Source: Camellia lanceoleosa (lineage: Eukaryota; Streptophyta; Magnoliopsida; Ericales; Theaceae). From it: 64,000 nucleotides of DNA. The notes under the pieces are model-generated. The model was not told the DNA's origin and searched no databases. It was given only the letters and a program-made list of their open reading frames with translations. Positions 1 to 64,000 of this stretch are shown here, piece by piece; positions within the stretch are counted from its first letter, which is position 1; each line of letters begins with the position of its first letter. The position numbers and the translations under genes were made by a program. The stretch lies in the NCBI GenBank assembly GCA_025200525.1, contig CM045763.1, positions 91,667,944-91,731,943 of the forward strand. The letters are read 5' to 3'.

Positions 1-334
1 TCCATTCCGAGACGAAGGTTGCAGTGAAAGCTATACAGATTGTTGATGACAAATTAACAGAGCTTTGGGTAATTTGTTTTGGTAAAATTTGTATTCCTTC
101 TTCCTTTCATAGTGGATTGATTAGTGGCGTTTCGCCTATGATTTTTTAATCACAATTGGAGGTGCTTCAATTGTGGTTTTTTCACGTAAAAATCATTTGT
201 GTCGATTTATTATTTCAGAAGTGACAATCTAAATTACTTTCGTATGTGCTAGATGATTTAGATTGTTAGTTTTAAATCATTTGGGAGTTGGTACAATTAA
301 TCTTGATATAATCACGAATCACTTAAGTTTTTCA
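1..334 (+). repeat. 5' LTR (3' portion only) of the Sirevirus element
   Basis: This stretch matches 8765-9098 with few differences, including the shared stretch around GGCGTTTCGCC. It ends in TTTTTCA, two bases before the primer-binding site. About 570 bp of the LTR is missing to the left of the window. Confidence 0.9.
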
Positions 335-336
335 AT

Positions 337-348
337 TGGTATCAGAGC
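337..348 (+). promoter_or_regulatory. Primer-binding site (initiator tRNA-Met type)
   Basis: The sequence TGGTATCAGAGC follows the LTR end after a two-base spacer. It is the classic plant Copia primer site complementary to the 3' end of initiator tRNA-Met, and it fixes the LTR boundary and the plus orientation. Confidence 0.95.
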
Positions 349-405
349 AAGTCACTCTTTGTTTTTGTCAAAACTATAGAAGTGTGATTTTGTGTGATTG
401 GTGAT

Positions 406-1345
406 ATGGATTCAATTCACGAAGGTGACTAGACCCATAGACCTCCATTACTTGATGGTACAAACTATTATTATTGGAAAGCTCGTATGAGAGCATTTTT
501 AAAATCTATCGATGAGAAAGTTTGGCACTGTGTGATCTATGGATGGAGTGAACCTGTTATCACCACTGACGGTGTTGATATCCCCAAATCGCTTGATAAA
601 TGAGACTCATTCGACTATCAAAACTCGAGCTGGAATAGTAAGGCTCTCAATTCCCTTTTTTGCTCCATCACACCTGAAGAGTTTCGTTATATTTGCACAT
701 GTGAGGTAGCAAAAAAGGCTTGGGACATTCTTGAAACTATTCACGAGGGTACTACTTCTGTTAAACGGTCAAAACTTCAACGTCTCACCTCCTCTTTTGA
801 AACTCTTTTTATGCGTGATGATGAGACGTTTGATGATTTTTATGCTAAACTTAGTGACATCGTGAATTCTTGTTTCACACTCGATGAAAAAATCTCTGAA
901 GTTAAGGTTGTTGGAAAAATTTTGAGGTCTTTACCCGAGAGGTTCCAATCAAAAGTTATAGCTATTGGGGAGGCTCAGAATGTTGATACCCTCAAGCTTG
1001 ATCAGTTGGTTGGAAACTTGCAGACTTATGAAGCCCACCAGATTTCTAAGAAAAAACAAAAAGATAGTGTGGCTTTTACTAGTGCTCATGAGATTGCTAA
1101 GACCCTGAGATTGAGTTTGATCTAGAGTCCGAAATGACGGCTATATTTACTAAACAGTTCAAAAAAAAATTAAAGAAAAAAAAGCCTAATTTCAAGGACC
1201 CTTGTTCAAAAGATAAGAATAATGAAAAACGCAAAACTTTTCCACCAAAACTTGCTCCAAAAACTGAAAAGAAGTCTGTAAATAGGTAAGGTGTCAAGTG
1301 TTATGAATATCAAGGGTTTGGACATATTGCTCTTGAATGTCCATC
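406..1345 (+). pseudogene. gag: gag (nucleocapsid) of the Sirevirus element, broken
   Basis: The probable start is the ATG at 406, about 60 bp after the primer site. The N-terminal part carries the gag signature LDGTNYYYWKARMRAFL, followed by a UBN2/Retrotran_gag-type helical region that is open from 811 to 1125. In-frame stops occur near 430 and 601, and the frame changes after 1110. A zinc knuckle lies near 1300-1345, but the second Cys of CX2C is Tyr (CYEYQGFGHIALECP), so zinc binding is probably lost. Gag packages element RNA into virus-like particles in the cytoplasm. This copy cannot do so intact. Confidence 0.85.
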
Positions 1346-1493
1346 GAAAAAGACCCGAAAGAAAGTCTATACAGTGACTTGGAATGATGAAAGCAAGTCA
1401 GAGCAAAAACCCGAAGAAACTGAATCCGGTGAAGATGGAGATAGTACCTACATGGCATTCTGGTCTACTGTCACTCAACCTCCTCCAAAGCCA

Positions 1494-2560
1494 GTGGAGT
1501 TTGCTTGTGGTCAGAATTTGCACCGTGCTCCTACCTTTGATGGGAGTAATTGCTTATTTTGGAAGATCTGAATAAGGGAATTTCTTAGAGCTCATGACCT
1601 TGAAGGTCGGCAAGCCATTGAAGAGGATGTTGAAAGTGTTGACAATCCAATCAATCAAAGAGTTCTGACTGCCATCATGAAGCAATTTCTGAAGAAGAAC
1701 AACAACGGATTGCTCTCTGCACAAAGGCCAAAGATACATGGGACATTCTGAGTCAATTCCATGAAAGAGGAGAGTCATCATCACCACCACCCACCAACTT
1801 TCATGCCTTAGTTGCTCGACTAGAAGAGGTCAAGAAAAAATAGGAGAAAAAAAAAAGATGATGAAACCTCGGAAGACAATGATGAGATTTATGGTGATGA
1901 TCTACAACAAGCCTATGAAAAGCTTTACAATGAATCTCTGAATTTGTCCAAGATCAATGACAAATTGACTTTCAAGCTCAAAGCATGTAAAAGCGAGAAT
2001 GTCAAGCTAAAGGGAGAAATTGCTACAGCAAAACATGATGTCATCAAGATCTTAAATGACAGGAAAGATCTCTGTGAAAAACTTTTATCTTATGAGACCG
2101 AAAGGAATGAACTTTTGAAAGTCTATGCCAAATATGAAGAGAAGATTGAAACTCTTGAGATGTCACAAGCTTCATTGGAAAAGATGGTCGTTCAAAAAGA
2201 GGAAGAACTCCAAGATGCTAGAGCCACAATTGCTATGTGGAACAAAGGGTCAAAGACACTGGAAGATATCCTTGAATCTTAATAGATGAATTGTGACAAA
2301 AGTGGGCTAGGCTATGGAAATGCAACAGTTCAATAGGGACATGCCTCTACATCACACAACATTAAGACTCAAACAAAGGGAAAGCTGAAGGTTCAACGGG
2401 GTGATCCCTCTCTTCATCAACCTAACGGGGGTAAGATCAACAAAAGGGAGATAAAACCTATTTTTGTTTGTCATCATTATGGTAGGTATGGCCACATTCC
2501 TCCTTATTGTTATGAGTTGTTTGATAAGGTGTCTCAAAAAATTAGAAATTCTAACACTTC
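1494..2560 (+). pseudogene. Second gag-like segment, coiled coil and second zinc knuckle
   Basis: A second gag-start-like motif, FDGSNCLFWKI, appears at about 1537-1570, then a stop. The frame open at 1944-2282 (112 residues) is rich in Lys and Glu with a heptad-like pattern and looks like a long coiled coil, which is usual between gag and protease in Sireviruses. At about 2469-2520 a second knuckle, CHHYGRYGHIPPYC, again has Tyr in place of the second Cys. Stops and frame changes separate the parts. The coiled coil probably served in particle assembly, which is an inference from the lineage. Confidence 0.7.
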
Positions 2561-2677
2561 ATGGATTATAAGACAACCTTACATGTTTCAGTAGAACACC
2601 AAGATTCATGAGGGTGTTCATAACGCTAAGACATTTACCAAGACTACCAGTCCAGCATCTGTTAAGACCAAAAAGAT

Positions 2678-5227
2678 TTGGTGAGAAAGAGCTACTTAAC
2701 TTGTTTTGTTGTTCACACTGCACTGAAAGGACGTGACTCACACATGTGGTATCTCGATAGTGGGTGCTCTCGTCACATGTCTGGTGACAAATCCTACTTC
2801 ACTTCCTTTGAAAAATATGAAGGAGAAATTGTTACCTTTAGAGATGGTGGCATTTCTAGAGTCATTGGTAAGGTCTCTACAAGTGTGGCCGGTCTTCCCA
2901 AGCTCAAAAATGCCTTACTTGTTGATGGCCTTCAAGCTTATCTTTTAAGCATTAGTCAAATGTGTGATTCCCATCATGAAGTATTATTTTCAAAAAAATA
3001 AATATGAAATTTTAGATAAGAAGGGAAATAATGTCATGCATGGGGTTAGCACATCTAATAACTGCTATGGGATTGTTACCATTAATGATCTCACTTGCCA
3101 CTCGGTCGTCATAAGTAACCTTGACTTGTCGCATCAAAGATTAGGTCACATGAATTTCAAAGACCTAACCAAGATAGCTAACAAAGAGCTTGTGAGAGGT
3201 GTACCCAAAATGGGTAAGAATGTGAACCATGTGTGTAGACCATGTCAACTTGGGAAGCAAACTCGTGCCCCCCATAAAAAGGTGAACATCTTCACAACCA
3301 AATGTCCTCTTGAATTGGTTCATATGGATCATATGGGACCCACTCGCACTGAAAGTATTGGAGGTAAAAGATATATTTTTTTAACCGTTGATGATTATAC
3401 TCGGTTTTCATAAGTAAATTTTTTAAGAGAAAAATCTGACACGTTTGATGCTTTCTAGGCCTTAGTCCTTAAAATTCAAAATGAACAGGGTGTTTCTATT
3501 GGGCGTATCATAAGAATCCGAACGGATCATGGTCGTGAGTTTGAAAATAGTTCGTTTTCGGATTTTTTTGATATGCATGGAATTAAGCTTGAGTTTTCTG
3601 TACCGATTACTCCACAACAAAATGGAGTTGTTGAGAGGAAGAACAGGGTTGTTCAAGAGATGGCTAGGGTCATGCTCCTTAGTAAGAAAGTTCTTCCAAA
3701 GTTTTGGGCTGGAGTCTTACATATTGCTGTTTATGTTGTGAATTGTGTGTATTTAAGGCCCGGTACTTTACAAACTCCATATGAATTGTGGGAGGGATTG
3801 AAACCTAATGTAAAATACTTCAAAACTTTTGGAAGTAAATGTTACATTTTCAAAGATAGAGAGCCCTTGGGAAAATTTGACTCCCAAAGTGATGAAGGTA
3901 TTTTTCTAGGGTACTCAACCACTAGTAGAGCTTTTCATGTCTATAACCTACGTACTTTATCTTTAATAGAATCAATCAATGTGGTTATAGATGACACAAG
4001 TTCTCTTACTCCAGTGATACATAAGGAAGATAATGGTGAGTCTCCAAGCTTGGATACTAAACCACAAAGTCAAGGAGAAACAGAGGGTCATGCTCAAGAA
4101 AGAGAGCCAGTACCATCTTCAATGGTAAGTCCGAGTCCAAAGAGTGCACAAAGAGACACCACCTCTGATGTTCCTGTCACAACTAGTCAAGAGTTAAAAC
4201 CTTCAGCAAGGGTAAAACTGAACCATCCGGTTTAACAGGTAATTGGCAATGTTTCAAACCAAATGAAAACTCGAAAACAAGTTCGGGAAGAGGTAACTCA
4301 CATGTGCTATGTTTCATTACTTGAACCTGAAAATGTAAAAGAGGCCTTACTAGATGATAGTTGGGTGAATGCTCTGCATGATGAATTAGGTCAATTTGAA
4401 TGTAACAAAGTTTAGACTCTTGTTCCCAGACCTAGAGGCATGAATGTGATAGGTACCAAGTGGATCTTTAAAAATAAATATGATGAGAATGGTACTGTAG
4501 TTAGAAATAAAGCTAGGTTGGTTGCTCAAGGCTATACTTAAGTAGAGGGAGTTGATTATGATGAGACGTTTGCCCCTATTGCACGTCTCGAATCTATTCG
4601 TATTTTACTTGGTGTTGCATGCTTTCTTGGGTTCAAATTGTTCCAAATGGATGTGAAAAGTGCCTTTCTGAATGGGTACTTGAAAGAAGAGGCTTATGTT
4701 GAGCAACCAAAAGGGTTTGAGGACCCAAATTGTCCACACCATGTCTACAAGTTAGACAAGGCGTTATATGGGTTGAAACAAGCCCCTCGGGCTTGGTATG
4801 ATAGACTTACTACCTTTCTGCTTGATAATGATTTTCAAAGAGGTAGTGTGGACAAGACTTTATTTGTGAAACATACTAAGTCTCATATACTTGTTGCTCT
4901 GATTTATGTTGATGATATTGTGTTTGGATCCACTGCTGATCATCTTGTGAACTATTTCTCGAATTACAGGACACATGAGTTTGAGATAAGCATGACGGGA
5001 TAGTTGTCTTATTTCTTAGGTCTTCAAATTAAATAGTTTCCTTCAGGTATATTTGTCTCTCAGACCAAGTATACCAAAAATCTTGTGTCTAAGTTCGGTC
5101 TCGAGTCGGCCAAACATGCACGCACTCGCATGAGCACCAGTCTTCACCTTTCCAAAGATTCCTCTGGTACTGATGTTGATCCTACCCTTTATAGGAGTAT
5201 GATAGGGAGTTTCTTGTACCTCACAGC
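2678..5227 (+). pseudogene. pol: pol of the Sirevirus element (protease, integrase, reverse transcriptase), broken
   Basis: The segment starts with the protease-region motif WYLDSGCSRHMSGDKSYF (about 2747), followed by GAG-pre-integrase with HX4H (HQRLGH) and CRPCQLGKQ. The integrase core keeps TVDDYTRF, a RTDHGREF motif and PQQNGVVERKN. After a low-complexity linker, reverse transcriptase keeps FQMDVKSAFLNG, YGLKQAPRAWYD and the catalytic YVDD (about 4906). In-frame stops occur at about 3411, 3458, 4234, 4413, 4540 and 5002. The motif SYFLGLQIK is followed by YLTAS, where homology ends abruptly near 5227. The RNase H domain is absent. RNase H is essential in active Copia elements, so this copy is dead. 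Confidence 0.9.
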
Positions 5228-6590
5228 TAGTCTATTTGGATGCTATAATCTCATTGTCATTGATTCCTGTCATCTTAGCATTATTAGACTCATATAAACA
5301 CTTCTCATGCTGCTTGTAAGATTTCGTTCTTCTTTGTTCATAGCTCATTCTGAATGCACATGCTCATTGACTTTATGATCTCATTCTGTACACATCCTTG
5401 AGATAAACTGTTGCAGGGATTTTTGCACAAGTGATCAAGGTTCTTTATGGACCACTAATAGTGTCTCTTATATATTTTCAGAGAAATTGACCTATACTGG
5501 CATATCATGGGTGATGTTGAGTCTCTTGACCATTTACCATCGTTTTTCACTTTCACGGTTCCTCTCTCAGTTCATTGAAGTCAGGGAATTAGGAAAAGGC
5601 CACCTTAGAGGCACCAACCAGGCCATCCTTATTGATTTCATACTTCTCTGGTTTGGTCTCCATACTCTTAAGCGTGCATGCCACCAGTGAGTGCCCACAA
5701 GAAAGAAAAGTCAAAAATCAAAAGAAAAAAAAAAAAAAAAACTCATTGATTGAAGGGGAGCCTCCGCGTTTACTCAACAAATACCCCTTGATTCCTAGTG
5801 ATTTGACTTTTATCAATGATGTTTAGTTACTCTTGCCAGAGGTCCAGCCATTCGATCACCACGAGGATTAACTCTAGCTCCGTGGCCTCTCGAGGATTGC
5901 ACACACACACTTTCTTTATGTGAGCTCTCATGTTTGTCTTTGTGTTGCACATTCCCATATAGCTTATGCTCATTGATCAATATTTATCTGATTTACTCAT
6001 GATATTGTGCTTCATATTGTCAAATTATGAGTTAGCAGGCTTCATGGTTTGTGGATTATCCTATAGTAGAGTCACATTCTTGCTTTTGTGCTCACTTCCT
6101 CTTGTTTCAGGTCCCACTTGATAGTGCAAGTTGGTTTTAATAGCTCAGAAAAGGTACATTTTTGCCTTTGTTGTTTTCTTCCCCGCTCGAGCAACAAATT
6201 TAGCACTCAAGCGTATATTCCACTCATCCAGCACTTTTGTAGTAGTAACCAACTTCTAAGAGATTGTTTTTTGCACTCAAGCGCCTGAATCTCAGCTTGA
6301 ACGAAGCCATGCGCATGAGTTCTCACGCTCGGGCGCCTAAATTCTTTCTCTAGGGAACTGCAATGCTTTAAAAACCCAGCCTTTGTCTTTTCAGTTCATT
6401 CTTCCCCAAATTCTATCTCCCCTCTCCTAGAGCTCCTTTGGCGATCCTCTTCTTCCAAGCTTAAGCTTTGTTTTGGTTTGTTCATGACTGTCATTCCCTT
6501 TTTTCCAGTGCTCTTTCGTCTTCTCAGTCACGTCCTCCTCTATACATAAGAAGTTAACTGCCTCTTGCCCTACTTATAACACGAACCGGT
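5228..6590 (+). other. Non-coding stretch between pol and env-like gene
   Basis: No RNase H homology is seen, so a deletion or replacement at the pol end is likely. The region is T-rich, has a poly-A run near 5728-5745 and a splice-acceptor-like TTGTTTCAG at about 6103-6111. The CTCGAG-pair module at 6186-6342 lies within it. I see no other gene. Confidence 0.5.
6186..6374 (+). promoter_or_regulatory. CTCGAG-pair module with TATA-like box ahead of the env-like gene
   Basis: Motif pairs spaced 20 bp start to start occur at 6186/6206 (CTCGAG/CTCAAG) and 6276/6296 (CTCAAG and the degenerate CTTGAA). A further CTCGGG is at 6328. A TTTAAAAA box follows at 6367-6374, about 35 bp further on. The same arrangement is found in the element's own LTR. 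Read as an internal promoter for the env-like gene this is an inference; the motif spacing is directly visible. Confidence 0.45.
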
Positions 6591-6599
6591 TTCCATCTG

Positions 6600-7723
6600 C
6601 CAAAAAAGCCAATTCTTTTAGAGAGTCTTACTCAACTAGGATTGTCCATCTTGAGCACAATGTCTAGCCAAACACCTTTGAGTCCATGCCCATTCGACCA
6701 TTGTTTGATCCTTTAGGAGGAGATTTGGTCCTTTCTTTCTCCGACCGTCAAAACCTTGACTGGGTTCGGGAATTTTATTGTAATATTGAGGGGATTGACA
6801 ATATTGGCCCTACTTTCAAGACCTAGGTCAGGTCTAAGTCCATCACCATTACCCCTGAACTTATTCGTGAGTTATTAGGCATTGGCCAAGTCTTTCCGTG
6901 TCACTATCCTTTCCCTGTCCAACCCACCTATGATTTCAACGAGGTGGCCATTGTATTGTATGGTACGCCCTGTTCTTGGATCCAGGGCACCTTGATCAAA
7001 CAGCATGAGCTTCTTCCCCAATTCAGTTTGCTAAATCTCATTGTCTGTGCCAACATCATTGTCACCACTCATCGCTCCAAAATCAATCAAGAACAAGGCT
7101 TTGTTCTCTTTTGCATTACTCACCACTGTTCTATCAATCTTGCCACCCTCATTATTCAAAAAATGGTAGCTGTTTTTGAGAGAAGCAACTTAGGTCTTCC
7201 TTACGGTTGCCTTATTAACCATCTTCTCACCAAATTTGAGGTTCCTTCTTTTGACGAGGATGAATTTGCCTTTCTTACCTGCCCATTCACCAAAAAGACC
7301 GTCTCCCAGAGTCAGTCTCATGTCAAGGGGGGTTCTTCTGGGGTGGGTGTTTCTGGTACAGGTGGTGATCCTCTAGCCGATGAGGCAGAGTATGACGCTG
7401 CTACTGCAGGTGAGGCTGCAGGTGAGGGGGAGCAGCTTCCTCTAGCTCGTTCTCTCAGAGGCCAACTGCATCAGTTTGAGCAGGCCATGGTTTCCCGTTT
7501 TGATCACTTGGAGGGCCAGATGGATATCTTTGATGCTCGGCTTACTGATCTTGAGACCACCACCGATGCCAGGCTCTCTGCTTTGGAGGTCTCTTCCAGC
7601 CACATTAAGGAGTCTGTTGCTCAATCTTCCCACCATATTGCTCAGATCTTGACTATGCTTCAACTACAGCAGCCTTTGCCGCCGCTGGCTCAGTGGTACT
7701 TGTTTCTCTTTCTCCTTGGATAG
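6600..7723 (+). pseudogene. env-like / plant-transposon-domain accessory protein of the Sirevirus element
   Basis: The frame open at 6944-7723 (259 residues) extends upstream to about 6600 through in-frame stops, one of them near 6823. Upstream residues include SFSDRQNLDW and ITPELIRELLGIG, resembling the 'putative plant transposon protein' domain (Transposase_32 type) that is common in Sirevirus third ORFs. The C-terminal part has a Gly/Ala/Glu-rich linker, then a helical, heptad-like segment (LEGQMDIFDARLTDLETT). I see no convincing signal peptide, and the C-terminal LFLFLLG is short for a membrane anchor. The env-like label follows convention in SIRE elements. Function is unknown and membrane fusion activity is not demonstrated here. 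Confidence 0.65.
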
Positions 7724-8176
7724 TGTTTTGAACAGTGTATTTTCCTCTGCACAGCTTCTTTTCTACTGTTTTTCGGTTGTTTTTCTTCTGTGGTTTTTTT
7801 TTTTTAATTTTATTTTATGTGCCTATCTTTCAGACAAAAAAAAGGGAGTATTGTGGGATGGGAATGTACATGCATATTGGGATATGTTGGATTTTTTGGC
7901 ATAGATAGATTTGCTTATACATATGTGGATATGGTGTTTATTCCTCTCTATTGGTCTTCGTTATCTTATTTCATTCCACAATTTTGGTTGATTTGATATT
8001 TTGATATTTTCCACATGTGGCTTGTTCAAAAGGGTTCGAAGTGTACTTCAATCAAATCGGCTTGTGTGATTTTTGTAGTTGGTGTTTTGTGTTTGGTCAG
8101 GGTTTTTGTTTATGTTACTGTGTCTAGTCCGTTTGTTTTGTTAGGAAAAATTGTTAGAAAGTTTTGTCTGGAAATT
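7724..8176 (+). other. 3' untranslated interior of the Sirevirus element
   Basis: This T-rich stretch has a run of T at about 7794-7806 and no homology to known domains. A short open frame at 8015-8197 overlaps the LTR start and shows no recognisable features, so it is treated as chance. Confidence 0.5.
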
Positions 8177-8191
8177 GGCAAAGGGGGAGAT
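8177..8191 (+). promoter_or_regulatory. Polypurine tract
   Basis: GGCAAAGGGGGAGAT lies immediately before the 3' LTR start TGTTAG. A purine-rich AAAGGGGGAG tract at this spot is the second-strand primer in Sireviruses and confirms plus orientation. Confidence 0.9.
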
Positions 8192-9098
8192 TGTTAGGTC
8201 CATACTTGTTGCCAATTCCGTGAACAAGCTTAGCTTAATTGAGTTCTAATTTTTCCTCTATTTTTGGTCTTCCTGCTCGAGTGGAAAAAGTTGCGCTCAA
8301 GTAGAGTTTCCACATTTCCAATACTTTGGTTCATCTGCACAAATACTGTGAGGTGTGGTTTTACGCTCGAGCGTAAGTTCCTACGCTCGAGTGTGAATCC
8401 CAGTTTGGAACACGCATTTTAGCATCTCTGCTCGAGCGTCCATTCCTGCACTCGAGCGGACATCGCAGTTTCTGATGCTATAAAACTACAGTTTGCTCCA
8501 AACTTAGGGTACAGCTTTCAGATCTTCTTTGAGGGTTTTAGGGTTTTCATCTGGGGCTATTTTGCAAGTTTTCTTTGATGTTTGATTGAGGATTATACTC
8601 ATGGTTTGACAAGCATACATCAAAGAATTGTTTGATTATTCAACTACAAGAGTGTTCTTCTTTGGTGGAATCCGAAGATTGAAGAGTAAAGTATTCAAAG
8701 GAGTTTGATGCTATGCGCAGTCGTTGATTCGACAATGGATGTTGTGGATTCAACATCAATCTGATCAATTCCGAGACAAAGGTTTCGGTGAAAGCTATAC
8801 AGATTGTTGAAGACAAATTGACAAAGTTTTGGGTAATTTGTTTTGGTAAAATTTGTATTCTTTCTTCCTTTCATAGTGAATTGATTAGTGGCGTTTCGCC
8901 TATGATTTTTTAATCACAATTGGAGGTGCTCCAATTGTGATTTTTTCACATAAAAATCATATGTGTCAATTTATTATTTTAGAAGCGACAATCTAAATTA
9001 ATTTCGTATGTGTTAGATGATTTAGATTGTTAGTTTTAAATCATTTTGGAATTGGTACAATTAATGTTGATCTAATCACAAATCATTTAGGTTTTTCA
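8192..9098 (+). repeat. 3' LTR of the Sirevirus element (907 bp)
   Basis: It starts TGTTAG and ends TTTTTCA. Its last 334 bp match positions 1-334. It contains three 20-bp-spaced CTCGAG pairs, a TATA box and the transcript start region. Confidence 0.92.
8276..8485 (+). promoter_or_regulatory. LTR promoter: three CTCGAG pairs plus TATA box
   Basis: Pairs start at 8276/8296 (CTCGAG/CTCAAG), 8366/8386 (CTCGAG/CTCGAG) and 8431/8451 (CTCGAG/CTCGAG), each exactly 20 bp apart. The second and third pairs share a TTCCT in the spacer. TATAAAA follows at 8479-8485, about 23 bp after the last motif. The position fits a U3 enhancer and core promoter. Confidence 0.65.
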
Positions 9099-9103
9099 GT
9101 AAC

Positions 9104-9512
9104 CTTCATTCAGACAAATACCAATGACAACAAAACAAATGCTATCAAAACTAACAATAATAACAAAATTATTAACTTGTTTGATGGCTGGAAGCTCTCT
9201 ATAATCCAGGTAAATGCACTGCAGCTGGAAGCTCCTGATTTGCAAATGTTGAAGCCGATGGGTGTTATTCTAATTAATGATAGGAATAAAAATTAGAATT
9301 TAGGAATAATTATTGAAAAATGTTTACACAAATATAGAGATAGAATAAGAAAAAGACCATAGATTGTGATGGAGGGTACTTATTGAATCGTCGCCTCGAA
9401 ATCGCTTTAAGTGCTTCAGTCGTCAAAATCAATCACTCGTAGATCAAGCTACAGTCTCAATTGTTGCTTCACAATTGCCACAAACCCATGGTGAAGACTG
9501 TGACAGTTGAGA
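9104..9512. other. Flanking DNA between two LTR elements
   Basis: It holds an open stretch to 9296 that begins inside the upstream LTR, includes FDGWKLSIIQVNALQLEAP and has a donor-like CAG/GTAAAT near 9210. I recognise no protein. It continues at 15502 once the element at 9518-15496 is removed. Confidence 0.3.
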
Positions 9513-9517
9513 CTTTA

Positions 9518-10987
9518 TGTCATAACCCGCTCCCCAGTAACTAAAGTTACCTCCGGCCAATTCTTAAACAAATAAATAAATGCGAGCGAAAATAATATTT
9601 AAGTGAGGGTACCAAAATAATCATTAAAGTTTCTATTTTTATTACAAAATTTATTGACCAAAAAGGCCGATATTCACATATAAAAATATCAAGTGTTGTG
9701 TGTGTCTATTTCGCAGCTTCACATCTAAGACTTTCCAAAGACTATTTCTGAATTGCATTATTTCCTGAAATTTGGTAAACAGCTATAAGCACATGGCAGA
9801 GTGAGAAATATTATACCAAGAGTATAAGGGATACAAAATAACCATGAATAGTTATGTAACTAAAATATTTAAGATAACTTAGTCTAAACAAATAATCATT
9901 TAAGTAGCAAAACTGAGATTATGTAAATAAATAACCATAACCATAACCATAACCACGGTATTGAACAAAATAGAACAGAGGTCATAAGAGTGACAGTCAG
10001 AACGGAGGTACAGATTCAATAGGTGACTCGTGCGGATTATAGAGGTGGCTCCCACAATAGTGTAGCACTTATCTCCATATAGTATTTTACTTCGTACAGA
10101 ACAGAGGTCAACAGATCCATGACAACAGAGGGTCACAAAGAGACCAACAGAAGCCAATGGTTATTTAAGTCCCCAAGGCGTGGGACTCCCGTGGTGGTAT
10201 TTATAAAACATAATTGTTTATAAGGTTATAGTCAAATATTCTTTAAAAGTTAAACAAACATATCCGTGGGTTTCATTTTAACAAATAGGGTTTAAAAAAT
10301 AATCCACATAACTGAAATATTAATATAATTTATAATACTTTATAAAACATAACTTGTATAAAAACAAATATGGTAAGTCAAAACATACGAAAAATATATC
10401 ATAGTGACTCAAGATATAATATAACTCACCTTAACTTTAATACTTCACTCTTTCTTTCCACTATCAAAGACCTTTTTGACTTCCATTATTTTTTCTTTAT
10501 TTACCTTCCCTTTTCTTTCTCTCTTTCTTTCCTTCCCTCCTTTCTTTCTTTCTTTCTTTTCCTTTCTTTCCTTCCGCCCTGATCAGCTCCTCTCTATTTA
10601 TAGGGAGGTGAGAGCATTACGTGGCCCGTGCGAATCTTCTCCAGATTCGATAATAAATTCCATAGATTCATTTTTATCCTTAATAAATATTTAAGATAAT
10701 TACATATTTTGACCTAATTTTTAATATAACTATATAAATAAATTAATTCCTAATTAAATTACATTTTATCGAATACCAATAGAAAATTAATTATTTATTT
10801 TACTACCACATTCATTATTATTATTATTATTTATTTATTTATACTTTGACCCCTAAATTTTTTTACTAATTATATTATTTTATAAAATTACACATAATAA
10901 TACAAAATCAATCATATATTTTCTTAACTGTGATTAAATAATATTAGTATAAATTTTACAGAATAATTAAAAATCTGAGTTGTTACA
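9518..10987 (-). repeat. 3' LTR of the minus-strand Gypsy-type element
   Basis: It matches 11697-11877 plus 14177-15496 along its length. It contains an ACCATA-type short tandem repeat near 9938-9956 and a pyrimidine-rich CTTTCTTT tract at about 10500-10575, which is purine-rich in element sense. Both are repeated in the other LTR. Confidence 0.9.
10595..10602 (-). promoter_or_regulatory. TATA box in LTR
   Basis: CTATAAATAG is read on the minus strand and is conserved at the same offset in the other LTR (15095-15102). The purine-rich leader lies just downstream in element orientation, as expected for an LTR core promoter. Confidence 0.6.
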
Positions 10988-11006
10988 ATCTTCCTTCCTT
11001 TTAAAA
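10988..11006 (-). promoter_or_regulatory. Polypurine tract of the minus-strand element
   Basis: Minus strand TTTTAAAAGGAAGGAAGAT runs directly into the LTR start TGTAACAACTC. It is preceded by GACGAAATTT, a context often seen before Gypsy PPTs. Confidence 0.8.
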
Positions 11007-11683
11007 TTTCGTCCTCGAAATTTGTCATAAGTGTAAGTTATCCACTGCGCACTTTGATAAATATATATTAGATGATTAATCTGATAGAAAATATTACCTA
11101 AAAAAAAAAACTTTACCAAAAACAATTCACTATCTAGTTGTCAAAAATTGGTTTAGGCAAAAATGAGAAATAATGGGTGACTTAAAAAACTTTTCACTCG
11201 TTTTGTTTACGATAAAAATAAATAAAAAAAATAAAATGAGAACACAATGACAGAATTATGTGCAAGAGTTGAAAAAAAATTTCAGATGAACTTTTCATTG
11301 ATGGAAAATAGTTTCAAAATTAATATCTTTATAAGTTGAACCCATTTTTAAAAGTCAAATTAAATTATTTTTTTTAATACTAAACTGAAAATTATATATA
11401 TTTAATTATATTATAATTTTGGTGGGTACTTGAGCCCGATATCCTTTATTTCTTTTCCTTCTTTTGCTATAACAAATATAAATTATATCTATTATCCTTC
11501 ACAAATTATGTACACAAAAAAAAAATTAACATATATATATATATATAAAATTATAATATAATTAAATCGATTAATAAAATATAATATTTAGGTACTAATT
11601 ACCTACTACCCTACTTCTTAAATGTGCATGTGTCCTATGCTCCAATGATGATTTATTTTTATTTTTTTTTTTATAAATCATTA
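11007..11683 (-). other. Interior of the minus-strand element, no coding sequence
   Basis: About 680 bp of AT-rich DNA includes a TA dinucleotide run near 11531-11548 and no open frame of note. An interior this small under 1.5 kb LTRs means the element lost or never had gag-pol. Confidence 0.7.
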
Positions 11684-11694
11684 CTCTGATACCA
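11684..11694 (-). promoter_or_regulatory. Primer-binding site (initiator tRNA-Met type)
   Basis: Minus strand TGGTATCAGAG lies two bases after the LTR end at 11697. It fixes the minus orientation of the element. Confidence 0.9.
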
Positions 11695-11877
11695 TTTGTC
11701 ACAACCCGCTCCCCGTACCCAAGGGTTAAGCATCGTGATGGCCAGTAACTGAGGTTACCTCTGGCCAATTCTTAAACAAATTAATAAACGCGAGCGGAAA
11801 TAATATTTAAGTGAGGGTACCAAAATAATCATTGGAGCTTCTATTTTTATTACAAAATTTATTGACAAAAAACGTTG

Positions 11878-14176
11878 TGTCACGACCCAAACCCGCCCCT
11901 GTAGGTTCGGCACCATAACCGGCCAGTAATCCGAGGATTACCTATGGCCTCTGAACATATTAACAAATAGGAAGGGGGCTGCGGAAGAAAATATACAAAA
12001 TAACAAGGTCCAATGAGTTGTGATGACGTATATGGGACAGGGAAATCCAAAACTTATTTATATACATAAACATGCTAGTCAAATACACCAAATATGTACA
12101 AAGTATTTACAAAATGTAAGCCCAAGATCTGATGTTACAAAATAGACACACAGACTAGCATGAAGTGCAAAAATAGCCATGGCGTTAGGCTTTAAGCGGA
12201 ATCTCCTCGGGAGGCGCAACGGGTGGCTGAACAAAACAAAATAGAAGGCCATCAATTCTGGCCCGGGTCCTGTGCCGCCTCACCTACATATATATAGTAA
12301 ACTGTGAGCGAAAGCCCAGCGAATAACAAACAGAGTAAAAGGATTTCAATGAATGAGTCCATACAGATTTCAGAAATCAATTCATATTGTATCAAAATCA
12401 TGCTTGATCAGATCGAAATCATAATTCAGCTTTTTCAAATTCATACTTGATCAGATCATATATAGGTAGAAATCACAAGTCATGGTTACATTTACGTGAT
12501 ACATCCATTAGCATAACTAAACAGAATGCGCAATGCGTAAGATTGTGAATAACCTCCTTAGCTCCGGCGAAGGAACCTCCGGATCCGGGTAACAAGACAG
12601 CTAAGCCCCTATGGCGGGCCTCCGGCATGGGCATTAGTGCACAAACAGAATGCATAAGGCGTAACACAACAGAATGTATGAAGCGTAAAGTTCCACGAAG
12701 GAACCTCCGATACCGGGTCATGACTATAAATCTCACATGGTACTAAGGATGTCATGGATACATGTCAGAAATTAGACAATCATTCATTGTACATAACATA
12801 TCATTTCAGAAAACATATCGCATTTTGTCACACAGAAAATAAGTACAGTTGAACATATCTTTACTAAGTTATTACTCACAGTGGGCGTTGAAACAGACAA
12901 GCGGAGCCAAAAGGTCAAACAGAGTGCGGCACGTGACCTACATAACACATAACAGACATATACATGAAACACACGTTCTAGCTTATACAAAACTTTTGTC
13001 ATTGGTTCTAAGTGTGTTTCTACCCTTGAATTCCCCTTATAGAGTCTTAAACATGGCCTAGGAATGCCTATGATGGAATAAGGATGCAAAAATGCATTTC
13101 ACGCTCGAGCGTCACTTTGCTCGTTCGAGCGGACGGCATGATCGCAGAGTGTTCGCTCGAGCGTGGAGTTCCTCGCTCAAGCGTGGGTCCAAAATCTGAA
13201 AATTCCAGATTGAACTCCGTTGCTCAAATCCAACTTTTAACCATTCAAAACTCAACCTCTTGGGCTCAATTTCTGGAAAAAGATTTCAAACTAATAGTAC
13301 AATAAGTTTCAAAAACCAATTTGTAAAATCAATGCCCATGGGTGAGACAATTTGATCACAATTTCAATAAATCACCAAGAACAAAGTTTAAACAAACATG
13401 CATGAGTCCAAATTGGATTTCAAAGCTCTAAAACATGATCCAAAGCACAGTTAACCTTAGAATTTTGCTGAATTCAAGGACCTTAGTAAAAATATGGCCA
13501 TGCATGTGAAGATTTGATACCAAACAACTTCAAATAGCATAATATGAGCATGCATGCATAAATTAAGCTTAAATTCAACATGTTAAACCCCTTCCTAACT
13601 TTAATCACCAAATTAGCCAAGAACATGCAAGAAGAACTCAAATTCTAGTTCTAGAAAATGAAATCTCTACCTTAAGTTCTCAATTTCAAGTATGTGAGCT
13701 CAATCTTGCAATTCTCCTACAATTTCTTCTAGCAATCCTTGTTGAAACCAAGCTCCCCTCACACTCTCTCACACTAGCCGTTTGGTCTCACAAGGTGATG
13801 AAAACAATGTTCTAAGACTAAGTTCCATGGTTGTCTTAGATAGTGGGCTTCAATGGCACTATTGTAAATAATTGAACTCATAATTTAATGTTATTTAATC
13901 TAATTTAATCGCACCGAATCGAATTTTAATAGAACCCACCATAAAATCACATAAAATCTAACTAGTCTAAAACACTAATCAATTTCGGAATTGGGTGCCG
14001 ATAAGGCTTCCAATTCACAATTTAAAGTTTAAAACACAAACAAATATTTCGACACCGAACAGATAGAAACACATGATTCATACAATACACATGCAAATTA
14101 ATTTCAGATTCTCTCTTAATTACTATTAGGCATAATTAAGTACCAATTAACGTTACTCAGGGTCAGGGTTATTACA
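11878..14176 (-). mobile_element. Nested Gypsy-type solo LTR (about 2.3 kb)
   Basis: It begins TGTCACGACCC and ends GGGTTATTACA in plus coordinates. It is homologous over its length to 42573-45008, sharing the ends, GTGAGCGAAAGCCCAGCGAATAA-like text, the CTCGAG pairs and an AATTTAATC-rich tail. No primer site, PPT or coding domain is present, so a solo LTR is the simplest reading. Minus orientation is inferred from the GGGCTTTCGCTCAC motif, typical of Gypsy LTRs, on the minus strand. The flanks CGTTG and TGCTG match poorly, so the target duplication is eroded or boundaries have shifted. Confidence 0.75.
13033..13181 (-). promoter_or_regulatory. CTCGAG-pair module and TATA-like box in the nested solo LTR
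   Basis: Pairs start at 13104/13124 (CTCGAG/TTCGAG) and 13156/13176 (CTCGAG/CTCAAG), both 20 bp apart. On the minus strand a CTATAAGG box lies at about 13033-13044, some 60 bp downstream of the motifs in element orientation. Confidence 0.5.
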
Positions 14177-15501
14177 TGCTGATATTTACATATAAAAATA
14201 TCATAAAGTATTGTGTGTGTCTATTCCGCAACCCTGCATCTAAGACTTTCCAAAGGCTATTTCTGAATTGCACTGTTTCCTGAAAATTGGTAAACAGCTA
14301 TAAGCACATGGCAGATTGAGAAATATTATACCAAGAGTATAAGGGACACAAAATAACTATGGATAGTTATGTAACTAAAATATTTAAGATAATTTAGTCT
14401 GAATAAATAATCATTTAAGTAGCAAAACTGAGATTATGTAAATAAATAACCATAACCATAACCATAACCATGGTGCCGAATAGAACAGAACAGAGGTCAC
14501 AAGAATAACAGTCAGAATAGAGGTACGGATTCAATAGGTGGCTCGTACGGAGTATAGTGGTGGTTCCCACAATAATGTAGCACTTATCTCTGCACAGAAC
14601 AGAGGTCAATAGATCTATGACAATATAAGGTCACAAAAAGACCAAACAGAAGCCAATGGTTATTTAAGTCCCCCAAGGCGTGGCACTCCCGTGGTGGTAT
14701 TTACAAAACATAATTGTTTATAAGGTTATAGTCAAATACTCTTTAAAAGTTAAACAAAAATATCCATTGGTTTCATTTTAACAAATAGGGTTCAGAAAAT
14801 AATCCACGTAACTGAAATATTAATATAATTTATAATACTTTATAAAACATAACTTGTATAAAAACAAATATGGTAAGCCAAAACATACGTAAAATATATC
14901 ATGGTGACTCAAGATATAATATAGCTCACCTTAACTTTAATACCTCACTCTTTCTTTACACTATCAAAGACCTTTTTGACTTCCATTATTTTTTCCTTCT
15001 TTTCCTTCCCTTTTCTTTCTCTCTTTCTTTCCTTCTCTCCTTTCTTTCTTTCTTTGTTTTCCTTTCTTTTCTTCCGCCCTGATCAGCTCCTCCATATTTA
15101 TAGGGAGGTGAGAGCATTACGTGGCCCGTGCAAATCTTCTCCAGATTCGATAATAAATTTCATATATTCATTTTTATCCTTAATAAATATTTAAGATAAT
15201 TACATTTTGACCTAATTTTTTAATATAACTATATAAATAAATTAATTCCTAATTAAATTAAATTTTATCGTATACCAATAGAAAATTAATTATTTATTTT
15301 ACTACCACATTCATTATTATTATTATTATTTATCTATTATTATTTATTTATACTTTGACCCCCAAATTTTTTTACGAATTATATTATTTTATAAAATTAC
15401 ACATAATAATACAAAATCAATCATATATTTTATTAACTGTGATTAAATAATATTAGTATAAATTTTACAGAATAATTAAAAATCTGAGTTGTTGCACTTT
15501 A

Positions 15502-16409
15502 GAATGGGATATGATGGCTACATCGAGGAGAAAGTTGAAGTGGTCTCAAACCCATGGTGAGGAGGTGAAAACAATGAGGAAGATGAGAGGAAGGAGCTGA
15601 AACAACAACATTAAACCTACAATGGAAGCCAGGCACCCTCTAAGCAACAAATATTGCAAAAAATAAAAAACAAAACTAATGTTTAGCATCAAACCAAACA
15701 AAACTAAAGTATAGTTCAAATCTATCACAATTTTAGCAACGAAACTAACTAATTAATCAACAAAACTAATCAAAGTTTACAGCAACTTTCCCCAATATTT
15801 CAACAAAACTAACTAATTAAAATATCTGTTAGAGATCTCATTGAACAAAACACCGAATACCCACAACCTTAGTCTGCTCCATTGCCAACGTCGAAGTCGT
15901 TGCACTGTATGGCAGAAAACATAATAGTGCTTAAATAGATAGATTAATGGGTTGTTAAAAAAAAAAGGATTAATGGTGACTTTAAAAACTGATTTAATAC
16001 AAATCTAATACAAATCGGATATTAATACAAATCAGCAAGAGGAAATCAAGTAATTAATCAACACAACTAATTGTTTAAGATGGGTTGCTCAAGAAAAATC
16101 AAAGCCCAGATTTCCATTTTCCCCATTGTTTAAGATGGGTTTGCTCAGTTGAACAGTAGTTCTACTGGATTCTTGTATAGATATCAGTCTTATCCTCAAT
16201 TCAAAAACACCCTTGTTCCCTTTTTGCAGTGACTCCATTCGGTCTTTGTCAATATTGAAGGGGGTTTGGGCTGCCACTGTTGATGGCGATTGGTATGGCG
16301 GAAAGAGGGAGAGAGGAAAAGAGAAGATGAAGAGAGTAATAGGGGGTTTGGGGTTCGGTCGTCGGCAAGGGTTGGGCTCCAACAGGAAAACACGGGAATG
16401 GGCTCCGAT

Positions 16410-16410
<1 letters not shown>
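15502..16410. other. Flanking DNA with possible minus-strand gene 5' end
   Basis: It continues the flank interrupted at 9517. A minus-strand open frame of 97 residues (16382-16089) follows a CT-rich tract, an arrangement like a plant 5' UTR plus first exon. Its sequence is low in recognisable features and no domain is seen. The frame may be chance. Confidence 0.25.
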
Positions 16411-16455
<45 letters not shown>

Positions 16456-16544
16456 TGTGTGTGTGTGTGTGTGTATGTGTGTGTGTGTGTGTTTTCAACA
16501 TTTGAAATCAGAAAAGAGATGAGAGGAGTGTGGGTGAGAGAGTG

Positions 16545-16595
<51 letters not shown>
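16411..16595. repeat. (GA)n/(GT)n compound microsatellites
   Basis: A GA run at about 16412-16452 passes directly into a GT run to about 16492, with one TATG interruption. A second GT run spans about 16547-16586 and ends in GAGAGAGA. Open frames through this region are repeat translations, not genes. Confidence 0.95.
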
Positions 16596-17519
16596 TAGTG
16601 TATGTTGAACATGTAAGGTGATTACATTTTAGACCAAATAGAGAGTGAGACATTTTGAGCCCTTGGATTGAATCAATCTAATGGTCCATAGTCCTATCAG
16701 GATAAATAAAAAATAAAAAAACAAAGTTGTTTTGTTATATAGATATTTCTCATCAAATTATTTATAACAAAAAAAAGAAAAAATTACAAATTAGTTGTAG
16801 TTTTCCAAAAGTATTTATATATTTATAAAAAGACTTATGACTTTCATAATTAAATTTTATAAATTTTATCATGAATTTGAAATTTTTTTCAACTACATGT
16901 TGATTGTTTATTTCCCCTACTAAAAAAAAGTTACACTAATCTTTTTTAAGATTTAAACAATATGAATAGCATAAAATTGATATAATTATGTTAGATAAAA
17001 ATGATGTTATTTCTTTAATATTAAAAAATATATTTTATTATTATTTGTACTTGTGTTTATCGGGAAATTTTATAATACACACTGTTTTTTTGTTTGTACC
17101 GTATATCCAGTTATGACCTTTGCAATATTTAGTTATAATTCATTGGGGTGTTGATTATGACTTGATTATGACACATTATAGTGTTAGTTATGACTTAATT
17201 ATAATCTCTTGTGATTTTTAATTATGACCTCTTTTAATTTTTATTTTGATTATAACTGAAAAGGTTTTTGGTTGTGTCTAAAGTGGTATTTAGTTATTAC
17301 ATTTGGTCATGACTCATTGTGATGTTGGATAAGATATATTTTAATTATAAACGAAAGGGTCTTTAGTTATACCTCAAGTGGTGTTTAATTATGACCCATT
17401 ATATTTTATTTTTAGTTATAATTAAAAGTGATTATGCCATAACTTATATATGGTAAACATTCGAAAAATAAATAGTAAGTAGATTGCTAACCAATTGTAA
17501 GTATTCAAAATTTGTAAAA

Positions 17520-17918
17520 GGGTTTGGCTTCCCTCCAGTCCGTGATTGGACTGGAGGGTGCTGTTGGGCCCGTGGAGGTCTACCACGAGTCCCGCTTTAA
17601 TAATCCGAGTCGTTCAATATATAGAACTCGTCGAGTATTATATTGTCATAAAAAATTACATTGATTGGATATTAACAGCTACTTGATCAAATCAGTTTTG
17701 CATAAAATAAAGGACGGTAAAAAAAAAATGGTTGACAAAAATCTGATCCGATGAAATAGTTATTGATATCCGATCAACGTGATTTTTTACAAGCATATAA
17801 TACTCGATAAGTTATACACATTGTACTGTTCGGATTATTGAAACGGGACCCGTGGTGAGCCGCAAAAGGCCTAATAGCACCCTCCAATCCATGATCGGAC
17901 TGGAGGGAAGCCCAACCC
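17520..17918. mobile_element. Foldback MITE, Mutator-like (9-bp duplication)
   Basis: The 399-bp element has long inverted arms: GGGTTTGGCTTCCCTCCAG at the left is matched by the complement of CTGGAGGGAAGCCCAACCC at the right. Both ends also hold an inner small inverted repeat, TCCAGTCCGTGATTGGACTGGA and its degenerate partner. It is flanked by perfect TTTGTAAAA copies at 17511-17519 and 17919-17927. A 9-bp duplication with long terminal inverted repeats is the mark of the Mutator superfamily. No coding sequence is present. Confidence 0.88.
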
Positions 17919-20041
17919 TTTGTAAAAATGGTAAAATACTGAGTGGAAAGTAAAGTCACAATTAGTGATAAATAGAATCAAAACCAATGGTAAGTATTGT
18001 GTTTATAAATGCTAACTATTTAATGATATTTTACTATTACTTAATCATACAACACTTACTAATTAAAGATAATTTACTTACTATTCAACCAAACTTCGTT
18101 TACTACTTTATCAGACTTGATTTTTTATTCAATCAAACTCACTTACTACTTAATAAAACTCCCCTTACTATTGATTGGTAAGTAGAATCACAACAAATAG
18201 TAAATATTATATTTATGAACAATAAGTATGATTTCGACATTGAGTTCTACAATCCATCTTGGTAGCAATAATGATTAAATATGAGTCCACTTATTACTTA
18301 ATAACATCCCACTTATTACTCTATCAAATTATTATTTTTTTTTTTTGTGTGGATATTTTAGATATTTTTAAAAAGATTTGAATTTATAAAAATTACTAAT
18401 AGGTTTTTATTTATCCTACTCAGTGATATTTGATTTACTACTTTATTAAGTTGACTTATTATTCAATCAAACCCCATATACTACTTAATCAGATTTGACT
18501 TACTACTCAATTAAACGATATTTACTACTCATTGAGACTCCACTTATTACTCTATCAAACTTGACTTACTACTTATTTAGGTACCATTTTATTTTACTCC
18601 GCTGTATTATTAATCTGTTAATTTAAGAAATGGCCTTTGGTAACCTCATTTATCAATTAGTTGTGACGTCTAACCTCTAAGTATTGGGGTCAGGTCAAGT
18701 CGTGAGATGAACGAATGATAAGTAGAGTCACAATGGGTGGTTAATGCAATTAAACGAATGGTAAATATTGCATTTATGAATAATAAGTATTATATCAATA
18801 AATTGTATGTATTGCTTTAATAAGTGGTAAATAATGTCATAAATAGTTGTAAGTAATTAAAATATTCATTTACTATTTTATTAGACTTGACTTACTACTT
18901 AATGAGATTTCACTTATTATTGAGTGATAAGTAAAATGAATAGTAAGTAGAGTCACAATAAGTGGTCAGTACAATGAGAACAAATAGTAAGTACTATGTT
19001 TTTAGATGGTAAGTATTATCTCAATAGGTTGTAAGTATTATTATAATAAGTGATAAGTAATGTCACAATTGGTTTTAAAGTAAATTAAAATATCCACTTA
19101 CTACTCTATTAGTCTTGAATTATTACTTAATAAGATTTCACTTACTATTGAGTGATAAGTAGAACGAATGGTAAGTCTCAATGAGTGGTAAGTACAATGA
19201 AAATAAATGAGAAATGATTAATATCTCAATAAGTTGTAAGTATTGTTATAATAAATGGTAAGTAAGGTTACAATTGGTTTTTTTTTTTTTTTTTTATAAA
19301 AAAATCCACTAACTACTCAATTAAACATGACTTACTACTCTATCATACTAGATTAACTACTCATTTAAACTATACTTACCACTCAATTAGACCTGCTTAT
19401 TATTTCATCATATTTTATTTTTCTTACGACTTAGTAAAACCTCATAATTTTTCTTTAATTAGATGAAATGTTATTATAACAAAACCATAAAATTGAATTA
19501 AAAACATCATAGAAGGTTAAAATAAAATAAAGATATCTGATTGTGCACAGTAAATTCATTAAAAAAAAATGTGAAATAATTAAAACTTCAGAAAAATTTG
19601 ATATGAAATTCATATAAATTATATAAAGTATACAAAATTTATAAGTAATAAAATAAAATTATGGATCTCAAATTATTAAACAAAAATGTAAAATTTTATA
19701 TTTATTATATACATTTTTTTACATTCTACTTTATAAATTTCATATTTATTTTAGAAGTTTTCAAAATGTATTATAATTTAATACTATTAGTTTACCAGCT
19801 ACCTAAAAAGTTAGTTAGATGAATGTTGCTAATACCTGAGTGAGAATTTTGTGGAATAGTAAGTATAATCATATAAGTGATGATAAGTTTGCTTAATTAT
19901 TGTGGTAAGTTGAAAATTCATATTTTTGTTTCAAAACTAGTGAATACTACATGTTTAATTAGATTTACTAACTAATTTATTTTTATAAATTTTTAATAAA
20001 ATTAAATTTATTTATACGTTTTTTTTATTTATTATGCTTAT

Positions 20042-21109
20042 CAGTGGCAGAGCCAAAAAAATAAATTAGAGGGGGCATTTCTTAATTACAATATTGAAAA
20101 TATTTACAAAAATATTTCACAAAAATTTTTACGATTGACTTCAAGAAAAAAAAAAAAAAAATCAGTGTGTTTGGTTTAAGTTTTTTGAATTAAATTTTTT
20201 TTGAAAATTAAGTTTTTTATTTTTTATTTTATTTTATTTTTTTGTTTTTAGTGAATATTTTTAAAATTTGAAGCATTTTTTTTTTTTTTTTGAAACTTTT
20301 TTAGATGCATGATGTATCTAATATATATATATATATATTTGTGAAAAAATATTTTAAAAAATAAATAAATACATAAAATATGAAAAATGTACTTATTTTT
20401 TGTATTTTTTTTATATTTTTGGTATTTTGTGAATTTTTTAAAGATTTTTTTTCTCAAAAATTATATTTTTTAAGTATATTTATGTTAGGTGTGTCTAAAA
20501 ATTAAAAAAAATTACTTAAAATATTAAAAAAAATTAATAAAAACAAAAAAAAAATACGAAAAACAAAAGCGTAGAATTTTTTGAAAAGTGTTTTTAGAAA
20601 ACTCAAACCAAACAAAGTGAATATGTTATTTGTAATTAGTGTATCATGGACAACATTAAAAAAAGTCATGGATATAAAGTTTTAAAATAAATTATATAAT
20701 GATAAAGTAATTTTTTATACAAAATATGCGTAAAAATTCAATATAATAGTCATACCACACAATCATTAACATGTGATATTACCAATCAATAATAAAGAAG
20801 CACATGGAGGATGAACCTTGCATATTAAATGTAACTCACAATTCAATAAATTTTATATTTTCATTGAGATTAATTATGTTTGCATATCAATAATGTTAAA
20901 GATCACCATTATATTGAAATTTTCATAGATAATAATATTGTAGTCTCTTATAATCATTATTGTTCTTATAATTTAAAAAATATCATTGACATTTCACTCT
21001 AAATAATATTTTTATATAAAATATTTTCTTTATATTTGTAAAAAAAAAAAAATTCCAAAACTCAGGGGAGGCACGTGACCCCCCTAGACCCTTCTTCCCT
21101 CCGCCCCTG
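20042..21109. mobile_element. Non-autonomous hAT-type element (about 1.07 kb)
   Basis: It starts CAGTGGCAGAGCC and ends CCGCCCCTG, consistent with imperfect terminal inverted repeats of the CAGNGGCGGAGCC type seen on plant hAT elements. Perfect 8-bp duplications ATGCTTAT lie at 20034-20041 and 21110-21117. The interior is very AT-rich with poly-T and poly-A runs and no transposase. Confidence 0.85.
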
Positions 21110-21117
21110 ATGCTTAT

Positions 21118-21640
21118 TGTTCACAATTAATATTTGTAGAAGTTGTTGAATTTGTAAATTAATTGATGTTCACACTCCATATAATATTCACAAATTTATT
21201 AAAATATAATAGAACTAATATATTTTTCAAAACTATTACCGTTTACTTGTTTAGCCATTTTGTTATTTGAAGATGACTTTATCTTTTTCAATGGTAAGTT
21301 GAGTTTTATTAAGTGCTAAGTATTGCTATATTGAATGGTAAGTATGATAGAATGTACAAGTAAGTTAAACTCATTTTGTTTCTCTAAAGACCACAACGTG
21401 TTTCACCAAGCTATCTTATTTTCTGAATTTGATTTTAATCATTGCCAATGAATGGTTAAAATTTCTGCTAACTTAAATCTAATGGCTAAAATTAATTTAT
21501 ATAGTACATGAAAACCATTTTTATGTAGCATAGAAAATTCCACACCGCACATGAGGATTACAAATTACGAACTAAAAAACAACAGCCTTTCGGCGATTAC
21601 ACGGTTTGAAATCATGACTCAATAAAATTCCAATGCATCA
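21118..21640. other. AT-rich spacer
   Basis: It carries the tail of the TAAGTA-type array to about 21370, then plain AT-rich DNA. I see no gene. Confidence 0.5.
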
Positions 21641-21643
21641 CAG

Positions 21644-21780
21644 CACTACACGGAAAAAGGGGTTTCCAGCATTTTTTTTCCTGCATTTATTGAAAACTCA
21701 TCCATTCAATTTTGTTCTTTACATTTTGCAATAAATTCGAATTTTGTTAAAAAATTTCCTGACGTTTACAAAAATATGCC
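21644..21780 (+). mobile_element. Possible CACTA-type terminus remnant
   Basis: CACTACACGGAAAAAGGGG resembles the CACTACNNGAAAAA terminal inverted repeat of plant CACTA (En/Spm) elements and is followed by short subterminal repeats. No matching right end was found in the window, so this is a one-ended remnant or chance similarity. Confidence 0.4.
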
Positions 21781-22111
21781 GCTAAAGCAAATTTGTAATA
21801 CAACGTGGTTTTGGTGGGAGGTATCAGGTCGGTTACCTACCTAAATGAATCATTTTTAAATTATAAATTTTTTTTAAATATTAATTTTAAATTAGTTTTC
21901 TTATGTCAGGATTCTTCCCCCCTTTTTTTTCGAATTTGGGGTGACTGTTGTGCATCGGATTTGGAGTGGTTGTTGTGCAATTAAATGGGCCCATTTTAGG
22001 GTCCATTTCAATAATCCGAACTGTTCACATTTTAGAATATATCAAGTAGAACATATCTGAAAAAAATCAAGTTAATCGGATATCGTTTACCCTTTCATCC
22101 ACTCACATTTG

Positions 22112-22982
22112 TGAAGGGGCTGAATATGAAACGGGTTGGATCCAAGCCTTGGGTTGGCCCATTCCACTAAAGCCCAAATCCAAGTGGGTTAGATGAACAT
22201 ATGGGCAAGCCAACTAAGCCCAACTCCATTAACTAAAGTCCACCCAAGTTCTCAAGCACTTGGGCTCAACTCGTAGTGGAAAGGCCAATCCAGCTGCGAT
22301 ACTGGGCTAGAGCCGAGCTGCAGGACTCATTCTATGGACCGAACTGATAGGTCAAACCCATCATCAAAACCAAAGTGGGCCGTGTTCCGTACACAGATAT
22401 CTGAATGGGCTAGCCCATCCCTACAGTAGTCTCGCAAAGAAGGAGCCGAGTGAGGCACCAACGATCTTGGTGAGGAACCTCTCGGAGAAACATGGAAGCT
22501 GTGAGTATATGCATGTGCAAGTTGCCACCTCAGCTGGTCCCCAACACCTAGAATCACGGAAACAGTTAAACCAGATGAATGTGGTTTGTTATCAGCATGA
22601 CTACAATGAATATATGCACCCTTTGACAACTACCAAATGGTCCCCCACCTAGAGCAATGCTAAAAGGAAACTTGACAGCACCAAAACTCCATGAAACCAT
22701 CTTGGACAACAAGCAAGGAGTACAATATAAACTACACTAACTTCACATTGAAGGTAACTGATCAAAGCTGAACCTTTACTTACAAAAACTCAACTCTCTA
22801 CACTTAGGGGGCACTTTACTTCTTCTTCGATTACTCATTCCTACACCGAAGGGGTTATCCGGCCAACCCCGGCCTGGCAGCTCTCATGGTGCTTCTTGCT
22901 GCAGGGACCTCACTTCTTGGATAGCCCAGCCGAGTGCGGAGCTCCAATCCGCTTTCATCTAGTACGGTATCCGGTACGCATA
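22112..22982 (+). repeat. 5' LTR of the Tat-type element
   Basis: It starts TGAAGGGGCTGAATATGAA and ends TACGCATA (CA eroded to TA). It is homologous to 32423-33313, with a short indel in the middle near 22450. A TATAA box lies at 22726-22730. No clear primer site follows; ATTAGTGCGGTGAACGTGG is at best a heavily changed one. Confidence 0.92.
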
Positions 22983-23031
22983 ATTAGTGCGGTGAACGTG
23001 GACGCTTCGCTTCTGAATTCTGCACTCGATT

Positions 23032-24700
23032 ATGGCAATAAGGGTTGAGGACATCCCACCTTCGGCACATACTCCACAGACGGAGAAGACAAAGGATAAA
23101 GGCTTGGCACTTCCAACAGTCTTAGAAGAACAAACTGGAAACAATAACCGGACTCCCAAATCTGTTGAGCATCGATTGCCCTTCGCTGGAGGTTCTTCTT
23201 ATCACTTTCTTCTGGACAAGGATTACATAGACCAAATCATAGATTCCATGGAGATGGAGATACAGGAGCTGAAAGTGCAACTCAAAAGGGTGCTGGGCGA
23301 TCCGACGGAGAAGAGGACTGACGCAAAACCCTCTCGCCTGCGACAAAGAAGCTCGTCCAGGGAACCACCAATGAAGAAGATCCCCAGAAATGAGTCTAGG
23401 CAGCAGAGCCAGCCAATCCTGGTACAAAGTGAGGCGGCGTGCAGCCACACCCGCGACTCACGCCGGAGAAGGGCTAAGAGGCAAAAGACGGTTAGCTAGC
23501 AGACTGAGTACCCTCCTCAAGACCTTCGTACTTGGTTGATTGGCAACAAACAGAATGAGCAATGTTAAGATCATCTAGACCGTACCATCCACCAGAGAGA
23601 GCACCGAGCTCTGGATAGGATTGTATCTTCCCTATTCTTCCCGAAAATCGAGGCCATGAGACCTCCCAAGAAATTCACCCCGCCAAAGTTCACATCGTAC
23701 GATAGAAAGTCAGACCCATTGACGCACATCAGCCATTATAGACAGATGATGTCCCTATGGAGCTGAGACGAAGCACTGATGTGCAAAGTCTTCTCGTCCA
23801 GCTTGGGAGAATCCAAGCTTCAATGGTTCGATAGACTCCCCGCTGGATCAATTCATGACTAGAAGCAGCTCTCCGAAGAGTTCTTAACTAGCTTCGTCTC
23901 CAACACTAAGATCCCGAAAGAGCTGGATACACTGTTCGGTCCCCGAAAGGAACAGGAAGAAACGCTGCGCAATTATGCTAGCAGGTATTGGGAAGAGTAC
24001 AATGACTTAGAGGAAAACGTTTGCTATGAGCAGATGGCTGTTATGTCCTTCAAACATGGTCTACGCTCAGAAAGTAAGTTGAGACAGTCACTTACCAAGC
24101 ACCCGGCCATAGCACTGAAGGATTTGTATGCCAAGATCGAGCAGTACACTCGCCTTGAAGATGACCAGATCCTCATCAAGGTAGCATCAGCAGAACAAAC
24201 TGCTCGACACAAGAAGAGAATGGACCGAGGGAAACAACGTGGACTCACAGTGAATGAGGTGGATAAGTCCAAATCTCACAAAGCAGTCGTGACTGTATTC
24301 AAGGAACCAATCTATCGTATCTTGGAAAAGATCAAGAGAGAGCCCTTCTTTATTTGGCTACTGAAAATGTTGGGAGATCCAGTTCGGCGTAATCAGAAGC
24401 TCAGATGCACCTATCACCAAGACAGGGGGCATATGACTCAGAATTGCAAAGCACTGAAGCAACACCTGGAAGATCTAGTAGCAGCTGGACACCTCCGAGA
24501 CTACATTGATCAGGATAAAGTAGTGGCTGAACTAGGGAACCCACCACAAGAACCGAACAACGAGCACCCACCTTGGCTGGTAATAAATGTGATTCATGAA
24601 ACAACGATCCAGAAGTGCGAAGAGGCACTAGAAGAAGAAATTGCTAAGGCTGTGCAAATTCAGCAGGTTATGTCAGTAGAGCCCGCATCGAAAAAGGTTC
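23032..24700 (+). pseudogene. gag: gag of the Tat-type element, broken
   Basis: An N-terminal frame (23032-23499) carries a coiled-coil-like segment and an Arg-rich tail. The Retrotrans_gag core follows from about 23640, with KFTPPKFTSYDRKSDP and SHYRQMM. It continues through the open frame from 24034, with NYASRYWEEYNDLEE just before it and AVMSFKHGL at its start. Two stops, near 23769 and 23861, stand where Trp is expected (S-W-x-DEAL and HD-W-KQLSEEF contexts). A zinc-knuckle-like motif, CTYHQDRGHMTQNC, lies at about 24408. The CxFH spacing is usual for Tat gag. Gag forms the particle shell; this copy is interrupted. Confidence 0.85.
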
Positions 24701-25068
24701 GTACAATACCCAAATCCCCTTTGTGCACTGTTTCATTTATTAGAAAGGATTTAGAAGGCATACAGCACCTACATACTAACGCACTGATTATAACTGTGGG
24801 AATTAGGAAACGGTTTGACTTAAAGCGAGTCCTACTAGATCAAGGCAGTGCAACAGATATATTGTATTATAACTTGTTCAGAAAGCTCGGTCTCTCTAAG
24901 CAGCACCTCACCCCTGCGACAGCTCCACTAGTCGACTTCAATTCACAGCCAGAATGGCCACTCGACAGAATAGTGTTGCCAGTTGTGGTAGGAACGAAGA
25001 CCCTCCAGATAGAGTTTTTAGTAATTAATACACTATCTCCTTACAACGCCATACTCGGTCGTCCATGA
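24700..25068 (+). pseudogene. Protease of the Tat-type element
   Basis: It is continuous with gag in one open frame. The retropepsin active-site motif LLDQGSATDILYYNLF (about 24832) and the flap-downstream motif NAILGRP (about 25050) are both present, followed immediately by a stop at 25066. Asp of the DxGS motif is kept, so this domain may be the least damaged part. It would cut the polyprotein during particle maturation. Confidence 0.85.
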
Positions 25069-25386
25069 ATTCACCAAATGGAGGCGATCCCTTCAACTTA
25101 CCACTAGCTCATCTGTTTCCCAACGGAACACGGAGTAGAGCAGATTTTAAGGGATCAAGTTGCGTCCAAACATTGCTTCATGGAGGCAATGAAGGCTAAA
25201 CAACTTTGTAACTGGGTACAGGCAGTGGAAGTGGCCGAATAGCCAGTCTTGGAAGATGTAGGGAGAGCCCCAGAGGAAAAGATGGTAGAAGATTTGGAGA
25301 AAGTCCTAGTAAAAGAGGATGATCCAGAAAAGTACTTCCTTATCGGTACCTCGCTAGGCGTTGATGAGAAACTTTAGCTGCTGGAA

Positions 25387-26760
25387 TTGCTAAAGGAAAA
25401 TATGGAGGTATTCACATGGTCAGCATATGATACTCTAGGGTTGAACCCAGAATTTGCTTGCCACAAACTCAACATCAATCCCTTCGCTCGACCTGTCGTG
25501 CAGAAAAGTCAGAGATCCTCAGTTGAGCACATTAAAACGGTGATTGCCCAAGTTGAAAAGCTCCTAGCATCAGGAGCAATTAGAGAAGTTCAGTACCCAC
25601 AATGGCTGTCCAACACAGTTGTGGTCAAGAAAAAGAACGAAAAATGGAGAGTCTGTGTTGATTTCGCCTGCTTGAACAGAGCTTGTCCCAACGGCAGTTT
25701 TCCTCTACCTTGCATTAATCAGCTAGTGGATTCAACAGCAGGGCATAAGCGTACGAGCTTTCTAGACGCCTATAGGGACTATCACCAGATACCACTGTTC
25801 GGCCCAGATCAGGAGAAGACAGCGTTTATCACTCCAAGGGGCACTTATTGCTACAAAGTAATGTCGTTCGACCTCAAGAATGCCAGGGCAATCTACCAGC
25901 GAATGATCACTCGAATGTTCAAGGACCAACTTGGAAAAACCATGGAAGCTTATATAGATGATATGGTAGTAAAAAGCAAGGTCACTACAAACCACCTTGC
26001 AGACTTAAGAGAAGTTTTTGATATCCTGAAAAACCATTAGCTTCGCCTTAATGCCTCGAAATGCGCTTTTGGGGGAGGAATAAGGAAGTTCTTGGGGTAC
26101 ATGGTCACTCACAGAGGAATCGAGGCAAATCTGAACCAAATCAAAGCAATACAAGAGCTTGAAGTACCAACAAAGGCTAAAGAGCTACAGAAGTTGGCCG
26201 GAATGGTGGCCGCCCTGAATCGGTTCATCAGCAAGTCTTCAGATTGGATGAACCCTTCTTCCAGCTACTGAGAAAAAAATGCAGCATTTGAATGGAGTCC
26301 TGAGTGTACCAAAGCATTGCAAAGTCTCAAAAGATACCTCAGTACACCACATCTTCTGTCCACTCCAGAACCAGAGGAGGAACTGTGCTTATATCTGGCA
26401 GTCTCAGACCACGCCGTAAGCGCAGTATTGATTCGAGAAGTTAACAAGGAGAAGAGGCCAGTATACTATGTTAACAAGACTCTACTAGATGCTGAGACAC
26501 GGTATCTACCATTGGAAAAGCTAGCTTACACACTGCTTATCGCCTCAAGAAAGTTGCAACATTCTTTCCAGGGGCATATTATCAATGTCCTCACTGAATT
26601 CCCCCTCAAATTTGTCTTCAGTCGAGCTGATTTCTCTGGCCAAACAGCAAAATGGGCAGTAAAGCTTGGTGAGTTTGACATTTGATATCAACCCAGGACA
26701 GTAATCAAGGCCCAGGTCTTAGCAGATTTCATCGCAGAATTCTCTCCTACCCAGAGTACT
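25387..26760 (+). pseudogene. pol: Reverse transcriptase and RNase H of the Tat-type element
   Basis: The RT frame is open from 25387 to 26037. It has WRVCVDFACLNRACP, then TSFLDAYRDYHQIPL, which keeps the first catalytic Asp but changes the neighbouring Ser-Gly to Arg-Asp, and the intact YIDDMVVKS at about 25951. Stops interrupt at 26038 and near 26269. The RNase H domain follows at 26317-26685, with LYLAVSDHAVSAVLIRE and RPVYYVNKTL, ending in a stop where a W-x-P-R context is expected. Upstream, a 300-bp linker with stops joins it to the protease. Confidence 0.88.
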
Positions 26761-26859
26761 GAACCTGAGAACTCTAGTTCGGCACAGGCGTCACGCACCA
26801 CCGAACTAGGAAAACAATGCGTTTCAAAAGCATGGAAACTCTTTATTGGAAACATCTGG

Positions 26860-27417
26860 CAGATCTATGTCGACGGATCATCCAATAACCGAGGTTCGGG
26901 AGCAGGGGTAGTACTTATCTCACCAAAAGGATTTATTTGGGAGCAGGCTCTTAGGCTCGGCAAGAAGGCTTCTAACAATGAAGCGAAATACGATGCACTG
27001 TTGTCTGGCTTACACAGTGTCAAATACTTCAGTGAAGAGCAACTTCTTGTGTTTAGCAACTCCCAATTGGTGGTAAACCAGCTTTCTGGGGTCTATGAAG
27101 CACGAGACAAACGAATGGCTATGTATGCAGGCAAGGCCAAGGATCTACTTAAAAAATTTCGATCCATACGAGTGGAATGGATCAGTTGGGACAAAAACAG
27201 CCATGCTGATGCTCTGGCCTTCCTTGGCTCATCAGTAAATACCAAAGAGGCTAGAAAAGTTTGGGTTGAGTTCATGCCAGAACCAAGTATTACATCTCCA
27301 GTCCTCTGCAGCAACCTAGAGCCAAGCTGGATGGATCCGATACTTGCTTTTCTAAAAGCTGGCACTCTCCCCGAAGATAAAAAGGAAGCCAACAAAATCC
27401 AACATAGGTTAGCTTAG
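26860..27417 (+). pseudogene. Second (cellular-type) RNase H domain of the Tat-type element
   Basis: Motifs are IYVDGSSNNRGSGAG, SNNEAKYDALLSGL and HADALAFLG. In the third motif, FSNSQLVVNQ, Asn replaces the catalytic Asp usually found in SDSQLV, so activity is probably lost. An extra archaeal/plant-type RNase H between the RT-linked RNase H and integrase is diagnostic for the Tat/Ogre group. The frame runs to a stop at 27415. Confidence 0.88.
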
Positions 27418-27480
27418 TTCTGGGTCTCACCATCTGGGAAACTATACAAATGTTCCTATCTCGGTCCTTACCTTTTATGT

Positions 27481-28566
27481 GTGCATCCAAATCTGGTCGA
27501 AAATGTTCTCTACGAAATTCATGATGGGATTTGTGGATGCCCCGTTGGCGGAAGGTCACTGGCACATCGAGCCCTCACTCACGGGTACTGGTGGCTGCGG
27601 ATGCAACAAGATGCACAACAGTACGTACAGAAGTGCAATAAATGTCAAAGGTTTGCTCCACTAATTCATCAACCAACCAAAACTCTCACTCCACTCACCA
27701 GCCTATGGCCCTTTGCCTAATAGGGTCTGGATATTGTCGAACCGTTGGCACGAGGCACTAGGAACAGGCGATTCTTCATTGCTGCAACTAACAATTTCAC
27801 TAAGTGGGTTGAAGTCAAAGCCCTGCCAAGTACCAAAGAAGCAGACACAAAGCGGTTTGTTATGAGGAACGTCGTGGTCCGTTTCGGCATCCCGCAGGTA
27901 CTGATTGCAGATAATGGAACACAGCTTGATGGAAAGATCTTCAGAAAATCTTGTGCCGACCTCAGAATTGAATATCGGAACTCTTCTCCAGGCTACCCAC
28001 AAAGTAATGGACAGGCAAAAGCGTCAAACAAAACCATCATCAACGGAATAAAGAAGCGGCTCGAACATGCAAAAGGAAAATGGGTTGAAGAGTTACCCCA
28101 CGAACTATGGGCTTACCGAACTACAGCATGGCGCTAAACGGGAGAAACACCTTACTCTCTAACTTATGGAATGAAGGCCGTTATCCCACTGGAAGTAGAT
28201 CTCCCAACCCTCTGGTCTGAACTGTTTGAAAGCACAAGTAATGAGGAAGTTATTGCACAAGCACTGGATATGGCAAAAGGCCGACGAGAAGCCGCACTGA
28301 TCAGACTTGTAGCATATCAGCAGCAGCTCATCAAAAGTTTCAACCAAAAAGTTTTCCCAAGACAATTCACATTTGAAGAGCTGGTTTTGAGGAAAGTTAT
28401 GGATCACAAAAGGGTGCCTGGCGAAGGAAAACTTGGGCCTAACTGGGAAGGTCCATACAAAGTCACAGTTGTTACTGGAAATGGAGCTTACTACCTAGAG
28501 GATCTCAAAGGTAGAGCCATACCTCGGCCTTGGAATGTAGCAAATCTCAAGAAATACTATCAATAG
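27481..28566 (+). pseudogene. Integrase of the Tat-type element
   Basis: The zinc domain has H-H-C-C residues, with CNKCQRF at about 27632. The core begins with LDIVEPLARG (about 27725), then IADNGTQLDG (about 27904). In the third motif, NGQAKASNKT (about 28007), Lys replaces the catalytic Glu of DDE (the usual text is GQAEA). A stop lies at 28135 (TAWR-stop-TGETPYSL). The C-terminal part, YSLTYGMKAVIP through LGPNWEGPYKVT to a stop at 28564, is otherwise open. No chromodomain is seen. The missing Glu alone would abolish strand transfer. Confidence 0.88.
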
Positions 28567-28666
28567 AATTATTCCCCAACTTCTCTATCAGAATGTAAAG
28601 ACAATTATCTTTTGACCAATGCAAATGCTTCTCCACTTCTCTCAAATTTATCAAATTTTTGTAATC

Positions 28667-28930
28667 AGCTTTGATGTTTATCAAACAAAATTAGCTTTGG
28701 TACTTACCAAATGGAAATAGCTTTGATGTTCATCAAACAGAGTTAGCTTTGGTACTTACCAAACAGGAATAGCTTTGATGTTTATCAAACGGCATTAGCT
28801 TTGATGTTTATCAAACGGAGTTAGCTTTGGTACTTACCAAATGGAAATAGCTTTGATGTTTACCAAACGGCATTAGCTTTGATGTTTATCAAACGAACTC
28901 AGCTTTGGTCTTAACCCAAACGGACTTAGT
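28667..28930 (+). repeat. 26-bp minisatellite (about 10 units)
   Basis: Units follow AGCTTTGATGTTTATCAAAC plus six variable bases such as GGCATT. Two variants, TTGATGTTTATC and TTGGTACTTACC, partly alternate. The array starts about 100 bp after the integrase stop. Tandem repeats in the 3' untranslated part are common in Tat/Ogre elements. Confidence 0.9.
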
Positions 28931-29776
28931 TTCAGAACGACTGAACATAATTTAATTTTAGTTTGCACTTAAACCTGCCAAGTGGAATTGCTTGGTGGAA
29001 TTACGTTTGGCAACTAAATTAGACTTTAGCCAAGTGGAATTGCTTAGTAGAAACCGCACTAACATATTTCAAGTAAACATCTTTGAGTCCACAGAATTTC
29101 TTAAGTATCGTCACATCAACACTTCAGTATTGCTACATACAAAAAGAGTTGGAACAAACTTGGCTAAACTCTATCAAGAGCAAATTTCCAGTACCAGTCT
29201 TACTCAACTCCAGGCGGGGACAAACAATTGTTTCTTTTCAAACCAACCTGGACCTGAGTAAGACACCTCTTTATACCTTTATCCCATTCAAATGCAATTA
29301 TGATATCAAAGTTGTAACAAATTTAAGCAGCTCTACCTAAAGAACACAGTTTTCAATACCGATCTTACTTAGCTCCAGGTGGGGGCAAACAATTGTTTTT
29401 CAAAACCAACCTGGACCTAAGTAAGACCATCTCCTTTCATTACAAAACCAAGCACAACCATGCAACATATTCGTTAACTGCATCGAAAGCATCTATTCGC
29501 CCGAGGTCCCAACAAAGGTTTCTCGGGCAAACAAAGACAGAAAACATTCAGACGTAAAAGCAAGAAAGCATCAGATTGCAAAATCAAAAGGAAAATTTCA
29601 TCATCCAACAAAGGCACAGATGGCCTCATAACCAGCAACAAAGAAAATAAGAAAAATTGTCTTGACAAACCTAAGGGGGCAACTCGTCAAAGAAGACCGA
29701 GTCGTAGCACATCAGAAACTTGATAACAAGAGAAAGTCAGAAAAAGCAGAAACTTCGAATCATTCCAAAGAAGACT
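28931..29776. other. Untranslated interior with a pair of direct repeats
   Basis: Segments at about 29200-29270 and 29366-29437 are near copies (CTCCAGGCGGGGACAAACAA and CTCCAGGTGGGGGCAAACAA), about 166 bp apart. Short runs of CCAAGTGGAATTGCTTAGT-like text repeat near 28976-29045. No sense-strand gene is seen. Confidence 0.5.
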
Positions 29777-31891
29777 TTAGCTTTCATCAACGAAAGGAAC
29801 CTCAGGAGCAGCGTCCACAATCTTGTCCAGGCCGTCTTGGGGAGGAAAAGTAGAGGCAGCTCCAACTTCTTGAAAAGTAGAAGCTTCCTTAACCACATTT
29901 CCCACGGCTCCAATCTCCAGGGTTCCACCCCCGTCAACATTCACCGTCTCAATGGCAACATCACTTTCCTGAGTCTTGTTCACAGAATCTATTTCCAGGA
30001 AAACCTCAGCCAGAAGAACTGCAGGGGTAGAGGCAATCTCTGAACCCAAGGACCTTGAGAGAACTGGGACATCCTAAAATAGAGGAGAACCTTCAAGAAT
30101 CTGAGCAGCAGCTAGAGCACTTGACCAACCCTTCAGAAAGAGCTTGTCCTGCAGCACCAGCACCTCCTCTTTATAGGCAGCCCCAGCCTCATCCCAACCT
30201 TGTTGCCAATACTTGGCCTCCAACGCAGAATGCTCAGCAACCATCACCACGATAACGGCCTCCAGCTCTGCCACTTTTCCTTCAAGTTGGGCCTGCACGC
30301 CAATGGCAGCCTCCTTTGACTTTTCAGCTGAGGCAACAACCTTGTTCAGACAGAATGCCTCCCTCTCGGCAGCTCTGCATTCTTCTTTCTTGGCCTCCAG
30401 GCTCATTGTCAGTCTCTCAGCATTCATAGCGGCCTCCAGTACGGCCTTCTCCAGTTCCTCCACTCTGGTGATGGACAAATGCATCCTCGGAATACACTAC
30501 AACGGATTACAAAGTATTAAAGGAAAGAAAGCAGTAGCATAACACCAAAAACAAGCAAAACAAGAATGCACTTACAGCAGTCATCATCTGAAGGGTCCCC
30601 TTCAGAACGGGAATATCGCAGGTCCCGTTATGATCAGCGATGTCCACCGGCATCAACAGAGTATTGGTCAAGTCAAAAGCAAAATCTTTGGAAGCAACAA
30701 CCGAATCAGAAGTGGAAATGGGCCTACCTTGATGCAACATTGGCGGCTCCTACTTCTCAAATGCCTCCTCCTCAATAGGATCTTCAGAAACTTCTCCAAC
30801 TATTGCCTTGCCAATCTCTCTCCTCCTGTTCTTCGCTCTTGTAACAACCGAAGCAGAGGGCTCGACAGCAGTAGCATGAGTTCCAGAAGCTTCTACCTCC
30901 AACTTCACATCCATGAGGCTCTTCGCCTCAGCCTTCACCAAAGGAGTCTTTAAAGCATCCGAGGAGCCAAAAGCCTTAGCCTCCAAATCCACTAACACTT
31001 TTCTCTTCGACAAAGACCTACCCCTGCGAAACTAGGGGCAGGAGAGGGCGTCCTCTCAGACGGTGCACCTTGGCTTCGGCGGTGATTCGTAACCAGAGGG
31101 GTGAGGGATGTATCAGTCTCAGTGTTAGAATCTAGAAGGGATGCAGCAAGCCTCGCCTTATTCGGAATGGTGGAGCGATAAGTCGCTTGGTAATCCAACA
31201 GCTCAGGCGCAGACCTCTGCTTGTACCTCAGAACGGCTTTGATGGCCTCAGTGTTTTCCCGGTTTGGCCTGCGCTGAAAACAGGAAGCCTCTACAAAAAG
31301 AAGTGCCACATTAAAGCAACATTCAAAACAAGGCAAGAAATACAAAAGACACTAGAGGAAAGGACTCGAACCTAGGTAACCATCTTTCTAGGGCATACGT
31401 TCGGACTGGAACTCGGTCCTAGCAGAGAACTCCCAATTGCCACCAACTTGCAAAAAATCATCTTTATGCTTGGCTAAATCAGGCAAACCAGTCACCAGAT
31501 GACAATCGATCGAACGAACACGCAAGTAGTATGTGCTGTGATCCTTGTTGTACGAAAGACTATAGCAGCCTAAAATGTCCCAGATGTCAAGATTCAAACC
31601 CAACCGCTTGTTGAGAGCGGACACACCATAGACAACACGTAACAGGTTAACGGGCACCTGCATGAGGGTAAGTTGAACTTGGTGCAAAAATCGGCGCACC
31701 AAAGGGTCGAGGGAAAACCGAACCCCTCCCTCAACGATGGCCGCAATCGGAAAGGCAACAGTACTCCTAGTGCCCATATGCTTGGCATCGACCTTTGCTA
31801 GTGAAGGGGTCACATCATCAAGGATATTATAGTCACGACGAAACATGGCCATCGCCTCAGGAGTATCAACTAACGAGCGGAACTTCCCCAT
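29777..31891 (-). pseudogene. Antisense, apparently spliced accessory gene of the Tat-type element
   Basis: From the ATG at 31891 the first exon encodes MGKFRSLVDTPEAMAMFRRD, then a region like the 'putative gypsy type transposon' domain (VRFSLDPLVRRFLHQVQL). A GT-AG intron at about 31398-31291 joins it in frame to QASCFQRRPN. A frame change near 31030 and a stop near 30757 follow. A second GT-AG intron at 30575-30497 joins MMTA in frame to CIPRMHLSITRVEELE, a roughly 130-residue coiled coil. A stop at about 30077, which could also be a splice acceptor, separates an acidic tail ending at 29777. Antisense genes here are known in Tat elements; maize Grande carries one for a nuclear protein. The function is unknown. 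Confidence 0.75.
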
Positions 31892-32422
31892 TAAACAAAC
31901 CTAATGGGACAAGGGTAGAACTCAGATAATAAGATGCCGAAGACAATGGTGCAAGGGCCAAATGAGACGATTAAAACAGAAAAAGATAGGGGAAGAAGAA
32001 CCACAGAAGAACTTACAGAGATCAGAACAGTGGTGGCGAGCAGGCGGCGCTGAAGCGAGAACGACAACGGAACGTCAGGACAGAACACTGATGAGACCCG
32101 CTCAAAGGAATGAAAAGGGTTTTTCGAACTCTCCCAAAGATTGAATACAGACGAAGGAGTTTGGATTGATGGCTCTAGAGCATTTATTGCACCAGCCAGC
32201 GTGAAAGTACACAAAGCACGATCGTCGGTATGGAGTCGACGCACTATCTCTGCACACCAACACCACGCTACCACGTGGCATAATGAAAGGACACATACAG
32301 AGGGAGTGTGTCAGGATCGAACCGTCACCAAGGCCGAACTGCAGATCCGAAGCGACATGACACTTGGGGTACAGAGCAATAGCTCCCCCCAAGGGGAACC
32401 TTAGCGTGAGCTAGGGAGCAAA
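31892..32422 (-). promoter_or_regulatory. Putative 5' UTR and promoter region of the antisense gene
   Basis: Between the antisense start codon and the 3' LTR lies about 0.5 kb. On the minus strand a splice-acceptor-like CCCATTAG stands eight bases before the ATG, which would fit a 5' UTR intron. The long minus frame at 32274-31891 shows no domain and is likely leader. No certain TATA box was identified. Confidence 0.35.
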
Positions 32423-33313
32423 TGAAGGGGCTAAATATGAAACGGGTCGGATCTAAGCCTTGGGTCGGCCCAATCCACTAAAGCCCAAATCCAAGTGGGT
32501 TAGATGAACATATGGGCAAGCTAACTAAACCCAACTCCATTAACAATAGTCCACCCAAGTCCTCAAGCACTTGGGCTCAACTCGTAGTGAAAAGGCCAGT
32601 CCAGCTGCGATACTGGGCTAGGGCCGAGCTGCAGGACTCATTCTATGGGCCAAACTGATGGGTCAAACCCATCATCAGAACCAAAGTGGGCCAAGTTCCG
32701 TACACAGATATCTGAATGGGCCAGCCCATCCCTACAATAGTCTCGCAAAGGGCCGAGATGAGGCACATCGGTACCGAGCTAAGGAACAACGGTACCGAGC
32801 TGAGGGAACCTCTCGGAGAAACGTGGAAGCTGTGAGTATATGCATGTGCAAGTTGCCACCTCAGCTGGTCCCCTACACCTAGAATCACGGAAATAGTTAA
32901 ACCAGAGGAATATGGTTTATTATCAGTATGACTACAATGAATATATGCACCCCTTGACAACTACCAGATGGTCCCCCACCTAGAGCAATGCTAAAAGGAA
33001 ACTTGGCAGCACCAGAGCTCCATGAAACCATCTTGGACAACAAGCAAGGAGTACTATATAAACCACACTAACTTCAAATTGAAGGTAACTGATCAAAGCT
33101 GAACCTTTACTTACAAAAACTCAACTCTCTACACTTAGAGGGCACTTTACTTCTTCTCCGATTACTCATTCCTACACTGGAGGGGTTATCCGACCAACCC
33201 CGGCCAGGCAACTCTCACGGTGCTTCTTGCTGCAGGGACCTCACTTCCTGGATAGCCCAGCTAAGTGCGGAGCTCTGATTCACTTTCATTTAATGCGGTA
33301 TTTGGTACGCACA
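32423..33313 (+). repeat. 3' LTR of the Tat-type element
   Basis: It starts TGAAGGGGCTAAATATGAA, ends TACGCACA, and is followed by ATTTG. It matches 22112-22982. A purine-rich GAGCTAGGGAGCAAA precedes it and is the likely polypurine tract. A TATATAAA box lies at about 33054. Confidence 0.92.
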
Positions 33314-33720
33314 ATTTGTATTCATTTTAATACTTTAAATCACAATTATTATTTATTTTTGTAGATACAAATGTGAGTGGATGAATGGGTAAATGATATC
33401 CGATTAACTTGATTTTTTGCAGGTATATTCTACTTGATGTATACTAAAATATGAATGGTTCGGATTATCGAAATGGGCCCTGAAATGAGCCTATTTGACT
33501 GCACAACAGTAGATGATGTGCACCCCCCGCTCAACAGCCACCCCAAATGCCTTTTTTTCTTATATGATTTTGTGTCCTACTTGTCCCACTACTCGTTCGT
33601 TTCCTAACACTTCGCCTCCCCCGGCAACAATGCAGTTATCAATTCTACTAACCCAAAGATATGTTTCCTCTCTCTTTTCTATATTAAATCTTGTTTTTCT
33701 TTATTTCTCTTAATGGTTGG

Positions 33721-34589
33721 TGAGAGGGTAATTTGTGCTGAACAAATGGGCCAACCTAAATTCCATGTGGGCCTTTAACCGTGCAACCAAGTTAACATGA
33801 AATGGGTGTTGAGGCAAGCTGAATGAGCTTGGACTATGGGCAGAGATAAGTCCACACATCGGACATAGACTAGGCAAAGGATCTCTACCGAGCTAAGTAT
33901 GCACAGTGGAGAGTGATCAGGCTAAGATAACGAGGGCAACTCTTGACCGAACTGAGAATCTTAGTCAAGGCGAAGGGCCACGCGAAGTTTGTCCGAGCAA
34001 TGAGTAAACAATGCTTAATCGAGAAGAGCATAGCGGACCGTGCTACTAGAATTCTTCGGGAGCCAACCAACCAGAGCTAGCTTGGACATGAAGCAGCCTG
34101 GGGCTGAATCGGTTGAAATTAGCTCAATTAAAGGTAGCTAGGCAACCATATACTATGTAGTCCAATTGGAGTGCGAGGAGGAAAACCTGTCAATAGTATG
34201 CGTCAATACCATCTGGCTATTTTGTCAATGTTGTTTAGCAATATTAACATATACACGTGTAAGGAATGGAGAGGATAGTATAGCTACACATCCAGCGAAG
34301 GACAACAAAGGTAGTGCGTGCACAATCTAGGGCTGTATGGCCAGCCTAAATAACGAGGCGCAAGCAGACTCTGAGGGAGTAAAGCAACCTTTAGCAATTC
34401 TCTCTCTACAGTGCTCTGTATTCTCTCTTTTTCTCCAAGAAAGCTTACTTGGTCATCGGAGGGATTTTTCGACAAACCACCTGCTGGGTAGCTCACCTTT
34501 GTTTTGTTCGCAGTTAGACCAAGTTCTAGGAGCTAGATAAGCTTGGTAGCAAGGCGTACGGAAGACAATGGATATTTCTTCCCCATACA
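33721..34589 (+). repeat. 5' LTR of the non-autonomous Tat-type element
   Basis: It starts TGAGAGGGTAATTTGTGC, ends CCCATACA, and is colinear with 45311-46178. Confidence 0.93.
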
Positions 34590-34591
34590 AT

Positions 34592-34606
34592 TGGCGTCGT
34601 CTGTGG
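34592..34606 (+). promoter_or_regulatory. Primer-binding site, Gypsy type
   Basis: TGGCGTCGTCTGTGG lies two bases after the LTR. TGGCGYCGTCTGTGG is the usual primer site of Tat-like plant Gypsy elements. Confidence 0.9.
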
Positions 34607-36142
34607 GAATTCAACAGACAAAACCTTATCCTTCAAGCTTTTCTATTCAACTTCAATGGCAAACAATGATGAAATCCCGTTGTCCGTCGTCGATGACATC
34701 ACTCCAGAGTCTGTTCGAAGGCGGGATGATTTGCCCGTCGTTTCGAACATGATTAGTCTGGAGACCTTTGCAAGAAGCCCACCTAGAGATGCGCCGGACA
34801 AACGCGCGAGGAGCGCTGAGCGTTCGCAGTCCTGAAAGGCGTTGGTGACGAAAAGAATCACACGTTTAACATTTAGAGCACAAATTGAGAGACCAAGATG
34901 CCATCATTCGGAAAATGGCAGCTAAAATAGAGGTGCTGAAGCAACAAGTTAAAGGGAAGGGTGTTGTTGGAGTGGGCAACCATAGTGAGCGCACCTAACC
35001 CCGTCGCTCAATCAGCCAGAGAAGACAAGGGACATCTTCCATTTCCATTACTAGGAGCTATGGAGTTAGCGAGTCCATCCTGCTGGCGGAGAGATTGTGC
35101 ACGCAAGCTAGTAGCTATTGCCCCTCACGTCCATCGACGACATCAAGATACTCTTACTCTGCCCGATCAGAGAACTTGAGGGATGTTTTGGAGGAGCATA
35201 CACGCCATAGAGAAGCCAAAGAGTGCCGACATTACAGAGACTGAACCCTAGAGTCCACTCTAGTGAAGAGGTGGTCATGCCACCACCCAGAATGGTAGTT
35301 AGAGGGCTAGTGGACGAAGACTTGGCGAGGCTTAACGCCATCCCACTTTCCCTTGAGATTGAGAGCACATCGCTCCCCACTGGCTTCCATCAACCTAAGT
35401 TCACATTATACGACGGCAAGACAGACCCGTACATGCACGTTAGTCATTACCGATAGGTGATGGCGGGGCATAGACGCAATGATGCCCTGATGTGCCTCAT
35501 ATTCCTGACAAGTTTAGGGAAGTTGGGCCTGAAATGGTTCAAAAGGCTGCCAGAGGGAAGCATTAATCACAAGATTTAAGACCAACACCAGAACACCGAA
35601 GGAGGTCGACCACCTTCTGGGCATAAAGATGGAGTTGAGCGGTTCATTGAAGGCATACAATGCCAAATATTAAGAGACCTACAACAAAATCCTCAATTGC
35701 CCTACTAACTTGGCGATCACCCAATACAAGCAAGGCTTACCAGTCAGACATAGACTATGGGATTCACTTACAATGTACTAGCCCATGACAATAGAGTTAA
35801 TGATGCAAAGGATCAACGAACACATCAAAGTTGAAAATGACATGGTTGTAGCTACTGTGAAGACAAATCTAGTAGTGGCGAACAAAAGAGTCATGGGAAA
35901 AGTCAATGTAGTTGGACAAGAAGATGGTCATGCAAACGACCGTGCAAGAGAGCATAACGCAATTCTAACCGCAACAACTGGGATAAGGGTCGTAACAATA
36001 ACCGAGCTAACAACCCATGTGACGCGGAGGATAATGCCAAGAGAAAGTTGAACGCCCGAACTGGCATTACTACAGTCTTCTAAATACCGATCTATCGCAT
36101 ATTGAGTGAAATTCATGACGAGAAATACATCTGGTGGCTGAC

Positions 36143-39100
36143 TGTAGACACCCCATTTTTGACCGTCCTCAAGACTTGGACGTCACCATTTGAACACTTG
36201 GTGATTATCCATGTTTGTGTTTGTTTGGAGTTCCCGGAGTTCTCGGCTACGCGCCTTGCCTCAGGATCTCCGAACTCGACTGTTTTGTGTCTGGTTTTGC
36301 ACCAAACACTTGTGTTTTGCCTTGGAGGGGCAGGGAATGCCTTGTGAGGCATCCCCACACACCACCGGCACTAGCTAGAGGCCACCGGCTAGTTTTTCTT
36401 GCCACCGGCAATGTATATTGCCGGTCGACACTCTTAGTTGCCGGCCGACAGTCATTTTTGTCAAAATGACATTTTTGCTCAGTCGATTACTGTGCAGTTG
36501 CTTTTTCAGATATTTTGAAACAGCTGTATGGCTTTGGCTTCCCCTCCATACACGTGTATGGAGGGATGCACTTCTTGTCTTGCTTAGTGACTAAGCTTAC
36601 AAGATTGCCTCTTCTATAAGAGGAGGCCTTCCCCCTTGGCTTTAGGGTTGGCTTTTTGGAGAGAAAACAACTCAGAGAGAGCTCTGGTTTTAGGTCTAGG
36701 ATTGATACATATCATATCTCTATACCTCTCTCTCTTAAGTGTTCTAGGTGCATTTGTTCATATTATTGCACACAAGCACCTAGTCTTTCACCTTTCCTTG
36801 GTTTCTGAGGTTCCAAGAGGTTGTTCTTGGTGTTCTTGGCTGGATTTGAGCCCAAGGAAGCAACAACATCAACACTTGTGAAGGTGGTCAACAAGGGTGA
36901 GAAACTTGCCTTTTATTCCCCATTTTTGCATCCTATTTTTACCTATCTTAAAGCTATTTTTAAGCTTAGTGTTTAATACAAAAAAGTTCTGTTTTTAAGC
37001 CCTCTTAATTGTTTGTTAAGGGTGTTTTGTGGTTTGGGTGCGTTTGACCACCCTTAGGCCTTGAAAGGCCTCATTTTGTGCTATTTTGTGCAAGTTTTGA
37101 GACTTTGGTGTTTGGGCCTCTTCACCACTGAAATCTTGAGGGATTTCAGTGGTGGAGATGGTGCCTTGAAGTCTCCAAAAGGGGAGGGCCACCCCCCTCT
37201 CCTTGTTGTCCTTGAAAAGGACCTATTTTGCTTTCTTAAGAAAGCCCATGTTCAAGTGTGTGTTGATCATGTCTAGGCTACATTTCATGCTTATTATGCC
37301 ATAATATAATCATGTTGTATGTTGGTTTTGGTGCTCCATTCATGTTTAGTGTAGTTGCCATGTAATGCCTTTAACATGTCTTAGGTTGTTAGCCTTTGTT
37401 CGAGTGTGATTTAGGCTTAGACTTATGAATGTTTTGTGCTTATTTTGCCATGCTTTAAGTCTGTCCATAGTCGCTTGGATTGATTTTGGCATGTTTAGTA
37501 TAGCTCCTTTGCATTTGTGGCTTGCCGGGCTTGTATGCCTCAAGTGTGTGAATGTGTAGCTTGTGTTGCTTGCATCATTCTGGTGGTTTGGAACCACCTA
37601 ACATGTAATTTCAGTCCCTTCGGCATGCCCATATGCTTGCCTTAGTCGCCTCTTTATTGCTTTGAAAGCATGTGTTGTATGCCCTTTGTTTTGGCCATTG
37701 TGCATGCCTTTGAATTTGAGTCACTTAGGTGCCATCTAAGTGGTCTTTTGGACTTAGTTTTATGTGTTAAAACTCTGTTTTTTTGGTCGCCTAATGCATG
37801 CCATGCATGGTTGTGTTAAGTGTAGTCCATTACCTCTTTGGGGAGCCTTGAGTGCTTGGGCCTTTTTGCATGCTTTACTCGGTTTATTTAGTTGGTTTGG
37901 AACTTTGTATAACATGATTTTCAAAGCTTATGATGCATGCTAAGTGTCCATGATATCCCCTTTCAAGTGTGCTTGAGGGTTGCTTACTTAGTGCCTAAGT
38001 GTTAAGTCTTAACATATGCATGTGTGTGTGTGTTGGCTTTCATTTTTGGGGCATTTTGGCCATTGATTTTAGGCCTATTTAGAGTTGCCTAGATCATGTT
38101 TAAAACCATCATTTGCTTGGTTTGCATTGCCTCATGTTTGCTTGCATGCTTACATAAGTGTCTTGCCATGATCATGTTGCATATTAGCTAACATGCTTAG
38201 GTTGCATTGCACCTTGCATACATGCCTTGTTCCTTGACTTGGTGATAGGAATTGGGCCTTGTTTTGTTTGTTTGGTTTGCATGCATTTGACATGAAATTG
38301 CACACTTGTTTCTTTGGGCCATCATGCATGAAAATGTGTGATTGGTGGCCCAAGGATCGAGGCACATCCTCCTTTGGGTCACAAACATGATAAGGGATGT
38401 GTTTGGTGCATACATTGCTTGAATTGAGCTACCATGCAAGATTCTGCCCTCTGTTCTTTGTGAGTGTCTGCGAGCTTGAAATTCATTGCTTGGCCGTGTT
38501 GATGTCGGCAGTCAATTATCAACCGGTGGATGAATTCTGTGCCGATGGCCACATATAGCAGCCAGTGGCTATTCTGTTCAGCCGGTGGTGATTCCCAGTA
38601 TCCAAGGAAGTAGTTCTGAGACTTTGGCAGTTTTCAGATGAGCAAAGCAGGGAAAACAGAGGCAAACTAGGCATGGCAGTGCAATTCCGAGCGGAATCTG
38701 AGCGCGCGTGCATTGAGCCCTCGCCCCGAGGCGGTTTACTGTTTTTCCTTAGATTAATTAATTTGTTAATTTAATTAATTTGTAATATTTAATTAGCTTG
38801 CGTAGTTAATTATCTGTATATTCTTTTGGTCCCTCCGGGCGAGGGCAAATCTGTAATAAGTGTGGGTAAGTGTGTGTATGTCTTCCAACCCCCATTTCTT
38901 TCTTCCTTTTTATTTACCTGCTTATGATGGTAGATTAGGGCATATTTAAAATTAACATACCTTATGCAATGCATGCGTGCATCCATGCATTTGTTGACAT
39001 GCATCGGGCTCGGTACATCATACAAACTGCATTGTACTTCAATTTCCAAATTGAATACATGTTACTTGTAGCATTTCACATGCCATGTTTAGGATAGCCG

Positions 39101-39926
39101 AGCCTATTCTAGTTGCATCTTGCATGTGTTGCATTAGCCATCTTAACATGAGCTAGGATCATGCATTGATTACTAACTAGTTTCTGTTTTGGCTTGGAGT
39201 ACTAGGTGAGTTTTTATGCTTTAGCATCCTTGCACGTGTGTGAGTGTTGCCATAATAGCATGACTACCATGAGACTAAGTGCTTATGTGATATAACTGTT
39301 TGAATGCCTGTGGATGGAGGTCAAATTACCTAAATTGGAACAATGCATGAAAACTGTGAGTTTTAAGCCCACCAGATAGTGGCAAAACTGTCTTTTCTAA
39401 AAGCCCACTTGAGGGTGGCAAAACCTGCATTTTAGCCTACTTGCGAGTAGCAAACCATTTTCAAAACAAACATGTAGTGTTTTGTTCCAATTTAGGCGAT
39501 TTGGTCTATACTTGTTTGCTGTGAGCATAACATAGTAATTCTAGGCTAATAACCGGAATAAGAACACATAACGTTTTCAAAATTGGATATCACGGTTAGT
39601 AGAGGCCGATCTTCGGATCGGGCGAGAGGGGATGCTCATAGCTGACCTTCCCCAATCGTACCCAAGTTCCCGAGCCGAGGCAACTTTGGTGATGACGGAC
39701 ACGTGGCCTTTGGCACCGAGTCAGGGTTTCCTAAATTCCCCCATTAAAAAATATTTAGGTGGCGACTCTGTATCTGGCAAAGCAGTTCATGTTTGGCACT
39801 TCTTTTCAAAACCTGTTTTCTCAAACGATTTGCCAGATTTGGACTCTTTGGTTCAAGATTAAGAACCGTGACAACAAAAAGGGGAGTCCGAACAACTGTA
39901 GCGAGGTCCCCCGTGGGCTTGTTACA
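36143..39926 (+). mobile_element. Gypsy-type solo LTR (about 3.8 kb) inside gag
   Basis: It starts TGTAGACACCCC and ends GGGCTTGTTACA, flanked by perfect CTGAC copies (36138-36142 and 39927-39931). No primer site, PPT or coding domain lies inside and no terminal direct repeat of LTR size was seen, so it is a solo LTR of a long-LTR family. Text such as TTTAGGTGGCGACTCTG near 39755 is familiar from plant Gypsy LTRs. A TATAAG box at 36615-36620 gives plus orientation. Open frames inside are short and featureless. Confidence 0.8.
36615..36620 (+). promoter_or_regulatory. TATA box of the 3.8 kb solo LTR
   Basis: CTTCTATAAGAGGAGG is followed about 30 bp later by the likely transcript start region and a leader with GAGAGAAAAC. 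Confidence 0.5.
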
Positions 39927-40105
39927 CTGACCAAGTTGGGGAATGCCTAGAGAGGGTTCAATTAAAGATATCGTTGCACCTTTCATGATGAGAGGGGGCA
40001 CCAAACATAAGATTTCATGGTGCTCAAGCTACACTTGGAAAAGTTGCTGACTTTGGGGCATTTGGATCGTTACATTGATGAAAAGGTCAGGGCTGCTCAT
40101 CAATA

Positions 40106-40470
40106 GAATACCTCGCCAAATGGCCTAGCAATCGAAGGCGTCCTCCCTCAATGAGTGATTGATTGAAGAGATCTGGGGAGTTCAATTTTAGAAGATGTTA
40201 GTAAGAAGGCCGAGAAAAAGAAACATAAAACTCACATAATATAAATGGTCGATCTATTTCCAAAACGTCGAAAACAGCTAATCTGAAGTTTTACTCTTAG
40301 TTCTACTTTTGTAACACTTTCTACTATTGAAGTAATGAAACAAGTAGACTGTTTTCTTGAAAATTATTGTATTTTTGCCTCGCCGAGTAGATTTAGCACA
40401 ATCCAAGGAGCAACTAACGATCATTTTGACGGAAGGATCAGAATTCCTTGTAAAATAGATTTTGCTCGGC
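40106..40470. other. Interior between gag and minisatellite, no pol
   Basis: AT-rich DNA starts about where the protease and RT should begin. No motif of either was found. This is the site of the pol deletion or of the original gene-poor structure. Confidence 0.6.
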
Positions 40471-40479
40471 AAGAGGTTT

Positions 40480-42060
40480 ATTGATGGCTTTGATCAACTT
40501 TGGAATTCCTTGCCGAGCTAATTTTTCTTGTCAAGAAGTCTTGCCAAGTTAATTTTGCTCGCCAAGATGTAAGTTGCTGAGCTGATTTTACTTGCCAACT
40601 TTGAAATTCCATGCCGAGTGGATTTTGCTAGACAAGAGGTTTGTTGATGGTTTTGATCAACTTTGAAATTCCTTACCAAGCTGATTTTGCTCACCAAGAA
40701 ATCTTACCAAGTTGATGTTGCTCACCAACATGTAAGTTGCCGAGCTAATTTTTCTCTCTAACTTTAAAATTCCTTGCCGAGCTGATTTTGCTTGCCAACT
40801 TTGAAGTTCTTTGTCGAGCTGATTTTGCTCGCCAAGAAGTCATGCTGAGTTGATTTTGCTCACTATAATGTAAGTTGCCGAGTTGATTTTACTCGCTAAT
40901 TTTAGAATTCCTTGCTGAGCTGTTTTTGCTCGCCAACTTTAGAATTCCTTGTCGAACTGATTTTGCTTGCCAAATTTAGAATTCCTTGCCGAGCTAATTT
41001 TGCTTTCCAAGAAGCAAGCTGCCGAGCTGACTTTGCCCGCCAACTTTGGAATTCCTTGCTGAGCTGATTTTGATCACCAAGATGTAAGTTACTGAGCTAA
41101 TTTTGCTCACCAACTTTAGAATTCCTTGCCAAGCCAATTTTTTTAGCCAAGAAGCAAGTTGTCGAGCTGATTTTTCCCGCCAACTTTGGAATTCCTTGCC
41201 GAGCTAATTTTGCTCGCCAAGAAGTCTTGCCAAGTTGATTTTGCTCGCCAAGATGTAAGTTGCCGAGTTGATTTTGCTTGTCAAGTTTAGAATTCTTTGC
41301 CGAGCTGATTTTGCTTGCCAAGAAGTTTTGCCAAGATGATTTTGCTCGCCAAGATGTAAGTTGTTGAGTTGATTTTGCTCGGCAACTTTAGAATTCCTTA
41401 CCAAGTTGATTTTGCTAGCTAAGAAGTTTTGCCGAGATGATTTTGTTCACTAAGATGTAAGTTGCCGAGCTAACTTTGCTCGTCAACTTTGAAATTCCTT
41501 ACCAAGCTGATTTTACTTGCCAAGAAGCAAGTTGCCGAGCTGACTTTTCCCACCAACTTTGAAATTCCTTGCCGAGTTGATTTTACTTGCCAAGAAGCAA
41601 GTTGCCGAGTTGATTTTACCCACCAACTTTGAGATTCCTTGCCAAACGAACATTACTTGGCAAGAGGTTTGTTGATGGTTTTGGTCAACTTTGAAATGCC
41701 TTGCCGAGTTGATTTTGCTCGCCAAGAAGTAAGTTACCAAGTTGATTTTGCTCGCCAACTTTGAAATTCTTTGCCAAGTGGATTTTGCTTGGCAAAAGGT
41801 TTGTTAATGGTTTTGATCAACTTTGAAATTCCTTGACAAGTTGATTTTGCTCGCCAAGATGTAAGTTGTCAAACTTATTTTGCTCGCCAACTGTAGAATC
41901 TCTTGCCGAACTGATTTTGCTTGCCAAGACGTTACACTGATTTTGCTCGCCAAAGAAATTGCCAAGTTGACTTTGCTTGCAAAGAAGTTGCCAAGCTAAC
42001 TTTACTTGCCAAGAAATTACTGAGCTGATTTTGCTCGCGAACTTTCGACAAAAAAATGAT
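40480..42060 (+). repeat. Minisatellite of CCGAGCTGATTTTGCTCGCC units (about 1.6 kb)
   Basis: The phrase GCCGAGCTGATTTTGCTCGCCAA recurs with variants, alternating with AACTTTGAAATTCCTT and AAGATGTAAGTT spacers. This makes a higher-order unit of about 70 bp. A longer variant containing GGTTTGTTGATGGTTTTG appears near 40470, 40630, 41660 and 41790. Open frames through it are repeat translations. Confidence 0.9.
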
Positions 42061-42239
42061 GATTTGTTTAGTCAAACAAAATTTTAACCAAGTAGTGGAC
42101 ACGGTCAAGGGGCAATTTATTTATCCTAGGTCACTGCTTTGCCTTTGTAAATTTAAGCTAGGAGCCCAGACTGAAGGGAAAGTTGTAGGGTCGACTTAAT
42201 AACTTGATATTTGCCCATACTACGAGGTCAACATCATGC

Positions 42240-42480
42240 ATCGTTTATCTAGCTGACACTTGCATGGCATTTGCAAGGTCGACATCCAAGCTCTGTTTGC
42301 CTGGTCGACGTCCAAGCACCATTTGCCCGATCTAACTTGTTAAAGGTCCATTTGTAAGGTCCGTTTACATGGTCCATTTGCAAGGTCGCAAGAGTCAAGC
42401 CTAGCAAAGTCCGTTTGTAAAGTCCATTTACAAGGTCGCCAGAGTTAAGCCTAGCAAAGGCGAGCCCATGACATCAAGCG
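42240..42480 (+). repeat. Second, shorter tandem repeat (AAGGTCCRTTTG type)
   Basis: Phrases GTCCATTTGCAAGGTCGC, GTCCGTTTGTAAAGTCC and GAGTCAAGCCTAGCAAAG recur in tandem, following the larger minisatellite. Confidence 0.75.
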
Positions 42481-42572
42481 TCAAGCTAGAGTGGTTTGTG
42501 ACCAAGCATTAACTCATGATTGAGATGGCAATGAAGCAAATCAAATTAATGCCAACCGACTTGAGAGATCAT

Positions 42573-45008
42573 TGTCACGACCCAAACTCACCCCTATGGG
42601 TTTAGCATCATAAGACCCGATGTCCGTGATTACGAAGGCCCGCTTATGATAATGACAGTAATATAGAGTAAAAGGGCTGGCGGAAGCCAAAACAGTAAAT
42701 AAAAGATGTCCAATGAGCTATGACAATCTGGATGCAAAAAGACTTTTTTTTATAAACATGACACATTGATAACCCAAACATATATACAAGCGACATATAC
42801 ACAAACATCCATGTCAAGAACCAAATCCCTAACTATAATTGTATAGTCAAGTCTTAAACATTTATTACAGATCAGAGGCAAAAGGAGGAATCTAAAACAC
42901 CCCAAAACAGCCTTGGCTTTAACACATTCAAAACCTCGAGGTGAGGCACAATGGTTGAGTTGACAAAACAAGAGCTTAACTTGACACTCCTAGCATCGGT
43001 CTGGTGCCTGGACATCTACATATAAATATAGACAGTGAGCTAAAGCCTAGTGAATAACATATGCGTAAAGGGGTTAAGAATGAATGTCTTTTCAGTAATT
43101 AAAACAGTCAATAGCATCAGTAAATCAGTCATTTAAAACCATAGTAGTCATATGTGGTACATCCAATAGCAAAACAGTACAGTAGGTCTTAACAGACCGA
43201 ACAGTCAGTTGATGTCCATCATAACAATAAACAGTAGTAGTTCCAAACATGAGAACCGATAGAGATCTCTGTAACAGTAGCAGTAACAGTAACAGTAGGT
43301 TGCTATAGATGCCATGAGTACAGTTTGCAAATAGGACAAACATTCATTCATTAAACAATCACACTTCAGTAAGTAGTACAGTTGATCATTCAGAAAATAG
43401 TCATAATTGAACATATCTTTACAACATTGTTACTCACAGAGCACTGGGCTATAGACAAGCTAACGAGCGTCCTCGGATGCCAACCCTATAGTTGCAGAAT
43501 GAACACACACTCAGGATTAATAACTTAGCCCCTACTTAAACTTGGTGTGGTTCTATAACATTATCCTCATTAAGATGCCTTAAACATGGCCTAGGAATGC
43601 CTAGGATGGAATGAGGATGCAAAAAAAGCACTTTAAAACACTTTTCAAATTTTTGCTGAAACAGAGGTCTCGCTCAAGCGTGGCATTCTATGCTCGAGCG
43701 AGCTTTCCAAAACAGAGGGGTCGCTCGAGCGTGGACTTCCTCGCTCGAGCGGTCTGTAAAAATGCAAAAAGTGCTGGATGTTGAAAATCTCTGCTCGACG
43801 CTCGCTCGATGTTCGCTCGAGCATGAGACACAGTCCTCGCTCGAGAGTAGGTTCCTTCACTCGAGTGTGCGTCTGCACATGCAGAAAATCTAAGAGCTTG
43901 CAATCTACGCTCGAGCCAGCATTCCTTTACTCGAGCGGAGCTCTAAACAAAAGATGGTCGCTCGAGCGTGGAAGGCAAAATCTAGGTTTTCCAGATTTGC
44001 CTCCAAAGCTCAAACCAAGCATTCAACACTTCAAAACTCAACCTTTTGGGCCCATTTTCTGGAAAACACTTGAAAACTCATACTATAACATGTTTTGAAG
44101 ATCAATTTTGTAAAATCAAGCCCAAATATGAGACAATTGCACACAATTTCAAAGGAACTTTCATGAATCATGTAAAAACATAACATGCATGAGTTCTTAT
44201 GAATTCCAATGCTCTAAAACATAATCAAATGCAAGTTTGAACTCCAAAACATGGTGAATTCATGGACTATAACAAAAACATGAACATGCATGTAGAAATT
44301 CTCATGTAGACAACCTCAAAATGCAAGAATATGTACATGCATGCATGAATTAGCTCACAATTCAACTCTTTAAATTAACTCTTTACTATAAACTCCAAAT
44401 TTTCCATGGACCATGCAAGAAATAACTTAAATACATGAATAAGAGGATGAACTCCCTACCTTAGGTCTTGAATTCAAGTATGGAAGCTCAAATATGCAAA
44501 TTCCCTTCAATTCCCCTAATTCTCCAAGCCAATTTTGATGAACTCAAGTTTTTCTCCTATTCTCTCTCTCTCTCTCTCTCTCGGTTTTGGCCTCAAGAAT
44601 TTGAGCAAAATGATGCAACAAAGTGATAGTGCCAAACTTATGAATAAAGACTAAACAATGGTCTAGAATTAGCCACTTAATAGCAAACATGTAGTTTACT
44701 TGAACTAATGTGATTTAACATTATTTAATCTAATTTAATCATTCCAAATCAAATTTTAATTAAACCTACCATAAAATCACATAAATTCTACCTAGTATAA
44801 AACATCAATCAATTTATGATTTGGTCGCCAATAAAACCTTCAATTCGCAGTTCGAAATTAAAACATGAACAGATTCATTCAGAAATCGAACAGATAGAAA
44901 TGCATTCAAAACAATACACTCCTACAATCAATTCAGGATTTCATTCTAATCAGTTACTTATCATGCTTAACCATAGATTAGCACTAATCAAAGGTGAGGG
45001 TTGTCACA
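42573..45008 (-). mobile_element. Gypsy-type solo LTR (2436 bp), same family as 11878-14176
   Basis: It starts TGTCACGACCC and ends GGGTTGTCACA, with perfect ATCAT duplications (42568-42572 and 45009-45013). It is homologous along its length to the copy at 11878-14176. It contains a CT microsatellite near 44563-44582 and at least four 20-bp-spaced CTCGAG pairs. No internal domain is present. The minus-strand orientation is inferred from the shared Gypsy-like motif. Confidence 0.88.
43560..43966 (-). promoter_or_regulatory. Expanded CTCGAG-pair array in solo LTR
   Basis: Pairs start at 43673/43693, 43724/43744, 43840/43860 and 43910/43930, all 20 bp apart, mostly with TTCC in the spacer. A triplet CTCGA at about 43793, 43804 and 43815 is spaced 11 bp. 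A single motif is at 43961. On the minus strand a TTATAGAA box lies near 43550-43560, downstream in element orientation. Confidence 0.6.
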
Positions 45009-45297
45009 ATCATGTATCAATCAGGCCGAGAATTTGGAGGCATAAAGTAGTCCAACAAAGCTGAAAAGAACGCAAATCGCACCCATGGACGAAACAATCA
45101 ACTGAGCTCAACCATGAGATGACCGAGTAATAACGTCAATTCGGTGATCTAAGTAGAAGGGAAAAGAATCGTAGTCAAACTAAGCCTGCGCCTCGAAGAT
45201 GAGCCATGCTAAGCTGGAACAAGGATGTTACTCTTAACCAGGCCATAAATTTAGCTCGGCAGGATAAGGTAATCTTGATCATGCTAAAACAGACGAA

Positions 45298-45310
45298 ATT
45301 AAGGGGCAAT
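45298..45310 (+). promoter_or_regulatory. Polypurine tract
   Basis: ATTAAGGGGCAAT directly precedes the 3' LTR start TGAGAGGG. Confidence 0.8.
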
Positions 45311-46178
45311 TGAGAGGGTAATTTGTGCTGAACAAATGGGCCGACCTAAATTCCATGTGGGCCTTTGACTGTGTATCCGAGTTAACATGAAATGGGTGTT
45401 AATCCAAGCTGAATGAGCTTGAACTATGGGCCGAGATAAGTCTACACATCGGACATAGATCGGGCAAATGATCTCGACCGAGCTAAGTATGCACAATGGA
45501 AAGTGACTGGGCTATGATGATGAGGGCAACTCTTGACCGAACTAAGAATCTTAGTTAAGGCGAAGGGCCGCACGGAGTTTATCCGAGCAAGGAGTAAACA
45601 ATGCTTAACCGAGAAGAGCATAGTGGACCGTGCTAGTAGAATTCTTCGAGAGCCAACTAGCTAGAGCTAGCTTGGACATGAAGTGGCCTGGGGCTTAACC
45701 GGTTGAAATTAGCTCGGTTGAAGGTAGCTAGGAGACCGTATACTACGTGGCCCAATTGGAGTACGATGAGGAAAACCCGCCAATAGTACGCGTCAATACC
45801 GTCTGGCTATTTTGTCTATGCTATTTGGCAGTATTGACATATACACGCGTAAGAAATGGAGAGGATAGTGCAGCTACGCGTCTAGCGAAAGAAAACAGAA
45901 GTAGTGCACACACAATCTGGGACTGTGTGGCCAACCTAAATAAGGAGGCGCAAGCAGACTCTGAGAAAGTAAAGCAACCTTTAGCAATTCTCTCTCTACA
46001 GTGCTCTATATTATCTCTTCTTTTCCAAGAAAGCTAACTTAGCCATCGGAGAAATTTTTCAGCAAATTATCCACCGAGTAGCTCACCTTTGTTTTATTCG
46101 TAGTTAGACGGAATTATAGGAGCGAGATAAGCTTGGTAGCAAAGCATACGGAAGACAACTGATATTTTATCCCGTACG
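45311..46178 (+). repeat. 3' LTR of the non-autonomous Tat-type element
   Basis: It starts TGAGAGGGTAATTTGTGC, ends CCCGTACG (CA eroded to CG), followed by GTTGG. It is colinear with 33721-34589. Confidence 0.93.
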
Positions 46179-46183
46179 GTTGG

Positions 46184-47933
46184 TTACTTAAGGTGGGTCC
46201 TGCTGCCAAACCTTTTTTGGGTGGCTATTGCAAACAAAATTTGATTGTGACGTGGGTCCTGTAGCCAAAGCTTTTTTGGGGTGGATATTGCAAACAAAAT
46301 TTGATTGTGTAGATCTTTATCCTATCCTAGTATTCCTGTAAATTGTTTGTCAAGTCTATGGCTACAAATCATTTATGCAAATAATATATATGAAAATAGT
46401 CAATGGCTGCAATCCTAATGGACCAAATCTGTGACTTGTTCATTAGTTCTAGTTAAAAGTTAATTTTTTTTTAACATGAATAGAAATCTTGCGAAAGTAA
46501 TTACGTTGGATTGTATTTTTATTTTTATTTTTATTTTTAATAAATTACAGTTTTTAAAAAAAAATTATTTATGAAAATTTTTCTTAAAAATTATTAGAAA
46601 ACACAAAAAAAGTTATTTTTGAGTTTATGATAAAAAAATTTGACACAAATACAAAAAATAAGTGTTTTCGAAAACATGAAAAACAGAAAAATAAAAAATA
46701 AATTGAAACTTTTTTTTTTTTTTTTTGTGAGTAAGCAACTTTCTGTTTCGATTTTTGTTTCTTTTTTTCTTTTTGGATGGATTATCAACTGATCATGTTT
46801 TCCAAGCAAAAATTAAAAAATAAAAATAATCATCACTTTGAATAATTTCAGACTATAATGGAAATTCTATTTATACATAATATTTATTATACAAAAAATT
46901 CTATAAGAATGATGTATTGCTATTATTTTTGTAAATGAACCCATTTCATAGATATTTTGTTTTAAAGTGAAGTCTACATTAAACTACATATTATTCTATA
47001 TTAATTTTCTATGGTGTTTGAGGTTTGCTTTTCTTTTCTTTTTTTGTGATTTTTTTATTAGTTTATTTTCGTTTTTAATAAACTTTAAAAAAAATTAAAA
47101 AGATTAGGCTTCCAGATTTTACTCAAATAAACGAATTGTAAAATTAAAAATCTTCAAAAAAAATTATAAAAAAAAGTGAAAAATAAACCAATAATAGTGG
47201 ACTTTTTAGCTTATGGTTTTTTCATTTTTTTTTAATTTTTCTAAATTTTTTTTTTTATTTTTTAGAATTGTATACATAAGATGGATCGAAAAAAGTAAAA
47301 AACAAAAATTGACATAATTTTGAAAAAAAATCATTAAAGACAAAAAAGAAAAAAAAAATAAAAAAGAAGTTGACTTTGGTGTTGTTTATTTTGAAGGTTT
47401 GAGGGGGTGGGATTAGATTATTAGTCCATCTGGACTAATAGTCCGTAATTTGGTTCAAATTTTTGGCATCGGACTATTAGTCCCACTAGATTAGGTAGTG
47501 AAATGATCATTTTGACCCTCTACTGTTTAATTATGTATTATATTTAGTAAAATTTAATAAAATTTAGGCCACAAACATTACATCCAACCACAAAAAAACC
47601 CAACTATCTTCCCAAACACAAAAAAAAAAATTTTCCAATAATATTCTACAACTAAAAAAACCTACATAAAAACTCACTTCCCAAACACTCACTAAGTTTT
47701 GTTTCTCACCTGGAGTGGTGAGATTTGCTAAGAAATCAAAATTATTCTTTTAATCATTATCCATCCAAAAAAAAGTTGAAAAATCACATTCATTTCTTTT
47801 CATTTAAAACTCCAATTATTTTTTTTCTTTTCTCACCTCTTAATTCAAACGGATCGTAAATTGGCAATCTCGTTTGACAACATTTCCTTCAATTGTAATT
47901 TTATTCGTTCTTTTGTTTCAGTAAGGATATGAG
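46184..47933. other. AT-rich spacer with a 59-bp tandem duplication
   Basis: Two adjacent copies of about 59 bp (46192-46250 and 46251-46310) share GTGGGTCCTG and TTGCAAACAAAATTTGATTG. The rest is AT-rich with many homopolymer runs. At about 47420-47450 a small hairpin (TTAGTCC...GGACTAA) may belong to a worn MITE. No gene is seen. Confidence 0.6.
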
Positions 47934-48028
47934 TGTTAAGATGTAAATCTAACTCGAATTGTGCCTATACAGAAAAGTTTATATTCTTGAGGCTTACATG
48001 TTTGCTACTTCGCGGACTATGTATGGAG

Positions 48029-48236
48029 ATCGAGCGGTCATTTCTGCACTCGAGTGGTGAATAGGAGCATTTAGTATCTCTGTCTACAAACTAAACTTCT
48101 AGAAAAGATGTTTCACTACTCGAGCGGTGAAATATGCGCTCGGGCGATTAACCTATACGTTTTACACCACCTTTACTCACACCGCTCAAGCGGTGAAGTA
48201 TGTGCTCAAGCGGTCTTCGCGATCCTGTTTTCTATA
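48029..48236 (+). promoter_or_regulatory. CTCGAG-pair module in the Sirevirus-like solo LTR
   Basis: Pairs start at 48029/48049 (ATCGAG/CTCGAG), 48119/48139 (CTCGAG/CTCGGG) and 48185/48205 (CTCAAG/CTCAAG), each 20 bp apart. A TCTATAGAG box follows at about 48231, some 20 bp after the last motif. Confidence 0.6.
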
Positions 48237-48558
48237 GAGTGCGTCATTCACTATTTTTAGGGTTTAAGCCATCTAAAATATGGGACAGCAAAGCTATCAA
48301 GGTTTTCTATATTAGAAGATATTTTTATAAGTGTTTCCTTGATGATTTGAGAGTCATCGGTAGATCTACGAGTTTCATATTGGTATTATCAAGGGGTTTG
48401 TCTTTATTATTTTATTCACAAAAGAGAGAAGTGTTTTTCAGTAGATTCCGAGAAACTTAGGCCTGAACCTTTGGTGGATTTTGGAGTGGCTCTTCATTGT
48501 GGATTTGACATCAGCGTTGTGAATTCAACATTGGGCAAGACAATTCCAAGATGAAGAC

Positions 48559-49068
48559 TGTTAGAAAAATAGTATCAAACTTTATGGAAAATATAATTTA
48601 AAAACATGTAAATGGTTTTTTGGCAAAACCAAAACTGAAATAAATCGAAATAATAACGTAACAAAACTTACAGTACATAAATAGATAAAACCAGATCGAG
48701 TCAAGTGTATGACACTCTTTCCTTAAGACATGTTCGTCCTCCCACCCGTGTTCAGGATTCAATGGATGTCTATCTCCCAAGATAAAACGAGCAATGTCTT
48801 GCACTAGCAGCACTACCATTGCAAGCCTAGCGAACTTCGCTGTATATGCACTCTCTTTATAAAAAAAATTAGACTCAGGAAACTATGAAAAATAAATGCA
48901 AAGATGAAGAAAAAATGACGAATACTCTATCCAAACTGAAGTGAGAGAGATGGAATTTATAAATTCTTCCGTGACTCTTCAAAAAGGTTGTGACCCTTTA
49001 AAAAGACACACTCTTCCATCTCAAGAGACACAACCATTGGAGTAAATTTTAATTCAAATTTTCCAACA
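48559..49068 (-). repeat. LTR (3' in element sense), about 510 bp
   Basis: It starts TGTTAGAAAAATAGTA and ends TTTTCCAACA in plus coordinates. It is colinear with 54915-55423. Confidence 0.88.
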
Positions 49069-49080
49069 ATCCCCCACATA
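49069..49080 (-). promoter_or_regulatory. Polypurine tract
   Basis: Minus-strand TTATGTGGGGGAT abuts the LTR start TGTTGG. Confidence 0.65.
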
Positions 49081-52000
49081 AATGAAATTTATGGAAAGGA
49101 CATGCTGTTGTAAACAAAGGGAGAGTACATTAACAAAATATCATCCATTGGGATAAGTAGCTTTTGGCTTTGAACCTTCCCTAGTGAAAGCCTATCAGAC
49201 TTACTAGCTAATCAGTGGACGTGATGTCTTGAACTGTTCAGCAATTTGTGTAAGTGAAGACAATAGAATTCACATAGAATATCTCTAGACACAGCTTAGT
49301 TCTCACGGTTGTGCCTGTTTTAGCCTTGGGCATGTCCTAGTATTTCATGAGTGCTTTAGAAAATTTAACCTTATTAATTCTCATAGAAGCGGCCCCTTCA
49401 CACTCATATAGGTGATCCTTATTTCGAGTCTCTAAAATACTCCTCTTGAAAGATACCCCTCTAGGGTTTTCAAGATATAAGTGATCATTAAAAGCGTAGC
49501 TTACCCCTAAGTCTTCTACATACAACACATGTTGCAGACATCACTCTCATCATAGGAATGGATAGAAGATAAACTCCTTTAGTGATTTCTGGCAAGTCAC
49601 ACATAACTTAGTTATCTCTTTGAACTTAGTTCTTGGGATCTCCAGCCATCTAAGTAGGGTTACTATTATGATGACTATAATGTAATAGACTTTAATCATA
49701 TTTCCCTCGATGAACTTTCCCTCATTTGCTCTCTGATCAAACTTTTTGTTTAGCAACCGCTATTTTTCGTTTGACCTTCTCAGCTATATATCATTGAGTA
49801 GATAGTAGATCCATTATATTATCTTTAGACAATATTCACAATTAAAAGCAAATGTCCTACAGTATTAAGTCTTTGATTTCATCGAGACTTACCATTACTC
49901 TATGTCACTCCCATTTTCAAATTTAAATAATAAACATAGAGTTGTTCCTTAGGAGTTAATGAAACTATTTTTGCTTCTACTCCAACTTTGTCCTATAGAA
50001 AGAATTGAGATTCTTCGTTGAACTATTATCAGAACCGTTACTTTGGTAAAATCCTCTAAGAACCCCTACATTTAAAACTTAATTTCTCTTGTTGATGTAT
50101 AGTTACACAAAAATATTAATACACCCCCACAATTCTGAGGTAAATCAACATATATCATTAATTGGTGTGCTTGAACTAAATAACAAGATGTAAATTGCTT
50201 TGTGAATATAATCACAATACTAATTTGTCTAAAATACAATTAGACTTCATAACTTTCTTTTGCAGTACAAAGAAAAAATGGCTAATACCGGTTGTGGCCA
50301 CAATACTTTGTCAAATAACATTTCTTTAGCCATGCATTATTTATTTTTGCTTACTCCAACCCTTAATTCCAATCTCAACATGGAATATAAATATCACTGT
50401 ATAATTACATTTACATCTTATTTGTCTTATCCAGTATTGGTGACTACATCGACAATTACCAAAGCGTCTTTCATCCATGAAATATTTTAACTCATATAAT
50501 ATTTCATTCTAGAGTTATCGGCCACCACACCAATTTCACAGTCATTATTCCAAAGAATAGTTAGAATTCCTCCTATGTCAAAACACATACGTTCACATTT
50601 TTATCAACACTTTGATAAATAATTGACATTCATTTATAATATATCACATACCAAATCGATATATCAAATATATCAATTAATGACATCCTATCACAAAGAA
50701 TTGTAAATATTAATTATCAACTCTATAACATAAGTAGGCATGGACACAAATAAATTAAAATTTCCAGCACTGAAAACTAGTTAAAACTGTTAAAACCAGT
50801 TTCTAAAAACAATTCTAGAACTAAAAATCAGAAAACAAATTTAAACAAAAAAATTTCGAACTGGAAATACAGAAAAACAGTTTAAATTTCAAAACTGGAA
50901 AAACCAGAAAAATAAATTGTTCAAAACTAGTTTAACAATTTCGAGAATAAGAAAATAAATAAATAAATAAAAACAGTTTGAAAAATAACTATTTCCAGCA
51001 CTGTTTTTAAAAAAACAATTTTAAATAAACCGCTCCAACACTGTTTATATAAACAAAACAGTTTTTAAAATAAAACAAAAAACTGTTTTTAGATTATTCT
51101 AATTTAACCAAAAAACCAACTTCCAATAAATCTTGATCTTGTGAGATGTGTCGTATCATGATAATATGGCAGACATTGGTTCCCTTAGGTAATTTCTATC
51201 GAATACGTAGTGCCTTCAAATATGGGGCCTGCAAGCTTAGTCAAAATCCTTTTGTTACCAAGAGAATGAATTGCAGATGAGATCAAGAGATTCTTTGCAA
51301 ACACTCTGGAGAGGCATGGACATAATTCTTGCAATTTGTCCGCATCATCACATTCCAGAATGTTCTTTGATGAAAAGATTCAATTGAACTCATTGAATCT
51401 TGATTTGGACAATAACATTCTTGGGGTAGGAGATAATCAACTAGACAGATGCTTGATGAAATTTTTAATACCATATATTTGAATGATGACTAACATCACA
51501 TAAACAAATATTTGTTACGGTAAGTTCTATTCACGCTACAAGTTTCTAGTTATACAACAATTATAAGATTTAAATGCATAATATTCATCAAATAAAAGTT
51601 AGACATGCTCATACACTAGAATTTATACATCCAAAACATTTATTTGAATATATTTAGTTTAATTTGAAGAGATAGAATAAAGCAATTAAATAATAGATTA
51701 TAAACAGAATATATAAATCCCAGTGACTCATAATGTGAATCATGAATTTATTCCATTTGGGCCAACACTGTAAACAAAGTCACAAGTAAAAACCTAGGGC
51801 CCACTAACTTTGATATCCATAACTTGGACCATAAAGCTAGAGTACTATGTGTGGCCCATGCATGAAATTGAGTTACATTCAAATTCAAATTATAATAAAA
51901 ACCAACTATTTGAAACATTGTTATAATCCTCCACAATAATGTTTCCTTTCTCAGCCATATCCCAAACTTTGTGCAAAATTTCGGCAAAGAATGGTATAAA

Positions 52001-52139
52001 TCACTTTTTCTTATTGAACATATTATGCGCTACAGGCTCATGCAATTCACCATATACAAATAATAAATCAATTATATTTTTCCAAAAACCATAAACAGGA
52101 TCAAATCTGTCTTAAGATTGTAAAGACTCAAATATATAT
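49081..52139. other. AT-rich interior, unrecognised
   Basis: About 3 kb with only short, unrelated open frames on both strands. A stretch at about 50760-51110 is rich in repeated AAACTG/CAGTTT phrases such as AAAACAGTTT. No domain could be assigned. Confidence 0.4.
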
Positions 52140-52591
52140 ATATAGAAAGGGAAATGAGTGCAGTGTGGATGTTAAAGGTTAACGGGTGTTTGGTGGGTGA
52201 AAAAGGATTTGTTTTTTATATATATATATATCTTACCATCCAGCTGGAGTTTAATCTTTCGGTGGGACAGTGATGAAAGTTTGTAGAGAAAGGTAGTGTG
52301 GTCCACTAAAAGAGAGAAGTGAGTGGTGGAGTGGGGCAAAGGTGTAGGGAATGAGAATATCTTGCAACATTGAGGAATTCAGAACCCATTTTCATCGACT
52401 TCTTGTCTCTATGCAACTCCCTCTGCTGGGTATCTCTCTCTACAATATACTCACCAAGCTCTCTCTCTCTCCGATTTTGAATCTTTGAGGCTTGCAATCT
52501 GGAACTCGAATCCATAGCACGTACCTCTTGTGTTGGGGTTTTGCTGAACTAGAAGGTTCTTTTAAGGGCTGTAACTGAAGGAATTGTAGAG
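52140..52591 (+). promoter_or_regulatory. Promoter-like and 5' UTR-like sequence of the tetraspanin fragment
   Basis: TATATATA runs at 52133-52144 and 52219-52232 are followed by a pyrimidine-rich leader (CTCTCTCTCTCTCC near 52461) and then the ATG at 52592. The layout is that of a plant gene 5' end, unlike the surrounding retrotransposon DNA. Confidence 0.5.
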
Positions 52592-53133
52592 ATGGCGTGC
52601 ATGGCTTGTAGGGGTTGTTGGGAATGCTTATTGAAGATTTTGAACTTCTTGATGACTCTTACTGTGCAGCTATTATGGGTTTTGGGGTCTACTTGTTTGT
52701 GATGTTTGAAAAGTCATCTTCTAGTGATATCGCTCCCACCAGTGCCAATATGGTACAGCTTGGTCGGCCGATGCTCATGGCTGTTTCTCTGTCAAGCAGC
52801 TTTTGGGATAGCCTCCCGAAAGCTTGGTTCATATATTTATTTATTGGTGTTGGCGTGGTTCTCTTTGTAATATCTTGTTTCGATTGTATTGGAGCAACAA
52901 CACGGAATGGATGCTGCCTGACTTGTTATGCGGTACTAATGATCTTGCTGATTTTGGTAGAACTGGCATGTGCAGCTTTTATCTTCTTTGACAAAAGCTG
53001 GGAAGACGACATTCCAACTGATAAAACTGGAGACTTTGATATGATATATGAGTTTTTGGAAGACAATTGGGAACTTTTCAGATGGGTTGCTCTTGGGATT
53101 GTTATTTTCCAGGTTCTCCACGTGGAGGGGTAA
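52592..53133 (+). pseudogene. TOM2A-like tetraspanin, truncated and frameshifted
   Basis: The ATG at 52592 opens MACMACRGCWECLLKILNFL, the N-terminus and first membrane segment of TOM2A-type plant tetraspanins. A one-base loss near 52664 shifts the frame, and homology continues in the frame 52666-53133. There FGVYLFVMF, membrane segments 2 (AWFIYLFIGVGVVLFVISCF) and 3 (CYAVLMILLILVELACAAFI), then DKSWEDDIPTDKTGDFDMIY, match the family order. Homology stops inside membrane segment 4 after VALGIVIFQ, at a CAG/GT junction, so an exon end is likely. In plants TOM2A is a vacuolar-membrane host protein. This copy lacks the C-terminal part and is broken. It lies inside an LTR element. Confidence 0.82.
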
Positions 53134-54909
53134 GAAGGAGATTTAAATTTCAACAAAATGTTTAGTGGGTTTGACCCATGGGGTTCTTTTTGGGAGTTTT
53201 TAGAGTGAAATTTTGTCAAAGTGTTTTCCATAAAAGTCGGAGGGCTTGTCGTGTTCTTCGCAATGATGATCTCGGATCCATGATCGGGTGATATTTGCAT
53301 TTTCGGATTAGCTCTTTTTCAAACTTGAGGTAGGGATTCCTACTCATTCTTATGTGCTTTAACATAAACATTGAGTTATTTGTATAGATGGATTGATTTG
53401 GGAAAATTAAGACTTGAAATGTGTTATTTTAAAAAGATGGGTTTTGTTATTTTGGCTCATAAATATATATTTGGGTCTTAAAATGATAGTATTGTTGATG
53501 TTGTTGATAATATTTGGACCTTTGGGTCAATACTCAAAAAAAGAGAAAAATGCCATGTTTGGATATATTTGGGTCATTAGTGTAATTAATGACAACTGTT
53601 AAGGAAATGTGAAATTGAGTTGAAAATAATGAAATTAGCTCATTATGGGTTAGAATGGTGGAGTTGAATTTATTAATCGCTCACTTTCAAAAGGTTGAGA
53701 TTTTATATCTGTTGAGACATTTATTATCTGTTTAGAAATAACTGCTTTGGGCTATCGGTGGAGAATAGTCTTGATTGTTGTAGACAATGCATGATGATTA
53801 GGCAAACTAAAACTAATCAATTGAATATCTCATCGAATATAGCGACTGGAATAATGCATTAACTTTATGTACTGATTGATTGTATATGATCTATGTTTAT
53901 ATACATGTGTTGTGTGGGAGGAGATAGGGGATGTACTCCACGGTTTAGGGGAAGATAGGGGATGAACCTCTAAACCGGATTTTGTGTGACATTGATACAG
54001 CACTACAATGTGTATCAAGTGTTGATTATGGAAGTGTTTAAATTGATTTGATATAGCACTAAAATGTATATCGTCATCAATTGTGAAGTATAGAAGTGAT
54101 TCTATGTTATGTTGATACAGCACCGAAATGTGTATCTTTCGTAAAGTGTGGAAATAGTTTATGTATTATCAATATAACATTAAAATGTGTATCCATCATG
54201 AATTTCAAAAGTGTTTTAAAGATGAGTCTTAATCTCATTAAGTTATTGGACTAGGTGTTGAGCCTTGTTTTCAAACTCGAAGTTGAAGAAGAAATGAGAA
54301 ATGAAATGTAATATGGACTTAATGTCATGAAACCGAAAATGTTAATTTGAGTCTTTATCTCAATTGAAATAGAAATACTGTTGATATGAGATGTAATCTC
54401 ACTTAAAGGATATGGCCAGGTTCTGAACCAGGATTATGAATTAAGAAATGGAAATTAATATGAACATGGATACATTTGTCATGTAATTGAAATGGATTAT
54501 GAATGGATATATGTGAATCAAACATTTATCGAATGCTCACGTTTTAGTTATTGCTCATATTATGTTTAGCATATCTCTACTGGGCTGTTAGCTCACCCTA
54601 TACGGGAATATCATTTTCAGGTACAAGTGAGGTGTTACCTCCAAGGCAATAGCATGGATGGACTTTCGGGAAGTAAGAGTTTCCTATTTATGCTTTATGT
54701 GTTCATGTTTGTTATTTGTAAAGCCAAGGGCTTAAGATGTAATGAGTGAGACTCGATTTGTGTAACCAAGAAATGTCTTGGAAAGATGATAGCCTATGTG
54801 GCATTTAATTGCTTGTTAAACAGTGAACGCTGATATATGGAAGTATGTTGTTTCTCATATTTATTCCGCATATGAGTTATCATTATTGTAATATTTTGGG
54901 GGCGTTACA
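53134..54909 (+). repeat. Gypsy-type LTR fragment, 5' truncated
   Basis: Features typical of plant Gypsy LTRs occur in order: AAAAGTCGGAGGGCTTGTCG, TGAGGTAGGGATTCCTACTC, GGGCTGTTAGCTCACCC, TTTTCAGGTAC, and the end GGGGGCGTTACA at 54909. A short repeat of GATACAGCACTACAATGTGT-like phrases spans 53990-54200. The start is not found: it joins the tetraspanin fragment directly. It is followed by AAGAT, then the Copia-type LTR. Confidence 0.6.
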
Positions 54910-54914
54910 AAGAT

Positions 54915-55423
54915 TGTTAGAAAAATAGTACCAAACTATATGGAAAATATAATTTAAAAATATGTAAACGATTTTTGGGCAAAACCAAAACTGAAATAAA
55001 TCGACATAATAACATAACAAAACTTACAGTACATAAATAGATAAAACCTAGTCGAGTCAAGTGTGTGACACTCTTTCCTTAAGACATATTCGTCCTTCTA
55101 CTGGTGCTCAGGATTCAATGGACATCTATCTCCCGGGATACAACAATTAATGTCTTACGCTAGCAGCACTACCGTTGCAAGCCTAGCGAACTTCGTTGTG
55201 CATACACTCTCTTTATAGAAAAATTAGACTCAGGAAAATATGAAGAATAAATACAAAGATGAAGAAGAAATGACGAATTCTCTATCCAAATTGAAGTGAG
55301 ATAGATGGAATTTATAGATTCCTCCGTGACTCTTCAGAAAGGTTGTGACCCTTTAAAAAGACACACTCTTCCATCTCAAGAGACACAACTATTAGAGTAA
55401 ATTTTAATTCAAATTTTCCAACA
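54915..55423 (-). repeat. LTR (5' in element sense), about 509 bp
   Basis: It is colinear with 48559-49068, with scattered substitutions. In element orientation it ends CTAACA and should be followed by a primer site, but the adjacent DNA is the Gypsy LTR end. Confidence 0.88.
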
Positions 55424-55742
55424 ATGACGATGGTGGAAAAGGACATCGAGGTTGGTTCAATTTGGGTGTAGATTTGTTAGGTAATTGAGGGTACATATGT
55501 GTAATTATTTTCTGTCTTCTTAGTGCATTGTTTTGTGGCTTTGGCCCATGATTTTTTTTTTATCACATTTGGAGGCACTCTAATTGTGATTTTTTTCACA
55601 TTAAATCCTTGTGTCGTTTTGTTATTGATTCTGTGATTAGGATTGGTACTCACTATTTAAAATTGAAATATAATCACGAATCAATATCGTAAAAATTTTA
55701 GATTTTTCACCTTCTATCTGGGAGGGTACCTGCTGTGCTTAG

Positions 55743-56459
55743 TGTTAGGAAAAATCGATGTGATTCCCCACAAGTAAATCAATCAATGGGAATAAAAACT
55801 AATGCAGAAAAATTAAATCAAAGGCAACACAAGAATTTTTACGTGATTCCCTCAATGTAAGGTACGTCCACGGGATCGAAATTCGATTCCACTATCAACC
55901 AAATAAGTTCCAAACGATTACAAACGAGACACTAATGGTCTCACAAAACCACCCTTAGGTGAATTCTAAATAATCACAAATAAACAAGAGGAAAGATCTC
56001 ACCAAATAGATAAACCAAAATCTTCAGAACCAGAGTTGAAGAAGATCCAAAATAACGAACCCAAATCATCCAACTGTGAAGCCGAAACCGAAGTAGCCAA
56101 CCGAAGATTCCACACCTTAATCAATTAAGCCACTGGATTGACTTTTCCACATGCACTATCTCACAAAACAAATTGATCAATTAAGTGCTGCTACTTCACA
56201 AAACAATAGACCCAAAGCACTATCTCATCAAGATTGTATGCTGCTGCCGCCGCTCTTCCTTGGGAAAAACAACCCAAAAATAATATATTGAATCTAGGGT
56301 TTTTTTTTTATCAAACCTTAGTTGTTTCCAAATTGGATTGGGTCTTCACAAATTAAATATAATATATAAAAATATATTATAATTAATACTAAACCAAATT
56401 AAATTCTTTTTCCAAAAACCAATTGGGTCCCACACTCCAATAAGGAGGTATACCCAACA
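55743..56459 (-). repeat. 3' LTR of the Tork-like element (717 bp)
   Basis: It starts TGTTAGGAAAAATCG and ends TATACCCAACA in plus coordinates. It is colinear with 60507-61228. Confidence 0.95.
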
Positions 56460-56472
56460 ATTTTTCTCCTAC
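56460..56472 (-). promoter_or_regulatory. Polypurine tract
   Basis: Minus-strand GTAGGAGAAAAAT abuts the LTR start TGTTGGG. Confidence 0.8.
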
Positions 56473-56509
56473 CGACTTAGGTGGAGACATCAACCATACT
56501 CGCCAAGGT

Positions 56510-59500
56510 TCAACACTTTAAATGTTTGTCCCTCGACAAAGTCTTTGTCAACATATCTGAAATATTATCATCTGTGTAAACCTTTTCGAATTGTAACAAT
56601 TTCGAATCTAACACATCACGAATCCAATGGTATCTCACATCAATGTGTTTCGATCTCGAATGAAAAGTATAATTTTTACTCAAGTGAATAGCACTTTGAC
56701 TATCACAATAAAGCACATACTTTTCTTGCTTCAAATCCAACTCTTGCAAAATTTTCTTCAACCATAACTCTTCTTTGCAAGCTTCTGTAATGGCAATAAA
56801 TTCAGCGTCGGTAGTTGAGAGAGTAACACATTTTTGTAATTTAGATTGCCATGCCACAGCTCCCCCTGCAAAAGTCATCAAATACCCCGAAGTAGATTTC
56901 CTAGAATCAACATCACCAGCCATGTCAGAATCTGTGAACCCATCAAGCATCGGCTTACCATCCCCAAAACACAAACACACCTTCGAAGTCCCTCGAAGAT
57001 ATCTTAGAATCCATTTTACCGCTGCCCAATGTTCTTTACCCGGATTAGAGAGAAACCGACTCACCACACCAACGGCGTGAGCAATATCTGGCCTTGTACA
57101 AACCATAGCGTACATCAAAGAACCAACTGTTGAAACATAAGGAACTTTCAACATCTCTTCTTTGTCTTTTTCACTTGTAAGACATTGATTCGAACTAAGC
57201 TTGAAATGACCTGCAAGTGGACAACCAACCGGCTTTGCTTTATTCATGTTGAACCTCTCAAGAACTTTCTCAATGTAGCTTTCTTGAGACAACCAAATCA
57301 ATCCCTCTTTGCGATCACGAACAATTTTCATACCAAGTATTTGCTTTGCCAGTCCCAAATCTTTCATAGCAAAAGATTTACTCAACTCTACCTTCAACTT
57401 GTTAATCATGGTAGAATCTTGACCCACAATTAACATGTCATCAACATAAAGCAAAAGAATAATAAATTTTCCATCTGGGAAATTTTTCACAAATACACAA
57501 TGGTCCGAAGTGGTTTTAGAAAAACCATTATTCATCATGAAAGAGTCAAATTTTTTGTACCATTGCCGCAGGGCTTGCTTGATGCCATACAAACTTTTCT
57601 TTAATTTGTAAACAAATTTTTCTTTCCCTTTCTCCACAAAACCTTCTGGTTGCTCCATGTAAATTTCTTCTTCAAGATCACCATGAAGAAATTCGGTCTT
57701 CACATCAAGTTGCTCAACTTCAAGGTTCATACTTGCAGCCATGCCAAGTACAACCCGAATAGAAGACATCTTTACAACTGGCGAGAAAATCTTATCAAAG
57801 TCAATACCTTTCTTTTGCCCAAACCCTTTCACAACAAGACGTGCCTTGTACCTCAGATTCTTACCATCATTCTTTAATTTGAAAACCCACTTATTTTTCA
57901 GAATTTTCTTCCCCTTAGGCAACTTCATTAAATCATAGGTGTGATTTTCAAGTAAAGAATTCATCTCCTCTTCCATGGCCTTTTTCCAATCACCTTTCTT
58001 TACATGCTCAATTGCTTCTTGGTAGCTCTCCGGCTCCCCTTGATCAGAAATCAACACAGACTCATTGGGAGGATACTTTCTTGAAGGTTGTCGGTCCCTT
58101 GTAGATTTCCTCAACTCAAGTTGTGGTGGCGGTTCTTGAGTTGGATGCTCTTCCTCAATTTTTGGCTCAACTTCATTAGGATTAGCATCATCCTCTACAT
58201 CTTCAATAGGTGGCTGCACATCTCCCCCATTTTCATCATCAACTGAAGATGAAGGAGATGGATCCATGTCAATGAGATCACTAGTTTTTGGCTCCAGTTG
58301 ATCACCTTTACCAAAGTCTTCAATTGTTTGGTCTTCAAGAAACACAACATCACGGCTTCGAATGACTTTCTTGTCGACCGGATCCCATAATATATACCCG
58401 AATTCATCACGCCTATAGCCAAGAAAAATACATTGTCTTGACTTACTATCAAGCTTGGACCTCTCATCCTTTGGAATGGGAACAAAAGCTCGGCAACCAA
58501 ACACTCTCAAGTGCGCATAAGACACATCTTTGCCAATCCAAACTCTTTCAGGAACATCACCATTCAAAGGATAGCAAGGAGATAAATTAATCACGTCAAC
58601 CGCTGTACTCATTGCCTCACCCCAAAAGGATCTTGGCAATTTAGCTTGTGAAAGCAAACACCTTGTTCTTTCCACAATGGTGCGGTTCATCCTCTCGGCA
58701 ACGCCATTTTGTTGAGGAGTCTTCTTAACTGTCTTTTGGTGCCGAATACCTTGGCTGCGACAATACTCATCAAATGGCCCAATGTATTCACCACCATTGT
58801 CTGATCGGATGCACTTCAATTTCTGCCCTATTTCTCTTTCAACCATGGCCTGAAAATGCTTAAATAATTCTAGAACTTGATCTTTAGATTTTAGTAGAAA
58901 AGCCCAAACTTTCCTTGAATAATCATCAATGAAAGTAACAAAATAAAGTGCACCACCATGTGTTCTAACTTTCAAAGGACCACAAACATCCGAATGAATC
59001 AACTCCAAAACCTTTTCTTTTCTAGAAGCAACATTTTTATGAAAAGAAACTCTATGTTGTTTACCTGCCAAACAATGAACACAAGTTTTAAGATGTGTAC
59101 CTTTCAAACCGGGTAGAAGCTCTTTCTTGAACAAAACTTGTAGCCCCTTTTCACTCATGTGCCCAAGTCGCCTGTGCCACAATTCAGTAGAAGTATCATC
59201 TTCAAGTGCATTGACAATACCTTTACAAATTTTTCCTTGCATCGAATAAAGTGTATGAGTCTTCTTGCACTTAGCTACCACCAAAGAACCCTTTGTGAGC
59301 TTCCATATTCCATCACCAAATTTGTTGTTGAAGCCTTCATCATCTAGCTTTCCAGTAGAGATCAAATTGAGGCGAATGTTGAGAACATGCCTCACATCTT
59401 TAAGCAACAACTTGCAGCCCAAATTTGTTTCCAAGCAAACATCACCCATACCAATAATCTTGGACAAACCTTCATTACCCATTCGAACAAAACCATAATC

Positions 59501-59671
59501 TCCTTCGGTGTAGGTAGTAAAGAAATCAACTCGAGAAGTCACATGAAAAAAAGCACCGGAATCAATCAGCCAATGACTCTCTTGGCTGACAAAATTGATA
59601 CAATCATCTTCACAAACGACCAAGAGATCATCGGTAGTAACTGCCGTTGTGTCTTCTTGTTTCTTATCCAC
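56510..59671 (-). CDS. pol: pol polyprotein of the Tork-like Copia element (1053 residues, open frame)
   Basis: Numbering is from the first in-frame Met. Protease has DSG at 37-39. The integrase zinc domain has H166, H171, C197 and C200. The integrase triad is D228, D291 and E326. An acidic, Pro-rich linker spans about 450-530. Reverse transcriptase has D656 and YVDD at 742-745. RNase H has D914, E957 and D990, ending with the usual tail (SDMLTKTLS). All catalytic residues are kept. The text DVKTEFLHG has Glu where Ala is usual, next to the first RT Asp. The first Met is not the native start, since pol is normally fused to gag, whose frame is cut by a stop just upstream. Trans-mobilisation potential is possible but untested. 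Confidence 0.92.
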   Translation of the reverse strand: MDKKQEDTTAVTTDDLLVVCEDDCINFVSQESHWLIDSGAFFHVTSRVDFFTTYTEGDYGFVRMGNEGLSKIIGMGDVCLETNLGCKLLLKDVRHVLNIRLNLISTGKLDDEGFNNKFGDGIWKLTKGSLVVAKCKKTHTLYSMQGKICKGIVNALEDDTSTELWHRRLGHMSEKGLQVLFKKELLPGLKGTHLKTCVHCLAGKQHRVSFHKNVASRKEKVLELIHSDVCGPLKVRTHGGALYFVTFIDDYSRKVWAFLLKSKDQVLELFKHFQAMVEREIGQKLKCIRSDNGGEYIGPFDEYCRSQGIRHQKTVKKTPQQNGVAERMNRTIVERTRCLLSQAKLPRSFWGEAMSTAVDVINLSPCYPLNGDVPERVWIGKDVSYAHLRVFGCRAFVPIPKDERSKLDSKSRQCIFLGYRRDEFGYILWDPVDKKVIRSRDVVFLEDQTIEDFGKGDQLEPKTSDLIDMDPSPSSSVDDENGGDVQPPIEDVEDDANPNEVEPKIEEEHPTQEPPPQLELRKSTRDRQPSRKYPPNESVLISDQGEPESYQEAIEHVKKGDWKKAMEEEMNSLLENHTYDLMKLPKGKKILKNKWVFKLKNDGKNLRYKARLVVKGFGQKKGIDFDKIFSPVVKMSSIRVVLGMAASMNLEVEQLDVKTEFLHGDLEEEIYMEQPEGFVEKGKEKFVYKLKKSLYGIKQALRQWYKKFDSFMMNNGFSKTTSDHCVFVKNFPDGKFIILLLYVDDMLIVGQDSTMINKLKVELSKSFAMKDLGLAKQILGMKIVRDRKEGLIWLSQESYIEKVLERFNMNKAKPVGCPLAGHFKLSSNQCLTSEKDKEEMLKVPYVSTVGSLMYAMVCTRPDIAHAVGVVSRFLSNPGKEHWAAVKWILRYLRGTSKVCLCFGDGKPMLDGFTDSDMAGDVDSRKSTSGYLMTFAGGAVAWQSKLQKCVTLSTTDAEFIAITEACKEELWLKKILQELDLKQEKYVLYCDSQSAIHLSKNYTFHSRSKHIDVRYHWIRDVLDSKLLQFEKVYTDDNISDMLTKTLSRDKHLKC

Positions 59672-60455
59672 ACTTTTGTCACCCCTTTTCTCCTTGTTCT
59701 TGAGCTTTCAGCATTCCCGCTTCATGTGCCCTTTCTCATGGCAATAATAACACTCAACGTCTTTCTTTGAAAAAGAACCATCTCTTGACTTGTCACGGCT
59801 TTGATCACAACCATGACGAGTCTTACTCCTTCCCCTTGTTTTGCTTCAGCCTCTCACAACAAATGCTTCCGAATGAGAGGAACCAGCTGATTTTCTTCTA
59901 GTTTCTTCATTTAACAAGCTACTAGTGACTTGACCCATTGTGACTACTCCATCGGGTGCCAAATTACTAACTGTCACAACCAAAGTCTCCCAACTTTCGA
60001 GGCAAGGAACTAAGTAGCATCAAAGCCTGCAACTCATCATCAAAAACAATTTTCATAGAAGCAAGTTGGTTAACAATACCCTTTATTTCATTCAGATGTT
60101 CCGGAATAAGGCTGCCCTATTTATATTTTAAATTAACCAACTTACGAAACAGAAAGGCTTTATTTGTGGCTGATTTTCTATCATAAAGACTCTCTAATTT
60201 TTTCCATAAATCATGTGCTGAAGTTTCAGTAGCAACATGATGAAACACACTGTCATCAATCCATTGACGGATAACACCAACGACTTTTCAATTAAGTCTC
60301 TTCCACTCATCATCTTTCATATCAGCAGGTTCGCCACTATCACCCTCAGTGGGTCCATACAAGACTTTACAAAATAATATGTCCTCCATTTTAGTTTTCC
60401 AAGTTATCCAATTACTTCCATTGAAGCTAGACATACGACCCACATTCCCCTCCAT
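59672..60455 (-). pseudogene. gag: gag of the Tork-like element, broken
   Basis: The start is taken at 60455 (MEGNVGRMSSFNGSNWITWK), about 40 bp after the primer site; an upstream in-frame Met at 60482 also exists. UBN2-type gag follows. Stops lie near 60288 and 60119, and a one-base frameshift near 59990 falls in the segment after LMLLSSLP. The zinc knuckle CYYCHEKGHMKREC (about 59749-59708) is intact, but the next codon is a stop that separates gag from pol. Confidence 0.88.
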
Positions 60456-60493
60456 TGATTTACACAAATAAATAAACCCCAATAAACCGTAAG

Positions 60494-60504
60494 CTCTGAT
60501 ACCA
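60494..60504 (-). promoter_or_regulatory. Primer-binding site (initiator tRNA-Met type)
   Basis: Minus-strand TGGTATCAGAG lies two bases from the LTR end at 60507. Confidence 0.93.
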
Positions 60505-60506
60505 GT

Positions 60507-61228
60507 TGTTAGGAAAAATCGATGTGATTCCCCACAAGTAAATCAATCAATGGGAATAAAAACTAATGCGGAAAAATTAAATCAAAGGCAACACAAGAAT
60601 TTTTACGTAGTTTCCTCAATGTAAGGTACATCCACGGGATCGAAATCCGATTCCACTATCTACCAAATAAGTTCAAAATGATTACAAACGAGACACTAAT
60701 GGTCTCACAAAACCACCCTTAGGTGAATTCCAAATAATCACAAATAAACAAGAGGAAAAACCTCACCAAATAGATGAACCAAAATCTTCAGAATCAGAGT
60801 TGAAGAAGACCCAAAATAACGAACCCAAATCAACCAACTGTGAAGCCGAAACCGAAGTAGCCAACCGAAGATTCCACACCTTAATCAATTAAGCCACTGG
60901 ATTGACTTTTCCACATGCACTATCTCACAAAATAAATTGATCAATGAAATGCTGCTACTTCACCAAACAATAGACCCAAAGCACTATCTCATCAAGATTG
61001 TATGTTGTTGCCGCCGCTCCTACTTGGGAAAAACAATCCAAAAATAATATATTGAATCTAGGGTTTTTTTTTTTTTTTATCAAATCTTAGTTTTTTCTAA
61101 ATTAGATTGGGTCTTCACAAATTAAATATAATATATAAAAATATATTATAATTAATACTAAACCAAATTAAATTCTTTTTCCAAAAACTAATTGGGTCCC
61201 ACACTCCAATAAGGAGGTATATCCAACA
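60507..61228 (-). repeat. 5' LTR of the Tork-like element (722 bp)
   Basis: It starts TGTTAGGAAAAATCG and ends TATATCCAACA in plus coordinates. It has a longer T-run than its partner near 61065. Confidence 0.95.
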
Positions 61229-61244
61229 CTTAGAGCACAGCAGG

Positions 61245-61729
61245 ATGCGTTGTGCAGACAACAATGCCACTTTGGTGCTCTATTACTTTAAAAAAAAAAA
61301 AAATTTATTTTTAGGATCTTTCTTTTCTTTTTCTTTTTTTTGTTTTTTTAAAACACTTTTTTGAAATTAATACTGAAATTTTCTAAATATTATTTCGAAA
61401 TTACTTACATTGCAGTAGCATGTAATTGTGCTTTAATTATTAAACAAATTAACAACTGAAATGTTATCATTCACATTATTAAAGATATATTTAAAGATGA
61501 TATTTTATGGGTTTTAAGCATTCTTTTTTTCCGCCTAAATGGGTACAACATAAAATTTTACTTCTAAATATAACTCAAATGATAATGAACAATTACATGT
61601 TATTGTCGGAACTAGATTTTCCCTAGTACACAAAGTGAGCTGGACCATATTGTTTGGGCTCGTAAGTCTCACCACGGGTTCGACTGAAGTAGGGGAGGCA
61701 TTGTCACAACACCCCACTGTGACAGCCCC
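61245..61729. other. AT-rich spacer
   Basis: Poly-A and poly-T runs are present and no gene is seen. A minus-strand frame of 60 residues (61717-61535) shows no domain. Confidence 0.4.
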
Positions 61730-62020
61730 ATTAAGGTTTTTATCGATTTTATTTTAATAATTCAAACCATTAATATTATAAGATTCATCGAATATATCAT
61801 CTACATAAAAAAATGAGGTTAATCAGACATGCATAATCATTTTTTAAAAAAAATTATCAAATTTATGTTAACCATTTATATTTTTTTAAACATAAATGTA
61901 GTATTCTTATAAGTTACAAATGTCTAATTGATTTGATTTTTTTAATGGATGATTTACTTGACAAACCCTACAATATGAATGGTTTGGATCATCGGAATAA
62001 ATTCAGAAGACTCCCTCACG
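61730..62020. mobile_element. Third foldback element related to those at 17.5 and 22 kb
   Basis: Left arm text AATAATTCAAACCATTAATATT and right arm text AATATGAATGGTTTGGATCATC are inverted partners, followed inward by matching stretches on both sides. The core order matches the other two foldbacks. Ends are approximate and no duplication was found. Confidence 0.5.
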
Positions 62021-63540
62021 GGCTTACAACATGGTGATGTGCCTTAGAGGCAGAACACCCTCCCAAGTTCCGGGTTCTACCTTGATGAGTCAAACCAACC
62101 ACGTTAGTTTATTATATTTGTCAACCAAAAAATAAATGATTTAGTTTTCAAATAATATTTGTCGTTTGTTTTTTTACAAAAAAATGTCACAAACTAAAGT
62201 GACTACAATCATCAGATCGATCTATTTTTTTTTTTTTTTTTATGAATGATCTACATGTTATGATTTAAAAAGTTAACTATTCAAATTATCAAGATAAGAC
62301 ATGTAATGAGCTCTACGAGAACAAACATCACAGTCCAAATTGGAAAGAATCTTGTTGATTTGATTAGAAATTAACCAATTAAGATATAATTATTTATCAC
62401 CTTCGTTAGTTTAGTGATAATATTTGGGAGAATTTCTTTTTAGTGGTTCAACCAAAAAATTAATACAAATTTATCAAAAATTTTATAATTTTACCACTTA
62501 TTTCTAATTTTTTTAAATATATAATAAATTGAATTTTCCCCATAATATTTTAGGAGTCTATATCAATCTATCTATCTATCTATCTATCTACTACTATTAT
62601 AAAAGTGTAAAGAATTGTCATATTTTTTACTTTTTACGTATCTCAAAAATACTCTCAAATACTTATTAAACATTAACAAAACCACAACCAACCACATATA
62701 TCTTTCAAAATTCAAACACCATAAAACAACCAAATACCTTGAAATATCACAATCTACTATCAAACACCTCGAATGATTCGAAGAACTTTTCTTCAAAAGG
62801 TTTAACTTTTCTGAATACATTTACATTACGTATTGGTACTATTGGTACTTTGTGAAGTTGTCAAGTTATTTGTTTCAGACTCATAACTCGTGTTCAATTA
62901 TACTATTTGTATTATAATATATGCATCATCATTCATAATATTTGTATCTAATAAAATAAATTTTTCGACAATGAGTGCTTGTGGCTTCATGGGTTACATA
63001 CAATATCGTCTACTAATTGAAAAGAGTCTTACACCACTCAAAGGTATTACCTAAACAGTATAAACCCACAATCAATTTGAGTGAGTGATTTTGTTAAAAC
63101 CACTAATAGTGGGCTGAGTAGTCTCAAATTGCTTCCTCCTTTTTTTTTTTTTTTTTTTTTTTTGAGATAATTCGTTATTCTGAATTATCATAACATCTTA
63201 ATTCTTTGTTACCCACTCTGTTTCAGATTTCAAAACCAAACAGTTGATCACATTGTCTTTCAATCAACTCTGTTTGACAACCAAATAGTTGTACAAATAG
63301 ATAAAAATATAATAGCCTACTCTAATTCGTAGACAAACCGCCGATTTATCAAGTTAGGCTTTATACAAGTAGCAGCCTTTTTGTTTTTTTCCGTTCTTCG
63401 TTCATAGTTCTGTTGGGTTTTTTCCGTTGTACTTAAACTAAACTAGAGAGTCATTGCAATGATTTCAAATTCACTTTTACGTGTTTAATGGTTGAATTAC
63501 TCTTCTAATAGTAGTAGCCAACTTATCATTCTAGGTTTTT
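62021..63540. other. AT-rich spacer with (ATCT)n microsatellite and poly-T
   Basis: An ATCT run spans about 62566-62591 and a poly-T run about 63139-63163. No coding sequence is recognised. Confidence 0.6.
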
Positions 63541-63549
63541 GAGATTTGG

Positions 63550-63710
63550 AAGTGGCTTTTGTGATATCAGAAGAGGAGAGCATCTTCAAAGCATTGTCCA
63601 AAACTGTTGAATTATTAGAAGGGAATATTGCACTAATTAGTCAATACTATTATGGTTGCCTTTTCCATGACCTTGTAGCTTTTCAGCTTGCTGATTGACA
63701 TCCACCTGCA
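63550..63710 (+). other. Exon-like open stretch, unidentified protein
   Basis: One frame from about 63550 reads EVAFVISEEESIFKALSKTV, then a helical segment, then YYYGCLFHDLVAFQLAD, a TGA at 63695, and HPPAE before a donor-like GAG/GTTAAT. Composition is far less AT-rich than its surroundings. I do not recognise the family. The TGA could be a CGA-to-TGA change. It may be an exon of a real or decayed host gene. Confidence 0.35.
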
Positions 63711-63951
63711 GAGGTTAATTTTCCATGTGCTCCTACTTTAATTTTAAAGATATTCATTCCTAATATTATTTTGATTATCTTGTGGGTGTAAAACTATTCT
63801 TCTTTGATAAATTAACTCTTCCCTGTCGGCCACATGATAATATTAGTTGATTAACTCTTACCTAGTTGTAATTTTGAAAGTAGAATACCTTTTGGAATGC
63901 ACCAAGATTCTCATCTGTAAGAATTTAAGCTTTTAATGTTAAAAACACTTA

Positions 63952-64000
63952 GGCTCCGTTTGGTTTGCCTTTAGAATCATGATTCCAAAGATTCCAAAGG
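63952..64000 (+). mobile_element. Possible MITE start, cut by window end
   Basis: TTAGGCTCCGTTTGGTTTG resembles terminal repeats of plant MITEs with a TTA target site (PIF/Harbinger style). The rest lies outside the window. Confidence 0.3.

Follow-up and report, generated by a model that had tools for sequence, protein, structure and literature searches.

The closest described system is the repeated-motif (RM) boxes of Sireviruses. In a survey whose scope was Ty1/copia, Bousios et al. (2010, PMC2829016) describe palindromic boxes that lie upstream of the TATA box in the LTR and again upstream of ENV, mostly with a CGG-CCG core, although the published Tnd-1 box lacks it; as far as the available text of that paper goes, RM boxes are called Sirevirus-specific. 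The arrays described here, in a 64-kb window of Camellia lanceoleosa DNA (the whole stretch that was analysed), resemble the RM boxes of PMC2829016 in being palindromic, CpG-rich and high in copy number, in lying in the LTR upstream of TATA and in forming a second cluster ahead of the ENV position, and since RM boxes have already been described for Sireviruses, the arrays represent a variant of that kind. They differ from the RM boxes of the available text in their core (CGCTCGAGCG instead of CGG-CCG; we judge the Vitis box CGGTCGACCG to be the closest entry in Table 3 of PMC2829016), in their strict 20-bp pairs, of which we found no description there, in beginning 84 bp into the 3' LTR rather than at 200-400, and in being present in a further family of LTRs that lacks Sirevirus features. 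The original prediction had claimed that no element of this form had been described; the known RM boxes contradict this, while a CTCGAG core or strict 20-bp pairing in Sirevirus boxes was indeed not found in the literature searched, within the accessible text of PMC2829016, and among the matches listed for the box sequence together with retrotransposons none concerned LTR boxes by title. Overall, we consider it the best explanation, with a probability of roughly 0.6, that the arrays are a host-specific form of the Sirevirus RM boxes. New beyond RM boxes are the 20-bp pairing, the fixed layout, the linker copy of the promoter block and the presence in a second family.

Table 1. Elements, LTRs and box arrays in the 64-kb window (pairs are given by the starts of their two boxes).
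Feature	Position	Strand	Remarks
5' LTR end, intervening sequence and PBS	333..348	+	exact 16-mer match to available text of PMC2829016
Linker array	6186..6353	+	pairs 6186/6206, 6276/6296, 6328/6348 (decayed)
Stop-to-stop frame in ENV position (pol to 3' LTR interval)	6827..7723	+	Pfam Transposase_32
Polypurine tract AGGGGGAG + AT, then TG of 3' LTR	8182..8191	+	
Sirevirus 3' LTR	8192..9098	+	8765-9098 92% identical to 1-334 (cut 5' LTR)
LTR array S8	8276..8456	+	pairs 8276/8296, 8366/8386, 8431/8451; TATAAAA at 8479
Solo LTR L13 (TGTCACGACCC...)	11878..14174	.	inside older element; target duplication imperfect
Array G13	13104..13181	.	pairs 13104/13124, 13156/13176
Solo LTR L43, family of L13	42573..45008	.	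target-site duplication ATCAT on both sides
Array G43	43673..43966	.	pairs 43673/43693, 43724/43744, 43840/43860, 43910/43930
Array S48 in diverged Sirevirus-like LTR	48029..48210	+	pairs 48029/48049, 48119/48139, 48185/48205; TATAGA at 48233
Remainder of S48 LTR	55517..55626	+	79.6% identical to 8870-8978

The element at 1-9098 carries hallmarks of a Sirevirus. Its 16-bp 5' LTR/PBS junction reads CA/ATTGG/TATCAGAGC, the polypurine tract (PPT) AGGGGGAG followed by AT and TG is present at the 3' LTR (8182-8193), and the Copia gag/pol domains Retrotran_gag_2, gag_pre-integrs, SH3_retrovirus and RVT_2 were detected. Sirevirus linkers contain several PPT octamers, four on average and mostly after ENV, according to the available text of PMC2829016; the linker of this element holds two, the terminal one and one at 7425 inside the ORF, at a chance expectation of 1.1 per window. 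Six boxes in the 3' LTR and six linker positions, some of them decayed, were counted, so that the element shows the copy number and arrangement of RM boxes, namely a palindrome in at least eight copies with clusters in the LTR and ahead of the ENV position. Many Sireviruses have an ENV-like gene in the linker; a Pfam domain search of the long frame 6827-7723, downstream of the linker array, returned Transposase_32 and no envelope match.

All 13 pairs named previously were found at their positions, the box at 48029 being ATCGAG, a one-base variant missing from the list of variants given at the time. The claimed excess of the 20-bp spacing was confirmed within the window: with at most one mismatch allowed per box, 16 pairs of CTCGAG are spaced by 20 bp, whereas the other distances from 6 to 200 average 1.09 pairs (sd 1.13, maximum 7) and 100 dinucleotide shuffles gave at most two such pairs at distance 20 and at most four at any distance. 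By the score used, CTCGAG gave the strongest spacing peak among the 64 palindromic hexamers, and when an equal number of sites was placed randomly in the five arrays, no common distance with at least 14 pairs arose in 20,000 trials. The three additional pairs are the decayed linker pair 6328/6348 and those at 27296 and 58115, both located away from the arrays and apparently due to chance. With at most one mismatch, all 20 copies of the 10-bp palindrome CGCTCGAGCG in the window lie inside the five arrays, which hold two to four pairs each. Three element families carry these arrays: the Sirevirus, in its 3' LTR and as a linker copy; a Sirevirus-like LTR that has diverged; and a family, probably Gypsy, represented by two solo LTRs. 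As pairs within a family may share one ancestral pair, the 13 pairs do not amount to 13 independent events. The CpG observed/expected ratio is 0.92-1.53 in the arrays compared with 0.57 in the window, and of the 41 bases that deviate from the consensus in 30 boxes, 29 are C>T or G>A changes at CpG positions; variants of the CTCAAG type thus mostly represent decay at CpG sites, which are presumably methylated. The spacer was said to contain TTCCT often, which applies to 6 of the 13 pairs, each time on the + strand, but to none of the three in the 48-kb LTR nor to the one in the linker; the background of TTCC was 0.067 per 14 nt.

The arrays in the two Sirevirus-type LTRs share their layout: boxes start at 0/20/90/110/155 in S8 and 0/20/90/110/156 in S48, with the TATA-like box 28 bp from the last box start in both (8479 and 48233). 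The S48 LTR is split by an insertion at 48554-55425. With boxes masked, the two modules show no similarity (z -1.4; 943 of 1000 shuffles equally high), the boxes being identical at 45 of 60 positions and the spacers at 8 of 30, which is chance level. The layout is kept to 1 bp although the modules are otherwise unalike. Gap columns in the alignment of the Sirevirus LTRs number 6/219 in the module, 9/91 before it and 36/326 after it. It is very unlikely that the pairs arose through local duplication in fast-evolving U3 regions and were inherited without function: array units are duplicated (D1 family) and G43 has more units than G13, which fits local duplication, but S8 and S48 agree in layout to within 1 bp while only their boxes, not their spacers, rise above chance identity.

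The linker array, originally placed in an internal leader, in fact lies in the linker, the interval between pol and the 3' LTR. Its pair 6276/6296 has two changes in the second hexamer. Compared with the LTR module after masking of the boxes, it scored z 6.7, a value reached by 0 of 1000 shuffles, in an alignment that spans the TATA region; without gaps, 33 of 60 positions are identical, the best among 63,819 placements in the window. On these alignments, the linker carries, in diverged form, a copy of the putative U3 promoter block of the Sirevirus LTR. The expectation that a TATA-like box follows each array held for three of the five, the linker having a weaker TTTAAA at 6367, 19 bp from the last box start. 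In the Sirevirus LTRs, with the boxes upstream of TATA at the same offset, the predicted promoter-type module is well supported by sequence. Within 100 bp of the boxes of L13 and L43, no TATA-like box was found on the + strand, and the candidates near these boxes are weak - strand sites, 68 bp (L13) and 41 bp (L43) away, that do not correspond in place; further weak - strand sites at 122 and 121 bp, respectively, are equally distant yet not at aligned places. A TATA-like site conserved in both solo LTRs lies at 12289 (L13) and 43021 (L43); if the LTRs are read on the + strand, the boxes would follow this site at a distance of about 650-820 bp.

L13 and L43, solo LTRs without an internal domain, both have the LTR ends TGTCACGACC and form one family, and G43 contains additional boxes at 43816 and 43961 as well as one-mismatch hexamers at 43794 and 43805. 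The notion that these two LTRs are unrelated is ruled out, and 'unrelated elements' was too strong in general because the linker also copies the LTR array; what stands is the presence of the pairs in three families. LTR ends of the form TGTNACNNCC...ACA with a 5-bp target duplication we take to mark Gypsy elements of the Del/Tekay lineage, and the family may be of Del type. The claimed sharing between Copia and Gypsy holds insofar as the boxes are common to a second LTR family, which is probably Gypsy of Del/Tekay type, a label that rests on the LTR ends. A 19-mer of L13/L43 had no match in the genome contigs searched, the viral contigs searched yielded a single pattern match that was taken as chance, and protein-guided scans of contigs gave 6 and 12 stretches matched by pattern and no relative; the letters of the termini were not found in the literature searched. 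As long LTRs with a length-variable, CpG-rich block, L13 and L43 recall the plastic 5' CpG islands of Del elements (PMC4029996), an island that is, however, absent in the eudicot Del group according to the available text of that paper, in which we found no description of palindrome pairs in Del LTRs.

The comparison of sequences supports a second LTR family that has the boxes but little or no other similarity to the Sirevirus. A precedent for sharing across superfamilies exists, as the maize Sirevirus palindrome occurs also in Helitrons (PMC10760457, available text). It is rather unlikely that a DNA segment holding the module was transferred between these two families by template switching or recombination, such that the sharing reflects descent. 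Spacers of the Sirevirus-type and solo LTRs have 3.29 of 10 positions in common versus 2.62 when permuted (P 0.0017), a difference driven by TTCCT in a test that counts related pairs as independent. With boxes masked, S8 scored better than most shuffles against G43 in forward orientation (27 of 1000 as high) and against G13 on the reverse strand (3 of 1000; z 3.5), the latter alignment ending at TATA in both. These two scores among 12 comparisons are, however, on opposite strands and absent in the respective sister LTR, and the remaining ones stayed near shuffled values (z -0.6 to 1.6 in five of six forward and -0.5 to 2.1 in five of six reverse comparisons). The exchange of LTR segments proposed originally, in line with two better-than-shuffle comparisons and at odds with the others, is thus unproven.

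Maize Sireviruses also have palindrome arrays in their LTRs, with a different core. Their palindromes were reportedly identified as small-RNA hotspots by Bousios et al. in 2016. By analogy, the boxes might act as RNA, their paired palindromes forming hairpins that feed small-RNA silencing, which we regard as doubtful. Small-RNA hotspots on Sirevirus palindromes are reported in the available texts of PMC10760457 and PMC5311732, 12 of 15 pairs here fold with z <= -1.4 relative to simple letter shuffles, and outer flanks pair at 33 of 60 positions versus 26.3 for swapped flanks (P 0.04). Folding is, however, natural to any palindrome. Stem pairs are kept in 128 of 150 cases for real partners and 127.4 on average for swapped ones (P 0.45), only 2 of 41 changes are compensated, and at the inner ends of the spacers 27 of 60 positions are complementary, versus 28.9. 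At 48185/48205, CTCAAG occurs twice, so that the repeat is kept and the stem weakened. A hairpin function thus receives no support from covariation of the boxes and a weak signal from the outer flanks. The lack of hairpin covariation between box partners, which sets the boxes apart from the small-RNA hotspots of maize, favours protein binding to DNA.

With protein binding, and in line with the paired factor suggested originally, each CGCTCGAGCG palindrome would be the target of a host transcription factor that acts as a dimer, and a pair of such dimers, spaced by about two turns of the helix, would sit together on one face of the DNA and activate LTR transcription. The linker copy may drive transcription of the ORF in ENV position, and the solo-LTR family would have recruited the same factor either independently or via one captured short module. 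We advance only tentatively, as a possibility well short of even odds, the wider proposal that two LTR superfamilies in one plant separately converged on a CGCTCGAGCG-20 bp-CGCTCGAGCG enhancer read by one host factor, and that the Sirevirus copied its LTR promoter block, including TATA, to drive the gene in ENV position.

The survey of 2010 found no single factor reading the Sirevirus boxes and could not identify an internal promoter of ENV with certainty (PMC2829016, available text). The fixed two-box geometry provides a concrete probe for finding such a factor. The idea of an internal promoter becomes directly testable with the linker block, whose alignment to the LTR promoter runs through the TATA region. 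The sharing with another LTR family, if true, would mean that unrelated elements exploit one host switch.

The original prediction of CTCGAG-type boxes paired at a start-to-start distance of 20 bp could be reproduced at the listed places for all 13 pairs, and this distance stands out in the window, the single 64-kb stretch to which all our counts refer. Hexamers with at most one mismatch to CTCGAG (n = 210 in 64,000 bases) form 16 pairs at distance 20, versus a mean of 1.09 at other distances in the range of 6 to 200; the second-highest count, 7 pairs at distance 70, is partly owed to array layout. Dinucleotide shuffles (n = 100) yielded at most 2 pairs at distance 20 and at most 4 at any distance, and when the same number of sites was placed randomly inside the arrays (20,000 trials), a shared distance with at least 14 pairs was never reached. 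The longer palindrome CGCTCGAGCG occurs in 6 exact and 14 one-mismatch copies, 20/20 inside five arrays; at two mismatches, 10/13 copies lie within arrays, at three mismatches 5/71.

Coordinates of the features considered here
Feature	Position	Remark
Sirevirus 5' LTR/PBS junction	333-348	exact match
Sirevirus PPT/LTR junction	8182-8193	exact match
Linker array	6186-6353	between pol and 3' LTR, upstream of frame 6827-7723
Frame	6827-7723	Pfam Transposase_32
L13	11878-14174	solo LTR
L43	42573-45008	solo LTR
S48	48029-48210	in LTR whose downstream part is 55517-55626
Central CpG changes	boxes 6206, 6276, 8296, 13176, 43673, 48185, 48205	

Two arrays belong to one Copia element (3' end at 9098) with gag and pol domains and the two exact Sirevirus junctions tabulated above, whose 5' LTR is truncated by the window start (1-334 versus 8765-9098, 92%). 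S8, the array in its 3' LTR, begins 84 bp inside that LTR with box starts at 0, 20, 90, 110, 155 and 175; the linker array has starts at 0, 20, 90, 110, 142 and 162, several boxes being decayed. With boxes masked, the two align over a stretch that includes the TATA region, scoring 131 versus 70.6 in 300 shuffles (sd 9.0; z 6.7). They are clearly homologous outside the boxes, the linker block being a copy of the LTR promoter that has diverged.

S48 lies in a diverged Sirevirus-like LTR, the downstream part of which matches 8870-8978 at 79.6% and which is split into two parts by a 6.9-kb insertion (48554-55425) with 517-bp terminal direct repeats (91%). This insertion carries a Tetraspanin-domain frame (52612-53130), possibly a captured piece of a host gene. 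Further on, an uninterrupted Copia pol frame of 1065 aa (56513-59707, minus strand) is flanked by 95% identical repeats (55743-56462 and 60507-61231), indicative of a fairly young element. The S48 boxes start at 0, 20, 90, 110, 156 and 176, and yet, with boxes masked, S48 resembles neither S8 (z -1.4) nor the linker (z 1.0). That geometry outlived sequence between S8 and S48 is the best sign of constraint within the window.

The remaining arrays, G13 and G43, lie in L13 and L43, which, by their LTR ends, are probably Gypsy elements of the Del/Tekay type. The proposed occurrence in unrelated retroelements extends neither to the homologous linker and S8 nor to L13 and L43, which are one family (1335/2087 aligned positions identical; G13 versus G43 with boxes masked, z 7.8). 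A 47-bp block directly adjoining the arrays (13046-13092/43579-43625) is 96% identical in LTRs that are ~64% identical elsewhere. CATGCATGCAT, presumably an RY-type motif, is kept in both LTRs (13524-13570 and 44310-44350). Near L43, a long array of diverged CTTGCCGAGCTGATTTTGCTCGCCAAG-type repeats (40440-42045) lies between repeats at 33721-34583 and 45311-46173.

A TATA-like box 20-100 bp past the boxes, as predicted, is present in S8 (TATAAAA) and S48 (TATAGA), each 28 bp past the start of the last box; the linker has TTTAAA at 19 bp. For L13 and L43, no TATA-like box occurs on the plus strand within 100 bp of the arrays. Minus-strand sites are weak (L13, 68 and 122 bp; L43, 41 and 121 bp), none at aligned places; the best TATA-like site aligned in both LTRs is 12289/43021.

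Sirevirus-type versus solo-LTR arrays, boxes masked, reached z -0.6 to 2.3 in six forward comparisons and z -0.5 to 2.1 in 5/6 on the reverse strand. S8 (8240-8510) versus the reverse strand of G13 (13030-13240) scored 87 (z 3.5; 3/1000 shuffles as high), with CTATAA at the alignment end in both, a match not repeated with the sister array G43 (z -0.5). Central 10-nt spacers of the two array groups agreed at 3.29/10 positions versus 2.62 permuted (P 0.0017), modest evidence because the permutation test counts related pairs as independent. TTCCT, expected to be frequent in spacers, occurs in 6/13 pairs (2/7 Sirevirus-type, 4/6 solo-LTR) and is missing from the other 7. The sharing could reflect convergence with a spacer preference or capture of one short module.

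That the paired boxes act as RNA stems is in line with slightly better pairing of the outer flanks (33/60 versus 26.3 for swapped flanks, P 0.04), but stems between box partners were no better than swapped ones (128/150 versus 127.4, P 0.45) and only 2/41 off-consensus bases were compensated. Transitions at CpG positions account for 29/41 of these bases. CpG decay is expected to be symmetric; central CpG changes were one-sided, with 7 CTCAAG-type versus 1 on the other strand. These results fit a putative protein that binds CpG-rich DNA decaying under methylation.

Partly contrary to the assumption that no such element had been described, passages of a 2010 Sirevirus survey (PMC2829016) describe, for 13 elements, repeated palindromic boxes with CpG islands, located in the LTR ahead of the TATA box and also ahead of ENV. 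No internal ENV promoter could be conclusively identified in that survey, and its passages on spacing do not describe fixed pairing. Measured against these passages, the paired boxes are a variant of the Sirevirus repeated boxes. Since a maize Sirevirus palindrome, according to PMC10760457, occurs in Helitrons too, sharing across superfamilies has precedent.
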